A stretch of DNA of 64,000 nucleotides, taken from positions 73,811,291 through 73,875,290 of the forward strand of contig NC_134080.1 in the NCBI RefSeq assembly GCF_000715075.1, read 5' to 3'. Under the pieces are notes generated by a model. It saw only the letters and a list, made by a program, of their open reading frames with translations, did not search any database and was not told the DNA's origin. Origin of the DNA: Nicotiana tabacum (lineage: Eukaryota > Streptophyta > Magnoliopsida > Solanales > Solanaceae). Positions 1 through 64,000 of this stretch are shown here, piece by piece (the stretch's first letter is position 1; every line of letters starts with the position of its first letter). The translations under genes and the position numbers were made by a program.

Positions 1-820
1 AAGCGACAATTTAACATGACATTGTGGAGGTGAGCTATACCTCACAGAGTTATTCTCCAACACAACCTCCCCCTTCCCAATATAGTGAAACCCTTATTTT
101 TGCCACTTAAGACATTGTAAAAAAATGATTGATAAGAAGAAGAGAGAAGTATGAACGTAAGTTTGAAGATTGAATGAATTTTATAAAATTGAAACGCCTT
201 TAAATAAGGCAAGTCCGAATGTAAAACGCAGTACAATACTATGTTTTATGTATTGAATTATTGTTATGTCAGTTCATTATTGGTGAGCCAAAAACCAGAG
301 TAAAACGCAGTATAATAATACGTTTAAGTAAAATGTAGTATTATACTGCGAATTACAAAAAAAAAATTAAAGTAAAACGCAGTATGGTACTGCGAATTAC
401 AATTTTTTTTTAAAAGTAAAACACAGTATCATTCGCAGTATAGTACTGCATTTTACTCATTTATGTAACCCTTTTTTTTAAGGCAGTAAAAAAGTATTTT
501 TTGTCCAAAAAAAAAAACATCAAAAAAGTTTTGGGATCTATTAACTTGTAACTATGTGGGGAAGATTCTGACAAAATTCCTAATAAAGCATTTGCTGTGT
601 CGATTGAATAAAATAGTGGGGGTTATTTATCCGATATACTCTTTTTGTCTCTCTTATTTCATTTTTTTTTATTTTCCCTCTTTTGAGTGGAAAAAAGAAT
701 CGGATATAAGACATCTCGTCAAGTGCGTCAAGCATATCATGCATGCACTTGAAGATATGCGCCACAACAACCGGGGCGGGGATAGCCTTTTAACATATGG
801 GTTCGACAAAATCTAATATT
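1..820. repeat. AT-rich flank with clustered short palindromes
   Basis: No gene is recognisable here; open frames are short and lack known motifs. Between about 205 and 460 a short motif AGTAAAACGCAGTA recurs about five times. Several copies run into a perfect small inverted repeat: 337-347 (AGTAT, T, ATACT), 378-394 (CGCAGTA, TGG, TACTGCG) and 435-449 (GCAGTA, TAG, TACTGC), the first two followed by GAATTAC. This could be a decayed MITE or local slippage around a hairpin. It lies outside the copia 3' LTR and is probably the DNA that element inserted into. Confidence 0.45.
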
Positions 821-1366
821 TGTAGGGAAAAATTAACTCCCACAGAAATAATATTCAGGGCATACAATTGTAATAAACGCGAATAATACAGTAATCAATG
901 GCAATAATAAGAGAAATAAGGACACTAGATTTTTTACGTGAAATAAGGAGCAACTGATTTTACTATAATAAGGATTTACACTTTGTGGTACCAAGTAAAA
1001 TACTCCAAAACTACTACACACTCAAAAGAAAAAACCCTTTTTTAATTTTTTCACTTCACTTTAGTACCACTCAAACTCTCTATATTATTCCTCACAGAGT
1101 ATTTTTCTTCTTACTCTGTGAACTCTCTCTTACTCTATCTGGTTTGTGTGATTTTACAAATGAAAGTAGAGACACCTATTTATAGTTACAGAACTCCCAT
1201 TAAATACGTAATGACATCAACATTTACTGCAAAAGTCAGCTTCTACATGTGAAATCAAAAAACAATTGCTGCCTAAATCTTTTCTGTTATTGATTTGGTT
1301 GGCTTGACATTTCAAAGACAACAAAAACTTATCTTCATTCATATGGGCCATGGGATGGACCCAACA
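821..1366 (-). repeat. 3' LTR of Tnt1-like copia element G
   Basis: On the minus strand the LTR starts TGTTGGGTCC at 1366, directly after a polypurine tract that follows the pol remnant. It is AT-rich, has a TATA box, and ends most plausibly at 821, where the plus strand reads TGTAGGG (CA on the element strand). The 1366 boundary is firm; the 821 boundary is a best guess because the matching 5' LTR is not in the window. About 550 bp is a usual LTR size for Tork/Tnt1-type elements. Confidence 0.65.
1176..1185 (-). promoter_or_regulatory. TATA box of copia G LTR
   Basis: The minus strand reads CTATAAATAG, a near-ideal plant TATA box, about 180 bp into the LTR. It would mark the U3/R promoter of element G, with transcription running toward lower coordinates. 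Confidence 0.6.
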
Positions 1367-1380
1367 AATCTCCCTCTTCA
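1367..1380 (-). other. Polypurine tract of copia G
   Basis: The minus strand reads TGAAGAGGGAGATT immediately before the TGTTGGG start of the 3' LTR. Position and purine content fit the plus-strand priming site of copia elements. Confidence 0.7.
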
Positions 1381-1429
1381 GTCATATGCATCTTAAGAAG
1401 GTGACTCCAGTTTTTCATATAGAACCCAT

Positions 1430-2114
1430 GCCGACAAGTTCTTTGCATAGCTCGAACTTGTCTCTCGGTGTTACCTTGGTCAACATATCCACAGGACTTT
1501 CACTCGTGTGAATCTTCTTGACCTGCAAAGATTCGTTCTCCATTTGCTCATGAATCCAATGATATCTTATGTCGATATGTTTTACTCTTGTGGTACATGG
1601 AGTTCTTGCTCAAGTCTATTGCACTTTGATTGTCACAATAGACGGCATACTTCTTTTTGATGCAATTCTAGCTCTTGAAGAAACCGCTTGAGTCATACCT
1701 TCTCCTTGCCAGCTTCTATATCGTCAATATACTCTACTTCAGTTGTTGAAAGTGCAACGCACTTCTGCAATTTAAACTGCCATAAAATAGCTCCCCCTGA
1801 AAAAGTAAATAGATATCTAGCAGTGAATTTTCTATTATCAGTATCACCGATCTATATCAGCATCTGTATAGCCCTTCAAGATTGATCTGATCTCCCAAAA
1901 CATAAGCATTCATCCGAGGTTCCTTTTAGATACCTAAGTATCCACTTCACAGTTTCCCAATATTTTTTTCTGGGATTATCAAGAGCAATTAAAACAATAC
2001 TGACAACATGAGCAATATCAGGTCTGGTACACACCATTGCATACATAAAACTCCCGACGGCAGAGGAATAAGGAAATTTAGCCATACTTTATTTATCTTC
2101 CTTTGTTGTATGAC
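1430..2114 (-). pseudogene. copia G pol: RT end and RNase H, broken
   Basis: This is the C-terminal part of a copia polyprotein. The best piece, 1876-2085, has the conserved run YSSAVGSFMYAMVCTRPDIA at the end of RT, followed by WETVKWILRYLKGTS. Below it, RNase H segments are readable in alternating frames: a GYTDAD-like start, a CVALSTTEVEY-like middle, then the carboxyl end near 1430. Several indels and a stop at about 2089 disable it. It was separated from the rest of pol by solo LTR H at 2115. Composition and motifs match the Tork/Tnt1 lineage of tobacco. Confidence 0.85.
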
Positions 2115-4980
2115 TGTTACACCCCATATTTTCGTACGTAAGAATACATTGTAAGTAAATTGATGTAAGCTCAGAAATGAAATCATCTTTGAAAAGTTTA
2201 TAAAGTAAGTTAATCATGTTACCGTGGAAGTTACAAATATTTAAGATCATGAATAACAAATACCAAGATGGTTGGACGGCTCAGAAGCTAAACGAATTGA
2301 AGAAGATAAATTTTGTCGAAAGTCGACAAGTTTGGTGTTACACCCTGTGCATCCTAAGATGACGTATAATAAATATAAGACTTGTTAATCATGATTTTAA
2401 TGAGTGTAAAGTCATAATATGAATATATAAGATGTTTGGACATAAAATATAAAGTTTGGAAAAAATTGGATTTAATTTACGGAAAAATCGAGTTAAGATT
2501 TGCCGTTGTAACGAGCCATTTTGAGAAATTAAATTCGTAAGCTATATGATGTCATTTTGGGACATATATTATACCAAAATGAAGGTCTTGGAACCTAGTT
2601 TCTAACGGTCCAAACCATTTATTCATACAATATTGGAGTAGAAAAATATGAATTTTTAAAATAGGTTTGCCAAGTCACATTGCCGCACTTCGGAGAAACT
2701 GGCAGGTTTATAGGTAAAGTTGTGATGCTGTTTTTTCCCAATATATTGAGAGTTACAAGGAGATCATTGTATGGAATTAAAGCTTCATGTGTCTAGTTTC
2801 TAATGCTGAAAAACGTTTGTCGATACGATAACGGAGTAGAGAGATATAAGTGTCCGAAATTGCACTGCTCAAGCTGCCAAGCATGCAGCTTATCCACCCG
2901 TTTGGAGAGTTGAGGCGGTGGTCTTATCCCCTTATATCTCGTCAAAGATACAGATGTTAATCACACTAAAAATACTCTCAAGTTCTCCAAAATCCTCCCT
3001 AACATATCCCAAGATCCCAAGAATCAAACTCAAGAAAAATCAACTCAAATCATCATCAAAGGTGTTAAAGACTACAAGAAAATGCTTCTATGATATTGTA
3101 GTGTGATTGAGGGCTATTGTGAGCTAAGTTGAGATGGGGTTTTGAGTTGTAGCTGTTGTACAAAGTATTTATAACATCTTCTTGATTGTGCCTAAGGTTA
3201 ATCTTTTGTTGGTTGTGTTGTTTGAGTGAAAAACTATAAGATAGCACTTGAAAGAATATGGGATATGGTTGTCTTTTTGATTGGACTGTTTTGTGGCTAA
3301 ATATATGGTTTGTGATAGCTGAAAATTGTGAGAAATAATTTGATAATATTGTGGATGTTGTTGTTAAGCTTGTCTAAATTTTAATTAAGTTGATTTAAGA
3401 AGAAAAGATGAAAAACAAGTGATTGACGATAAAAATTAATGTGCTAGACGTATGAGGCTGTTTTGGAAGGTATTTTGTGGATGTTTTAAACTAGAAATAA
3501 TATGGTACATATAAGTATGATGTTCTGAAGGTTGTAAACTAATTTATGGAATAAGAGTTGGATTTAAGTTATATCTTATTATGAGTAAAAACGAGCTTGC
3601 CGCTCAATATGATTGTTAAGATAATCGGAGAAACTCATATTGGACTATATTGTTGTTGTGATATTGTTGGTTATAGTTGTTTTTGTTGGGTTGTTGATGA
3701 CCCTTAGTAGTCTTTGGGATGTATTAAAAAATAGGGGAATTGCTGCCCGATTTTCCTTAAGTCATACGACTAGCCAAATACGATGGTTCGACATTATATA
3801 TTAACAACAACATCATTTCACTTGTTGCAGATACAAGAAGTTGGGTTGAGTTTGATTGAGTTATAAGGAATAGATCATACAGGTATGTTAAGGCTATCCC
3901 TTCTTTTTTTGGTATGATCCAAGTAACAATATATAAATGTAATGTTATTCCATAAGTGGTTCTACTCTTAGTAACTAAGAAGGTCTACGTTGTTTATTCC
4001 TGAAAAATGATATTCAAGCATGTCTAAGTATGTTTCTAGTTCCCTATTGAGGTATTTGATAAAGATGTTAATGTTTATAATACAGTGATACATGCATCTT
4101 CATTTACCACCGAGCTACAGCCAGTCAGGTAGTCATGCATTTACCATCGCACTATGGTCGGTTAGGTAGTTACATATTTACCACCGAGCTACGGCCGGTC
4201 GAGCAGTCATGCATTTACCACTGCACTACGACCGGTTGGGCAGTTACACATTTACCACCGAGCTACAGACGGTCAGTTGTCATGCATTTACCATCGCGTT
4301 ACGGCCGGTCGAGCAGTTACCATTGATCAGTTGGGCAGTCATGCATCGATATGGATAATGGTTCCAAAGAGGTTATATATATACATGTAAGTATAACAAG
4401 TATGCATTTATTGTAGCACTTCAAAGGTCAAGTGATTCTTATATCTCTTTCATTAATGTTGGCTTATTATTATGTTCTAGTTCTGCCTTACATACTCGGT
4501 ACATTATTCGTACCGACGTCCTTTTTCCTGGGTCACTGTGTTTCATGCCACGCAGGTGTAGATAGGCGAGGTTAGGACCCTCCACTGTAGGCTGCCTCCA
4601 GATATAAGCTTTTGGTTGGTGAGCTCCACTTCTTCCTGGAGTATTGTCGAGTCACGTTATATATATGTTATTTTGTTTTATAAGGATGTTGGGAACTCTG
4701 TCCTGACTTATATATTATGGTCATGTTTTCCTAGAGGCTTTGCAGACAGTGTCTTGTGTATAGTTAGGTATGACATGTCAATGACCTTGTCGGCCCCTAT
4801 GTTTCTATATAAATCTTTTAGAATTAGTTATGCAAGTTAAGTTCTAATATTGTTACTTATATATAGATGTGGCTTATCATGGCTCGTGACGAGTCTTATA
4901 GTAAAGAAGGATAAGGTACGTGGCGTTCGGTTGAGTAGGCACCGGGTTCCAGTCGTGGCCCTCCGATTTGGGTCGTGACA
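2115..4980 (+). mobile_element. Solo LTR H of a Ty3-type retrotransposon
   Basis: The segment starts TGTTACACCCC and ends GGGTCGTGACA, so it has TG...CA ends. It is flanked by 5-bp duplications differing at one base: ATGAC (2110-2114) and AGGAC (4981-4985). Removing the insert plus one repeat copy makes the copia frame continuous, which confirms both boundaries. No gag or pol is present inside. The long LTR with an internal tandem block resembles chromovirus (Tekay-like) LTRs of Solanaceae; that assignment is from general knowledge. The usual origin is recombination between two LTRs. The strand is uncertain and is inferred from the GGTCGTGACA end shared with element E. Confidence 0.8.
4100..4345 (+). 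repeat. Degenerate tandem repeat inside solo LTR H
   Basis: Six to seven units of about 37-38 bp, built on ATTTACCACCGAGCTACGG and a CCGGTCGAGCAGT tail. Two variants alternate: one with ACCACCGAGCTAC followed by a cagtcatgc tail, and one with ACCATCGCACTA or a similar core followed by a gttacat tail. The effective higher-order period is therefore about 75 bp. GC content is higher than in the surrounding LTR. Confidence 0.7.
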
Positions 4981-4985
4981 AGGAC

Positions 4986-5760
4986 ACATTGTCTTGTGCA
5001 ACTTTATATGACCAGCAAGAGGCATGCTAACTGTTTTAGCACTCATCATGTTGAAGCGCTTAAGTACACGTTCAATATATTTATGTTGTGACAACAACAA
5101 CTTTCTATTTGTCCTATCTCGGACAATCTCCATTCCTAGAATTTATCGAGCTAGACCCAAGACTTTCATGTCAAATGACTTGGACAAATCTTACTTCAAC
5201 TTGGCAATTAACTTCTTGTCGTGTCCTACAATCAGCATGTCATCCACATATAATAACAAGATGATAAAGCTATTGTTAGAGAATTTCTTATAGTATACAC
5301 ATGAATCTAAAAAAAAGTCTTTGTGTATGTTTGACTTCTCATGAATGAGTCAAACTTCTTGTACCACTGCCTTGGTATTTGTTTCAGCCCATAAAGACTC
5401 TTTTCAACTTGCACACCATGTGTTTCTTCGCTTTTACTTCAAAACCTTCTGGCTTCTCCATATATATCTCTTCTTCTAAATCTCCATGCAGAAATGTAGT
5501 TTTCACGTCTAACTGCTCCACTTCAAGATCTAAGCTAGTTTCCAAGCTCAAGATTGTTCAAATATAAGTCATTTTGACAATAGGTAAGAAAATTTTATCA
5601 AAATCAATACCTTTCTTTTGTTCGAAACTGTTTACCACCAATCGAGCTTTATATCTAACCAGCTTGCCATTTCTGTCTTTCTTGAGCTTAAAGACCCACT
5701 TACACTTGAGTTGTCTTTTGCCTTTTGGAAGTTTAACCATTCTTCTGTAGAAAATTCATC
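4986..5760 (-). pseudogene. copia G reverse transcriptase, broken
   Basis: Minus-strand RT of the copia type. The 5' part (5558-5740) has the conserved KCKWVFKLKKDRNGKLVRYK and a following KARLVV motif. The catalytic YVDD box reads at 5239-5250. The 3' part (4990-5133) has the SQHKYIERVLKRFNM motif. Frames shift between these pieces and there are stops, so no complete RT is encoded. It continues into 2114 and below on the far side of solo LTR H. In copia elements RT follows integrase, as seen here. Confidence 0.85.
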
Positions 5761-5893
5761 TCTTCTTGCATGGATTCCATCCACTGGATTTGTTCTTGAT
5801 GAGATAGCACCTCCTTGAAGTTCTTTGGCTAGACTCTACCTTCTCTCTTTCAGATCTTCTCAAAGTTTTCTGTCCTTCTTCTTCTTGTTGTCG

Positions 5894-7030
5894 CTATTCT
5901 TCTTCATCTTGTTGAATTGGATGCTCCCCATTCTTATCAACCTCTTCATCTACACCTTCCGTGTGCCATTCTTCACCCGTGGAAGGATTACATATAGGTA
6001 TGTTAGGAGTACTGACAAAGTTAGTGATTGTACCATTATCATTTTTGGTCTTTGTTGATTGATCACTATTAATCCCGACCACATCTTCTCTGAATATGAC
6101 ATCTCTACTTCTGATGATCTTCTTCCTTTCTGGATCCCACAATCTGTAGATGAACTCTTCATCTCCATAACCGATAAAGAAACAGGGAATAAGTTTATCA
6201 TCCAATTTCGTTCTCTACTTCTTCAACATATGTGCAAAAGCTTTACATCCAAACACTTTCATATAGGAGTAGGACATCTCTTTGTTGGTCGAGAATTTCT
6301 CTGGAATGCCAAACTCCAATGGAACTGAGGGACTTCTGTTAATCAGATAACAAGCTGTGTAAGCTGCTTCACCCTAAAATAACTTAGATAGGTTTGACAT
6401 TTTGATCATACTTCTCACAATGGTACGATTCATCCTTTCAGCTACACCATTGTGTTGTGGGATTCCAGGAACTGTCTTCTCATATCTGATTCTATGGCTT
6501 GAGAATTAGTCTTCAAGCTCCTTTGAAGAATACTCTCTTCCATTATCTGTCATGAGACGCTTCAATTTTTGACATGTCTCCCTTTCTACCCGAGCATGGA
6601 ATTTCTGAAAAACTTGAAATACATGGTCTTTTGTTCTTATGAAATAAACCCACAATTTCCATGAATCATCATCAATAAATGTGATAAAATATTTGTTACC
6701 TCCCATTTATTCTACATCTATTGGACCACAAATATCAAAATATACTAAATCAAGTATATTCGATTTTCTTCCACGAGTTGCTTGAAATGATACCCTATGT
6801 TGTTTTCTAAATAAACAATAATCACAAGAATTTATAGTTGTACCTTTTGCAAAGGAGATGAGTGACTTCTTCGATAGGATCTGCAGTCCCTTCTCACTTA
6901 TATGGCCCAATCTCCGATGCCATAAATCTGTTTGCATATCATCTACAGCCATATGTAATCCACCTTCACATATCTTTGTGGTTGTCTTGTACAACGTGTA
7001 GGGAGCAACTCTTTTAGCAATAACCAATGA
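5894..7030 (-). pseudogene. copia G pre-integrase and integrase, broken
   Basis: The GAG-pre-integrase segment at 6707-6945 has LWHRRLGHISEKGLQIL and the CDYC zinc-binding pair. The integrase core follows: first Asp in the FDICGP motif, second Asp in LMTDNGREY (6506-6706), and the Glu in a NGVAERMNRT motif near 6440. A TAA stop at 6707-6709 separates the zinc and core parts, and further stops lie downstream. The 5894-6205 piece carries the KLIPCFFIGYGDEEFIYRLW region typical of the copia integrase C-terminus and a charged tail leading to RT. The order integrase before RT identifies Ty1/copia. Confidence 0.87.
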
Positions 7031-7543
7031 TCCCTTGGTGAGTCTTCACTTCCTATTGGTGAAGTGATTCTCGTACCTGTCTCGATCTCTGAAATCAAAT
7101 TCATTAGTAGATCTGGTACATGCCGCACATTTTTTAGAAGTAATATGCATCCGACATTTGTATTGATACAAATTTCGCCAATACCCACAACTTTGAGCGA
7201 CTGGTATTTCCCATATTGACTATTCCAAAGTCTCTTGCTTTGTACCTATAGAAAAATTATCTTACCGGTGTGGCATGGTAGGATGTTGCTGTATCCACCA
7301 CCTATTCCAACTCATTGCATGCCAAATGCATGCATTCTTCTTCCTCGTGAACGAAGAGAACCACAAAATCATCGTTGTGCAGCAATTGTGTTGTCATCAT
7401 TATTCTATCCATTGCTCATGCCTCGACCTTTCTTTGGGCAATCTCTTTTGAAGTGACCGGGTTGACCACAACTGTAGTAGTTTCTACCCTTTGACTGGTT
7501 CCTAGAGTTTCCACAAGATTTGGATTTATCAAGGCTACTCAAT
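7031..7543 (-). pseudogene. copia G gag zinc knuckle and protease, broken
   Basis: The zinc knuckle reads CGQPGHFKRDC near 7445-7477. The first cysteine of the CX2C pair appears to be Tyr, so the knuckle is probably defective. The protease region lies downstream, with VGIGEICINTNVG and VRHVPDLLMNLIS stretches of the copia protease end (6943-7188); the active-site segment is too damaged to call. The upstream part of gag is cut off at 7543 by element E, so G's gag start and 5' LTR are outside this window. Confidence 0.8.
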
Positions 7544-8224
7544 TGTAATGACTCGACCGGTCGTTTTGAGCTCTAGTGCGTCGTTCGATGGTTTGAGTAC
7601 TTAAGTAACTTTACTTCATGTATTATGACTTGTACGTATAGTCAGAATTAAATTTCGGGAAGTTCGGAGTTGACTCAGATGAGAAATTCTCAATTCAGAA
7701 GCTTTAAGTGGAGGAGTTAACTAAGGTTTGAATTTTGAGTAAACTATCTCGAAATTGATATTTGAAAGTTCCAATAGGTTTGTGGATATTCAATTGTGTA
7801 TCAGGTCGCCCGGGAGCATTTCAATGCTTATTGGGGAAAGTTGGTATTTTGAAAGTTATAGAAATTCCTATGTTTTACTTGAAGTGCACTATGGTGTTAT
7901 CGATGTCCGTTTGAGATTCCGAGCCTTGGAATAGGTTCGTATTGTGATTCATGTCTTGCACGTAAAGTTTGGCATCATTCCGGGATGTTTAAGTATAATT
8001 CGGACGCATTTGGCAAAGTTTAAAAGTTTAAAGAAAGGTTTTGATCGTCGATTCGTAGTTTTGATGTTTTTATGCATGATTTAAGGCCTCGAGTAGGTCC
8101 GTGTTATTTTATGGAACTTATGGGTATATTCTGACGGGGTCCCGAGTGGCTCGGGTGAGTTACGGATGTGGTTCAAATCATTTTGTCTCATGATTTCTCT
8201 ACTGAAGGAGTTTTGGTGCTGGTG

Positions 8225-8545
8225 CAGCTACTTCTGCGAAATTTTGGTCACAGAAGAGACTTTGTAGAAGCGGGATGCTCATCGCAGAAGCGGGATAAGG
8301 CTGGGTGAGGGAGGATCACAGAAGCGATGTTTTGAACGTATCTGCGATGGCACAGATACAACTACTCGAAGCGCAGAAGCGGGGTTCGAGTATCACACCT
8401 GCGATGTCGCAGGAGAGGGACCATGTCCACAGGTGTGATGGGACGGACCTCCGGTGCTTTCCGCAGAAGAGGACTTGTTGCCAAAGAAGCAACGCAGCAG
8501 AAGCGGCCATTAGCTTCGTAGATGCGAAGATCCCTGAGTATATTT
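8225..8545 (+). repeat. Degenerate GCAGAAGCG repeats in E LTR
   Basis: A GC-richer block in which CGCAGAAGCGGGA-like and TCTGCGATG-like words recur irregularly, about ten times in all. It creates long open frames on both strands (8305-8547 plus, 8316-8633 minus), but these follow from the repeat and have no recognisable protein similarity. Confidence 0.55.
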
Positions 8546-9794
8546 GATTTAATGTAGGACTTAGCCCATTTCTCTCCCATTTTTCATTTGGTTGGGCAAA
8601 TTCTGAAGCTCTTGGAGGGAAGATTTTCATCATCTATATCAAGGTAAATAATTCCCGCGTATTTTTAGTTAACTACATGGATTCTACACGGATTTAAACA
8701 TGAAAATTAGCAGAAATTGTGAGATTTTGAAAGAAACCTAGAATTTGGTATTTTTATATTTTGACCACAAAATTGGACATGGAACTGTGAATAAATTATA
8801 TATTTGAGTTCGTGTTGTTATGGGTAATGTTTATCTTAGAAAATTATTATATATTTGAGTTCATGATTTTATGGTAATATTTATTTTCAAAAAATTTCGG
8901 AATTCGGGCACGTGTGCCCGAGGGTTGACTTTGTTGACTTTTCGAGCAGAGTTGGGAATTGTTATACATTAATTAATTATAATGTTGGAATATATTTTTA
9001 TTGGTTTTCCTGATTGTTTGACTAGTTTCAGATTGATGGGCATCGGTTTGAGGTGTTAGAGAGGCGTTGGAGCTGGTTATGGAACTTCAGAATGAGATAA
9101 GTCTCCTTTCTAACTTTGTGAGAGGGAAACCACCCCGTAGGTACTACAAATTGTTATGTTCTTCTAGTTGTGGGTGCTATGTATTCACAAGGTGACGAGA
9201 GTCCGTACGTAGCTAAAATCATGTTTATGTCCGAGTAGACTTAGAACTCTATGCTGTAATTTTTTGAACTATTTGAATTCAATGTGCTAGCTTAACTAAT
9301 TTAACTTAAAATTGAAATTGATTTAATAATATATTAGGCCGAGCTTTATCACATTGAATTGCTTGGCAAGATATTTGATAAATGGTATATGTTATATTCT
9401 TTTTATGCTCCCGTACCTATGTTGTAAGCACGTGGCTCGTAATTCGGTAAGTTTCTTTCTTTTTTGTGGATCGGGCCGAATGCCTCACCAATATATTGAG
9501 ATTCATCTCCGGTACGCGCCGGTCGACCCTCAGCAGTGTACACACCACTCTGGATCGGGTCGTACGACCTCGACATAATCGTGCGTAATACCGTTAGGAG
9601 TCCGAATATTCATGAGATGCCCCTTTTATTAAGACCTGGAATTTATGTGGTATTCCTTATCCATTTGAGATTACAATTTCTATTTCTGATCTGTTTAGAT
9701 AGCATATGACCTTCGAGAGGTTTATTATGTCGAAAGAAAAGTTGGGGAATTATGTGAGTTATAGTTTTTATCTCATGGTTATTTTTGTGTTTCA

Positions 9795-9799
9795 TACCT
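9795..9799. repeat. Left target-site duplication of element C
   Basis: TACCT here is repeated exactly at 59304-59308, just after the far LTR of element C, almost 50 kb away. E's LTR resumes directly after the second copy. Confidence 0.9.
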
Positions 9800-11313
9800 T
9801 GTCACACCTCCTTTTTACTACACCCGTGAAGGGATATAAGAGAGTTTTTTCAATTAAAGTGACAATAATCGAAATGAGATTATTTATTCAAAATCAAAAT
9901 CGCCACTTGGGATAATTTATGGTGTCCCAAGTCACCGGTTTAAATCCCGAATCGAAGAAAGATGACTCTTATTTATGGTCTGCGAACACAGAAATTTGGG
10001 TAAGAAATTCTGTTAACCCCGGAGAAGGTGTTAGGCATTTCCGGGTTCCGTGGTTCTAGCACAGTTGCTCAACTATTATTATTGGCCTAATTATCTGATT
10101 AATTACACATTTTAAACTTACATGCATTTTTAGCTTTCGAACCACTTTAATGTTTTTAGGAAAATTCATGATCACCGTACACTTGTTTGCTTTTGAAAAC
10201 ACATTGTAAACCATGCTACATGAAATGCACCCGCGGTTCATGACATATTTAATTATTAAATATTATTGAAAATTAAAGTCGGGTCACATGAAATGTACAC
10301 CCGGATTTAGATATTGTGTATCACAACTACATCATGGGAACCGTACCCGTAGTCGTGATAATTTATTGTTGATCGCGCCTAAAGAAAGCTACGAAAATAC
10401 ATTTTTAAATCGTACTTGTGTAGTTAAGAGCACTGTAATTCTTCTCGATATGGACCACCAAAAATCAAAAGATTACACCAGTTTGTTTGTCATTTGTTGC
10501 AGATTGGTGAAAGCAAATTTTAATTTGTGAGACCCAAATATAACAATCAGTACTTATAAAAAGAATTCTCATCTCACAAAATACTAACCGAAAACAAACA
10601 TTACTGAATTGGGCTGGGACAAATGGATTACTCCTAAGTATTGCTAATTCGTAGGAGTCTTAGAGTATTTGGTCATGGTCTAATTTCAGGTCAAGAAACA
10701 GATTCACATGAATTAAACAAGGAACCAATGGTTTCAATCATTTAAATAAACACATAATACAAAGGGTTTAAAACTTACCTAATTAAACAATGAATTAACT
10801 GAGATGAACCAAATCGAGGCCAACACGGACTAGAATGAAGCTCAAACGATTTCAACAGCGGAGTCCACTTCGCCGGAAACCTCAACGAACCTCGAATTTT
10901 TGCTGCTCTTGTTTTCCACTCTTCCTTGTTTCTGTGCGTGTGTGTAACTCAAAGAACGAAGAGGATGCACTGGATTTTTCGTTAGAATTTCCTTTCTGCC
11001 GTTTATGTTACCTAGGGTCTTAAGTTGCTGGTTTTGTTTTGTTTATTCAAGAAGAAGCTTAAGTCTTCTGATGTCCAAGTGAAGAAGAGAGGTCTAGGAT
11101 CGATCTGAAACGGCTGATTTGTGTTGTGGGTAAAGGTTGAAGATGCAGGGTAGGTGATTTTGGGTCTGTTCGTTCAACGGTTGAAGAAGAATAGAGCTCC
11201 AATTCTGATGGGGTGGGGTTGTCTCTGATGTTCAGCGGCTGTATCTAAATATTTTGTTTTTGTGTTAGCTAGGTTAGGGATTTCGTTGTTTCCATGAAGA
11301 AGAAAGTTAGGGT
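9800..11313 (-). repeat. 3' LTR of Ogre-like element C, first part
   Basis: Matches 57092-58631 closely, apart from a 28-bp duplication present only in that copy. The plus strand starts TGTCACACCTCC. It is cut at 11313 by insertion of element A, whose probable target duplication is AGGGT (11309-11313; the same word is at 58627-58631 in the uninterrupted copy). The rest of this LTR is at 47938-48193, with about 420 bp missing between the two parts. On the element's own strand this is the downstream R/U5 part of the 3' LTR. Confidence 0.9.
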
Positions 11314-11861
11314 TGTGAGCACGTGATTTTTGCCCAAAGCAAATTATTCCCAGAAATTCAAACAAAATAATTTCTGTAATATTTTACAATTTTTGTGAAT
11401 TTTGGTGTCATTTTCTGTTAATTGTTGCATTTTATCTGTGCATTTTAATTCATATGAAAAATAAAAAAATAGGCATTTGCATTTAGGATTTAATTTCATA
11501 TTTTTAGTATTAATTAGGGGTTAATTTGTTTTAGAACAAAATATGAAGAAAATAACAAAAATAGTTCACATTTGCATTTTTAATTGTTTAATTGTGAATT
11601 CATCCCGAAATAATTTTTAAATTAATTTTAAAAATCAATTAGTTTAATTTTGAAATATATTAGGACTTTATTTTAATTGTTGCAATTTTATAAAATTAAA
11701 AAAAAAATACAAGATGAAATACAAAAATTAGATAAAAGAAACAAATGAAAAGGAAAAAAGAAAACAAAAAGAATAGAGAAAGGGCTGCCCACGATTTAGG
11801 CCATGCCCAAGTGATTCACCCAGGCCCAAACCCCTTGACCCGGTCCATTCCCTCAGCTAAA

Positions 11862-11879
11862 CGAAACGACGTCGTTTCG
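11862..11879. promoter_or_regulatory. Perfect GACGTC-centred palindrome in A U3
   Basis: CGAAACGACGTCGTTTCG is an 18-bp perfect palindrome around GACGTC, a core bound by plant bZIP factors. Similar words recur three times upstream of the B promoter. It lies about 65 bp before a TATA-like TATATTAG at 11944, so it is a plausible enhancer site. Binding is inference. Confidence 0.5.
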
Positions 11880-11942
11880 AGGGGCGTCAGATCAGGACCG
11901 TCGAGGTCTCTTGATCGAACGGATGAGAAGTGTGGGTCGCTG

Positions 11943-11951
11943 AGTATATTA
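11943..11951 (+). promoter_or_regulatory. Candidate TATA box of A LTR
   Basis: GTATATTAG stands in the position equivalent to the TATATAA box of element B: GACGTC repeats lie upstream and a C-rich leader with CCCTAA words lies downstream. The match to consensus is imperfect, so this copy may be weakened. Confidence 0.4.
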
Positions 11952-13125
11952 GTGTCCGAAAGTTAGCCCACCCCTCTCAGACCCCCCCGTCCATCTCTAA
12001 CCTAAACCCTAAAAACCAGCCGCCCCCATATCCTTTCATCGGAGCTCACCGGCGGTGAACAACACCTACTCCAAATTACCCCAAAATAACACCACGAGAC
12101 CTCTTCTCCCTCATCATGAATCCACCACCCGTTTCCTTCAAATCCCTCCCTAGCTCGTCGAATCCTCGATCAAAGATTCTCCGGCCAAAACCCAAAGTAA
12201 CCCAATCACCACCAAATTAACACCATGTGATCGCCTGAGCCTCTTCTACCCAACCCCCATAGCCCTATCTCTCGAATCTACTTGGAACAACTCGAATATC
12301 AAATTGAAGGTTTCTGACCAAAAACCCTAATGCAAAGTCTCCATGATTTCGGACCCTAACAGCCCTAACCAGGTGTTTTCTTATGAAAACATATGGTTAG
12401 GGATATTACGGGTCAGAAATTTCGGGGATTTGGAGAAACAACCACTGGCCGGAGCTCTTTGTTGTCAGTGAGTTCTTGTTGGCATTTTCTTTTATTTCAA
12501 TTCTTTTTCCTTTTTTGATTTTCTGCATGTGTGAATTCCATGGTTAATGTCTAGTTTAATTTGCGTTTTAATTTTTGTCAATATTGTTCTAATCTTGTGT
12601 CCTGATTTGTTTTGATTAAGTTTAGTTGTTTGTTTGATTTTAATATGTTCCAATTCCTGATCTTAGTTTGATTTTTAGTTAAGCCGTTGATAATTTGTTA
12701 ATTAGTTTTACTAAGTTTTGTTTGAATTAATTTCTGGTGTTCCTTTAGTTTAGGTTAATTACTAGTTAGTTCAGTCAGTTTAATTAGTCTTCGTTTGGTA
12801 GTTAGTTTGGTCATTAATTTTGAGTTCAATCGATAGATTCAACAAGAGTTAAATTGGGGTATATTCAGAGCTTAAGAAACTGTCTTGGTTATAGCTGTAG
12901 TTTTAGTTTAAGTTCAGGGGTAGTTTAGACATTTAGGATTGGGCAGCACATGGTAGTTGCAACTAGAATCTTCTAGGACCTTCTAGAGTGGTACTTTAGT
13001 GTAGATTTCAATAATTTTAGTGCTGTTTACCTCGGTAACAAGTTAGAAAATAAGGGACTAATTGAATAAATAGGTAAGAGACTGACATTGAAAACTGAAA
13101 ATCTGAGGGCTGCCCTCATGGGTGC

Positions 13126-13133
13126 TTATAAAA
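13126..13133 (+). promoter_or_regulatory. Second TATA-like box in A LTR
   Basis: TTATAAAA followed by GGGCATGCCC and then a CT-rich stretch (13190-13210) looks like a good plant core promoter. It lies about 1.2 kb downstream of the first candidate. Which of the two was used cannot be decided from the sequence. Confidence 0.4.
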
Positions 13134-15141
13134 GGGCATGCCCTTTACTTCATGGAGGAGGTTTTTTTTTTCAGCCATCGAATTCCCCCAAAAACTCTCT
13201 CTCTCTCTGAAATTTTCAGATCTGAAGTAGAAATTTTAAAAAAAAAACAAACAAAAACTCAAAAATCAAAAAATATCACTATTTCATTGGAAATTGTAGA
13301 TTGATGTTGATGTTCTAGTTACTAATTCACATCTTCTAGTTCACTCTTTGATTGCTGATGTTCTGAATGGTTGCTGGGTGATCTCGAGCAGTTTTTGGGT
13401 CTAATTAGATTGTGTTTGATTGAGATTTGGTCCTGTGAAAGTATGTTGATGCCTTTCTAGCATAACTGAGTGCATTTCAAGGGTTTTGGTTTAATCTGTT
13501 TGTTTCATTTGAGTTCTGAACCTTCCTGGAATTTCTGGATTCATTTTCTGGGTTGTTTGTTGTTCTGTACTACTGAAAATTGCTTACTGCTACTGCTGCT
13601 CGTGCGTTGCTTCATCTGACTTCCAACTCTTCTTTGTTTTGTGGTCTAAATATCAGGTACATGTCCTGAATCTCAAATCATGTAGCTGTCCAGTTGGAAT
13701 GAAATGAAATGGAAGTATAACTTCATTGGAAGCTTCAGTTATTGCCGTGTTTTATCATAGTTGATTGTAGTAGTTTGGACTGTAATTAAAATTGTTTTAC
13801 ACTGATTTAGATTGGTTTGAACTGTTAAACTCATGGACTGTTCGGGACATTTGATCGTTTGTTAGACATGTTGTAGTTTAATTTCATTTGGTGTAGTTAA
13901 GTTTTGAAAAATCAGAAGTTATTCAAAGCATAAAGCGATCTTGTGATTCACAGTCCTCACTCGTCTTAATAACTGGTAGTGTAATCCTATAGTCACATTG
14001 TTTGTATTTAGTAATGGTAATTGTGAGTTAGTTTAGAGCTGGACGTGTAATTTGACTGTTGGATTAGCTTATCACTAATTAGCCTAGAATAGTTTGTTGA
14101 TTAACTCTGTTAAAAGACATAAGTTTGGAAATTGATTCTAGTCTTGCATCTTTAGTTGATAATTGGATATTTGAATGATTGTGGATAATTAGTTAAGGTT
14201 AATTGCAACTTGAGTTAGGAAGTATTATTAACTAAGAACTGAAGCAAAACTGGGCTGAACGTTATTAGCATAGAATTAGTATAGAATTTCAAACTCAGCA
14301 TGTTCTCAAGGTCCAACTCGCTGGTTGGTTTCAATTCAGCAGGAATTGGGCCAATTACGTGAGCCCAGAATTGCTAAAGGGTCTTTATTAATATGTTTTG
14401 TTTAAGTAACTCCAATTATTTAGGGCCGCTTTTGCTTTATTCTTAGAAACAAAAATATAGAAAATCATACTTGCTTTAGGTTTGTCCGTAATCAATAAAA
14501 TGAGATGAGTCTCGCAAAACAAAACACATAAATTGCGGGGCCCTCAATAATGTTATATGAAAATATTTAGAATTCAGGAGGGCAGTTCAGCGAATTTCAC
14601 GGTTTTCCCCAAAATAATAATACGCTAGACTCTTTAAGCACGACTTTAATAAAATTACGTTCCTAAACTCGGGTGCGCATTGATGCCACCCAAATCCAAA
14701 TCTCAACGGAGTCAAAATATGTTGAAAACCACGGGTGCATTGATTGCGACGTGGTTCGAAACGCATTTTCACGACGTTGCAATTCTTTTAAAATAACGAT
14801 AAAAGCAGTTTACGAATAAAAGGCACATAAGCTAGCATGTATTAAAATCAGATAAAATCAAATACAATAGTTGAGCGACCGTGCTAGAACCATGGAGCCC
14901 GGGAATGCCTAACACCTTCTCCTGGGTTAACAGAATTCCTTACTCAGATTTCTGGTTCGCGGACTGTTAACAGAGTCATACGTTTTCTCGGTTCGGGATA
15001 CAATCGGTGACTTGGGAAACCATTAATCTCCCAAGTGGCGACTCTGAATAATAATAATAAATCCCGTTCTGATTGTCCTTTAATTGGAAAAACTCCTTTA
15101 TGCCCTTACGGGGTGTAGTGAAAGAGGAGGTGTGACAGCTC

Positions 15142-15159
15142 TGGTGACTCTGCTAGGGA
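15142..15159 (+). other. Primer-binding site of element A
   Basis: TGGTGACTCTGCTAGGGA lies 4 bp after the LTR. Elements B and C have TGGCGACTCTGCTGGGGA in the same place. The two differences, C to T and G to A, look like deamination. The primer is probably an Arg-type tRNA, as reported for Ogre elements; that identification is from memory. Confidence 0.8.
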
Positions 15160-16482
15160 CTGAACCCAGAATCTCTGGTTCAGGGTTCAGAATTCGAGCT
15201 TAGATAAATTGTTGTATTTGGTTATATCTGATTTTCCTACATGTTTTGTGCTGAATATGCTGAATGTTACCGCTTTGATATCATTTGAACTGTATATAAA
15301 CTGTGCCGACACCCTTCTCTCTTCACCTCCGGGGATGTGCTTACTGGTTGAGACTCCCTATTCTGTTAGTGTCATACCCTGAAATAAAAAGAGGCTCGGA
15401 TAAGTTGCAAAGCCGGACGATCTCGTGGGTCCCCGGTACGCTGCCCCCTCCTCGACTCGAGTTGTACGCTTGAGTGCACTGTTTAGAACACATACCCAGG
15501 TTTTGAACCTAGAATAACTTGACTTCATGCCAGATCTCTAGTAGGAGCGCTTAATTGCATCATGCTGCATTTGACTTAGGGGACTCAACATAGGGGTTGA
15601 ATCCGTCTAGGGCTAGCAACTTGAGATGAAAAGACCATCCTGATGCATCCTACTTGTTCTGTACATATATTTGTTTCAACCAGCATGTTGACCGGCTTTT
15701 GAATCTCGGGAATGTGGGAAAACTGAGAAAAGAGGAAAAGAGAAAAGGAGAGAAATAACAGTTAGGGGGTTAATTGATGACCAAATACTGTCGAAACTCT
15801 GTCGAAATATTGAGAAAATGGAAAAGGAAAATGTTTGTTTTACTAAAAAGCAATGGAAAATTAGAAAAAAGTCTTTTATTTTTGGAAAGTTGTTTGTTGA
15901 AAAAGAAAAGAAAAAGAAACTTTGTTTTAGTTTGGAAAAAATAGGTTGTTTATTGTTTGTTGAAAATGAAAAGAAAAGGAGACTCGTTATTTTGTCTTGT
16001 TTTCAAAAATAGAAAAGGAAAAATAGTTTGTCTTGCCATGGAAAATGAAAAGAAAGAGCCTTGTTTTCAAAATATAGTTAGTTTCTTGGCCCGAACTACG
16101 CATGTTTGATTCTCACAAGGAATGAGATACGTAGGCAACCCTCATCGGGTCCAACCTCCCCTTTGCAAAAATAGCAAAAATATCAAAATTTTAATTTTCG
16201 TCATAAATAAGTTAGGTGATGCCGTTTTTTTTCAAAAAATAGCCAAATGTTCCCGAAAGGGACACCGGAAGGCTGACTTTGCAAAGACGGCCATTTTTGG
16301 TCATTTTGATTTTTGACCGGTTGACTCTCACAGCTTGAAAATCTTTGTTATTGGGAGTGCTGAAAGGCCATGTTCGAAAACCGAGTCTTTCATTTTACAT
16401 TTGAAAAAAAGAAATAGTTAATTTTGTTCTGAGTCAAATAAAAGTTTTGTTTTTGCTTAAATCACTTTAATAAATGTGCAGG
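15160..16482 (+). other. Leader (5' untranslated region) of element A
   Basis: There is no long conserved frame here. The first half contains a block shared with the leaders of B and C: CCGGTACGCTGCCCCC at 15433-15448 followed by CTCGACTCGAG, then a segment around 15580-15660 with ATGCATCCTACTTGTT. The second half (15720-16080) is purine-rich, with degenerate repeats of about 60 bp built from TTGTTTGTTGAAAA and AAAGAAAAG words. A conserved stem-loop lies at 16093-16140. ORF1 starts about 340 bp after it. Confidence 0.7.
16093..16140 (+). ncRNA. Conserved stem-loop, copy A1 (leader)
   Basis: Starts GAACTACG and ends GATACGTAGGCAACC. The outer stem is CTACG (16096-16100) with CGTAG (16130-16134). 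The inner stem is TCTCA (16111-16115) with TGAGA (16123-16127). It is one of nine copies in elements A, B and C. Function is unknown. Confidence 0.7.
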
Positions 16483-18519
16483 ATGAGCACGATGCAAAAC
16501 GAACCTTTCTCAATAATGACTAAAATCCCTTTCGAGTTGCGGCTATGGTGGAATGATTTAGGCAAAGAAGGACAAGACGAAGTCAAGAAATATCTGAAAG
16601 GTCTTACGGGTTTATTGGAAATCAAGCCTCGGGGTGATATTATAAGAGCTTTGGTCACTTGTTGGGACCTGGCGCACAATGTCTTCCACTTCTCAGATTT
16701 TGAGCTCACCCCAACTCTGGAGGAAATCGCCAGGTACATCGGAAATGCTGAGGTTCAGTTAAGAGGAAAATATCTGGTTGCTCCAAGAGCCATCACGGTG
16801 CATCGGTTTTTAGACTCATTAAAGATACCCAGGACAGTCCATAATCCAGATTTGGCAAAAGGCTTCTGCACTCTGCGCTTCATATACGACAGGTACAGCC
16901 ACATGGGAGGGTTTAACAAGACGGACATCAAGCTATGCAGTAAAAATAACCGTCAAATATGGGATGAGCATAGACGGGTGGCTTTCATGATAACCTTTTT
17001 GGGCCTCTTGGTGTTCCCAAGGAAAGACGAGAATATTGATATAAAAGTAGTCGGGGTCGTCAGTACCTTGCTTACTCAAGATGAAAGCACTCTTGCGCCT
17101 ATGATCGTGTCTGACATTTTCCGAGCTCTCACTGCCTGCAAAGCCGGAGGCAATTTTTTTGAGGGGTGTAACTTGTTGCTACAAATGTGGATGACCGAGC
17201 ATCTATGCCGCCGTTCCCAGCTCTTGAGTTATGGTTCGTCTGACAAAACATGTATAGGAGAGTTTTACACAAGGATTGACGGGGTTAGTCTGCCTGAAGG
17301 AGTAACAGCATGGATATCATACTTTCGTACTCTCACGGACAGTCAGATACAATGGACGTTGGGATGGTTGCCTGTTGAAGAAATCATATACATGCCAACA
17401 GCTAGGTCACATTTTCTTTTTATGGGACTTAAGAGCATCCAACCTTATGCTCCATGTCGGGTTCTGAGACAACTCGGGAGATGCCAAACAGTGCCACGGG
17501 AGGAAGATCTTAGTGCTCAAGTAATTGAGATTAGCCCTGACGGACAGTTTCCCGAAGCAAAAGTTCGCGAGATTTGGAATGAATGTCAATATTTACAAGC
17601 AGATACTTGTGTGCAGGATCGGGCCAAAGGAGAAATGTCGCCAGAATACCTCGCGTGGTACAGAAGAGAACTTGAGCATCAGAGGCCAGCTAAAAGACCC
17701 CACATCCAGGATTTCACTGAATCATCACAAGAACAGCGAGGTTGGCTAGCAAAAGAAGAAGGCTATCAGGCTGAAATCGGCAAGCTGAAACAACAGATTG
17801 GAGCTCTGAAATTTGAGAACAGTGTGCAAGTTGCTGCTGATCAGGGAGAAAAGAATAGGTTGGCCCAAGAAAATGAGGCGCTTAGGGCCCAAATCCAGCA
17901 AATGACGATAACTACCAATAACCAACAAAGGAGCCTGTCGGACGAGCGGTTGATAAAGGGGCTGAAAAAGGAAATTAGTGAGTGCCGGGATGAGTTGAAA
18001 AAATCCGAAGGCACCATAGCAGAACTCCGAGCACAGTGGGTAAAAAGAACAGAAGAACGCACCCATTACATGCAACAATTAAAGAAGGATTATGAAAAGA
18101 CCATTGCTAGTCTGGAAAGAAAAATGGTCACCCTTGAGGATAAGGCAGCTAAGCAAGATAAAGCTTTTGAGACCGAAAGTGGACACTGCTATGACTTACT
18201 GGCCCGAATGGAAGTAGAAATACAGCAGCTACAGGATCAGCATCTTCAGGATTCTCATGTGTTGGAGGCTCGCAATAATCAAGTAAGGCGATTGCTTATA
18301 AAAAAGGGTTGAACACGAGACAGGATTAAGACCATTGCCCACGCCATCCTCAGGAGATGTCGGGCATGTGAAGACATGACCCGCACTACCTTCTTTTCGG
18401 TAGTAATGATTTATGTCAAGCGAACCATGTATGAGCTGGAGCAACTTGAAAGGTATTTGGCACCTAAGCCCGCGGCGAGGCCGAACGATGCCCCGCGAGC
18501 ACCCACTTTTGAAGCACTA
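16483..18519 (+). pseudogene. ORF1 of Ogre-like element A, one in-frame stop
   Basis: This extra gene lies upstream of gag, as known for Ogre/Tat elements; its function is unknown. I chose the start at 16483 (MSTMQ) because B has MSTTQ at the same place; an in-frame ATG at 16474 is also possible. The first 380 residues form one domain with WWNDLGKEGQ, SDFELTPTLEEIARYIG, MITFLGLLVFP and LRQLGRCQTVP motifs. It resembles the plant domain called DUF7745 or plant-mobile-domain-like (from memory). Residues of about 410-600 are a Glu/Lys/Gln-rich coiled coil. A TGA at 18310-18312 interrupts it, but the same frame continues with TRDRIKTIAHAILRRC to about 18519, so this looks like a CGA to TGA mutation. 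No nucleic-acid binding motif is seen. Confidence 0.8.
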
Positions 18520-19175
18520 ATGTATTCATATATCGAGTCTGTATTTTCCATTCTAGAGTTTGTCGTTTGTCAGTCTGTTTTATTTTTGCGTCCAAGTATG
18601 CTAGTATGTTCGGAGTTTGTATTTGAGTTTAGTTGGAGTCCGTTATTTTCCATTTCAAAATGTTTAGTTTGTAATAGAATGTTGTGGTAATGAAAATCTG
18701 AAAATTCCCAAAAAATTGTTCCTTTATTTTGGCACTTATTTTCACGAACTACGCCTGGTCTGATTCGTGCGGGGTCACGATACGTAGGCAATCTCCATAG
18801 GATTCAACCATAACCAAATGAAGAGCGAAAGAAAGAAGAAAAACAAGAGAGGATGGAAAAAGAATAAGAAAAGAGAAGAGCGGAAAAACAAGAAAGGAAT
18901 AGAATAAAGGAGAAAAAAGAGAGAAAAGAAAACAAAAAGAAAAGAGAAAGCTTACAGTTGGAACTACGGAAATGCCGGGATGATGCATGCGGTCGAGCAA
19001 ATGCATAATAGAAATGGTTAACTGTATAGATGCATTTATGCCCAATGTGCAGTTATCCAATCTGTTAAAGCCTAATCGCTAATGGAATTGTTGTCTAAAT
19101 GTGTGAGTCCAGGAAGGTGGTTAGTTATTTGGCATTCTGGCAACCCATTCATACAACACCCGGTCTAAAGATAAA
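18520..19175 (+). other. ORF1-gag spacer of element A
   Basis: Non-coding. It contains stem-loop A2 at 18746-18792, then a purine-rich tract (18820-18955) of GAAAAGA-type words, then a short unique stretch before gag. Element B has a spacer with a stem-loop at the same place, which supports a role other than coding. Confidence 0.65.
18746..18792 (+). ncRNA. Conserved stem-loop, copy A2 (before gag)
   Basis: The outer stem is CTACG (18749-18753) with CGTAG (18783-18787). The inner stem is TCGTG (18765-18769) with CACGA (18776-18780), a different but fully paired sequence from copy A1. The flanks GAACTACG, TGATTC and GATACGTAGGCA are kept. Confidence 0.7.
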
Positions 19176-21335
19176 GTGAACATGACTGGCCTAGAATCTG
19201 ATACGAGTATCGCTGACCCATCGAAAGAAGTAGAAGAAATGGACATTCATGCAATGAGGGAGGAAATGTATAAGCTGAAGCAACAGATGGCTAAAATGTA
19301 CCAAGCCTGGGCGAAGCGGTATCCACCGCCAGTTTATCCCGCTAACCCCGCTTATATACCACCACTGGCTCAGCCTCAGGAGCCACCCACTGTGAATTCA
19401 TCTCCATCATTTCCCCTCTACCAACAATGCCAAGGCACCACTTCTCATACATCACAGGCTCCTCCATCCAAACAAGTCTCATACCCTCCTCCACCAATCA
19501 CTCCCGTTTTTGTGGCACCTCCACCCGCTACCCTACACCGACCCCCCAGTGAACCTCTGTTCTAGACGCATGACAACTAGTATTATCCCCCTGATCCTAC
19601 CTTCAAAGTTCCAGAACCCTACTCTTATACCCCTCATCTGGATCTCACGGCAGGCATCGAGAAGCCGCCCAAAAACCCTGAGCAGGAGGAGATGATCAGA
19701 AAGGTCAAAAGCCTGGAGCAATCATTCTGAGACATGAGGGGGTTAGGGGGCCAAGTAAGTGTAGCCTATAAAGATTTATGTCTGTTCCCAGATGTTCAGT
19801 TACCGGCTGGGTTCAAGTTGCCTAAGTTTGATTTGTATGACGGGCATGGCGACCCAGTAACACATTTAAGGTTATTCTGTAGTAAGATGAGAGGAGCAGG
19901 AGGGAGAGATGAATTGCTGATGGCATATTTCAGCCAAAGTTTGAGCGGATCGGCGTTGGAATGGTACACTAGACAAGAACATAGCAGGTGGTACACCTGG
20001 GACGACTTGGCCCAAGCCTTCGCCTATTAGTTTCAATACAATCTTGAAATCATCCCAGATCGACTGTCATTAACAAAAATCAAGAAGAAGCCCGGTGAGA
20101 GCTTTCGAGAATATGAGTTCTGTTGGAGAGAGCAAGCGGCGAGGGTTGACCCCCCGATGAAAGAAAGTGAAATGGTTGATTATTTCTTGCAGGCATTGGA
20201 GCCCACCTATTTTGGTCATTTGGTGTTAGCAGTGGGAAAGTCATTTAATGAAGTCGTGAAAATGGGAGGCATGGTTAAGGAGGGACTCAAATCCAATAAG
20301 ATCATGAGTTTTTCAGCAATCAAAGCAACCACCCAAGCCATTCAAAACGGCATTGGGGGTGTGCTTGGGAAGAAGAAGAAAGAAGAGGTTGCAGCTGTCG
20401 AATCCGGAGTATGGTCCAGGTCTAGAAGCCCTTCACCCTATTACAACCAACCCAGACCCCACCACCCAAATTATCCGTATACCCCATATGTCCCTCCTCA
20501 ACACTATTATCCACCACCAGAGCCACTGTTTTCCGTCCACCATGCCCAGACTTATACCCAGCCTCCGGCTCACGCGCAATGGCGTGCGCTGGCTACCCAA
20601 AACACTTACCCAACTCCACAAAACACATATCCACACCCGAGGGCTTATAGGCCAGGATCAGGCTTTCGCCCAAACCAAGCTTTCAGGAATGAGAGAATGC
20701 AGAAACAGAAAACATTCACTCCGTTGGGAGAATCCTACACCACTCTTTTCTACAAACTGAGGCAGTTAGGCCTGTTGAACCCGGTTGAGGCCAAAATGCC
20801 AAATCCCCTTCCTAAAAATCTTGACCATTCAGTGAGCTTTGATTATTGTTCAGGGGCCCCTGGACATGATACCGAGAAATGTTGGAAATTGAAAACTACT
20901 GTGCAAGAGCTTATTGACACAAACAGGATCGAGGTTCAAGCCCTGGAGGCACCCAATATTAACCAGAACCCGTTGACAGCGCATCATGAGGCCAACATGA
21001 TTGAACTGATACATAAGGGAGCAGAGCTTAAGAAGCCCTCACAGACAGTCATGATGATCCGTTCTAGTGAAGCCAAAGTGAATGAAAAGTCAGCTAGTGT
21101 GAAACTAGCAGTTCAGCTGAAAGGAATAGACAACAAGCCAGTTGTGGTGATGGGGAAAGGATCGTCCGTTGTTGTGAAGAAACCAGAGCCGATCAAGGTA
21201 GTGGTTCGGGGAGTATCAAGCACACCTGCGGCAGTCATGAAGGGGGCTCACATAGAACCAGTTGTTATAAAGCCAGTAACCCAGTTACCAGTAATTGACA
21301 GTAAAACTGTTCCGTGGAATTATGAATAGGTAGTT
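19176..21335 (+). pseudogene. gag of Ogre-like element A, broken
   Basis: Gag forms the particle and binds RNA. The N-terminal piece (19176-19565) has a short coiled coil (MREEMYKLKQQMAKMYQAW) and a Pro-rich linker ending in a TAG. A frameshift follows, then the conserved core in one frame: VSVAYKDLCLFPDVQL and SQSLSGSALEWYTRQ (19734-20030), MKESEMVDYFLQALEPTY and ESYTTLFYKLRQLGLL (20157-21329). Stops lie at 19728 (probably CGA to TGA), 20028 and 21327. The zinc-knuckle relic YCSGAPGHDTEKC (20844-20882) has lost its first Cys (Phe at 20838) and has five residues between the second Cys and His. The frame runs on into protease, so Gag and protease were one open region here. Confidence 0.85.
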
Positions 21336-22717
21336 GTGACCTACAAGGGGAAGGAAATCAAAGAGGAAGTCTGTGAAACACAAGGTTTAACTCGCTTGGG
21401 ACGTTGTTTTTCCCCCGAAGAGTTGAGAAAGGCCAGGTCCCCCAAGGAAAATCTGGTGCCAGTTAAGAAAGCTATTACGGAGGAAGAGGCAGAAGAGTTC
21501 TTGAAAAAGATGAAAGTGCAAGATTATTCTATTGTTGAGCAGCTAAGGAAAACGCCAGCCCAAATCTCGTTGCTTTCATTACTTATCCACTCGGATGAAC
21601 ATCGCCGGGCTCTGATGAAGATATTGAACGAAGCTCATGTCCCCGATAAAATTTCAGTGAATCATTTGGAGAAAATCGCGAACAAAATCTTTGAGGTAAA
21701 CAAAGTGACATTTTCTGATGATGAATTGCCCGTGGAGGGTACAGAACATAATAGAGCTCTTTATTTAACCGTGAAGTGTGAAGATTCGGTAGTCACTCAA
21801 GTACTGATTGATAATGGGTCCAGTGCCAATATCTGTCCTTTGTCTATATTGAACAAGTTGAAGGTTGATGATGACAGAATTCATAAGAATAGCATTTGCG
21901 TTGGGGGGTTTGATGGTGGTGGTACAGACACAGTGGGTGACATCATACTTGAATTGACAATCGGTTCGGTCGAGTTCACCATAGAGTTTCAGGTGTTAGA
22001 CGTGGCGGTGTCTTATAATCTTCTATTGGGGCGACCATGGATCCACGCTGCCAAAGCGGTGCCTTCTACACTACATCAGATGGTCAAATTCGAGTGGGAT
22101 AGACAAGAAATCGTAGTACATGGGGAAAACAACATGAGCATTGTAAGTGATGCCATAGTAGCCTTCATAGGGACTGATGATGATAAGGGGCCGTGGGTTT
22201 ACCAGGTTTTCGATACAGTCTCGGTAGAAAAGGTTCCTGAAGGGAAAAGCATCCTAGTCCCCAAAATAACAGCTGCAACTGTCATGGTAGCCTCTGAAAT
22301 GTTGAAAAACAGGTTTGTACCAGGCAAAGGGTTGGGTGCTAATTTGCAAGGTATTGTTCAGCCAGTTTATTTGCCCAAGAATCTGGATACCTTTGGGCTA
22401 GGGTTCAAGCCTACGGCGGCAGATGTAAGACGAGCCCGCAAGATGAAGAAAAGAGGTTGGGTTCTTCTCAAACCAATTCCACGTCTGTCCAGGTCCTTCG
22501 TCAAGCCAAGTATCGGAAAGCAATTATTGGCAAAGGTATCTGGTCCACTGATTGGGGCGGATGGGAACTTGGAGAAAGGGATTGAGAGGGTATTTGCTGA
22601 GATGAACATGGTTGAGGCCGGGGAAGGGTCGAGCAAAGCAGATATACAGTACATTGGGCCACGTGCTAATGTCAACAACTGGGAAGCCACTCCTCTTCCA
22701 TCTCAGAGGGACTCGCG
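21336..22717 (+). CDS. Protease region of element A, up to the intron
   Basis: Same frame as gag, separated only by the TAG at 21327. The aspartic protease active site reads LIDNGSSANICPL, with Asp at about residue 159 and DNG in place of the usual DTG or DSG; B has the same. NLLLGRPWIHAAKAVPSTLH is the conserved flap/end region. At about residues 320-350 a glycine-rich FVPGKGLGANLQG followed by FGLGF resembles a G-patch. The open frame reaches a TAG at 22719-22721, but I end the exon at 22717 because a GT donor is present and B has the same layout. Splicing then joins the RT frame. A polyprotein fragment of 460 residues, intact over this stretch. Confidence 0.8.
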
Positions 22718-22895
22718 GTAGTGGGTTTTGTTTTCCTTTTGTTCACCTGGATTATTCCAGGGTTTGTAATTCAGTTACTATGTTCCGTCCGTTTGGATGA
22801 GTTAAAACCCTGTTATATTTACATTCAATGAAATGCAATTCCTTTTCTTTCTTAATTCCTAATTTTGTTTCCATTTTTTTTTCTTTTCTGTACAG
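22718..22895 (+). other. Predicted Ogre intron between protease and RT (A)
   Basis: The donor is GTAGTGGG at 22718 and the acceptor TTTTCTGTACAG ends at 22895, after a T-rich tract; length 178 nt. Removing it joins the protease frame to the RT frame in phase and avoids the TAG that overlaps the donor. Ogre elements are known for an intron at this place. The equivalents in B and C keep the same position and phase. Confidence 0.8.
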
Positions 22896-24059
22896 TTCTT
22901 TTTATGCTGATATCAATGACATGACATGCATGAGGAATCTCCGGCCCAGTTTTAAAAGCCAATCTAACTCAGAAATAATAGTGCAAGAAATCGAGTGTGA
23001 CGATGAGGTGGAATATGAGGATGACGAGGCCTATAAGGAAGTTAGTAAAGAATTAAGTCACTTTGAAGAAAAACCCAAACCTAACTTAAATGACACCGAA
23101 GCAGTTAATCTAGGGGACCAAGACAATGTTCGTGAAACTAAAATAAGTATTCATCTGGAGCCATAGCTCAAGGATGGGATAGTCAAAGCATTGTTTGAGT
23201 ACAAGGATATTTTTGCATGGTCGTATGATGATATGCCGGGGCTAAGTACTGATTTGGTGGTTCACAAATTGCCCACTGACCCGACATTCCCTCTTGTCAA
23301 GCAGAAGCTAAGAAAGTTCAAAACGGACATAAGTGTAAAGATCAAAGAGGAAATCACCAAGCAGTTCGATGTGAAGGTCGTTCGGGTTACACGGTATCCC
23401 ACCTGGTTAGCTAATGTTGTGCATGTGCCGAATCAAGACGGCAAGACCAGGGTGTGTGTCGATTATCGGGATCTTAACAAGGTAAGTCCAAAAGACGATT
23501 TTCCACTGCCGAACATCCACATATTGATTGATAATTGTGCCAAACATGAAATTGGTTCTTTTGTGGATTGTTACGCGGGTTATCATCAGATTTTAATGGA
23601 CGAGGAAGATACAGAAAAGACAGCATTCATCATGCTATGGGGAACATACTGTTATCGGGTCATGCCGTTTGGTTTGAAAAATGTTGGGGCAACTTATATG
23701 AGGGCAATGACAATAATATTCCATGATATGATACACAGGGAAATCGAGGTGTATGTGGACGATGTGATTGTAAAGTCTAGACAGCAATCTGACCATGTCA
23801 GGGATCTGAGAAAGTTCTTCCAAAGGCTTCGTAGGTACAATCTCAAGCTTAATCCTGCAAAATGCGCGTTCGGGGTGCCGTCTAGAAAGTTGTTGGGGTT
23901 CGTAGTCAGCCGCCGGGGTATTGAACTGGATCCATTAAAAATCAAGGCCATCCATGAATTGCCACCTCCAAGGAACAAGACCGAGGTGATGAGTTTGCTG
24001 GGGAGATTGAATTATATCAGCAGGTTCATCGCCCAGCTCACGATAACTTGTGAGCCAAT
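22896..24059 (+). pseudogene. Reverse transcriptase of element A, first part
   Basis: After the intron the frame reads through an acidic linker (MTCMRN...) to a TAG at 23164-23166, where B has Lys, then resumes. RT motifs are clear: RVCVDYRDLNKVSPKDDFPL, FVDCYAGYHQILMDEED, YCYRVMPFGLKNVGATY, the catalytic YVDD at about 23751-23762, and LNPAKCAFGV. The sequence is cut in the thumb region at 24059 by element B and continues at 46727. The join is in frame once one copy of the 5-bp duplication is removed. Confidence 0.88.
24055..24059. repeat. Left target-site duplication of element B
   Basis: CCAAT here and CCTAT at 46722-46726 flank element B, differing at one base. The left copy fits the RT coding sequence of A. 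Confidence 0.85.
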
Positions 24060-27000
24060 TGTCGCACCACCTTTTTACCGCGCCGCGAGGCACGTGGGGA
24101 GTTTTCTCCAATTAAAGGACAGTCGAAACGGGATTTATTTAATTATTTAAGAGTCGCCACCTGGGAATTTTAAGGCGTCCCAAGTCACCAATTTTAATCC
24201 CTGAATCAAGGAGAATATGACTCTGTTTATTATTCTGCGAACCAGAAATCCTGAGTAAGGAATTCTGTTAATCCGGAAGAAGGTGTTAGGCATTTCCGAA
24301 TTCCGTGGTTCTAGCACGGTCTCTTAACTGTTTTTATTATTGGCTTAATTATCTTGATTTTTATTAAATACTTTTTGTTACGTGATTTTTCTACCGCTTT
24401 TACTTACTGTGATTAAAGACCATTCTTTTGAATCGAATTACGCATACGTATATTTGTGTTATAAATTAAAAAGATACGGAATTGTGTCACGCGTACGTGT
24501 ACACAATAACTTTTGATAATATATTTATTAAGCAATCATTTTTCGAGATTGTGTTGAATCAAGAATATTTGTTTTTCTTAAATATTGAACCGCACATCGC
24601 GGGTTTTTATGAAATTAATTTAACGTCCTCGGAGAAATCCTTTAAAATATTCGCTCGAAATTGCGCGTACACATAATCCGAATTTGCTTTTAAATATAAT
24701 CAGGGTACGCGAACGTATTCCTAATTGCGCAAAATACTGTAATGGTATTATGGAATTTCCACAAAATGTTTATTATATCACGAGAAATCTCCATTTAAGA
24801 TACCCTTTAATTCTTGAAAAAGAATCCACAATTTATTAAATGTTGCCCGTCGATTAGAATTTCCGCGTATAATTTATGTTTATCCAAGACTATTCAAATT
24901 CAAAATAAAGAATAAGAACATGATTAATACTATTCTTCACAAATACAACATATATATACATATACCAAAGAATGAGGGACATATGAAACTCACAAAATAA
25001 TTTATGAAGGGAAAAATATTTTTTCAAGAACTTTTATTATTTCTATTTAGTGCAAGTCCTATTTCTAATTGTCGTTGATAAAAATGTTGCAATTTGTATA
25101 TCTCATCTTATTCTCATATACTTGCTTTTAGTCTAATAGGCCTAATTATTTATTTAGGATGGTAAATAGGCATCAAATTGATAATAAAGGGAATTATTGT
25201 ACAAATTGATTAACAACATTGCCTTACATGCCACATATTTGTATGTCTTGAAACATTCGTAGCACTTCAACATCATAATGAGCCATAACAACTCAACTTA
25301 CCATCCACTGATGGTTCTATAGATACCTGCTATCTTATACATGAAAATAATACCAACACCATTTTACCTTATTTAACAATAGATATTACTACTGTAGTTT
25401 TCTTGATACTTCTACATTACTTTCTTACTTAGCTAACAACAAAATTAAATAATGACCAACATTCATGCCATATTCCCTACTTTGACAATTCAAATATAAC
25501 TATACTAATGAGACTTCGAAATGGATAATATTATTACAAACTTTTACGCGAATTTCAAAATAAGATGATTAACTAATAGCCATAGTGTTGAATTCACTAC
25601 TAGTTAACCAACATGAAATAAAACAGAAATTTACACTAAAGGACTTAGATGAGTAAAAAGCAAAATTATAACTCCAAACTTCATTTATTTGCCGTGTTGA
25701 AACTTTTCACAACCTGAGTTTAAAAGGTATGTACCTGGAAATGGAGGTAGAAGAAGTAAATTTCAGCAGTAGCAGCAGAAACAAAATCAGCAGAATATAC
25801 CAATAACACAGCAAGTCTGAACAAGACCCGTTAACCCAGATGAACAGTGACAGAAGCTTGAGGAAAATTTCAGATTTGAGCCGAACAATATTCACAAGCA
25901 AACAACGGACAGATTCTAAAAAGATAACATTTCAGATTTCAGTTTCTTTCCTCTACCCGTTTCAGATTCCTATTTCATATTTCTTTCTTTCTAAATCAGA
26001 TTGTTTCTCCTCTTAAAATCTGATAAGTTCTCCTAAATTCTTAAAATCTGCTTTAAAAATTTGATTTTTTTCCTCTTAAAGTCTGTTTTTAAACTCTCTC
26101 TAAGCTTTCAAAGTCTGTGTGTAAAACTCTCCTAAATCAGTCCCAATCCCCTCTATCTTATACAGGTCTGTCCCCCCTTTTTTAAGTGCTGCCCGGACCC
26201 CCTTTATCTTTTAAAAACAGAATATTTCCATTAAAAATCTGTTTTTCCACTTTAAATCCCATTAGGCTAACTTTTCCCTGATTTTCAGCAGCCCATTACC
26301 CTTTGTTTCCCATTATCACACTAAATAATAGCCATTAACTTTCCACTTCCAGCCCACTACTATTATCACATTACCCTACTGTTTCTATCCCAGAAATACC
26401 CTTGAAAATCCTACTGTAATTACAGTTTTTACTGCCCCAGACCAAAGACTGCCTAAATCTTAACAGGTTTATCTGAATTAAACTGTTTAGCAGCTAAAAA
26501 CCAATTCCTAAATCAAAACAAACATTTTGTCTTTTTAATGATAGCTAATTGATCCCACACCCAATGTCTAATAGCTAATGGACAAAACTAAATTCAGATT
26601 GAACACTGAACTTGTATACAAACGTATTAACAATACACAGAACTTAACAGAACAAAAATCTGAATTGAAATTGAATTTAGCATAAGTGCAGGGGCATGGT
26701 CAGTATATTGACACTTCCTGAAACTTAATACTAAGAAATCAACAACATTTTATTGAATTTCAAACAAAGCTGATTTAATTAACGAGTATTAGTCAAACTG
26801 ATTATTTACAACAATTGTCGACAAACAACTGATAAACAGATTATTTCAAACAGCATTTTCAGAAACAGAATTCTATAATATAACTAATCGACGGACTTAA
26901 TCGAGTCGATTAGACACATTGTAATAATCACAACCAACAGAAACAATTCACATTCGAATCAAGTAGATAGGTAGGAGGCAGAATCACGGAATTAAACAAA

Positions 27001-27140
27001 TAAAAAAAATTAAACAGACAACTAAAATAGGCAACAACATATGTAGGAAACAAAAGAAAAATAGGAAAATACCTCTGAATCTTCAATTTCATACGGACTC
27101 GAACTTGACTTTGAATTCGGACCTTTTTTGAAATCAAACA

Positions 27141-27186
27141 GACCTTAGTCGAAGTATTTTCAACTGAAAATACTTCGACTAAGGTC
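27141..27186. repeat. Perfect 22-bp inverted repeat in B LTR
   Basis: The arms 27141-27162 and 27165-27186 are perfect reverse complements with a 2-bp spacer (AC). The other LTR has the same structure at 45330-45375. On the element strand it lies about 570 bp downstream of the TATA box, so it would be in the transcribed leader and in the LTR-spanning RNA. Confidence 0.9.
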
Positions 27187-27506
27187 GATTAGACCCCAAT
27201 CTTCTATTTAACTCAGGCAAATTCCATGTTTTGAAATTTTTAGGGTTTTCTGATTCTTGGATCCTAAATTCGAACACTTCTAGGCAGATTCGAAGGGAAC
27301 CAAAGATGACACAAGGGTGAGGGAGGCCTAGGGGTCGTTTGGTGTTAGTTTGGAAAGAATCTGAGTGAGTTCAGATTTGATTCGAACCTTCAAAAGAAGA
27401 TTCGAAGAGTTCTGAGGCGATTCGAACCAAACCAACACCAGATCCACAACGAGGGTAGTTAGGGGAAGCCATGGTGTTAATTTGGGGCTGGTTGGTTTAG
27501 ATCTAA

Positions 27507-27564
27507 GTTTGGCTCGAATCTTCAAATGAAGATTCGAGAACCTTCAGGAAGATTCGAGCCAAAC
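27507..27564. repeat. Overlapping hairpins in B LTR
   Basis: Long arms 27507-27523 and 27548-27564 (17 bp) are exact reverse complements. A competing pair 27513-27524 and 27527-27538 (12 bp, 2-bp spacer) shares the left arm. Both are built on the word GATTCGAG. The structure is repeated at 45696-45753. More GATTCGAA words lie at 27285-27430. Confidence 0.8.
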
Positions 27565-27757
27565 GGCTAACATATTCGGATAGAGGAGGTTCAGGGGGTT
27601 CTAGGGTGTTATTTTGGTAACCGGCAGCGTTGATGCCGCCGGGTTTCAGGCGGTGGGATCCAAGGGCGGCTAGGGTTAGGAGTGGGGGTTTGGGGGACGA
27701 TGATGAACAGTGTAGGAGGGGGGGTGCTTAGTTTGGGGCCGGGGTAGGGCTTGGGAC

Positions 27758-27764
27758 TTATATA
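27758..27764 (-). promoter_or_regulatory. TATA box of B 3' LTR
   Basis: The minus strand reads CCCCTATATAAGTCCC. It is preceded by GACGTC-containing repeats and followed by a C-rich leader. The copy at 45945-45951, in the 5' LTR, would drive B. Confidence 0.7.
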
Positions 27765-27785
27765 GGGGTGGGGTGGATTGATATT

Positions 27786-28054
27786 GTCCGTCCGATCAAG
27801 TAAGATGAAGGGCCAGGATCAATCCACTTATCAAAACGACATCGTTTGATTTAAGTTGGGGAAAGGGTCAACCCGGGGTTGAAATGGATCGGGTTTGAGT
27901 GAGTTTTTTAAGACCGTGGGATCAAAATGGATGAACGGTTCAGATCTAGTTGCCCTAAACGTCGTCGTTTTATTTATGCAAGGGCTGAACTGGACCGTTT
28001 GATTGCAATGAATCAACGGCTCAGATTTGAAGTACCTCATGCGACGTCGTTTAG
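27786..28054 (-). promoter_or_regulatory. Three GACGTC-type enhancer-like repeats in B U3
   Basis: Three degenerate units of about 80 bp each pair a GATCAA/GGATGAACGG segment with an AAACGACGTCGTTT-like word: 27833-27850, 27957-27970 and 28041-28052. They lie within 300 bp upstream of the TATA box. The corresponding words in the 5' LTR are at 46019-46036, 46144-46160 and 46230-46241. ACGT cores are typical bZIP sites; activity is inference. Confidence 0.5.
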
Positions 28055-28534
28055 TCTTGTTCGAATTGGACCGGACAGGGGGATGTTGGATTGGGCTGTG
28101 GGATTCATTTCGTTTGGGCCTGGATTTTAATCCAGGTCCGATTTTCATATTCTAACTTATATTTTTATTTTATTATTAATTAATAAAATCCTAATAAAAA
28201 ATTATAAAAACAAAATTATCATTACAATAATACTAATTATCTTTTAATAACCATTAACACGTAGATAAAACATTGACACATTTAAAAATAGAACGAATGC
28301 ATATTTTTTGTGATTTTATTTAAATTATCTTTCAAATTCATAATTAAATCCTATATGCATGCAACATGTATTTTATTTTAATTTTCATTTCATTATGACG
28401 AAGTAAGCATTTATGAACATAACACAAATATTTAACACCACGCAAATTCAAAAATTACACAGTAAAAGAAATTTATTTTATTTTTTGATTTATTTTGGAG
28501 TAGTTTTTTGTAAGGCAAAAATCACGTGCTCACA

Positions 28535-28547
28535 GTTGCCCCTCTTT
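28535..28547 (-). other. Polypurine tract of element B
   Basis: The minus strand reads AAAGAGGGGCAAC directly before the TGTGAGCACG start of the 3' LTR. C has AAAGAGGAGCAAC in the same place. Confidence 0.85.
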
Positions 28548-28671
28548 GTGCGGAAACTCGAAGAGTTTTCGTGCAAAGATAAAGTGAGCGGATACGAGCG
28601 ATTTTTGCCCGTTCGAATACTCCGTGGGAAGCATTTTTAGAAATATTTGACCAAACCTCTGCTTCAAAGGT

Positions 28672-28717
28672 TTCCTACATATCCTTGGCTATAAAGGAAT
28701 CAGGTCAATGTAGTTCG
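28672..28717 (-). ncRNA. Conserved stem-loop, copy B3 (before PPT)
   Basis: The outer arms CTACAT (28675-28680) and ATGTAG (28708-28713) are fully paired. The inner arms TCCTT (28682-28686) and AAGGA (28694-28698) are fully paired. Relative to other copies the outer stem has G to A matched by C to T on the opposite arm. Confidence 0.7.
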
Positions 28718-29095
28718 GGAATTTTGGGTAGCTGAGACTACCGTGGGACTGTGATGTTACTGCTGCTTTGTGCTGTTTTTACTGCTTGCTGACCTCCTTA
28801 TTACACCTTACTTCAAAGGTAATACAAAAAATTAAACTAGATTATGGTACAGGAATTATAAAAATCTTATCTAGATCATGCCCTTGCGTTTCTTGTTGTC
28901 TTGATATCTTGGTGACTCTTGGGCATTTGGCTTATTCCGTATTCCCTTTCATTGTGTCCCGTATTTTCTTTTGGAACTCTTGTTGTTTCTTGCTGGGGAT
29001 TCTGTTGGACTCCTCTGCTTTATTGATTCTAAGTGTGATCCTTTTTCATATGAGCGGGCTTTTGATTTCAACACTTCAATTTCATTCCCTCGTTC

Positions 29096-30420
29096 TTCAG
29101 GTGGGTGCCTTGATTGCTTCTTTTCTTTCTTCATCCTCATTCTCCAGGTGGACGCCTGACTTCTTCTTTTCTTCATCCTCATTTTCCAGGTGGACGCCTG
29201 GCTTCTTCTTTTCTCATCCTCATTATCCAGGTGGACGCCTGACTTCTTTAATTCTCATCCTCATTCTCCAGGTGGACGCCTGACTTCTTCTTTTCTTCAT
29301 CCTCATTTTCCAGGTGGACGCCTGACTTCTTCTTTTCTCATCCTCATTCTCCAGGTGGACGCCTGACTTCTTTTAATTCTCATCCTCATTCTCCAGGTGG
29401 ATGCCTGACTTCTTTAATTCTTCATCCTCATTCTCCAGGTGGACGCCTGACTTCTTTAATTCTTCATCCTCATTCTCCAGGTGGACGCCTGACTTCTTTA
29501 ATTCTCATCCTCATTCTCCAGGTGGACGCCTGACTTCTTTAATTCTCATCCTCATTCTCCAGGTGGACGCCTGACTTCTTTAATTCTTCATCCTCATTCT
29601 CCAGGTGGATGCCTGACTTATTTAATTCTCATCCTCATTCTCCAGGTGGACGCCTGACTTCTTTAATTCTCATCCTCATTCTCCAGGTGGACGCCTGACT
29701 TCTTCTTTTCTTCATCCTCATTTTCCAGGTGGACGCCTGACTTCTTCTTTTCTCATCCTCATTCTCCAGGTGGACGCCTGACTTCTTTTAATTCTCATCC
29801 TCATTCTCCAGGTGGACGCCTGACTTCTTTAATTCTTCATCCTCATTCTCCAGGTGGACGCCTGACTTCTTTAATTCTTCATCCTCATTCTCTAGGTGGA
29901 CGCCTGACTTCTTTAATTCTCATCCTCATTCTCCAGGTGGACGCCTGACTTCTTTAATTCTCATCCTCATTCTCCAGGTGGACGCCTGACTTCTTTAATT
30001 CTTCATCCTCATTCTCCAGGTGGGCGCCTGACTTCTTTAATTCTCATCCTCATTCTCCAGGTGGACGCCTGATTTTTTTTTAATTCTTCATCCTCATTCT
30101 CCAGGTGGACGCCTGACTTCTTCAATTCTCATCCTCATTCTCCAGGTGGACGCCTGACTTCTTTAATTCTTCATCCTCATTCTCCAGGTGGACGCCTGAC
30201 TTCTTTAATTCTCATCCTCATTCTCCAGGTGGACGCCTGACTTCTTCAATTCTCATCCTCATTCTCCAGGTGGACGCCTGATTTCTTCAATTCTTCATCC
30301 TCATTCTCCAGGTGGACGCCTGATTTCTTCTTTTCTCATCCTCATTCTCCAGGTGGACGCCTGACTTCTTTAATTCTTCATCCTCATTCTCCAGGTGGAC
30401 GCCTGACTTCTTTAATTCTC
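29096..30420 (-). repeat. 32-unit tandem array in B 3' region
   Basis: I counted 32 copies of a 40-43 bp unit whose plus-strand core is CTCCAGGTGGACGCCTGACT, alternating with TTCTTTAATTC and TCATCCTCATT spacers. Most units are nearly identical; the edge units at 29096-29260 are the most diverged. The core CAGGTGGACGCCTG can fold into a six-pair hairpin with one G-T pair. Element C has a related array at the same place. Confidence 0.92.
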
Positions 30421-31095
30421 TACCAGGTATTTCCTGACACAAATATTGTATTTGTCCCTGTTTTAAATCAAAGAAAACTTCGTCAGTTTAAAGCAGGGTG
30501 GTTAACTGGGGCATTCTTGCCGATGGTGAGGCTTCTCCTCATCTCTCTTTAATGTCTTGGAATGGTTGAAAAGACTGTTTTGTTCTTGTAATTGATCCTT
30601 GACTATAGGATTCCCCTCTGTATGTTTTCCTTCAAACCCTTTTAACTGTAATCATATGTCCCTTCTGACTTTGCTGATCCACTTTCGATTTCATCTTTCT
30701 TATACCCATATCTTTTATTTCCCACCTTTCGTGGCTGTATTTTGTAACCTTGAATCTTGGTAGTATACCTTGACATTCCTTCTTATTTGTTTGGAATAAA
30801 AACTTATCTCGAAGCTTTTAGAAAAGTAAGATTATTAGTGACGAAATACGCTGATTTCGACAATTATAGAATGAAAATAAAAATCCAAGTTTTGGATGAC
30901 TGTTGGAAAAGGAATAAAGGACTTATCTGATTGGAATTACTGGCACCAATGATCAGGGTATGCATTTCGGATTAATCAACCCAGTCTTTTAATCAATCTC
31001 CTTTCAATTGTCTCATTTTTGTTTTTTGCCAAAATTTCCATAATCCAACTTCATTTTTCATTTCACAGACCTGTTGGACTTGCAACGTCTCAAAG

Positions 31096-31275
31096 AGTTT
31101 TCACCGATAAACTTTCCTCATTTGTTCATTTCTCACTTCCTTTTTGCCTTATGGTGCCCACGAAGGTTTTCACCAATAAGATTCTCTCATTTTACTTTTC
31201 TCTCAACTTCCGTCGCCTTATGGTGCCCGTGTGGGTTTTCACCTATAAGACTCTCTCATTTTTACTTTCTTTTCT
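31096..31275 (-). repeat. Short three-unit repeat shared with C
   Basis: Three units of about 60-68 bp built on GGTTTTCACCAATAAGA, CTCTCATTTT and CGCCTTATGGTGCCC. C carries two to three related units at 50848-50975 in the equivalent position, so the repeat predates the split of the families. Confidence 0.75.
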
Positions 31276-31540
31276 TGTTTGTACCAGAGTATTATGAACC
31301 ATCTTCATTTGGTTGACTCAGCATTTTTCTAAGATTGGTCGAAAGGTCTTTCTGGTATGGGGTTAGAAATGGAAAAGGTATTAAAAGCTAAACAGTTTTG
31401 GTATGTGTTTAAAATTACAACTCTTGGAATCTTTTTCTTATTTCCAATACAATTCTTGCCCCAGTTCCTTGATTGGGGTCGCTTGATGTTTCTTTTTGTG
31501 CACATTATGTATATTGTGCACCCTATGACCGAGCCGTGAG

Positions 31541-31584
31541 GCGCCTACGTATCCTTCTTTGAGGAATCAGGTCAAATGTAGTTC
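31541..31584 (-). ncRNA. Conserved stem-loop, copy B2 (after integrase)
   Basis: The outer arms CTAC (31545-31548) and GTAG (31578-31581) pair, and the inner arms TCCT (31552-31555) and AGGA (31562-31565) pair. This is the weakest inner stem of the set, with four pairs and a mismatch at the fifth on the RNA strand. Confidence 0.6.
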
Positions 31585-31772
31585 ACTAAATAATAGTGAT
31601 GTTTTTTTTTAATTATTTCATACTTGATTTTTTTTATTGATTCCAAGAGAGGGTAGGAAAGAAACAAGTATGGCTCAAAGGGGAAGCAAATGGTATAGTG
31701 TTTGGATAGCAGAATGAATTGCCTTTGTCATTCCAATCTTCGAAATAATGCTAAATACAAACACTCAAAAAG

Positions 31773-32957
31773 TTATGCATAATATCTCTTTACCGCGTCA
31801 AAATTGATCGCCATATCTATGCATTTGCCTTCAATGTCTGTTAAGCATAGTGCACCATTCGATAATACTCTGGTCACAATGAATGGTCCTTGACAATTCG
31901 GGGCAAATTTGCCCTTTGCCTCGACCTGATGTGGAAGAATACGTTTCAGCACATGCTGACCTACTTCAAACTTCCGGGGTCGCACCTTTTTGTTGTATGC
32001 TCTTTCTATTCTTCTTTGATATAATTGACCATGACATACTGCGGCCAATCGTTTTTCATCAATTAAGTTTAACTGTTCCAGACGGGTTTTGACCCATTCA
32101 TCATCATCAATTTTTGCTTCGGCGATGATCCGAAGGGAAGGAATCTCAACTTCTGCAGGAATTACTGCTTCAGTGCCATATACCAACAAATAAGGAGTTG
32201 CTCCTACTGAAGTGCGAACAGTAGTGCGGTATCCCAATAATGCAAATGGTAATTTTTCATGCCATTGTTTTGAACCTTCTACCATTTTCCGAAGTATCTT
32301 CTTTATGTTTTTGTTGACTGCGTCTACTGCTCCATTCGCCTTGGGCCGATATGGGGTAGAGTTGCGAAGTGTAATCTTAAACTGTTGACATACTTCCTTC
32401 ATTAAGTTGCTGTTAAGATTAGCACCGTTATCTATGATGATCACCTTCAGGATTCCGAATCGACATATGATATTTGAGTGGACAAAATCGACCACAGATT
32501 TCTTGGTCACTGATTTGAATGTCTTGGCCTCAACCCATTTGGTAAAATAATCGATAGCTACCAGAATGAACCTGTGCCCATTGGATACTGCCGGCTCAAT
32601 TGGTCCAATCACATCCATGCCCCAGGCAACAAAGGGCCATGGTGCCGACATTGTGTGCAACTCGGATGGTGGAGAATGAATCAAATCTCCGTGTATTTGG
32701 CATAGATGACACTTGCGCACAAAACTAATACAATCTCGCTCCATGGTAAGCCAATAGTAACCGGCTCGGAGGATTTTCTTTGCCAACACATATCCACTCA
32801 TGTGGGGTCCGCAAACTCCTGAATGTACTTCAGACATGGCAGCTGCAGCTTGTCTGGCATCTATGCATCTCAATAATCCAAGATCTGGTGTTCTTTTATA
32901 CAAAACTCCTCCGCTTAAGAAAAATCCATTTGCCAATCGCCTAATGGTCCTCTTTTG
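31773..32957 (-). CDS. Integrase of element B (pol C-terminal part)
   Basis: Inserts the element DNA into the host chromosome. The frame from 32936 gives 387 residues. The zinc-binding module has His38, His45, Cys76 and Cys79. The catalytic core follows: WGMDVIGPIEP (Asp108), IIIDNGANLNS (Asp169) and NGAVDAVNKN, where the third acidic residue is Asp205 instead of the usual Glu. The C-terminal part ends FDAVKRYYA. The frame is the same as the upstream RT-RNase H frame, separated only by one TGA at 32958-32960, so the two were one polyprotein; the piece listed here is the readable part after that stop. No chromodomain is seen, as expected for the Tat lineage. The E to D change may reduce activity. 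Confidence 0.92.
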   Translation of the reverse strand, partial: QKRTIRRLANGFFLSGGVLYKRTPDLGLLRCIDARQAAAAMSEVHSGVCGPHMSGYVLAKKILRAGYYWLTMERDCISFVRKCHLCQIHGDLIHSPPSELHTMSAPWPFVAWGMDVIGPIEPAVSNGHRFILVAIDYFTKWVEAKTFKSVTKKSVVDFVHSNIICRFGILKVIIIDNGANLNSNLMKEVCQQFKITLRNSTPYRPKANGAVDAVNKNIKKILRKMVEGSKQWHEKLPFALLGYRTTVRTSVGATPYLLVYGTEAVIPAEVEIPSLRIIAEAKIDDDEWVKTRLEQLNLIDEKRLAAVCHGQLYQRRIERAYNKKVRPRKFEVGQHVLKRILPHQVEAKGKFAPNCQGPFIVTRVLSNGALCLTDIEGKCIDMAINFDAVKRYYA

Positions 32958-32960
32958 ATC

Positions 32961-35250
32961 TCATGTGGCTTGTGCGGGATATATCCCCATCCTGATATAC
33001 TCCTTGATATCGTGGAACCATGGTTCACCATCAAATTCTTCTTCAACCATATTACAATAAGCGTGCTGATCGTGGACTTGAATATGTATTGGATCTACAT
33101 AAGCTTTGTCCGGATGGTGCAACATTGATGCTAGGGTAGCCAATGCATCGGCAACCTCATTATGGATTCTTGGAATATGTTGGAATTCCACTGATTGAAA
33201 CCGCTGACAAAGATCATGTAGACATTGCCGGTATGGGATGAGCTTCAAGTCTCGGGTTTCCCATTCTCCTTGAATTTGATGTACCAAAAGATCTGAATCT
33301 CCCATGACTAAGATTTCTCGGATACCCATGTCTGCAGCTAGCCTTAACCCCAAAATGCAAGCTTCATATTCAGCCATATTATTGGTGCAATAAAATCGCA
33401 ATTGAGCCGTAACAGGATAGTGATTCCCTGTTTCAGAAATGATTACAGCTCCTATTCCGACTCCTTTCATGTTAGCGGCTCCATCAAAGAAAAGTTTCCA
33501 GCCAGGTTTTTTAATTTGCTCCACCTCGTCGATATGCATTGTTTCTTCATCAGGAAAATAAGTCTTCAACGGCTCATATTCCTCATCGACCGGGTTTTCG
33601 GCTAAATGATCGGCCAGTGCTTGAGCCTTCATTGCAGTTCGAGTCACATAGATGATGTCGAATTCTGTGAGCAATATCTGCCACTTTGCAAGTCTTCCCG
33701 TTGGCATAGGCTTTTGAAAAATGTACTTCAATGGATCCAACCGAGAAATGAGGTAAGTAGTGTAGGATGACAAATAGTGTTTCAATTTTTGAGCCACCCA
33801 TGTTAGGGCGCAACATGTCTTTTCCAGATGAGTATACTTAACCTCATAAGCTGTGAACTTCTTGCTAAGGTAGTAGATGGCATGTTCTTTTCTGCCAGTG
33901 AGGTCATGTTGCCCCAATACGCAACCAAATGAATTTTCCAAAACCGTTAAGTAAAGAATCAAAGGTCTTCCTGGCTCTGGCGGGACCAACACGGGTGGGT
34001 TCGACAAGTACCCTTTTATTTTATCGAACGCTTCTTGACACTCATCGGTCCATTTGATCGCAGCATCCTTTTTTAACAATTTGAAAATTGGCTCACAGGT
34101 TGTTGTGAGCTGAGCAATAAACCTGCTGATGTAATTTAACCTCCCCAACAAACTCATTACTTCAGTTTTGTTTTTTGGAGGTGGCAGTTCTTGGATGACT
34201 TTAATCTTTGACGGATCTAGCTCGATGCCTCGTCGACTGACTATGAATCCCAGCAACTTTCTGGATGGAACTCCAAATGCGCATTTGGCAGGGTTAAGCT
34301 TGAGGTTGTACCTGCGAAGTCTTAAGAAGAACTTCCTCAAATCCCCAACGTGGTTGGCCTGATGCTTTGATTTTATGATCACATCATCCACGTATACCTC
34401 AATTTCCTTATGTATCATATCATGAAACACTGTGGTCATTGCTCTCATATAGGTTGCTCCGGCGTTCTTTAGACCGAATGGCATTACCCGGTAGCAATAA
34501 GTTCCCCATGGTGTGATGAATGCCGTCTTTTCTGCATCTTCTTCATCCATTAGAATTTGATGATACCCGGCATAACAATCCACGAAAGACCCTATATCAT
34601 GCTTGGCACAATTGTCGATCAAAATATGGATATTGGGTAATGGGAAATTATCCTTTGGACTTGCTTTGTTGAGATTGCGATAGTCGACGCATACTCTAAT
34701 TTTGCCGTCTTTCTTTGGCACAGGAACGACATTAGCTAACCAAACAGGATATCGAGTGACTCGAATGACCCTTGCTTCCAATTGTTTGGTGATTTCTTCC
34801 TTAATTCTCACACTCATATCAGGCTTGAATTTTCTCAGCCTCTGCTTGACAGGAGGCACCGTTGGATCGGTGGGAAATTTGTGGACCACTAAATCAGTGC
34901 TCAAGCCCGGCATGTCGTCATACGACCATGCAAAAACATCTTTGAATTCTATGAGTGCTTTAATTAACTCCTCTCGGATCTTTGGTTCGAGATGGACACT
35001 TATTTTAGTTTCCCGGACATTACTCGTGTCCCCTATATTGACGTCCTCGGTATCACTCAAATTAGGTTTTATTTTTTCCTCAAAGTGAATTAACTCTTTA
35101 CTAATCTCTTCAAAAACCTCATCTTCCTCATATTCTGATTCATAATCACAATATATTTCTTGAATTATTACTTCGGAACTAGATTGATTTTTAAGACTGG
35201 GCTGATGATTCCTTATGCATGCCATATCACTAGAGCCAGCGTAAAAGGAA
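32961..35250 (-). CDS. RT and dual RNase H of element B
   Basis: Second exon of the polyprotein, open from the intron acceptor at 35251 to a TGA at 32958. RT motifs: RVCVDYRNLNKASPKDNFPL, FVDCYAGYHQILMDEEDAE, YRVMPFGLKNAGATY and the catalytic YVDD at about residue 278 (counting from the Met at 35225). After RT comes a degenerate RNase H (ILYLTVLENSFGCVLGQ), where the usual first Asp is Thr. A second, complete-looking RNase H follows: LFFDGAANMKGVGIG at about residue 577, NMAEYEACILGL, MGDSDLLVHQIQGEWE at about 640 and HNEVADALATLAS at about 686. Dual RNase H is a known Tat-lineage trait. Everything upstream of the stop appears intact. Confidence 0.93.
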
Positions 35251-35433
35251 CTGTATAGGAAAGAAAAAAAAGAAAAGAAAACTATCAGGAATGATAATAA
35301 AAAGGAAACTGCTTTTTATTGGATGATGAAAGATAACAAGGTTTTGCACACTTCAAACCAACTGTAAGATAAACTTTGGGATTACAACCTTGAAATAACC
35401 CAAACAAATTGAAAGAAAATCAAAATAAACTAC
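35251..35433 (-). other. Predicted Ogre intron between protease and RT (B)
   Basis: On the minus strand the donor is GTAGTTTA, starting at 35433, and the acceptor TTTCCTATACAG ends at 35251 after a strong T-rich tract; 183 nt. Exon ends and phase match element A, and the downstream exon reads SFYAGSSDMACIRN. Confidence 0.8.
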
Positions 35434-36695
35434 CAAGACTCCTTTCGAATTGGGAGAGGAGTGACTTTCCAATTATTGAGCTTTGTTTCCGGTCCAACGA
35501 ATTGAACTTATGCGTTGCTACACCCTTCTCCGCTTTCCAACATATTCACATCACTAAACAATTTCTCGAACCTTTCAATTAATTCCTTCTCAGGATTGAC
35601 CCAGGATTTAGGAATTGTTGTTATCGGGCGATTTTTAGCGCCGGTCTTGACAAAAGACTTTGAAAGATGTGGGACTAGTTTTTGAAGAACCCATGCTTGG
35701 TGTTTCAGCTTCCTAGCCCTTATTACGTCATTGGCAGTGGGTATGAACCCCAAACCGAATGTTCCCCAGTTCTCGGGGAGAGATACTGGTTGTATAATTC
35801 CTTGCAAAGATAAACCCAGACCTTTGCCGGGTATAAAGCCATTTTTTAACATTTCATAAGCTACCATGACTGATGCAGAGGATATCTTTGGATTTGGAAG
35901 ATATTTCCCCTCTGGAATTTTCTCTATCGACACTGTGTCGGTCACTTGGTATACCCATGGTCCCTGGTCATTTTCTGTTCCCTCGACCGGTACAATGGTA
36001 CTGCTGTGAGCATTTAAACTTTCTTCTCCATACACGACTACTTCTTGATGATCCCATTCAAACTTGACAGCCTGATGTAGTGTTGACGGGACTGCTTTAG
36101 CAGCATGGATCCATGGTCGACCCAACAACAAGTTGTAAGAAACAGTTATGTCCAACACTTGGAATTCCATTGTGAATTCAACTGGCCCTATAGTTAACTC
36201 CAACACTATGTCGCCAAATGAATCTCTGCTTCCACCGTCAAACCCCCGTACGCAGATACTATTTTTCTGGATCCTCTCCTCTTTAATTTTTAATTTGTTT
36301 AAAGTAGAGAGAGGGCATATGTTTGCACTTGACCCATTGTCAACCAATACCCGGGTTACTACGGAGTTTTCACATTTCACGGTGAGGTAAAGAGCTTTGT
36401 TGTGCTCGGTACCTTCCACAGGTAATTCATCATCAGCAAATGTAATTCTGTTTGTCTCAAAGATTCTGTTGGCTATTTTTCCCAAATGATTTACAGAGAT
36501 CTTTTCAGGAACATGAGCTTCATTCAGGATTTTCATCAACGCCAGACGGTGTTCCTCTGAATGGATCAGTAATGACAACAATGAAATTTGAGCGGGGGTC
36601 TTCCTTAATTGATCCACAACAGAATAATCATGGAGTTTCATTTTTCTTAAAAACTCCTCCGCCTCTTCTTCCGTCACAGCTCTCTTTGTTGGCAT
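35434..36695 (-). CDS. Protease of element B
   Basis: The frame 36695-35508 encodes 395 residues. The active site is VLVDNGSSANICPLSTLNKL, with Asp119. NLLLGRPWIHAAKAVPSTLH follows, and a G-patch-like FIPGKGLGLSLQG plus FGLGF at about residues 300-330. A TAA at 35508-35510 cuts the frame about 25 codons before the intron donor; in A the frame stays open there, so this is probably a nonsense change. The N-terminus overlaps gag in a different frame (+1). In A the two are one frame, so B has either a small indel or a real frameshift site. Confidence 0.85.
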
Positions 36696-38901
36696 TGGGA
36701 TTGTTTTTAGTTTTTCTCAGCTCTTCGGGAGTAAAACATCTTCCCGAACGAGTCAAGCCTTGCACCTCACACACTTCTTCCTTGATTTCTTTTCCCTTGT
36801 ACATTACAGTCACTCGTTCGTAGTTCCATGGGATGGCTTTGTTGTTGATGACCGGCAGCTGGATTACAGGTGCAATAATAACCCGATCTGTACGGGCTCC
36901 TTTCACGAATACAATGGGTTTGTTAGCAACCCCTGGTACTATCACTTTCGGCCTTTCTTGTTTTGCGACAACTTTGCTCGATGATCCCTCATCGACTATC
37001 ATAGATGGTTCATCACCATTTTTGTTCTGCTTAGACACCGGCTTCTCCTCCATTAACTGCTTATCTGGCTTGGTTTCATGAGACTTGATCATCATGACAG
37101 TTTGTGACGGCTTCTTTGTCTCCCCATCAGTTTGTATGATTTCTATCATATTAGCCTCTTGATGGGCTGGCATTGGATTTCTATTGATATTTGGGGCTTC
37201 GGGGGTTTGAACCTCGATTTTATTAGTATCAATCAGCTCTTGTATTGCATTTTTCAAATGCCAGCATTTCTCCGTATCATGGCCTGGTGCACCGGAGCAA
37301 TATTCACAGCTAATGGTGTAATCCAAATTCTTTGGAGGAGGATTGGGTAGCTTGGATTGTATTGGTCTCAGCATGTCTAGCTGTCTCAGCCTGTGGAACA
37401 GACTAGTGTAAGACTCTCCCAATGGAGTGTAAGTTTTCTTTTTCTGTTCCCTTTCTCCCCTGAATGCTGGCCTAGGCCTGAAACCTGGTCCGGGATAGGC
37501 TCGTGGGTAAGTATTTGGTGTGACAGGAGCACGCCAATTGGTGTGAACAGGTGGCTGATTGTATGCTTGAGCATGGTTAATGGAAAAATGAGGCTCTGAA
37601 GGGTGATAGTAGTGTTGGGATGAATCATGGTGGTAAGCTGATTGGCGAGGTCGTTGCTGATTATAGTAAAGCGGTGAACCTCTGGGTCCCGGCCAAATTC
37701 CTGAATCAACTACTGCTGCTTCCTCCCTCTTCTTTCTTCCGATTCCTCCTACCCCACCTTGAATAGCTTGAGTAGTTGCCTTAATTGCTGAATAGCTCAT
37801 GATTTTATTTGTCTTGAGGCCTTCTTCCACCATACCTCCCATCTTTACTACTTCGTTGAATGATTTCCCAACCGCTGAAACAAAATGGGCATAGTAAGTC
37901 GGTTCCAAGGCTTGGAGGAAGTAGTCTACCATTTCGCTCTCCTTCATAGGAGGATCCACTCTTGCTGCCTGTTCTCTCCACCGAAAACCATACTCTCTGA
38001 AACTTTCATTGTGTTTCTTCTCAAATTTTGTCAAAGATAATCGATCTGGGATGATTTCCAGATTGTATTGGAAATGGTATGCGAATGCCTGTGCCAGGTC
38101 ATCCCAGGTGTACCATCTCCCATGGTCCTGGCGTGTATACCACTCCAAAGCTGATCCGCTTAGACTTTGACTGAAGTAAGCCATTAATAATTCATCTTTT
38201 CCCCCAGCTCCTCGCATCTTGCTACAGAAACCCCTTAAGTGGGCTACTGGGTCACCGTGCCCGTTGTATAAGTCAAATTTGGGCATCTTGAAGCCAACTG
38301 GTAATTGTACGTTTGGGAACAAGCACAAATCTTTGTAGGCTACACTGACTTGCCCACCTAATCCTCGCATGTCTCTGAACGATTGTTCTAGACTCTTGAC
38401 CTTCCTGAACATCTCTTCTTGCTCAGCATTTTTGGCTGGCTTGTCAATTTCGGTTGGGAAATCAAAACGAGGAGTGGTTGAATGAATTTCGGAGGCTTTG
38501 AGGGTGGGCTCCGGGGGGTAATATTGGTTGTCCTGGGCCTGGAATGTAGGCTCACTAGGAGATTTGTGGAATGTAGTAGGGGGAGGTGCTACGAAAACAG
38601 GAGTCATAGGTGGAGGAAAATATGGAACGGGTTTCGGAGGTGGAGACTGTGGTGTCTGAGAGGTGGTGCCTCGGTAGTGCTGGTAAATGGGGAAGTTTGG
38701 GGATAATTCAGTGGTGATATTATCCTGAGTTTGAGTCATTGATGGAGCAGGGTTATTTGGGTAAGATGGGGGTAACTGTCCTGTAGACCAAGCTTGGTAC
38801 ATCTCAGCCATTTGCTGCTTGAGCTTAAACATCTCTTCTTTCATTTTCCCGACATCCATCTCCTCTATTTCCATACCTGTGTCAACATTTGGGATAGACA
38901 T
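36628..38901 (-). CDS. gag of element B
   Basis: The best-preserved gag in the window, 757 residues. It starts MSIPNVDTGMEIEEMDVGK, then a short coiled coil (MKEEMFKLKQQMAEMYQAW), a Pro-rich linker, and the core VSVAYKDLCLFPNVQLP, SQSLSGSALEWYTRQDHGRW and YFLQALEPTYYAHFVSAVG. ESYTSLFHRLRQLDMLRP leads to a zinc knuckle CEYCSGAPGHDTEKC, spaced CX2CX5HX4C rather than the usual CX2CX4HX4C. The last 20-25 residues, overlapping the protease frame, are unlike A and probably follow an indel near 36690. The start is supported by agreement with A and a stem-loop-containing spacer upstream. Confidence 0.92.
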   Translation of the reverse strand: MSIPNVDTGMEIEEMDVGKMKEEMFKLKQQMAEMYQAWSTGQLPPSYPNNPAPSMTQTQDNITTELSPNFPIYQHYRGTTSQTPQSPPPKPVPYFPPPMTPVFVAPPPTTFHKSPSEPTFQAQDNQYYPPEPTLKASEIHSTTPRFDFPTEIDKPAKNAEQEEMFRKVKSLEQSFRDMRGLGGQVSVAYKDLCLFPNVQLPVGFKMPKFDLYNGHGDPVAHLRGFCSKMRGAGGKDELLMAYFSQSLSGSALEWYTRQDHGRWYTWDDLAQAFAYHFQYNLEIIPDRLSLTKFEKKHNESFREYGFRWREQAARVDPPMKESEMVDYFLQALEPTYYAHFVSAVGKSFNEVVKMGGMVEEGLKTNKIMSYSAIKATTQAIQGGVGGIGRKKREEAAVVDSGIWPGPRGSPLYYNQQRPRQSAYHHDSSQHYYHPSEPHFSINHAQAYNQPPVHTNWRAPVTPNTYPRAYPGPGFRPRPAFRGEREQKKKTYTPLGESYTSLFHRLRQLDMLRPIQSKLPNPPPKNLDYTISCEYCSGAPGHDTEKCWHLKNAIQELIDTNKIEVQTPEAPNINRNPMPAHQEANMIEIIQTDGETKKPSQTVMMIKSHETKPDKQLMEEKPVSKQNKNGDEPSMIVDEGSSSKVVAKQERPKVIVPGVANKPIVFVKGARTDRVIIAPVIQLPVINNKAIPWNYERVTVMYKGKEIKEEVCEVQGLTRSGRCFTPEELRKTKNNPNANKESCDGRRGGGVFKKNETP

Positions 38902-39402
38902 ACTTTCGGGTATTGGTCCTTTTGATCTTGTGTGATAGTGATAATATGCCAGTATACTCTTTAGAGAAACTAACTGCTTGAATTCTGGAAATGGACAAAC
39001 TTGTTAGTTTTGAGAGTTTAACACATATATAATCACACGTTGAGATGCAATGTTCCTAGACAAATAATCCCTTTCTTTTATGCATTTGCTCGGCTGCTTG
39101 TGTCATCCCAGCTTTCTTGAAATTTTTATTGTTATTCATTTTTATTTACTATATATATCTTTTATCGTGGTGGTCGAATCTTAGAGATTGCCTACGTATC
39201 ATGCCTTACATGAATCAGACCTTGCGTAGTTCGGACTAAAGGAAATCACTTTTATTCATTACACAAAGATAGAATTACATTTGAAAACTTTAAGAAAATG
39301 GCCTGAAACACACACACTTAAATCAAAACAAAAGATACAATTCTTAACATCTCACAACATGCCCCACTTTCCACTTTTGTTGTCAAATATTGGATTATCT
39401 GT
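38902..39402 (-). other. ORF1-gag spacer of element B
   Basis: About 500 bp without coding sequence. It holds stem-loop B1 (39188-39234). The layout matches the A spacer. Confidence 0.65.
39188..39234 (-). ncRNA. Conserved stem-loop, copy B1 (before gag)
   Basis: The outer arms CTACG (39192-39196) and CGTAG (39225-39229) pair, and the inner arms TCATG (39199-39203) and CATGA (39209-39213) pair perfectly. On the element strand it reads GAACTACG, TGATTC, GATACGTAGGCA in order. Confidence 0.7.
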
Positions 39403-40035
39403 TCATTGTGGGGCTTGACCTGGATGGCCTCCCAGCGTACGATACATCCTTTCCAACTCCATTGCTAGATGACGAGCAAAAGTGGGCGCATGCTCTGTAA
39501 ACCTTTCATAATCCATTCCTTGGCAGTTTACATAACTTTGAGATGTGAAGATTGCCAGGTCGTGGATTTGTGCCCTGAAACCTTGGAGACGTTGGTCTTG
39601 GTCTTGCAATTGCTGCTGACGAGTGGTGGCTATATCTCTGACACGGTTTTCACGATCTAGAGCTGATTCTAACGGGGCTCGGAGTCTGGCCTGCTCTAAT
39701 CTTGCTTGCAATCTTTCCCTGTCGAGGTCTGCTTGTTGATGTTCTCTGTTGCATCTTCTTGCCTCTTCTAGTTGTGCACGAAGCTGGTCTTCTGATCGCA
39801 TCCAATAGTCTTTTTCCTTCTTGAATTGTGCCTTGTCTTTTTCGGATTGCCTATCTTGGTGTTCCTTGTTAGATCTGGCTTCTTCATTTAATTGTTGGAT
39901 CCTTTCTTTTGCTTTGCTCAATGCCTTTTCGTTTTCCGCAAGAATGGAATCATAATCTTGCATTCTTTCAAAGAGATTGGCGATGGTTTTTTGATCCTTC
40001 CAGCTCCTCTTTGGCGTTTCAGAAACTCTTTTCAT
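39403..40035 (-). pseudogene. ORF1 of element B, coiled-coil part after frameshift
   Basis: 210 residues, mostly a Glu/Gln/Arg-rich coiled coil (for example LSKAKERIQQLNEEARSNKE), ending with a compact segment FARHLAMELERMYRTLGG like the end of ORF1 in A. It overlaps the end of the upstream piece by an ATGA, in a different frame. Because A has one continuous ORF1 across this point, a small indel next to an A-run at about 40035 is the simplest reading. Two separate proteins cannot be excluded. Confidence 0.7.
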
Positions 40036-41507
40036 TTTTGGAATCGAGCATAAAGATTTTCATTCTCACAAGCTAGACTCTTCTTCTCGCCTTCGGCTTC
40101 TTGTGCTTGTAAATCTTTTTCCAAACTGAGGCTTCTCAGATTTTCTTTTAGGGCATGGATAGTTGCTTTGTACCCTTTTTCTTTTTCTCCCCAGATCAAC
40201 CGCTCTTGGATTTTATCATTGAAGTTTTGAACATGGGGTCTTTTTGTTGGCCTTTTTAGCTCAGGTTCTGGTACATCATCCACGCGAGACCGTTTTTCGA
40301 ACCACCTTGCATATCCAGGATTTATCTCACCCTTTGTAGCGTCTAGGACTTGAGTATCGCTTTTCAAGTATCGAGACCCATTCCACATCTGCTGAAGTAG
40401 AGCTTCGGGAATAGTGGCTTCTGGGTGTAATTCGATTACTTGCATACTCAAATCTTCATCATCAGGAACTATTTGATATCTCCCTAGTTGCCTTAGGACT
40501 CTTAGTGGTGCATACGGCTGAATGCTTCTCAATCCCAATAGTAGTAGATAACTATTTGAGGTTGACATATGTATTACTTCCCTCATCGGGAGCCATCCCA
40601 GGGTCCATTCAATTTGATTTGCCGTTAAAGCCTTTAGATGAGATACCCATGCTTCTATCCCTTCTGGAACCTGATAATTTTTTGTTCTTTCCTCATAGCT
40701 TTCGATGCAATTATCATTGTTTGACCCATACTGTATGATCTTGGGCTGTTGTTGGAGATGTTCAATCACCCATATTTGCAACAAAATTTTGCATCCTTCG
40801 AAGACTTTTGCTCCTGATTTGCATAAAGTCAGAGCCCGATAAATATCTGATAGAATGATGGGGACAAGGGTGTGATTTTCTTTAGTGGTGAGGATTTGCA
40901 CAACTTTTGCGGTGCGAATATCAATTGTTCGCTCTTTATTTGGGAAGACCATGACTCCTAGAAAAGCCACCATGAAAGCAAATCGACGGTGCATCTGCCA
41001 AGTGTATTTGTTTTGCTTATTAGTAAGGCCTTTCTCATGAATTTCGAACCCATCTGACTTTCCGAACCTTGAATACAAAAAGTTGAAGGAACAACATCCA
41101 TTGATGACATTGCTTTTCCTGATTTGACTGCTGATGTTCAGAAGACCGAAGAATCGATGTACCGAAGGAGCCTTTGTGAATATCAAGCTTTGATTTCTTA
41201 GACTTCCGTCAAAACCAGCATATCCAGCTATCTCCTCTAATGTAGGAGTAAGCTCGAAGTCAGAGAAACGAAAAACATTGTGAGCAGGGTCCCAAAAAGT
41301 TACTAACGCCGCAATCAGATCATCACGGGGTTTAACTTTCATAATGTCCGTGAGATTTCCCAAATGCTTGACGACCCATTTTTGACCGTCTTCGCCTAAA
41401 TCATACCACCACATTTGAAGCTGACATAGAAATTCTTCCGTACTTGTGGATGAGGGGCTTTGTGTGGTGCTCATTTTGTATCTGAATTTTAATTTTGATA
41501 AAGTCAA
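40032..41507 (-). CDS. ORF1 of element B, N-terminal domain
   Basis: 491 residues; the likely start is the second Met, MSTTQ at 41474, by agreement with A. Shared motifs with A: WWYDLGEDGQ, FRFSDFELTPTLEEIAGYAG, FMVAFLGVMVFP, WVSHLKALTANQIEWTLGWL, SIQPYAPLRVLRQLGRYQIV and the basic segment KRPTKRPHVQNF. The last part begins the coiled coil and stops at 40032. This resembles the plant domain called DUF7745 (from memory) that precedes gag in Ogre-like elements. Its role in the element is not known. Conservation between A and B at the protein level suggests past selection. Confidence 0.85.
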   Translation of the reverse strand: MTLSKLKFRYKMSTTQSPSSTSTEEFLCQLQMWWYDLGEDGQKWVVKHLGNLTDIMKVKPRDDLIAALVTFWDPAHNVFRFSDFELTPTLEEIAGYAGFDGSLRNQSLIFTKAPSVHRFFGLLNISSQIRKSNVINGCCSFNFLYSRFGKSDGFEIHEKGLTNKQNKYTWQMHRRFAFMVAFLGVMVFPNKERTIDIRTAKVVQILTTKENHTLVPIILSDIYRALTLCKSGAKVFEGCKILLQIWVIEHLQQQPKIIQYGSNNDNCIESYEERTKNYQVPEGIEAWVSHLKALTANQIEWTLGWLPMREVIHMSTSNSYLLLLGLRSIQPYAPLRVLRQLGRYQIVPDDEDLSMQVIELHPEATIPEALLQQMWNGSRYLKSDTQVLDATKGEINPGYARWFEKRSRVDDVPEPELKRPTKRPHVQNFNDKIQERLIWGEKEKGYKATIHALKENLRSLSLEKDLQAQEAEGEKKSLACENENLYARFQK

Positions 41508-42228
41508 AATTCATTTTGAAACTTTATACTAGAAATAAAATCATTTTCGAAATTTTTTTTTATTTATTAAATACCTTTATTTCAAAATTTAAAACTATTT
41601 TTTTTTTCGAATTTTTTTTAAAACAACCCATTTTATTCCTTTCTTCTTACCATGATTTTATTTAAGCTGGTCAACAAGCATGTTCGAGGCAAATGAATGC
41701 ACAAGTAACAAGTAGGATGCATCATGATGGTCTTTTTATTTTGGGTTCACCTGTCCTAGACAGACCCAACCCCTGTGTTGAGTCTCCAAGGCCAAATGTG
41801 TATGATGCAAATAGACGTTCCTACTAGGGATCCGGTACATGGCTGAGTTATTCTAAGTGTAAAACCTTAGGTTGATTGTTCTAAATCTGGCTTACCCAAA
41901 CGGACAGTTTGAGCCGAAGCGGGGGCAACGTACCGGGAGCACGAAAGTCTGCCAGGCCTAGTTACTTGTTCCAACTCCATCTTATTTGGTATGACTTTAA
42001 TAGAAAGGTGGGTCACGCGCACGTGTACACCATAAATTCAGAAGACTCAGAAAGAAGGGGGTTTCGTAGCAGTTGTATATATTCACAATTCAAATAATAT
42101 TAAAGCGGTAAAATTTTTTAGCATATTAGCATATAAACAGTTAAAAATCATATAGTAAATAAAGCCAATTAACACAGATATTTTAAGCTCGAATTCTTTA
42201 AACCCTGAACCAGAGATTCTGAGTTCGT
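41508..42228 (-). other. Leader of element B
   Basis: Shorter than the leaders of A and C. It keeps the shared block (CCCGGTACGTTGCCCCC on the minus strand at about 41920-41937) and the GGATGCATCATGATGGTC segment near 41715. It lacks the leader stem-loop present in A and C. A T-rich/A-rich run lies just upstream of ORF1 (41550-41640). Confidence 0.65.
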
Positions 42229-42246
42229 TCCCCAGCAGAGTCGCCA
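42229..42246 (-). other. Primer-binding site of element B
   Basis: The minus strand reads TGGCGACTCTGCTGGGGA, 4 bp from the LTR end (TGTGCGACA-type end, LTR starts at 42251 on the plus strand). Identical in C. Arg-type tRNA is likely for Ogre elements. Confidence 0.85.
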
Positions 42247-42250
42247 GAGC

Positions 42251-45200
42251 TGTCGCACCACATTTTTACCGCGCCGCGAGGCACGTGGGGAGTTTTCTCC
42301 AATTAAAGGACAGTCTAAACGGGATTTATTTAATTATTTAAGAGTCGCCACCTGGGAATTTTAAGGCGTCCCAAGTCACCAATTTTAATCCCTGAATCAA
42401 GGAGAATATGACTCTGTTTATTATTCTGCGAACCAGAAATCATGAGTAAGGAATTCTGTTAATCCGGAAGAAGGTGTTAGGCATTTCCAAATTCCGTGGT
42501 TCTAGCACGGTCGCTTAACTGTTTTTATTATTGGCTTAATTATCTTGATTTTTATTAAATACTTTTTGTTACGTGATTTTTCTACCGCTTTTACTTATTG
42601 TGATTAAAGACCGTTCTTTTGAATCGAATTATGCGTACGTATATTCGTGTTATAAATTAAAAAGATGCGGAATTGTGTCACGCGTACGTGTACACAATAA
42701 CTTTTGATAATATATTTATTAAGCAATCATTTTTCGAGATTGTGTTGAATCAAGAATATTTGTTTTTCTTAAATATTTAACCGCACATCGCGGGTTTTTA
42801 TGAAATTAATTTAACGTCCTCGGAGAAATACTTTAAAATATTCGCTCGAAATTGCGCGTACGCATAATCCGAATTTGCTTTTAAATATAATCAGGGTACG
42901 CGAACGTATTCCTAATTGCGCAAAATACTGTAATGGTATTATAGAATTTCCACAAAATGTTTATTATATCACGAGAAATCTCCATTTAAGATACCCTTTA
43001 ATTCTTGAAAAAGAATCCACAATTTATTAAATGTTGCTCGTCGATTAGAATTTCCGCGTATAATTTATGTTTATCCAAGACTATTCAAATTCAAAATAAA
43101 GAATAAGAACATGATTAATACTATTCTTCACAAATACAACATATATATACATATACCAAAGAATGAGGGACATATGAAACTCACAAAATAATTTATGAAG
43201 GGAAGAATATTTTTTCAAGAACTTTTATTATTTCTATTTAGTGCAAGTCCTATTTCTAATTGTCGTTGATAAAAATGTTGCAATTTGTATATCTCATCTT
43301 ATTCTCATATACTTGCTTTTAGTCTAATAGGCCTAATTATTTATTTAGGATGGTAAATAGGCATCAAATTGATAATAAAGGGAATTATTGTACAAATTGA
43401 TTAACAACATTGCCTTACATGCCACATATTTGTATGTCTTGAAACATTCGTAGCACTTCAACATCATAATGAGCCATAACAACTCAACTTACCATCCACT
43501 GATGGTTCTATAGATACCTGCTATCTTATACATAAAAATAATACCAACACCATTTTACCTTATTTAACAATAGATATTACTACTGTAGTTTTCTTGATAC
43601 TTCTACATTACTTTCTTACTTAGCTAACAACAAAATTAAATAATGACCAACATTCATGCCATATTCCCTACTTTGACAATTCAAATATAACTATACTAAT
43701 GAGACTTCGAAATGGATAATATTATTACAAACTTTTACGCGAATTTCAAAATAAGATGATTAACTAATAGCCATAGTGTTGAATTCACTACTAGTTAACC
43801 AACATGAAATAAAACAGAAATTTACACTAAAGGACTTAGATGAGTAAAAAGCAAAATTATAACTCCAAACTTCATTTATTTGCCGTGTTGAAGCTTTTCG
43901 CAACCTGAGTTTAAAAGGTATGTACCTGGAAATGGAGGTAGAAGAAGTAAATTTCAGCAGTAGCAGCAGTAACAAAATCAGCAGAATATACCAATAACAC
44001 AGCAAGTCTGAACAAGACCCGTTAACCCAGATGAACAGTGACAGAAGCTTGAGGAAAATTTCAGATTTGAGCCGAACAATATTCACAAGCAAACAACGGA
44101 CAGATTCTAGAAAGATAACATTTCAGATTTCAGTTTCTTTCCTCTACCCGTTTCAGATTCCTATTTCATATTTCTTTCTTTCTAAATCAGATTGTTTCTC
44201 CTCTTAAAATCTGATAAGTTCTCCTAAATTCTTAAAATCTGCTTTCAAATCTGATTTTTTTTCCTCTTAAAGTCTGTTTTTAAACTCTCTCTAAGCTCTC
44301 AAAGTCTGTGTGTAAAACTCTCCTAAATCAGTCCCAATCCCCTCTATCTTATACAGGTCTGTCCCCCCTTTTTAAGTGCTGCCCGGACCCCCTTTATCTT
44401 TTAAAAACAGAAAATTTCCATTAAAAATCTGTTTTTTCACTTTAAATCCCATTAGGCTAACTTTTCCCTGATTTTCAGCAGCCCATTACCCTTTGTTTCC
44501 CATTATCACACTAAATAATAGCCATTAACTTTCCACTTTCAGCCCACTACTATTATCACATTACCCTACTGTTTCTATCCCAGAAATACCCTTGAAAATC
44601 CTACTGTAATTACAGTTTTTACTGCCCCAGACTAAAGACTGCCTAAATCTTAACAGGTTTATCTGAATTAAACTGTTTAGCAGCTAAAAACCAATTCCTA
44701 AATCAAACAAACATTTTGTCTTTTTAATGATAGCTAATTGATCCCACACCCAATGTCTAATAGCTAATGGACAAAACTAAATTCAGATTGAACACTGAAC
44801 TTGTATACAAACGTATTAACAATACACAGAACTTAACAGAACAAAAATCTGAATTGAAATTGAATTTAGCATAAGTGCAGGGGCATGGTCAGTATATTGA
44901 CACTGCCTGAAACTTAATACTAAGAAATCAACAGCATTTTATTGAATTTCAAACAAAGCTGATTTAATTAACGAGTATTAGTCAAACTGATTATTTACAA
45001 CAATTGTCGACAAACAACTGATAAACAGATTATTTCAAACAACATTTTCAGAAACAGAATTCTATAATATAACTAATCGACGGACTTAATCGAGTCGATT
45101 AGACACATTGTAAGTAATCACAACCAACAGAAACAATTCACATTCGGATCAAGTAGATAGGTAGGAGGCAGAATCACGGAATTAAACAAATAAAAAAATT

Positions 45201-46721
45201 AAACAGACAACTAAAATAGGCAACAACATATGTAGGAAACAAAAGAAAATAGGAAAATACCTCTGAATCTTCAATTTCATACGGACTCGAACTTGACTTT
45301 GAATTCGGACCTTTTTTTGAAATCAAACAGACCTTAGTCGAAGTATTTTCAACTGAAAATACTTCGACTAAGGTCGATTAGACCCCAATCTTCTATTTAA
45401 CTCAGGCAAATTCCATGTTTTGAAATTTTTAGGGTTTTCTGATTCTTGGATCCTAAATTCGAACACTTCTAGGCAGATTCGAAGGGAACCAAAGATGACA
45501 CAAGGGTGAGGGAGGCCTAGGGGTCGTTTGGTGTTAGTTTGGAAAGAATCTGAGTGAGTTCAGATTTGATTCGAACCTTCAAAAGAAGATTCGAAGAGTT
45601 CTGAGGCGATTCGAACCAAACCAACACCAGATCCACAACGAGGGTAGTTAGGGGAAGCCATGGTGTTAATTTGGGGCTGGTTGGTTTAGATCTAAGTTTG
45701 GCTCGAATCTTCAAATGAAGATTCGAGAACCTTTAGGAAGATTCGAGCCAAACGGCTAACATATTCGGATAGAGGAGGTTCAGGGGGTTCTAGGGTGTTA
45801 TTTTGGTGACCGGCGGCGTTGATGCCGCCGGGTTTCAGGCGGTGGGATCCAAGGGAGGCTAGGGTTAGGAGTGGGGGTTTGGGGGACGATGATGAACAGT
45901 GTAGGAGGGGGTGCTTAGTTTGGGGCCGGGGTAGGGCTTGGGACTTATATAGCGGTGGGGTGGATTGATATTGTCCGTCCGATCAAGTAAGATGAAGGGC
46001 CAGGATCAATCCACTTATCAAAACGACATTGTTTGATTTAAGTTGGGGAAAGGGTCAACCCGGGCTTGAAATGGATCGGGTTTGAGTGAGTTTTTTAAGA
46101 CCGTGGGATCAAAATGGATGAACGGTTCAGATCTAGTTGCCCTAAACGTCGTCGTTTTATTTATGCAAGGGTTGAACTGGACCGTTTGATTGCAATGAAT
46201 CAACGGCTCAGATTTGAAGTACCTCATGCGACGTCGTTTAGTCTTGTTCGAATTGGACCAGACAGGGGGATGTTGGATTGGGCTGTGAGATTCATTTCGT
46301 TTGGGCCTGGATTTTAATCCAGGTCCGATTTTCATATTCTAACTTATATTTTTATTTTATTATTAATTAATAAAATCCTAATCAAAAATTATAAAAACAA
46401 AATTATCATTACAATAATACTAATTATCTTTTAATAACTATTAACACGTAGATAAAACATTGACACATTTAAAAATAGAACGAATGCATATTTTTTGTGA
46501 TTTTATTTAAATTATCTTTCAAATGCATAATTAAATCCTATATGCATGCAACATGTATTTTATTTTAATTTTCATTTCATTATGACGAAGTAAGCATTTA
46601 TGAACATAACACAAATATTTAACACCACGCAAATTTAAAAATTACACAGTAAAAGAAATTTATTTTATTTTTTGATTTATTTTGGAGTAGTTTTTCGTAA
46701 GGCAAAAATCACGTGCTCACA
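42251..46721 (-). repeat. 5' LTR of Ogre-like element B
   Basis: Copy of 24060-28534. On the element strand it begins TGTGAGCACGTGA at 46721 and ends at 42251 next to the PBS. TATA box at 45945-45951 (TATATAA), GACGTC-type repeats at 46019-46241, inverted repeat at 45330-45375, second hairpin pair at 45696-45753. This copy would drive transcription of B. Confidence 0.95.
45945..45951 (-). promoter_or_regulatory. TATA box of element B 5' LTR
   Basis: The minus strand reads CGCTATATAAGTCC. It is preceded by the three GACGTC-type repeats and followed by a C-rich transcribed leader. This is the promoter expected to produce B genomic RNA. Confidence 0.7.
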
Positions 46722-46726
46722 CCTAT
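46722..46726. repeat. Right target-site duplication of element B
   Basis: CCTAT, the partner of CCAAT at 24055-24059, with one substitution. The A reading frame resumes directly after it. Confidence 0.85.
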
Positions 46727-47937
46727 CTTTAAGCTGTTAAAGAAAGACGCTACAGTCAAGTGGAAAAATGAATGTCAGGAGGTGTTTGATAAGATAAAGG
46801 GGTATTTGTGAAATCCACCCGTGTTGGTTCCGCCAGAACCAGGGCGACCTTTAATTCTATATTTAACGATACTGGACAATTCGTTCGGTTGTGTATTGGG
46901 TCAACATGATATCACCAGAAGGAAGGAGAAAGCCATCTATTACCTTAGCAAGAAGTTCACACCCTACAAGGTTAAGTATACTCATCTTGAAAGGACATGT
47001 TGTGCCCTAACTTGGGTGGCACAGAAGCTGAAACACTATTTGTCATCTTATACTACTTACCTCTTATCTCGTTTGGATCCATTAAAGTATATCTTTCAGA
47101 AGCCTATGCCCACAGGGAGGCTTGCAAAGTAGCAGATCCTGCTCACAGAGTTTGACATTTTCTACATGACTCGGACTGCGATGAAAGCACAGGCCTTGGC
47201 GGACCATCTGGCCGAGAATCCGGTTGATGAAAATTATGAACCTTTGAAGACTTATTTCCCTGATGAAGAGGTGATGCATGTTGAAAAGTTGGAACAAGTT
47301 GAGAAACTAGGATGGATAATTTACTTTGATGGGGTCTCAAACATGAAAGGCATGGGAATAGGAGTGGTGCTTATTTCTGAAACAGGGCAACATTACCCTG
47401 TTACAGCTCAGCTTCGTTTTTATTGTACGAACAACATGGCAGAATATGAGGCATGTATCTTGGGGTTGAGATTAGCTGTAGATATGGGTGTCCAGGAAGT
47501 CTTGGTCATGGGTGACTCGGACCTACTGGTACACCAAATTCAAGGAAAATGGGAAACATGGGACTTAAAGCTTATACCGTACCGACAATGTTTGCATGAG
47601 CTTTGTCAGCAGTTTCAGTCGATAGAGTTCAAGCACATTCTAGGGATTCATAATGAAGTGGCCGATGCGTTGGCTACTCTGGCGTCGATGTTACACCATC
47701 CGGATAAGGCTTACGTGGACCCTTTGCTGATTCAGGTCCGCGATCAACACGCTTATTGTAATGTGGTGGAAGAGGAACTTGACAGTGAGCCGTGGTTTCA
47801 TGACATCAAGGAATATATCAGGATGGGTGTGTATCCGATACAGGCCACAGGTGATCAGAAACAAACAATTCGACGGTTGGCAAGCGGGTTTTTCCTTAGT
47901 GGAGGAGTGTTGTACGAAAGAACTCCAGACCTCGGGT
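46727..47937 (+). pseudogene. RT end, dual RNase H and integrase start of A
   Basis: Continuation of A from 24059. The RT thumb is followed by the degenerate first RNase H (ILYLTILDNSFGCVLGQ), with stops TGA at 46809 and TAG at 47130 (Trp in B). From 47166 a second RNase H is open: IYFDGVSNMKGMGIG, NMAEYEACILGL, MGDSDLLVHQIQGKWE, HNEVADALATLAS. The integrase starts (FFLSGGVLYERTPDLGL) but is cut at about 47937, where LTR sequence of element C begins. The rest of integrase, the 3' region and the 3' LTR of A are gone. Confidence 0.9.
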
Positions 47938-48193
47938 TGTACCGAAATGGGGATAAAATTAGCAATTATCTTTTTGTATTTTTTCAAAGATTATACTAAA
48001 AATAAGAAACCTAGTAAAATAGTATGACTACAAAACATTAACGAAACTTTTTTGTTTTGTAATTTTTATTTTTTATGATAAAATAAAGTAGAAGAGTCAA
48101 AGCTAGTTGAAATAATTATATTAGACCTAAACTAAGTATTTAAATGCTAAAATATGTAAAATCTTGGGGAGGGTCAAAAATTACATGTCTATA
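47938..48193 (-). repeat. 3' LTR of element C, second part
   Basis: Matches 59050-59303, the start of C's LTR on its own strand. It ends with TATAGACATGT (minus strand), a mutated TGTAGACATG. It resumes the LTR that is interrupted at 11313. The join to A at about 47937-47940 shares only a few bases (TGT), so it looks like a deletion junction. Confidence 0.85.
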
Positions 48194-48206
48194 GTTGCTC
48201 CTCTTT
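48194..48206 (-). other. Polypurine tract of element C
   Basis: The minus strand reads AAAGAGGAGCAAC immediately before the 3' LTR, one base different from B. Confidence 0.8.
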
Positions 48207-48327
48207 GACTGAAAATAAGAAGTATTTTAGACGAAGAACGACGAGACATGTTTTTTGACCCGACCCTTATTTAAAGAGACCAAAAACTAAAAGAAATGAG
48301 AATGTAACCGAGCCCTGGTATCTGAGA

Positions 48328-48374
48328 TGCCTACATATCCTTGTCTATAAAGGAATCATGCCACATGTAGTTCA
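48328..48374 (-). ncRNA. Conserved stem-loop, copy C4 (before PPT)
   Basis: The outer arms CTACAT (48331-48336) and ATGTAG (48365-48370) pair, and the inner arms TCCTT (48338-48342) and AAGGA (48350-48354) pair; both are perfect. Closest in sequence to B3, which stands at the same place in B. Confidence 0.7.
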
Positions 48375-48884
48375 AAAGTAGGAACAGTGATGGATTATAC
48401 TGAGGTGGAGAGCCGGTCGAGGTGCCATTCCGTCTTGGTTCCGGTTCGTTGTCCTGTTATTACATCAAAAATCAAAAAATAAAAAATACTAACTAAGGCT
48501 GTCAACTACGAGTTACAAGATTCCTATTTATAAATCTTCTGAAGCTTGATCTTGAGTCTTGAATGGTTCTTCATGCAGACTTTAGATTTGAACCTTGGCG
48601 CTTGTTAGCTGTAGGTGCTAGCTCATTCTTCTTCATCTTTTCGGATCAAGACCGGGCATGTAGAGCTTGTGACTTCAACCATGTCTTGAGTTGTTCACAT
48701 CTTTCATCTGCTTCTGCATTTGGATTCACTTCCCTCTTTGTTTTCCTTTCTTTCTTTTTTCTTGGATTGATACTTCTTCTTCGGTCATCTCAAACCCCTG
48801 TGCCTTGAGATAAAACCCTTATTCTTCAAACAACTCGTTCTATCTCCGATTTGAAACTTGAAATGAATTCTGAAATGACTTCTC

Positions 48885-49465
48885 TTGTTTTCCAAATGGG
48901 CGCCTGATTGTCAAAACTTGAGCTATATTCCCTTGTTCTCCAGGTGGGCGCCTAATTGCCAAAACATGAACTGTATTCCCTTGTCCTCCAGGTAGGCGCC
49001 TGATTGCCAAAACTTGAACTGTATTCCCTTGTTCTCCAGGTAGGTGCATGATTGCCAAAACTTGACCTGTATTCCCTTGTTATCCAGGTGGGCGCCCGAT
49101 TGCCAAAACTTGAACTGTATTCCCTTGTTCTATAGGTGGGCGCCTGATTACCAAAAACTTCAACTCTATTCCCTTGTTCTCCAGGTGGGTGCCTGATTGT
49201 CTAAACTTGAATTGTATTCCCTTGTTCTCCAGATGTACGCCTGATTGGTATTCCCTTGTTCTCTAGGTGGGCGCCTGATTGCCAAAACTTGAACTGTATT
49301 CCCTTGTTCTCCAGGTGGGCGCCTGATTGCCAAAACTTGAATTGTATTCCCTTGTTCTCCAGGTGGGCGCCTGATTGCCAAAACTTGGACTGTATTCCCT
49401 TTTTTTCCAGGTGGGCACCTGATTGCCAAAAACTTGAACTGTATTCCCTTGTTCTCCAGGGGGCA
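48885..49465 (-). repeat. 13-unit tandem array in C 3' region
   Basis: About 13 units of 47-50 bp with the plus-strand core CTCCAGGTGGGCGCCTGATT, followed by GCCAAAACTTGAACTGTATT and CCCTTGTT. It is more diverged than the B array. The core is nearly the same word as in B, although the rest of the unit differs. Confidence 0.9.
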
Positions 49466-49589
49466 CCTGCCATTACAACAATACAGACAAAACAACAGAA
49501 ATGTTTCTTCCCCAGTTTGGTATCTGGGCACATCTGTGAGTGTTAATCGAATCATGTTACCTAAAAGAGCTCTAAGAATTTAAAAGCTA

Positions 49590-49955
49590 AATTCCATTAT
49601 CGAGGAGGGCCCTGAAAACTTCAAATTAATCTCATCTTAAGAGTGACAACTTTAAAGCTAAATTATATTTTCTAAAGGTAGAGCTTACGCTAAATCTTGT
49701 TATCTATGAAGGTCTTGAAATTTAACTAGGTCCCATTATCTAGGAGGGTCCTGAAAACTTTCAAAATTAAATCCCATTATCTGGGAGAGCCGTAAAAGTT
49801 TTAAATTAAATCCCATTATCCAGGAGGGTCCTGAAAACCTAAAACTAAATCGCATTATCTAGGAGGGTCCTGAACACTTAAAACTAAATCTCATTATCCA
49901 GGAGGGTCCTGAAAACTTAAAACTAAATCCCATTATCCAAGAGGGTCTTGAGAAG
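49590..49955 (-). repeat. Second tandem array in C 3' region
   Basis: Five to seven recognisable units of about 39 bp, for example AAACTAAATCCCATTATCC followed by AGGAGGGTCCTGAAAACTTA. The left units are badly decayed. The core CAGGAGGGTCCTG is a perfect five-pair hairpin with a GGG loop. Confidence 0.85.
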
Positions 49956-50847
49956 CCGAGAATGAACTTACCTGAGCCATGCTCTCTCCTTGGAGGATCT
50001 CTGCAGAACGAACAAAATTCCTTTCCCCTGAACCATGCTTTCATCATGGAGGGTTCCAGCAGATCGAACAAATTTTTTTCCCCTTCTCAAAAACCGCCTT
50101 TGTGCTGACAAAATTTGGGCATGGCACTTGAAAAAATTTAAGTTTCCAAGCATTGATTTGGACATACTCTTCGTCCCTGTTTCAAACAAAGAAAACTTGT
50201 GAGTTTAAACATGGTGGTTGGTTTGTGGCCTTGACTTTGAGGGAGATTGCTCCTTCACTTCCCATGATAACTTTGATTTCAACTCGAAAGACCTTGCTTG
50301 TTTATTGATTGACCACTTTCTCTGTCACCCTTATCATAGAAAATACCTCTAATCCGTTCAAACCCAATACCCTTTATCTGTTGCATTGTGATAATGAATT
50401 GACATATACAGAACCTTTGTATTTCACATGAATCCCAAAGCACGTTGATTGTTACCAACTCAGTGCGCATAATGTTCTTTCCTGACGTATGCCACTTTGA
50501 TGTGCTAGCTAGATTTCGTTTTGTGCAATTGGAAAACTGATGGCAGATTTTGAAGTCATTTCTCACTTGTTCTGACCAAACAGACTCTAGGAAGAAGAAG
50601 TAAACAAGACAAAAGGAACAGAGTAAAGGACGATGGAAAGAGATGATTCCTAACAAGAAAACTACAAAGTAGAAACTTATCAGATATGGATACTAACTCT
50701 AATGACCATGACATGCACATTTGGATTAAGTGGCCTCATCTGTCAAGCAAGTCTGATGTTTAACTCTTGTTATACCCCTAAACAATGAAACTGGGCTTCA
50801 ATGCTCCGATTATGTAATCTGATTCACGATCCTTATTCAACTTGTAG

Positions 50848-50975
50848 TGCCCGAAGGGTTTTCACCATCAAGCATCTCTCATTTTGTTCTTTCTCTCAAC
50901 TCACCATCGCCTTATGGTGCCTGTGAAGGTTTTCATCAATAAGACTCTCTCATTTTGTTCTTTTCTTCTTATTTC
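50848..50975 (-). repeat. Repeat block shared with B 3' region
   Basis: Two full units and a partial one with GGTTTTCACCATCAAG, CTCTCATTTTGTTCTTT and CGCCTTATGGTGCC, matching 31096-31275 of B. Confidence 0.7.
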
Positions 50976-51316
50976 CTCTGATTCTGCAGATGACAAGGCA
51001 TTAACTATGGTAAAAACATCATATACTCTTAGCATGTCTAAACTCAGCACCCTCAAAGATTATCTGGGAGGTCTTTTTGGACTGTAATGTGGCTTTTGGA
51101 CAGGGTTAGAAAGAAAGGATGTCATAAAGATCCAAAATAACTAAGATAACATGGTTAATTTATTTACAACTTTTAGAATCCACTTCAAAACTTTGCCCCA
51201 ATTTCTAAAACAAGAGAACTTGATTCTGTTTTTTTATGGAGTTACTAAGAAAGACTACCCCACTCTCGACTTTGTGGGATTATGAAATATTTTATTTGTA
51301 TGACCGAACCGTAAGG

Positions 51317-51363
51317 CTGCCTACGTATCTTGTGGTGACAAGAATCAGGTCAAACGTAGTTCA
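51317..51363 (-). ncRNA. Conserved stem-loop, copy C3 (after integrase relic)
   Basis: The outer arms CTACGT (51321-51326) and ACGTAG (51354-51359) give six pairs. The inner arms TCTTG (51328-51332) and CAAGA (51339-51343) give five. This is the best-paired copy of the nine. Confidence 0.75.
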
Positions 51364-51649
51364 CACGACTACTTTTTGTTGCTATTTTCTTTTATTTTCT
51401 TTTTCTTTTTCCTTTTTTTTTTATTTTTTTCTCTTTTTTTTTGGAATGAACTTTCTAAAATAAACTTATGTGGACATGAACTTTTTTTTTGTATGACTCT
51501 AACTTGATTCCAAAAGAGGGGAAGTCAAAGAAATCCGTACAAGCTCAAAAGGGTACCAAATGGTATAAAGTGTTTAGATAGCTGAAAGAGGGCACCAATC
51601 TCTAAGAATACCAAGTATAACACATGCAACTTGAGAATAAAAAAGAAGA

Positions 51650-52092
51650 TCATGCACAATATTTCTTTTGCAGCTTCGACATTGATAACACTGATATGCC
51701 TTCCATTTTTGTTAGTGCCATGTCAAGTACAGAACTCTCGTTGGGTAATTTCTTCTTCACAATGGATACCCTCTGTCTACTTGGAGAAAAATCCCTTCAC
51801 TTTATCCTGTAACTTGAGATGCACTTGAACTCAAAGTTGTTTTCTTCAAATTGTTGGGACACACTCTCTTGTCACAATTTCGTGTCGTCCTATTAACTTT
51901 CCAAATTATCTGCTCCAGTTTCACATGGTTCGGGCTTCAAATGATCTCAAAATGTCCAAATCTGTACTTATTTCCCTTAAGTACCCCTATCATCTTCAAA
52001 ATTGTTTCATTGCTTCATGATTAAAATAACATTTAAGATCAGGTCTAGAATTATGCGTGCATATCATATCACTAGGGTTAGCAGGAAAAGAA
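51650..52092 (-). pseudogene. pol relic of element C: RT start fused to integrase end
   Basis: Directly after the intron acceptor at 52093 the minus strand reads SDMICTHNSRPDL, the counterpart of the SDMACIRN start of the second exon in B. Within about 80 bp this gives way to sequence resembling the integrase C-terminus, ending with a KLQKKYCA-like end that matches KRYYA of B, stop at 51650. All of RT, RNase H and the integrase core is missing. The relic has stops and frameshifts. Confidence 0.65.
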
Positions 52093-52365
52093 CTATAAAA
52101 GGAAAAGAGAACTACACAAAAATGACTAGAAATAACAGAAAATAGAAAATTGCATTAGACAGACGGTGAAAACGTTTGAACAACAAGACAAGCAAAATAA
52201 ACTGGGGTACAACCTTGGAACAAACCTAGATAACGCTAAATGAGTTACTACGACTAAAGGAACTAGGCAAAATAAAAAGGATAGAAGGGTTTGAGTCACA
52301 AGACAATATCCGGATTGCAACCCTGAAATAACCCGAACAACAGAAATGACAACAAAATGAACCAC
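52093..52365 (-). other. Predicted Ogre intron in element C
   Basis: On the minus strand the donor is GTGGTTC at 52365, preceded by GAGTCTTG as in B. The acceptor CTTTTATAG ends at 52093; 273 nt. The exon edges align with B even though the flanking pol is deleted, so the splice unit was retained. Confidence 0.65.
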
Positions 52366-54150
52366 CAAGACTCCTTCCTGGCTAGCCAAGAAAGGAACGT
52401 CTTTCCAATTACCAAGCTCGACATCTTAGCCACTGAGTTCCATATTAATATTACCAAGACCATTACCAATTTCAATATCATTAACTTCACCAAGTGGCTC
52501 ATTGACTCCTTTGACCAACCCTTTGTCATTACAAACTATCTCAACAATCTGTGCGTTGTCATGTACCTTTAGAGGATTATGTATGACACTTGGGATATAA
52601 CTACCTTGGACCACAATTATTCCTTCTTGAATCATTATTTCCATTTCCCTTTTCAAAGCATGACAATCTTCAATGCTATGCCCCTGGACATTAGAGTGGT
52701 ACATGTACCGTATAGTAGGATCAAATCCTTTTGCATATGGGTCCGACGTATAGCCGAGGAGCGACTCAATCAATGTTTTAACTTTTCAAACAAGTTTGTG
52801 TAGGATTCTCCAATGGGTGTGAAATTATATTTTTGCCTTTGTTTCCCTCCATGCCCCAGCTTTCTAGGGTTGTTGGATTCTCGGAAATGTTGTGAAGGCG
52901 CACGAGAATTTTGGGATGCTGGTGCTCGCCCTAAGGAATGACCTAGTGGTTGGACAGATGGCCAGATGTTGTTCGAAGGATAATATTGGGGTGGATTATG
53001 TGGAGCTTGGGGATGTTCATGGGGTCGGTATTGAGGCTGAAAGCATTTAGAAGGAATGTCCACTGGATCCTGTCGTTGGCGAGGCTCAGCAACATCTTTT
53101 CTATTAATCGGAGGACTGACCCGAGCAAGTTGTTCGTTTCATCTGAACCAAAAATCCCTAAAACTTTCTTTGGGTTTCTTTTCCATTCGAGATAGGGAGG
53201 AGCGGCCCGGGATAATGTCTTCATTGTGCTGACAGTGCCAAATAAAATCTTGAATCATGTCACTCTATGTATGCCACTTACTGACATCTTGACGAGTATG
53301 ACATTCCAAGGCTGCCCCAGTTAAATTCTCACTGAAATATGCCATCAATAATTCATCTTTCCCGCAAATACTTCTCATTTCACTGCAATAACCCCTCTGA
53401 TGGGCTACTGGATCTCCACGCCCATCATACAAATTAAACTTTGGCATTTTAAACCCCGCAGATAGTTGGATATCGGGAAACAAGCATAAGTCTTTGTAAG
53501 ACACGCTTATCTTGCTCCCTATCCCTTGCATGTGTCCTAAAGACTGCTCTAAGATTTTCACCTTCCTAGTTATCTCATCTTGCTCCATTGTCTTAACAAG
53601 CTTTTCAATTTCACCGGGAGGCTCAAAATGAGAAGCGTGAGAGGATGGAACCGAGACCTTAAAGTTAGTTCTGGAGCACAGTGTTGGGCATCGGGGACTT
53701 TGAACACAGTCTCGTTGGAGGATCGAGGAAAAATAGCTGGTGGAGGAGCTGCAAAAGCATGAGTGGCCAAAGGAGCGGGATATGAGGTGGTTTTGGCGGG
53801 TGGAGTGTGAAAAGGTTGCAGGTAGACATCGGCAACAGTAGGAGCTGGATTTGTGACAATGGCGGAATGGTGACAAGGCTTTCAGTGTAATTAGCGGGAA
53901 CTAATGGTGGAGGACGCCCACTAATCCAGGCCTGGAATATTTCGGCCATCTGTCCATTCAACCTTAAGACCTCTTCTTTCAACTCAGATTCTGATTCAAC
54001 AATTCCCTTAGACGGATCAATGACCCCTGTGCCCAACTCTTTGCCAGCCATGCCTACCTTGCTCTTTGACCTTGTATTGTATGAATGAGTTACCTTAAGA
54101 ACCACAAATCGACCACCCTTCTGCTTAATGAAGATAACAAAAAGGAACAA
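52366..54150 (-). pseudogene. gag relic of element C, with protease tail
   Basis: The N-terminus has a helical run ELKEEVLRLNGQMAEIFQAW (54150-53900). Core pieces VSYKDLCLFPDIQLSAGFKM and DELLMAYFSENLTGAALE lie at 53265-53560. A stretch equivalent to the middle of B gag is missing. NFTPIGESYTNLFEKLKH (about 52775) and a knuckle-like YHSNVQGHSIEDCHALKREM (about 52690) follow. Protease is absent except a short tail at 52366-52440, ending at the intron. At least three frame changes and several stops are present, so it does not encode a working Gag. Confidence 0.78.
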
Positions 54151-54482
54151 AATGAGGTCATCAAGTTAGCGTTAGGGCATTTAACAACTAAAAATATCAC
54201 ACTGCGTGCAATGCACCTAGCAACAATTAACGGTTCAAGAAAGACTTCGAGGGTCACAAGGTCACTTGGCATCATCCCAATTTGTCCGTTTGAATCTTCT
54301 CTTTTTTCTTCTTTTCTAGCACTGCTTGGTTTTTTATTTCCTTTCTCCTTTTTTCTTTTGCTTATCGCTTTCTTTCCTCTTATTTCTCACATCTCATAAT
54401 TTCATCTCCTTTTGTTTTTCTTTTTTTTTCTTTCTTTTTTTCCTTTTTCTTTTAATAAAAAAATTCGATCGAACCCTATGTA

Positions 54483-54533
54483 GGTTGCCTACATATCATG
54501 ATACCGCATGAATCAGATCTTTGCATAGTTCGG
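54483..54533 (-). ncRNA. Conserved stem-loop, copy C2 (before gag)
   Basis: The inner arms TCATG (54496-54500) and CATGA (54507-54511) pair perfectly. The outer arms (CTACAT at 54489-54494 and the GCATAG region at 54523-54528) keep three pairs plus a G-T pair on the RNA strand. Confidence 0.6.
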
Positions 54534-55694
54534 GAAGATCAGGAATAAAGTAAATAAACTAACGTTCTCTTTTTCTTTTTCCCTTTTTTTTCTTTTCTTT
54601 TTTTACCTTAATGACTACTCTGATGAGAAAAGAGAAATAAAAGAAGCAAATCCCTTTTGTTTTTTGAATTTTCTAGACTTAATGTTCTATAACCTATTCA
54701 AAACTCAAGCTTAACGAGCATATCTTTTTTTTTTCTCTTTTTTCTTTTGAAACAAATACTCTATGGGAAATTATTAAGGAAAAAAAAACCCTAGAAGAGA
54801 AAAATAATTTTTGATTATTTTTTTTCTAGGAAGGAAATCTAAAGAATAAACCAAAGAAAAATATTTTAAATTTTCAATTGATATCCCCGAAGAAAGATTT
54901 CGAAACGAGAAACGAACAAGCTAAAAAATGTTTATGGATTTCCATTATTGATACCTAAGGAAGAAACTTTAATGATAAACAAAATATAAAGTATGTTTTT
55001 TTTATGTACAAGGTCCTAAAGTTCTAGTGAAAATAAAAAGAATACATTTTTTGTTTTTTTTTATATATTTCCCAAAGAAGAACCTTAAAAGAAAATCTTT
55101 TTGGATTTTTGGAATTAATATCTTAATGAAAACTTCTAAAGAGGTATTAAAAGAAAATTCTCCTTTTTTTGTTTGTTTGAATTTTTAATCTCAATATACT
55201 AAAGGAAATAGAAAAGCAATTTTTATTGAGTCCTAAATATTAATTTCCTGAAGGAAAACCACCTCAATTTTTTTTAATTTCTAGAATTAGTATTCCAAAG
55301 AAATCATCTAACGGAAATATAAAAATGCAAAAACTCTTTTTCTTTTTTTTTTTGGACTTTTGACTTATAACACTTCTTTTTCAAATACAAAATAGGAAAC
55401 ACAATAACAAAAGACTCGACAAACCTACTAGACTATGACAAACTCTGACTCCAACTAAAAGAATCAGTGCTACTGGACATGACTATAAAGTACAAGATAA
55501 CATAAAAAGAAACAAACTCAAAACATAAAAAATCTCCTTAAGCAACTCCTGGATGCACCGGTCCTGACCAGATGGTCGTGGGGTGTCATGGTCAAACTCC
55601 GGTAAGTAGATCCACACTTATATAAGAAAACTAAAACCAAATAGAGTTAAGGATTTAGCACACTATGTGAGACAATAACGCTCTCTATAGGACA

Positions 55695-56140
55695 CATGCA
55701 AGACATGATTGAGGCTATTTTTGCAAAACGGCTTGTGTGGCCAAAAGGTGGCTAGAAGTGCAAACACGACAAAAGTGACCTCTAAGACATGGAAAAATTA
55801 CTTTGCCAAAATAACTCATTTTATAGAAATGGTCTATGTGGACAAAAATGGCTAAGCATGGAAATTCAACACAACGGACCATAAAAAGAGAGAACATTTT
55901 GTTGTGGACTTAGAACTCTAAAACATGGGCTAATTGAACTACTTTTGCAAAAATGATCCCATTTTGCAAGAACGACCGATGTGCCAAAAACGGCTAGATA
56001 TGCAAATTCGACAAGGACAGACCTTTAAGTAAAGAGACACCTAATTGTGGATTGAAGACTCTCCAGACACAATTAAACAAACAACTTTGCAAAAATAGCC
56101 ATATTTTGCAAAATGACCGATGTGGCCAAAAGTGGCAAGA
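55695..56140 (-). repeat. Four degenerate repeats in C leader
   Basis: Units start near 55720, 55820, 55960 and 56100. Each contains TTTTGCAAAA or a similar word, then a GACCGATGTGGCCAAAAGTGGC-like segment (varied in each copy), then CATGCAAATTCGACA-like sequence. Spacing is 100-140 bp. No coding potential. Confidence 0.55.
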
Positions 56141-56210
56141 CACAAGATTTGGCTACGACCTCAAAGCCAATAACCTAAGACTCACTAAGAAGAGGAGGAA
56201 GACCCTACGT

Positions 56211-56262
56211 GGGTTGCCTACATATCCCGCCCCGAGAGACGAGAATCAGGTTTGCATAATTC
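56211..56262 (-). ncRNA. Conserved stem-loop, copy C1 (leader)
   Basis: The inner arms at 56225-56229 and 56240-56244 read TCTCG and CGGGA on the RNA strand, pairing at all five positions with one G-U. The outer stem is decayed (TTATG against ATGTAG). The GATATGTAGGCAACC side is well kept. Confidence 0.6.
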
Positions 56263-57069
56263 AGAAAGACTGGATACGAGCGAGAATTAAAAAAATAACT
56301 AATTTAGAGAAAACATATTTTTTTTTGTTTTGTCTTTTTTTTTTTTGAAAATGATGGGAAAGTGCAAAATATTTTTTTGGATTTTTCATTTTCCTTTTTT
56401 TTGTCTTCTTCTTTAAAAAAATGTGAAAGAAAAACATAACTGAAACCTACTTTCTTTGTTTTTAAACTTAACCCTCTTTTCTTTCTCATTTACCTTCAAC
56501 CATCATTGGTCCGCCAAATGACCCTTTTACCCTTGAAGATTGCAACATGTAGCACATTAGGATGGTCTTTTATTTTTGGGTACACTTATCCTAGACGAAC
56601 CCAACCCCTGTGTTGAGTCCCCTAAGTCAAATGCACGTGATGCAAACAAATGTTCCTACTAGGGATCCGACATGAATTTATGTTATTTTAAGTTTAAAAC
56701 CTGGGTGTATTTGTTCTAGACGTGGCTTACCCGAGCGAACAGCTCGAGCCGGGGAGGGGGGCAGCGTACCGGGAATACAAAAGCTTCACCGGCTTTGCAA
56801 CTTGTCCGAACCTCATTCTAAAATTGGGATATGACTCTAACAGAAAAGAAGTCACACGAAGTGCACACATCCCAGATGATTTAGAAGACTCAGAGAGAAG
56901 AGGGTTTCGTAACAATTTATATAAAGTCCAAACAATATCAAAGCGGTAAAAAGCAACAATTAGCACATTAGGCTCAAACATATAAAAATCAGATAATAAA
57001 TAAAAGCCAACTATAATAGTTATTCTAAGCTCGAATTCTGAACCCTGAACCAGAGGTTCTGGGTTCTTT

Positions 57070-57087
57070 TCCCCAGCAGAGTCGCCA
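57070..57087 (-). other. Primer-binding site of element C
   Basis: The minus strand reads TGGCGACTCTGCTGGGGA, 4 bp from the LTR; identical to B. Confidence 0.85.
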
Positions 57088-57091
57088 GAGC

Positions 57092-59303
57092 TGTCACACC
57101 TCCTTTTTACTACACCCGTGAAGGGGTATAAGAGAGTTTTTTCAATTAAAGTGACAATAACCGAAACAGAATTATTTATTCAAAATTAGATTTTCCACTT
57201 GGGATAATTTATGGTGTCCCAAGTCACCGGGATAATTTATGGTGTCCCAAGTCACCGGTTTAAATCCCGAATCGAGGAAAGATGACTCTTATTTATGGTC
57301 TGCGAACGTAGAAATCCGGGTAAGGAATTCTGTTAACCCGGGAGAAAGTTTTAGGTATTTTCGGGTTCTGTGGTTCTAGCACGGTCGCTCAACTATTATT
57401 ATTGGCCTAATTATCTGATTAATTACACATTTTAAACTTATGTGCATTTTTAGCTTTCTAACCGCTTTAACGTTTTTAGAAAAATTCATGATCACCGTAC
57501 ACTTTTTTACTTTTGAAAACACATCGTAAACCATGCTACATGAAATGCACCCACGGTTCACGACATATTTAATTATTAAACATTATTGGAAATTAAAGTC
57601 ATGTCACATAAAATGTACACCCGAATTTGGAAATTGTGTATCGCAACTATGTCACGGGAATAGTACCCGTAGTCGTGATAATTTATTATTGATCGCGCCT
57701 AAAGCAAGCTACGAATATACATTTTTAAATCGTACTCGTGTGGCTAAGAGCACTGTAATTCTTCTCGATACGAACCACCAAAAATCAAAATATTACGCCA
57801 GTGTGTTTGTCATTTGTTGCAGATTGGTGAAAGCAAATTTTAATTCGTGAGACCCAAGTATAACAATCCGTACTTATAAAATGAATTCTCATCTCACAAA
57901 ATAATAACCAAAGACAAACATTACTGAATCGGGCTGGGACAAATGGATTACTCCTAAGTATTGCTAATTCGTAGGAGTCTTAGAATATTTGGTCATGGTC
58001 TAATTTTAGGTCATGAAATAGATTCACATGAATTAAACAAGGAACCAACAGTTTCAATCATTCAAATAAAAACATAATACAAAGGGTTTAAAACTTACCA
58101 TATTAAACAATGAATTAACTAAGATGAACCAAATCGAGGCCAACACGGACTAGGATGAAGCTCAAACGATTCCAACAGTGAAGTCCACTTCGCCGGAAAC
58201 CGCAACGAACCTCAAATTTTTTCTCATCTCATTTTCCACTCTTCTTCATTTTTGTGCGTGTGTTTAACTCAAAGAACGAAAAGGATGCACTGTATTTTTC
58301 GTTAGAATTCCCTTTCTGCCGTTACTATTACCTAGGGTCTTAAGTTGCTGCTTTTTTTGTTTATTCAAGAAGAAGCTTAAGTCTTCAAATGTCCAAGAGA
58401 ACAAGAGAGGTCTAGGCTCGATCTGAAACGGCTGATTTGTGTTGTGAGTAAAGGTTGAAGATGCAGGGCAGGCAATTTTGGGTCTGTTCATTCAACGGCT
58501 GAAGAAGAATGGAGCTCCAATTCTGATGGGGTAGGGTTGTCTCTTATGTTTAGCGACTGCTTCTTCAGATTTTGTTTTTGTGTTAGCTAGGTTAGGGATT
58601 TCGTTGTTTCCATGAAGAAGAAAGTTAGGGTCACCACTGGGGGGTTGGTTGTAAAAAAACGGCTTCTAGCTCTTCGGTCTAGGTCTAATGGCTGCTTAGG
58701 GTGTGCCACTATTGGCGTTTGGAGGGAGGGGGATGAAGAAGACGAAGCTTCAGCGTGGAGGGGTCTAAAATTGGTGAAAAACGACGGATCTTCTAAGGTC
58801 TAGGGGTCTAGGGTTTAGGTCTCCTAGGGTTTTTTTATTTATTTTTTGTTCCCCTCTTTTCTTTAGCTTTTTCTATGTATTTATGGGAAGGGGCTTAGGG
58901 TTAAGGGAAATGGGCTATCCGAATTTGGGCTCAAAATTGGGCTAGATGAGTACTTAAATTAAAAAAAGACAAATCAATAAGCCCAAGCTTAATTCTTTCT
59001 ATTTTCTAAGAAGTTTAAATCTATAAACTTACTATTTAAACTTAGCTTATGTACCAAAATGGGGATAAAATTAGCAATTATTTTTTGTATTTTCAAAGAT
59101 TATACTAAAAATAAGAATCCTAGTAAAATAGTATGACTACAAAACATAAACGAAACTATTTTTTTTTTGTAATTTTTATTTTTTGAGATAAAATAAATTA
59201 GAAGAGTCAAAGCTAGTTGAAATAACTATATTAGACTTAAACTAAGTATTTAAATGCTAAAATATATAAAATCTTGGGGAGGGTAAAAAACTACATGTCT
59301 ACA
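57092..59303 (-). repeat. 5' LTR of Ogre-like element C
   Basis: 2212 bp, uninterrupted. On the element strand it starts TGTAGACATGTAG at 59303 and ends GGAGGTGTGACA at 57092. It matches 9800-11313 and 47938-48193. A 28-bp unit is tandemly duplicated at 57203-57230 and 57231-57258 only in this copy. A TATA-like CCATAAATACATAG lies on the minus strand near 58875-58888, upstream of a CCCTAG-rich leader. The plus-strand frame 58612-58803 is not a recognisable protein. Confidence 0.92.
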
Positions 59304-59308
59304 TACCT
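59304..59308. repeat. Right target-site duplication of element C
   Basis: TACCT, identical to 9795-9799. Confidence 0.9.
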
Positions 59309-59890
59309 GTTTATAATCTATTATATTATTTAATTGGACCACTAGTAAGTATCGATGTCTATCCCTCTTCAGTAGTTCTCTAGGATTAGGCTAGATACTT
59401 ATTGGGCACGCGTTGATTTACGTACTCATGCTATACTTCTGCACTAAATGTGTAGGATCTGACTAGTTTATTTGATGGCCATATTGGCGTGTAGGCGTAA
59501 CTGCTGAGGGGACTTTATGATGAGCCTCTTTCTATGGTACGCACCGCAGCCCATAGAGTCTTCATATTATTTGTTTACTTTATCCTATCTATTTTATATT
59601 TCACACAAATGTTCTATTATTATTGCACTCTTTAGTAGACGCTCATTGTGACTCCAGGTTTTGGGATGTTCTAGAAGTTGTTGTGTTTTTTCTTAGCATT
59701 TACACACTTTTATTATCTATTCTATTCAAACTGTAAGTTTTCATGATTTTAATGCATTAATTTCTCTATCTACTAAAATTCATGACTTTGAAAATAATAA
59801 ATAAATAATTAAGTTGGTAGTTCACTGTTGGCTTGCCTAACAGCGAGGTTGGGCGCCATCACGACCTATAGTGAGAATTGGGTCGTGACA
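59309..59890 (+). repeat. 5' LTR of element E, second part
   Basis: Resumes after the C duplication and ends GGGTCGTGACA at 59890. It contains GTACTCATGCTATACTT and TGTGTAGGATCTGA, typical of the 3' part of these long Solanaceae LTRs. The end is fixed by the PBS three bases later. Confidence 0.8.
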
Positions 59891-59893
59891 GCT

Positions 59894-59911
59894 TGGTATC
59901 AGAGCACTAGG
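59894..59911 (+). other. Primer-binding site of element E
   Basis: TGGTATCAGAGCACTAGG. The first 12 bases are the classical initiator-Met tRNA complement used by many copia and Ty3 elements. Confidence 0.85.
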
Positions 59912-61174
59912 TTCACTTAAGTCCCACGAGTCATAATCAAGTCTAGTAGATTCTTGCGGATCGGCATAGAGACGTCTATACTTATCTTTGAGAGGCTACA
60001 TGGTTGTTAGGAGAACTTCCCTTCCTTGATTCCTCATCGTGCGATATGATTTCGTTGAAGCTTATGCCTTCGGTTCCTTCCCGCTCACTCGTATACGAAG
60101 TCAGACACTTTTTATCAATTGGGCCCCGACGAGTTGTGAAAATGCTACAGATGCGGTGCATGATATTTTTCCTTGAGTATGTAGGTGGACTATTATTGTC
60201 GCATTATGGAGGAGTGTTCTGTCGTTTCAGCCTTGTATTGATGTTGCCTACGGTTTAGAGGCTATGCACAGTGTATTGTGATGTTCATGGGTTGTTATCG
60301 CATAGTGCCGGTATGAATTGTAGGATGCTTACTTATGTGTCGTGGAAATGAATGATTCGGGATAAGGATTAGTCGGTTCAAGATTGGGAGATTCGACATT
60401 TGATTCCAGTGGAGGAGAAGCAATTAGACTATATATGTTCAAGCGTTGGTTGATGGAGTCGCGAGATTGGATATTTCCTAATTTAGTGGAACTCTTGTTA
60501 ACATTGTGGTGTCATCGTCTTTGTTTGAATGTTTTGAGGCTCGTCGGTGTGATGGTCTTCTTCGGTTTGCTTTCGGGGCAGGGTGTTGTGGAATGATACC
60601 TAAGAGGTAGTTATCAGAGATGGTGATGTGTGGAGGCTTCGGGGTCGGATCGATGCTTCTGCTGTTGAATGGTTCGAGAGTGATGATCTTTATGGAGGCT
60701 CAGAGTTGGTGGAAATTTATCCGTTCGGGTGCTACAAAGATGGATTATGATTTGAGGAAGTATTTGGGCAGCGAAAGATGAGGAAGGACATGGTGGGAGG
60801 TGTCTCGCAGAGGTTGAATTTCTAGAGGTCGAGTAGTTTGCTTTGAAAGATGGTTAACTCAGAGTGAGAATGTTGGTGTATCGTATGGATTTAACGGTAG
60901 AATGGCCACATGCTTCAAAAAGCTTGGAGCGATTTTGGCCATGTTAAACAAGGGACTAAATCTGTGTATGTCATTCGAGATGACGGCTTTGTGCTTCAGA
61001 AGTTTGAATGTGATACAAAGAGTTTTCTTGGGATGTAATATGACTTCGAGTTTTGGATGCATCGCTGGACCTTCATTTGATGTTGATATGAAAGAGCAGA
61101 CGCTTTCGACTGGTGGGAGAGCGTGGGCTCAGGAGGATTAACCGATTTCGGGATGGCTATAGGCTATAATCTCG
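59912..61174 (+). other. Internal region of element E, mostly unrecognised
   Basis: No convincing long frame. The start resembles a Ty3 leader. At 61086-61130 one frame reads RADAFDWWESVG, which resembles the tryptophan-pair core of Ty3 Gag proteins, so this may be a decayed gag fragment; that is tentative. Frames at 60004-60258 and 60384-60596 have no motif I recognise. E is cut at 61174 by element F, and its pol and 3' LTR are outside the window. Confidence 0.45.
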
Positions 61175-62692
61175 TGTTTTAGTCACTTATTTTACTCTAA
61201 TTCATTGCACTTTTATTGTGTTTGAGCTTTAATAGCTAGTGTTTTGTACTTATTATGTGTTGTATGCCATTTAGAAGTGATTCTGAGTGATGTAGATATT
61301 ACGGAGCTAATTCGAGCTAATTAGAGCTTTGAAATCTGAGTAAAAGCCCAAGGGATTAATCTGGGATTGCGTTCGGGGGTCGAGAACCATATCTGGATAT
61401 CAAAAAGCAAGGAAAAAGACGTACTCTAACGAAACTCCACAGCCGCATCGCGTGGGGCGCCGTGGCTGCCCATTTCCTGCTGCCTGACAGATTGTTAGCT
61501 CTCTTGATTTCCCCACTAATGCCCCATTCGATGAACCTATGCAATTTTTACAGAGCCAATGTCCTATTTCGATTAGGATAAGGTGGTTTCATCTAGGCCT
61601 GACCTTACTTGAAATAAATACATGGAAAAACGTTATTTTCTGGACTTTTGACATACTTTAGACCTAAGGAGGCTAAGGAAGAGTTGGAGGAGCAACGCAC
61701 AAGGATTTCATCATTCCTTCCTCACTCAGGACCCGAGTTTGGATTGAATTTATGTTTTCCTACATCTTTATTATATTTTTTATGAATTACTCCATATCTA
61801 TGGAGTAGTTCTCTTTAGGGTTTGATGGATTTGCTGTATTGATATTTGTTTGTGGATTATAACTCTAGTTTTATGTATTGAAGCATTTTTGGATAATTTA
61901 ATCGTATGTTCATGTAATCGAGAGAGGCATAACTTGTGATATCTCTGCATTATATTGTTGGTTAAGTTCATTAATTCTTCTTAGTAATCGAAAGAGGCTA
62001 GTTGAATCATTGATTAAACCTAGTTAGGAGGATAATCGAAAGCGGTTCTCCTAAAGACCAATCCACTAAGCATTCTTTCATATCTTCACATAGCTTAAAT
62101 TGGTTCATCTTGTGAGGTTGAGACTTAATCGAGTGAAGAGTTTCTACTAAACAATTGAACTAATACAACAACAACAACAACAACAACAACAACCCAGTGT
62201 AATCCCACAAGTGGGGTCTAGGGAGGGTAATATATACGCAGACCTTACCTCTACCCCGAGGGGCAGAGAGGCTATTTCCAAGAGACCCTCGGCTCGAAGA
62301 GGAAACAAGAGACACTATATTAGTACTATCAATATACTCATAAAAACAATTGAACTAATAATTAAGTTAATTCGAGAGATTCACTTGAACAATAGAAGTG
62401 AATTATCTAAAGTTAAATCCTAGACAATTATCTTGCACCTATCCTATCAAAACCCTATCTTCTCCCATTGATATCTTTCTTGCTTATTCATTTCTTCGAT
62501 TGTCATTAGTCAATTAGCTCTAGATTCTTAGTTAATTTTAGTATAAATCACATAAATCTCAACTGTTGATCATCTTGGAGCAATCAAGCTAGAAACTATG
62601 ATAATGCTGTTTAACTCCAATCCCTATAGATACGATTTACTATACTTTATTTGATTAGCGAGCATAATTTAAGTGGTGTTTTGCGTTCATCA
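61175..62692 (+). repeat. LTR of Athila-like element F
   Basis: Starts TGTTTTAGTCAC after TCTCG (possible duplication, 61170-61174) and ends GTTCATCA, followed by a PBS and an Athila-type gag. It carries a TS-type SINE at 62166-62343. A GC-rich patch lies at 61440-61480. The 3' end is well supported; the 5' start is inferred from the TG and from the change of sequence character. Confidence 0.65.
62166..62343 (-). mobile_element. TS-type SINE with (TTG)n tail
   Basis: On the minus strand the body contains AAGGTCTGCGTATATATTAC, CCCTCCCTAGACCCCAC and TTGTGGGATTACACTGGG, then nine TTG units; these are features of the tobacco TS SINE family. It is flanked by a perfect 17-bp duplication, AAACAATTGAACTAATA, at 62149-62165 and 62344-62360. 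At about 178 bp the head may be shortened or diverged; a CTTCGAGCCG near the head could be a degraded box B. SINEs are copied by LINE machinery, which explains the long duplication and tail. Confidence 0.92.
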
Positions 62693-62697
62693 AATTT

Positions 62698-62715
62698 TGG
62701 TGTTGTTGCTGGGGA
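62698..62715 (+). other. Primer-binding site of element F
   Basis: TGGTGTTGTTGCTGGGGA, 5 bp after the LTR. It resembles the TGGCGCCGTTGCCGGGGA type used by Athila elements, with C to T changes at three positions. Confidence 0.7.
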
Positions 62716-62814
62716 TTGGCAATAAATAGTGTTTAAAATAGTTTGTAGTGATACTTCAGGAATTTTTTATGTTTTATTTATTTAAATTTTCCCTGTTTAC
62801 GGTTGGTGATCTTT

Positions 62815-64000
62815 GACTGTGCAAAGGATACAGGTAAGAGTGGTACATGACTTGATCTTTTGGTAAAGAAGTGCTACCATACGAACCGGAGATAGAAAAA
62901 CAACTACGACAGCTGAGGAAGGAAAGAAATCTCCCTGAGACTTTAGAGAAGGTTGGGAAATCCTCAACCAAAGGAACTATGGCGGGAGACGATGATGATA
63001 ATGTAGATTTGGCTGCAAGAGAGGCAGCCCAACAACAAGAAAACATTGTACGGGTTGCTGAGAAAGCAGTATCAAAGATGCACAGATCATCTATAAAGAA
63101 GAGAGGGCTTGGAGAATTGCTCAAAATCAACCTTTGGTTGCCGACCAGTTCATAAATATAGCTCCCATGCCTGGGAGACCACTTGGCGATTATGCTAGAC
63201 CGGTCTACAACCAAGGATTATCAAGTGTGAGACCACCTCCAATTGCAGCTAACAATTTTGAGTTGAAGCAAGGGTTGCTTCAAACCCTTCAAAACTGTTG
63301 TGTTTTCAGGGGAAATATGAACAAAGATCCTAACAAGCATCTGATGGACTTCGAGGAGATTATGAACACCTTTCAATACAATAGAGTGTCACAAGATGCA
63401 TTATACTTAAGGGCATTCCTCTTTACATTCAAAGATGATGCAAAGTAGTAGCTTTGAAGCTTACCCAATAGATCGATTAGAACATGGGATGAGATGACCA
63501 TAAATGTTTTTGATAAATGTTTCTCATCAGCTAAACCGAGCAAGTTTAAAAGAGAAATCCATAACTTCTGCCAGAAAGAGACCGACACTGTTTTTAAAGC
63601 ATGGAAGAGGTTTAAGGATATAGTTACAATTCTTGATAAGATATATGAAGATGCAAATCAGTGGCCCTCTGAGAGCGCTAAAAGAAGAAGATCAACTGGT
63701 TTGCACCAAGTTGATGCTAATACTTCTATGCAGGTACAACTTGATGCTATGGCCAAAGAAATACGAAAGCTAACCTTAGCCACCATACATAGTGAACCTC
63801 ATGCAGCTTGTGACATATGTGGAAGAGGACACCCGACTCATGAGTATCAAACCTCAAATGAGGAAGTGAATATTGTGGGAAATTATAACTTTAATGTAAT
63901 GGGACAGAAGCACCCCGATTTTTCATGGAGTTCACCTTTGGGTACTGCAAATGCATGGCAACAAAACAACCCCAATTCTAGGGATAAGGAGCTCCTTGTT
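62815..64000 (+). pseudogene. gag of Athila-like element F, broken, runs off the end
   Basis: The first frame (62871-63155) has an acidic/Gln-rich start (REAAQQQENIVRVAEKA). A frameshift near 63125 moves to the main gag frame: FELKQGLLQTLQNCCVFRG, DPNKHLMDFEEIMNTFQYN and ALYLRAFLFTFKDDAK. A TAG at 63446 interrupts it, then REIHNFCQKETDTVFKAWKR continues. The zinc-knuckle relic is CDICGRGHPTHEY, with the last Cys changed to Tyr. The final SWSSPLGTANAWQQNNP motif is typical of Athila Gag. A segment between about 63620 and 63660 looks deleted or rearranged. The reading continues past 64000. Confidence 0.85.

Follow-up and report, generated by a model that had tools for sequence, protein, structure and literature searches.

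Three Ogre-like retrotransposons in a 64,000-nt stretch of the Nicotiana tabacum genome (the window, on whose numbering all positions are given) carry nine copies of a short segment that an earlier note had read as a covarying stem-loop, and the locus raises the question of what is folded here, in which nucleic acid and to what end. All nine copies were found again, and a window-wide covariance-model scan with filters off returned them at E ≤ 2.6e-12, the next best match standing at E = 1, with a model whose training set includes the same nine copies. The blocks said to be shared by all proved to be conserved to different degrees: TGATTC is exact in nine of nine copies, but GAACTAC in seven (in the numbering of the note, C1 reads GAATTAT and C2 GAACTAT) and GATACGTAGGCA in four (A1, A2, B1 and C3), the others differing by one or two changes. 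At up to one mismatch, the core word is matched eight times in the window against 0.06 expected, and two core words occur 58,277 and 20,023 times exactly in the 4.0-Gb genome against 68 and 70 for the reversed words; together with the scan, these counts rule out chance or low complexity. None of the 4227 families of Rfam 15 matched the window at its gathering threshold, and ARAGORN reported no tRNA in it. When loci L017, L022, L013, L004 and L120 were searched in E-value mode, the only Rfam matches overlapping motif copies were sub-threshold ones to SurA (15.8 bits of a 100-bit threshold, E 4.3), wcaG (11.7 of 42 bits, E 4.6) and ZNRD1-AS1_1 (9.5 of 50 bits, E 9.2), which we read as chance. 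The pattern was matched four times in viral collections and 15 times in prokaryote ones; those four and 14 of the 15 had no GAACTAC-like 5' half and went unmatched by the model at E values up to 10, and three further viral scans gave neither a copy nor a relative.

The hosts are Ogre/Tat elements of the Ty3-gypsy group, as the earlier note had supposed. Such elements are defined by an extra ORF1 5' of gag, a Ty3-type gag-pol, a second RNase H and long LTRs, all of which are present here, with ORF1 carrying the plant mobile domain (PMD)/DUF7745 and with gag, aspartic protease, reverse transcriptase (RT), RNase H, second RNase H and integrase recognisable. Element A, on the forward strand, has its ORF1 (DUF7745/plant mobile domain) at 16474..18309 (Pfam PF24924, 1.1e-22; PF10536, 5.9e-21). 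Element B, on the reverse strand, lies between a 5' LTR at 42251..46721 and a 3' LTR at 24060..28534, both about 4.47 kb long and 98.7% identical, and comprises ORF1 with the same domain (40035..41510; PF24924, 1.1e-30), gag (36631..39003; PF03732, 4.1e-8), a protease region with a G-patch domain (35511..36716; PF01585, 7.5e-5; PF13650, 0.0059), RT, RNase H and the second RNase H-type domain (32964..35315; PF00078, PF17919, PF13456) and integrase (31776..32960; PF00665, 4.7e-10; PF17921). Its gag contains a zinc-knuckle-like CX2CX5HX4C motif, for which Pfam gave no zinc-knuckle match. Element C, likewise on the reverse strand, retains a gag remnant, and no pol homology was found in it.

Within these elements the copies occupy fixed, non-coding positions, so defined that S1 precedes ORF1, S2 lies between ORF1 and gag, S3 follows integrase and S4 stands about 109 nt before the 3' LTR; an element RNA usually has three or four of them. 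In element A, S1 (16091..16162, forward strand; covariance model R1, 72.2 bits) lies 312 nt 5' of the ORF1 ATG, and S2 (18744..18815, forward; 74.9 bits) lies 432 nt past the first in-frame stop beyond ORF1 homology and 310 nt ahead of gag homology. Element B has, on the reverse strand, S2 in the ORF1-gag gap (39166..39234; 70.0 bits), S3 187 nt past the integrase stop (31521..31586; 49.5 bits) and S4 (28643..28718; 65.9 bits), about 109 nt ahead of the LTR edge at 28534. In element C, again on the reverse strand, S1 lies in the 5' leader (56190..56264; 46.6 bits), S2 and S3 flank the gag remnant on its 5' and 3' sides (54461..54533, 70.0 bits; 51296..51364, 68.1 bits), and S4 (48300..48375; 65.7 bits) is about 109 nt ahead of a 3' LTR start placed at 48191, the end of the alignment. 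Over the larger set, S1 lies 76-498 nt 5' of the ORF1 ATG (6 elements), S2 163-310 nt ahead of gag homology (10 elements with ORF1 and gag) and 153-305 nt past the ORF1 stop in 8 of 10 (432 in element A and 798 in element B of the window), and S3 29-380 nt past the integrase stop (7 elements). By hand tally, S2 is present in 10/10 and S3 in 7/7 elements with the junction in view; S1 is absent from two of the eight with a visible ORF1 start, namely window element B and L006. The site classes are old: the nearest neighbour of a copy in another element occupied the same site for all 51 labelled copies.

The unit itself is larger than the approximately 48-nt stem-loop first described. Both stems of that description exist, the outer as helix P1 and the inner as P2, but the whole is an RNA of about 66-73 nt with four helices, the two overlooked being a downstream 3' hairpin, P3, and P4, in which the 4-6 nt immediately 5' of TGATTC pair with those following P3; P4 crosses P1, making the fold a pseudoknot. 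From 5' to 3' the order is P1a (CUACGY-like), P4a (4-6 nt), UGAU, the P2 hairpin, U, P1b (AYGUAG), GC, the P3 hairpin, C and P4b. The unpaired bases are strongly kept among 58 copies (GAA in 53, 58 and 56; UGAU in 56, 57, 57 and 58; GC in 57 and 56; the linker C in 52). The P1a-P4a linker measures 1-3 nt in all 108 copies in which it could be measured among 129, and the other linkers, taken from the alignment, are 1 nt between P2 and P1b, 2 nt between P1b and P3 and about 1 nt ahead of P4b; one copy with no recognisable TGATTC (L059) was left out of the alignments. P1 has 5-6 bp, its sixth pair being non-standard in 36/58 copies, and is nearly palindromic, with a half-site spacing that varies with loop length. 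Three of the four core pairs of P4 are present in A-S1, A-S2 and C-S4, and one of four in C-S1, where the helix is degenerate. Folding-energy z-scores of the nine window copies, computed for nested folds only, are weak (-2.12 to +1.50). The four helices would presumably form at once.

Support for this structure comes from a structure-blind covariation test of all column pairs against a tree-based null. With 129 copies only four pairs reached E < 0.05, and these fall in P3, P2, P4 and P2; at helix level, both P2 and P4 had P < 1/200, and P3 had P = 0.005. P2, P3 and P4 therefore covary, and the earlier claim of selection on structure with compensatory change, for which an R-scape analysis had been proposed, is supported for these helices by our R-scape-like test. 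In the set of 58 sequences the best single P4 pair was not significant (E = 2.9), though the helix as a whole was (P = 0.043). The inner-stem pairings given for each window copy were correct, and over 58 copies P2 changes on both sides at three of five pairs, one of the others changing on one side only and one being invariant. The covariation claimed for the outer stem comes down to one column pair (G-C 35, A-U 13, G-U 5, other 5 among 58 copies), and support for P1 is conservation, partly ascertained. P4 shows changes on both sides at 5/5 column pairs; by parsimony its four core pairs went from pair to non-pair 2.0, 4.0, 3.0 and 7.0 times and from pair to pair 5.0, 4.3, 7.0 and 3.9 times, and these many breaks could be explained by decay of dead copies. 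Of all cells, 87.8% are paired; shuffling gives 76.9%, and sliding the structure 18.7-41.3%. Two of the five structure measures are not clearly above column shuffles: pairs with both-side changes (13 vs. 10.8, with 34 of 500 shuffles reaching 13 or more) and pair types (36 vs. 35.5; 257 of 500). As to the strand, ten core pairs were chosen in P2, P3 and P4 outside the helix parts used for finding copies, and at these G-U is seen 45 times and A-C 16 times; when the weak pairs are counted too, giving all 21 that are drawn, the two are level (80 vs. 83). The excess at the core pairs suggests that the structure acts as sense RNA, towards which the original alternative of RNA or single-stranded DNA thus leans; a G-U excess in P1 was discarded because the exact word by which most copies were found spans P1b.

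The motif is also retained where coding capacity is not. No ORF1 or pol homology was found in the family L007/L008/L012, and none of the sense ATG ORFs between S1 and S3 of L008 and L012 exceeds 85 aa, yet S1-S3 are kept. Judged by sequence identity, the motif is conserved in these derivatives, being 95% identical (484/508) without the 12-nt search word, against 77% (3148/4107) for the ±250-nt flanks and 86% (2363/2745) for flanks aligning at ≥80%. A gag-only family (L017/L022) keeps S1, S1b, S2 and S3. Retention in pol-less derivatives is what a packaging signal calls for, and such elements would be mobilised in trans. The expectation that the motif is confined to Tat elements is not strictly true, because one full copy, L120, has no recognisable Tat element around it: on a probably contaminant plant contig of genome G001, it follows the stop of a hAT transposase by 52 nt. 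In 59 genomes searched around G001 with strict filters the copy occurs in G001 only, and the ssb of the contig aligns with no more than the C-terminal half of the SSB profile; these two observations rule out a bacterial origin and make a chimera with dietary plant DNA likely. Nor is hAT a general carrier: 20 hAT 3' ends, taken from 119 scored matches in the window's own genome, held no copy (best E 0.51).

We tentatively propose, with a probability of about 0.4, that the folds act in cis as a signal by which element RNA is recognised or packaged. Each copy would fold into a compact pseudoknot within the sense RNA of an Ogre/Tat element, and the set would be a repeated address label. An element-encoded RNA-binding protein, be it Gag with its zinc-knuckle-like motif, the ORF1 protein or the G-patch protein, may read the fold by contacting the conserved unpaired GAA, UGAU, GC and C that it presents, and element RNA, including that of trans-mobilised derivatives, would thereby be selected for assembly and reverse transcription, packaging being the step presumably served. 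Against packaging stand the absence of S1 from the two elements named above and the hAT-adjoining copy, where packaging makes no sense; classical retroviral packaging signals, moreover, form one region near the 5' end, unlike the four spread sites here. A broader proposition, possible if on balance doubtful, is that an undescribed pseudoknotted RNA family punctuates Ogre/Tat polycistronic RNA at gene borders and can travel with other mobile elements (hAT, beside L120), as a general plant transposon module that is read by host or element proteins and sets transposon RNA apart for a fate of its own. To our knowledge, it is largely unanswered for Tat/Ogre elements how RNA is selected, how translation is kept apart from packaging and how one transcript serves several cistrons; a covarying fold at fixed sites, kept in derivatives without ORF1 or pol, offers a testable RNA handle on these questions, and the covariance model should find Tat-related and non-autonomous elements that have no coding sequence.

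The main rival, unlikely in our view but not far-fetched, is a host-read module of mRNA fate, which like a viral exonuclease-resistant RNA (xrRNA) would stop a 5'-3' exonuclease, or decay, or scanning ribosomes, where cistrons meet and protect or create shorter RNAs starting at S1-S4. Plant-virus xrRNAs (xrRNA_D; coremin/xrRNA_C) are described as short sense pseudoknot or two-hairpin elements of intergenic regions and 3' UTRs in plant RNA genomes (PMC6299227, PMC10520033), in which they resemble the present motif, and the coremin type is described as stalling scanning ribosomes too (PMC10520033). The short distances of S2 and S3 from the ORF1 and integrase stops, and of L120 from the hAT stop, fit this module. 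The present motif, however, sits in an LTR retrotransposon, matches no Rfam family at threshold, is kept in derivatives without long ORFs and is missing from the 20 hAT 3' ends; compared by eye with published structures and with the descriptions of coremin in PMC10520033, its topology seems to differ, the pseudoknot partner preceding the inner hairpin here and not lying in its loop, and helix order and conserved bases likewise seem to differ from those of xrRNA_D. Internal initiation or reinitiation for a downstream cistron, an idea akin to the translation restart once guessed at, would suit the positions of S1 before ORF1 and S2 before gag, and the dicistrovirus IGR-IRES, reported as a triple pseudoknot (PMC12221177), is likewise pseudoknotted; it is improbable, because elements without long ORFs, L008 and L012 among them, keep the sites and because S3 and S4, unlike S1 and S2, precede no element ORF, and the distances are variable. 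A self-cleaving ribozyme of the HDV-like, nested double-pseudoknot kind, cutting the transcript at cistron borders, has the same helix order (P1a, P2a, P3, P1b, P4, P2b) and likewise a conserved C ahead of the final strand, here in 52/58 copies. HDV-like ribozymes, however, have a multi-nucleotide J4/2 with the catalytic C, a 7-bp P1 and nothing conserved 5' of P1; the motif has about 1 nt in place of J4/2, a P1 of 5-6 bp and, 5' of it, GAA among its most conserved bases. Nor did Rfam give an HDV family match, and cleavage would destroy the genomic RNA; we regard this as very improbable.

Two further readings concern the fold itself. P1 and P4 may be alternatives, and a bistable switch would then have two conformers with P2 and P3 in common. 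Covariation does not separate simultaneous from alternative helices, and the minimum-energy fold of L120 is a P4 three-way junction without P1, that of window A-S1 the P1 form; the short, near-constant linkers nevertheless fit a compact pseudoknot, and we consider a switch quite unlikely. A DNA-level feature, such as a palindromic protein site or cruciform, or similarity that is inherited but under no structural constraint, could draw on the near-palindrome of P1, the relatedness of all copies in the window's genome and the level G-U and A-C counts over 21 pairs. It is scarcely credible given that half-site spacing changes with loop length, that compensation in P2, P3 and P4 exceeds a tree-based null and that G-U outnumbers A-C at the core pairs.

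Among other known systems, the packaging and transport elements psi, CTE and MTE of retroviruses and retrotransposons are likewise cis-acting structured RNAs in untranslated parts, the MTE being described as including a pseudoknot (PMC12786077); the present motif differs in that the same fold recurs at as many as four or five sites per element, in site-specific lineages that are anciently separate. Sireviruses, of the Ty1/copia group, show similarly strong non-coding conservation in otherwise diverged plant LTR retrotransposons, in the form of PPT copies, an attachment site, an inverted repeat and palindromic LTR boxes, which as far as described have no covarying RNA fold (PMC2829016). Retrozymes, described as plant non-autonomous retrotransposons with hammerhead ribozymes (PMC4918200), also carry a small structured RNA, of a different fold.

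The nine copies described in an earlier note as covarying stem-loops lie in the window where it had placed them. Run without filters over the full 64 kb, a covariance model whose training set included these nine recovered them, with a tenth match at E = 1. In the 4.0-Gb genome, GATACGTAGGCA occurs 58,277 times vs. 68 for its reversed word, and GATATGTAGGCA 20,023 times vs. 70. Side-by-side reading of the copies revealed two helices absent from the first account, which comprised the outer (P1) and inner (P2) stems. P3 is a second hairpin 3' of GATAYGTAGGC and is followed downstream by a conserved C (52 of 58 copies). In P4, a short segment after this C complements the bases immediately 5' of TGATTC (for example GGTC/GACC, GACC/GGTC, GACT/AGTC, GGTT/AACC and GATC/GATC). 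P4 crosses P1, so the motif would be a pseudoknot, provided that all helices form together. The 4-bp core of P4 is complete in 46 of the 58 copies; eight others have three of the pairs, and four have fewer. Among the window's nine it is complete in five, has three pairs in three and a single pair in copy C1, the copy in the 5' leader of element C.

Covariation was assessed on 130 copies (129 distinct) taken from the window plus 102 retrieved stretches, leaving out the L059 copy, which has no TGATTC-like half; a reduced set held 58 representatives less than 92% identical. The stretches outside the window all lie within a single 5-Mb section of contig C1 (a label unrelated to copy C1), most having been picked by an exact word spanning P1b, the last two P2b bases and the first P3a base, and 20 via a GATATG word instead. 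When all pairs of a structure-free MAFFT alignment of the 129 copies were scored by an R-scape-like G-test with APC against 300 tree-based substitution nulls, four reached E<0.05, located in P3 (E = 0), P2 (0), P4 (0.003) and P2 (0.01); the covariation reported earlier for the inner stem is thus significant. In the helix-level test, P2 and P4 exceeded all 200 null maxima and P3 gave P = 0.005; the list of 14 helices did not include P1. With the 58 representatives, the four highest-ranking of 2,415 pairs again fell in P2, P3, P2 and P4 (E = 0.025, 0.025, 0.20 and 2.9), with helix P values of <1/300 for P2, 0.047 for P3 and 0.043 for P4.

Further, 87.8% of 1,214 cells are paired in the named structure vs. 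76.9% in column shuffles and 18.7–41.3% in slid structures. Both the cells with changes on both sides (188 vs. 62.7) and the covariation score (0.436 vs. 0.233) were above all 500 shuffles, while the counts of column pairs changing on both sides (13 vs. 10.8) and of pair types (36 vs. 35.5) were not clearly above them. Both-side changes occur at all five column pairs of P4. The outer stem had also been said to covary, and it does so at one of its six column pairs, the other five showing no both-side change; support for P1 is mainly conservation. Parsimony on the 129-copy tree, with events summed over the listed pairs, gave pair-to-pair vs. pair-to-nonpair changes of about 20 vs. 10 in P1, 20 vs. 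10 in P2, 28 vs. 12 in P3 and 20 vs. 16 in P4, and the helix breaks may be explained by decay of dead copies.

The earlier note had left the choice between RNA and single-stranded DNA structure open. Ten core pairs that belong to P2, P3 and P4 and are not covered by the search word hold 45 G-U cells vs. 16 A-C, an excess that depends on omitting P1, which is ascertained, and the weak outer pairs. A G-U in the sense strand would be A-C on the other, so that pairing in sense RNA is favoured at these core pairs, as a tendency and not a probability because cells share ancestry. G-U and A-C are level (80 and 83) when all 21 drawn pairs are included, and the 16 pairs of the model, counted within the matches it made, give 48 and 64. 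Most of the A-C cells belong to two positions, pair six of P1 and pair one of P3, that probably do not pair at all.

Scanning 270 kb with the covariance model yielded 57 matches at E≤1; two of them are noise (E = 0.27 and 0.46) and one, in L016, is truncated at the stretch end. Coding homology lies on the same strand within the stretch for 46 of the 54 matches with tabulated context; the remaining eight (in L008, L012, L016 and L018) are in stretches without coding homology on either strand. Four sites are occupied: S1, 76–498 nt upstream of the ORF1 ATG (6 elements); S2, past the in-frame stop of ORF1 by 153–305 nt in 8 elements, by 432 nt in element A and by 798 nt in element B of the window; S3, 29–380 nt past the integrase stop (7 elements); and S4, about 109 nt upstream of the 3' LTR in B and C alike. 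In a tally compiled by hand of elements whose junction is visible, S1 is occupied in 6/8 (missing from B and L006), S2 in 10/10, S3 in 7/7 and S4 in 2/2. An element entered the S3 count if either the site or 400 nt of sequence downstream could be seen; integrase ends lying at a stretch edge (L007, L011) or truncated (element A of the window) were excluded. A gag-only family carries two S1-type copies, S1 and S1b, about 0.7–0.8 kb apart (L017, 3183–4071; L022, 2547–3323), from which there may be up to five sites per element.

Site labels, assigned from where a copy lies in its element or from its rank among the copies there, cover 51 of 55 true matches, with the additional 5' site in L017 and L022 treated as S1. 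Copies at the same site of different elements are 75.4% alike vs. 57.1% for different sites of one element, and the nearest neighbour in another element occupied the same site for 51 of 51 labelled copies; the sites are thus old and have been maintained separately. L007, L008 and L012 form one family in which no ORF1 or pol homology was found, L007 having a gag remnant and a 228-aa ORF. Without the 12-nt search word, their motifs are 95.3% identical (484/508) vs. 76.7% (3148/4107) for the ±250-nt flanks and 86.1% (2363/2745) for flanks aligning at 80% or more; with the word included, the values are 596/628 vs. 2920/3790, in a comparison of three elements whose Fisher value ignores relatedness.

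A role limited to translating ORF1 or gag-pol is disfavoured, as it leaves S3, S4 and the family without long ORFs unexplained. A signal needed by the element RNA itself, for selection, assembly, transport or survival, would account for them. Since elements that lack pol would have to be mobilised in trans, we prefer to read the motif as a recognition signal for packaging of element RNA, at a probability of roughly 0.4. The alternative of an Xrn-resistant or mRNA-fate module, which we rank below packaging and regard as rather unlikely, is supported by the location of sites near stops and between cistrons and by a copy beside a hAT transposase. This full copy (L120:7809–7902 and L123:510–603, minus strand; 39.3 bits, E = 1.1e-9) lies outside Tat elements, to which the motif had been expected to be confined. 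It begins 52 nt past the stop of the plant-type hAT transposase and has helices P4 GGCCUU/AAGGCC, P2 UCCUC/GAGGA and P3 CUUAAUU/AAUUAAG. Its host is a 9.9-kb contig labelled as a Bacilli MAG from roe-deer jejunum, with half an ssb gene on the bacterial side (its match to the SSB profile is confined to the C-terminal half); since the motif was also absent from the other 58 of 59 genomes searched, the contig is likely a chimera with dietary plant DNA. No motif was found at 20 hAT 3' ends of the window's genome (20 of 119 scored matches), making the hAT association an isolated case. The motif resembles HDV-like ribozymes in helix order only. No description of it appeared among the papers listed by full-text searches of open PMC literature, a scope outside which older Ogre papers fall, and the letters GATACGTAGGCA and TACGTAGGCAG were found nowhere in that text; we provisionally consider it new to the literature.

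The window's elements are Ogre/Tat-like, with ORF1 (DUF7745/plant mobile domain), gag, protease with G-patch, reverse transcriptase (RT), RNase H, a second RNase H-type domain and integrase; in element C, gag was the sole coding homology found. The G-patch domain lies in the protease region at 35511–36716 (minus strand; Pfam 7.5e-5), an arrangement known from betaretroviruses. Element B, whose 4.47-kb LTRs are 98.7% identical, interrupts element A. Within the nest (9800–59301), the RT region of A contains B, and two pieces resembling the 5' LTR of C (9800–11313 and 47938–48191) lie on either side of the A/B block. Between S3 and S4, B and C carry tandem arrays (29048–30511 and 48829–49957) with units of about 41/42, 48 and 39 nt. 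Both B LTRs contain a 60-nt palindrome (27134–27193 and 45323–45382) with arms 87% complementary.
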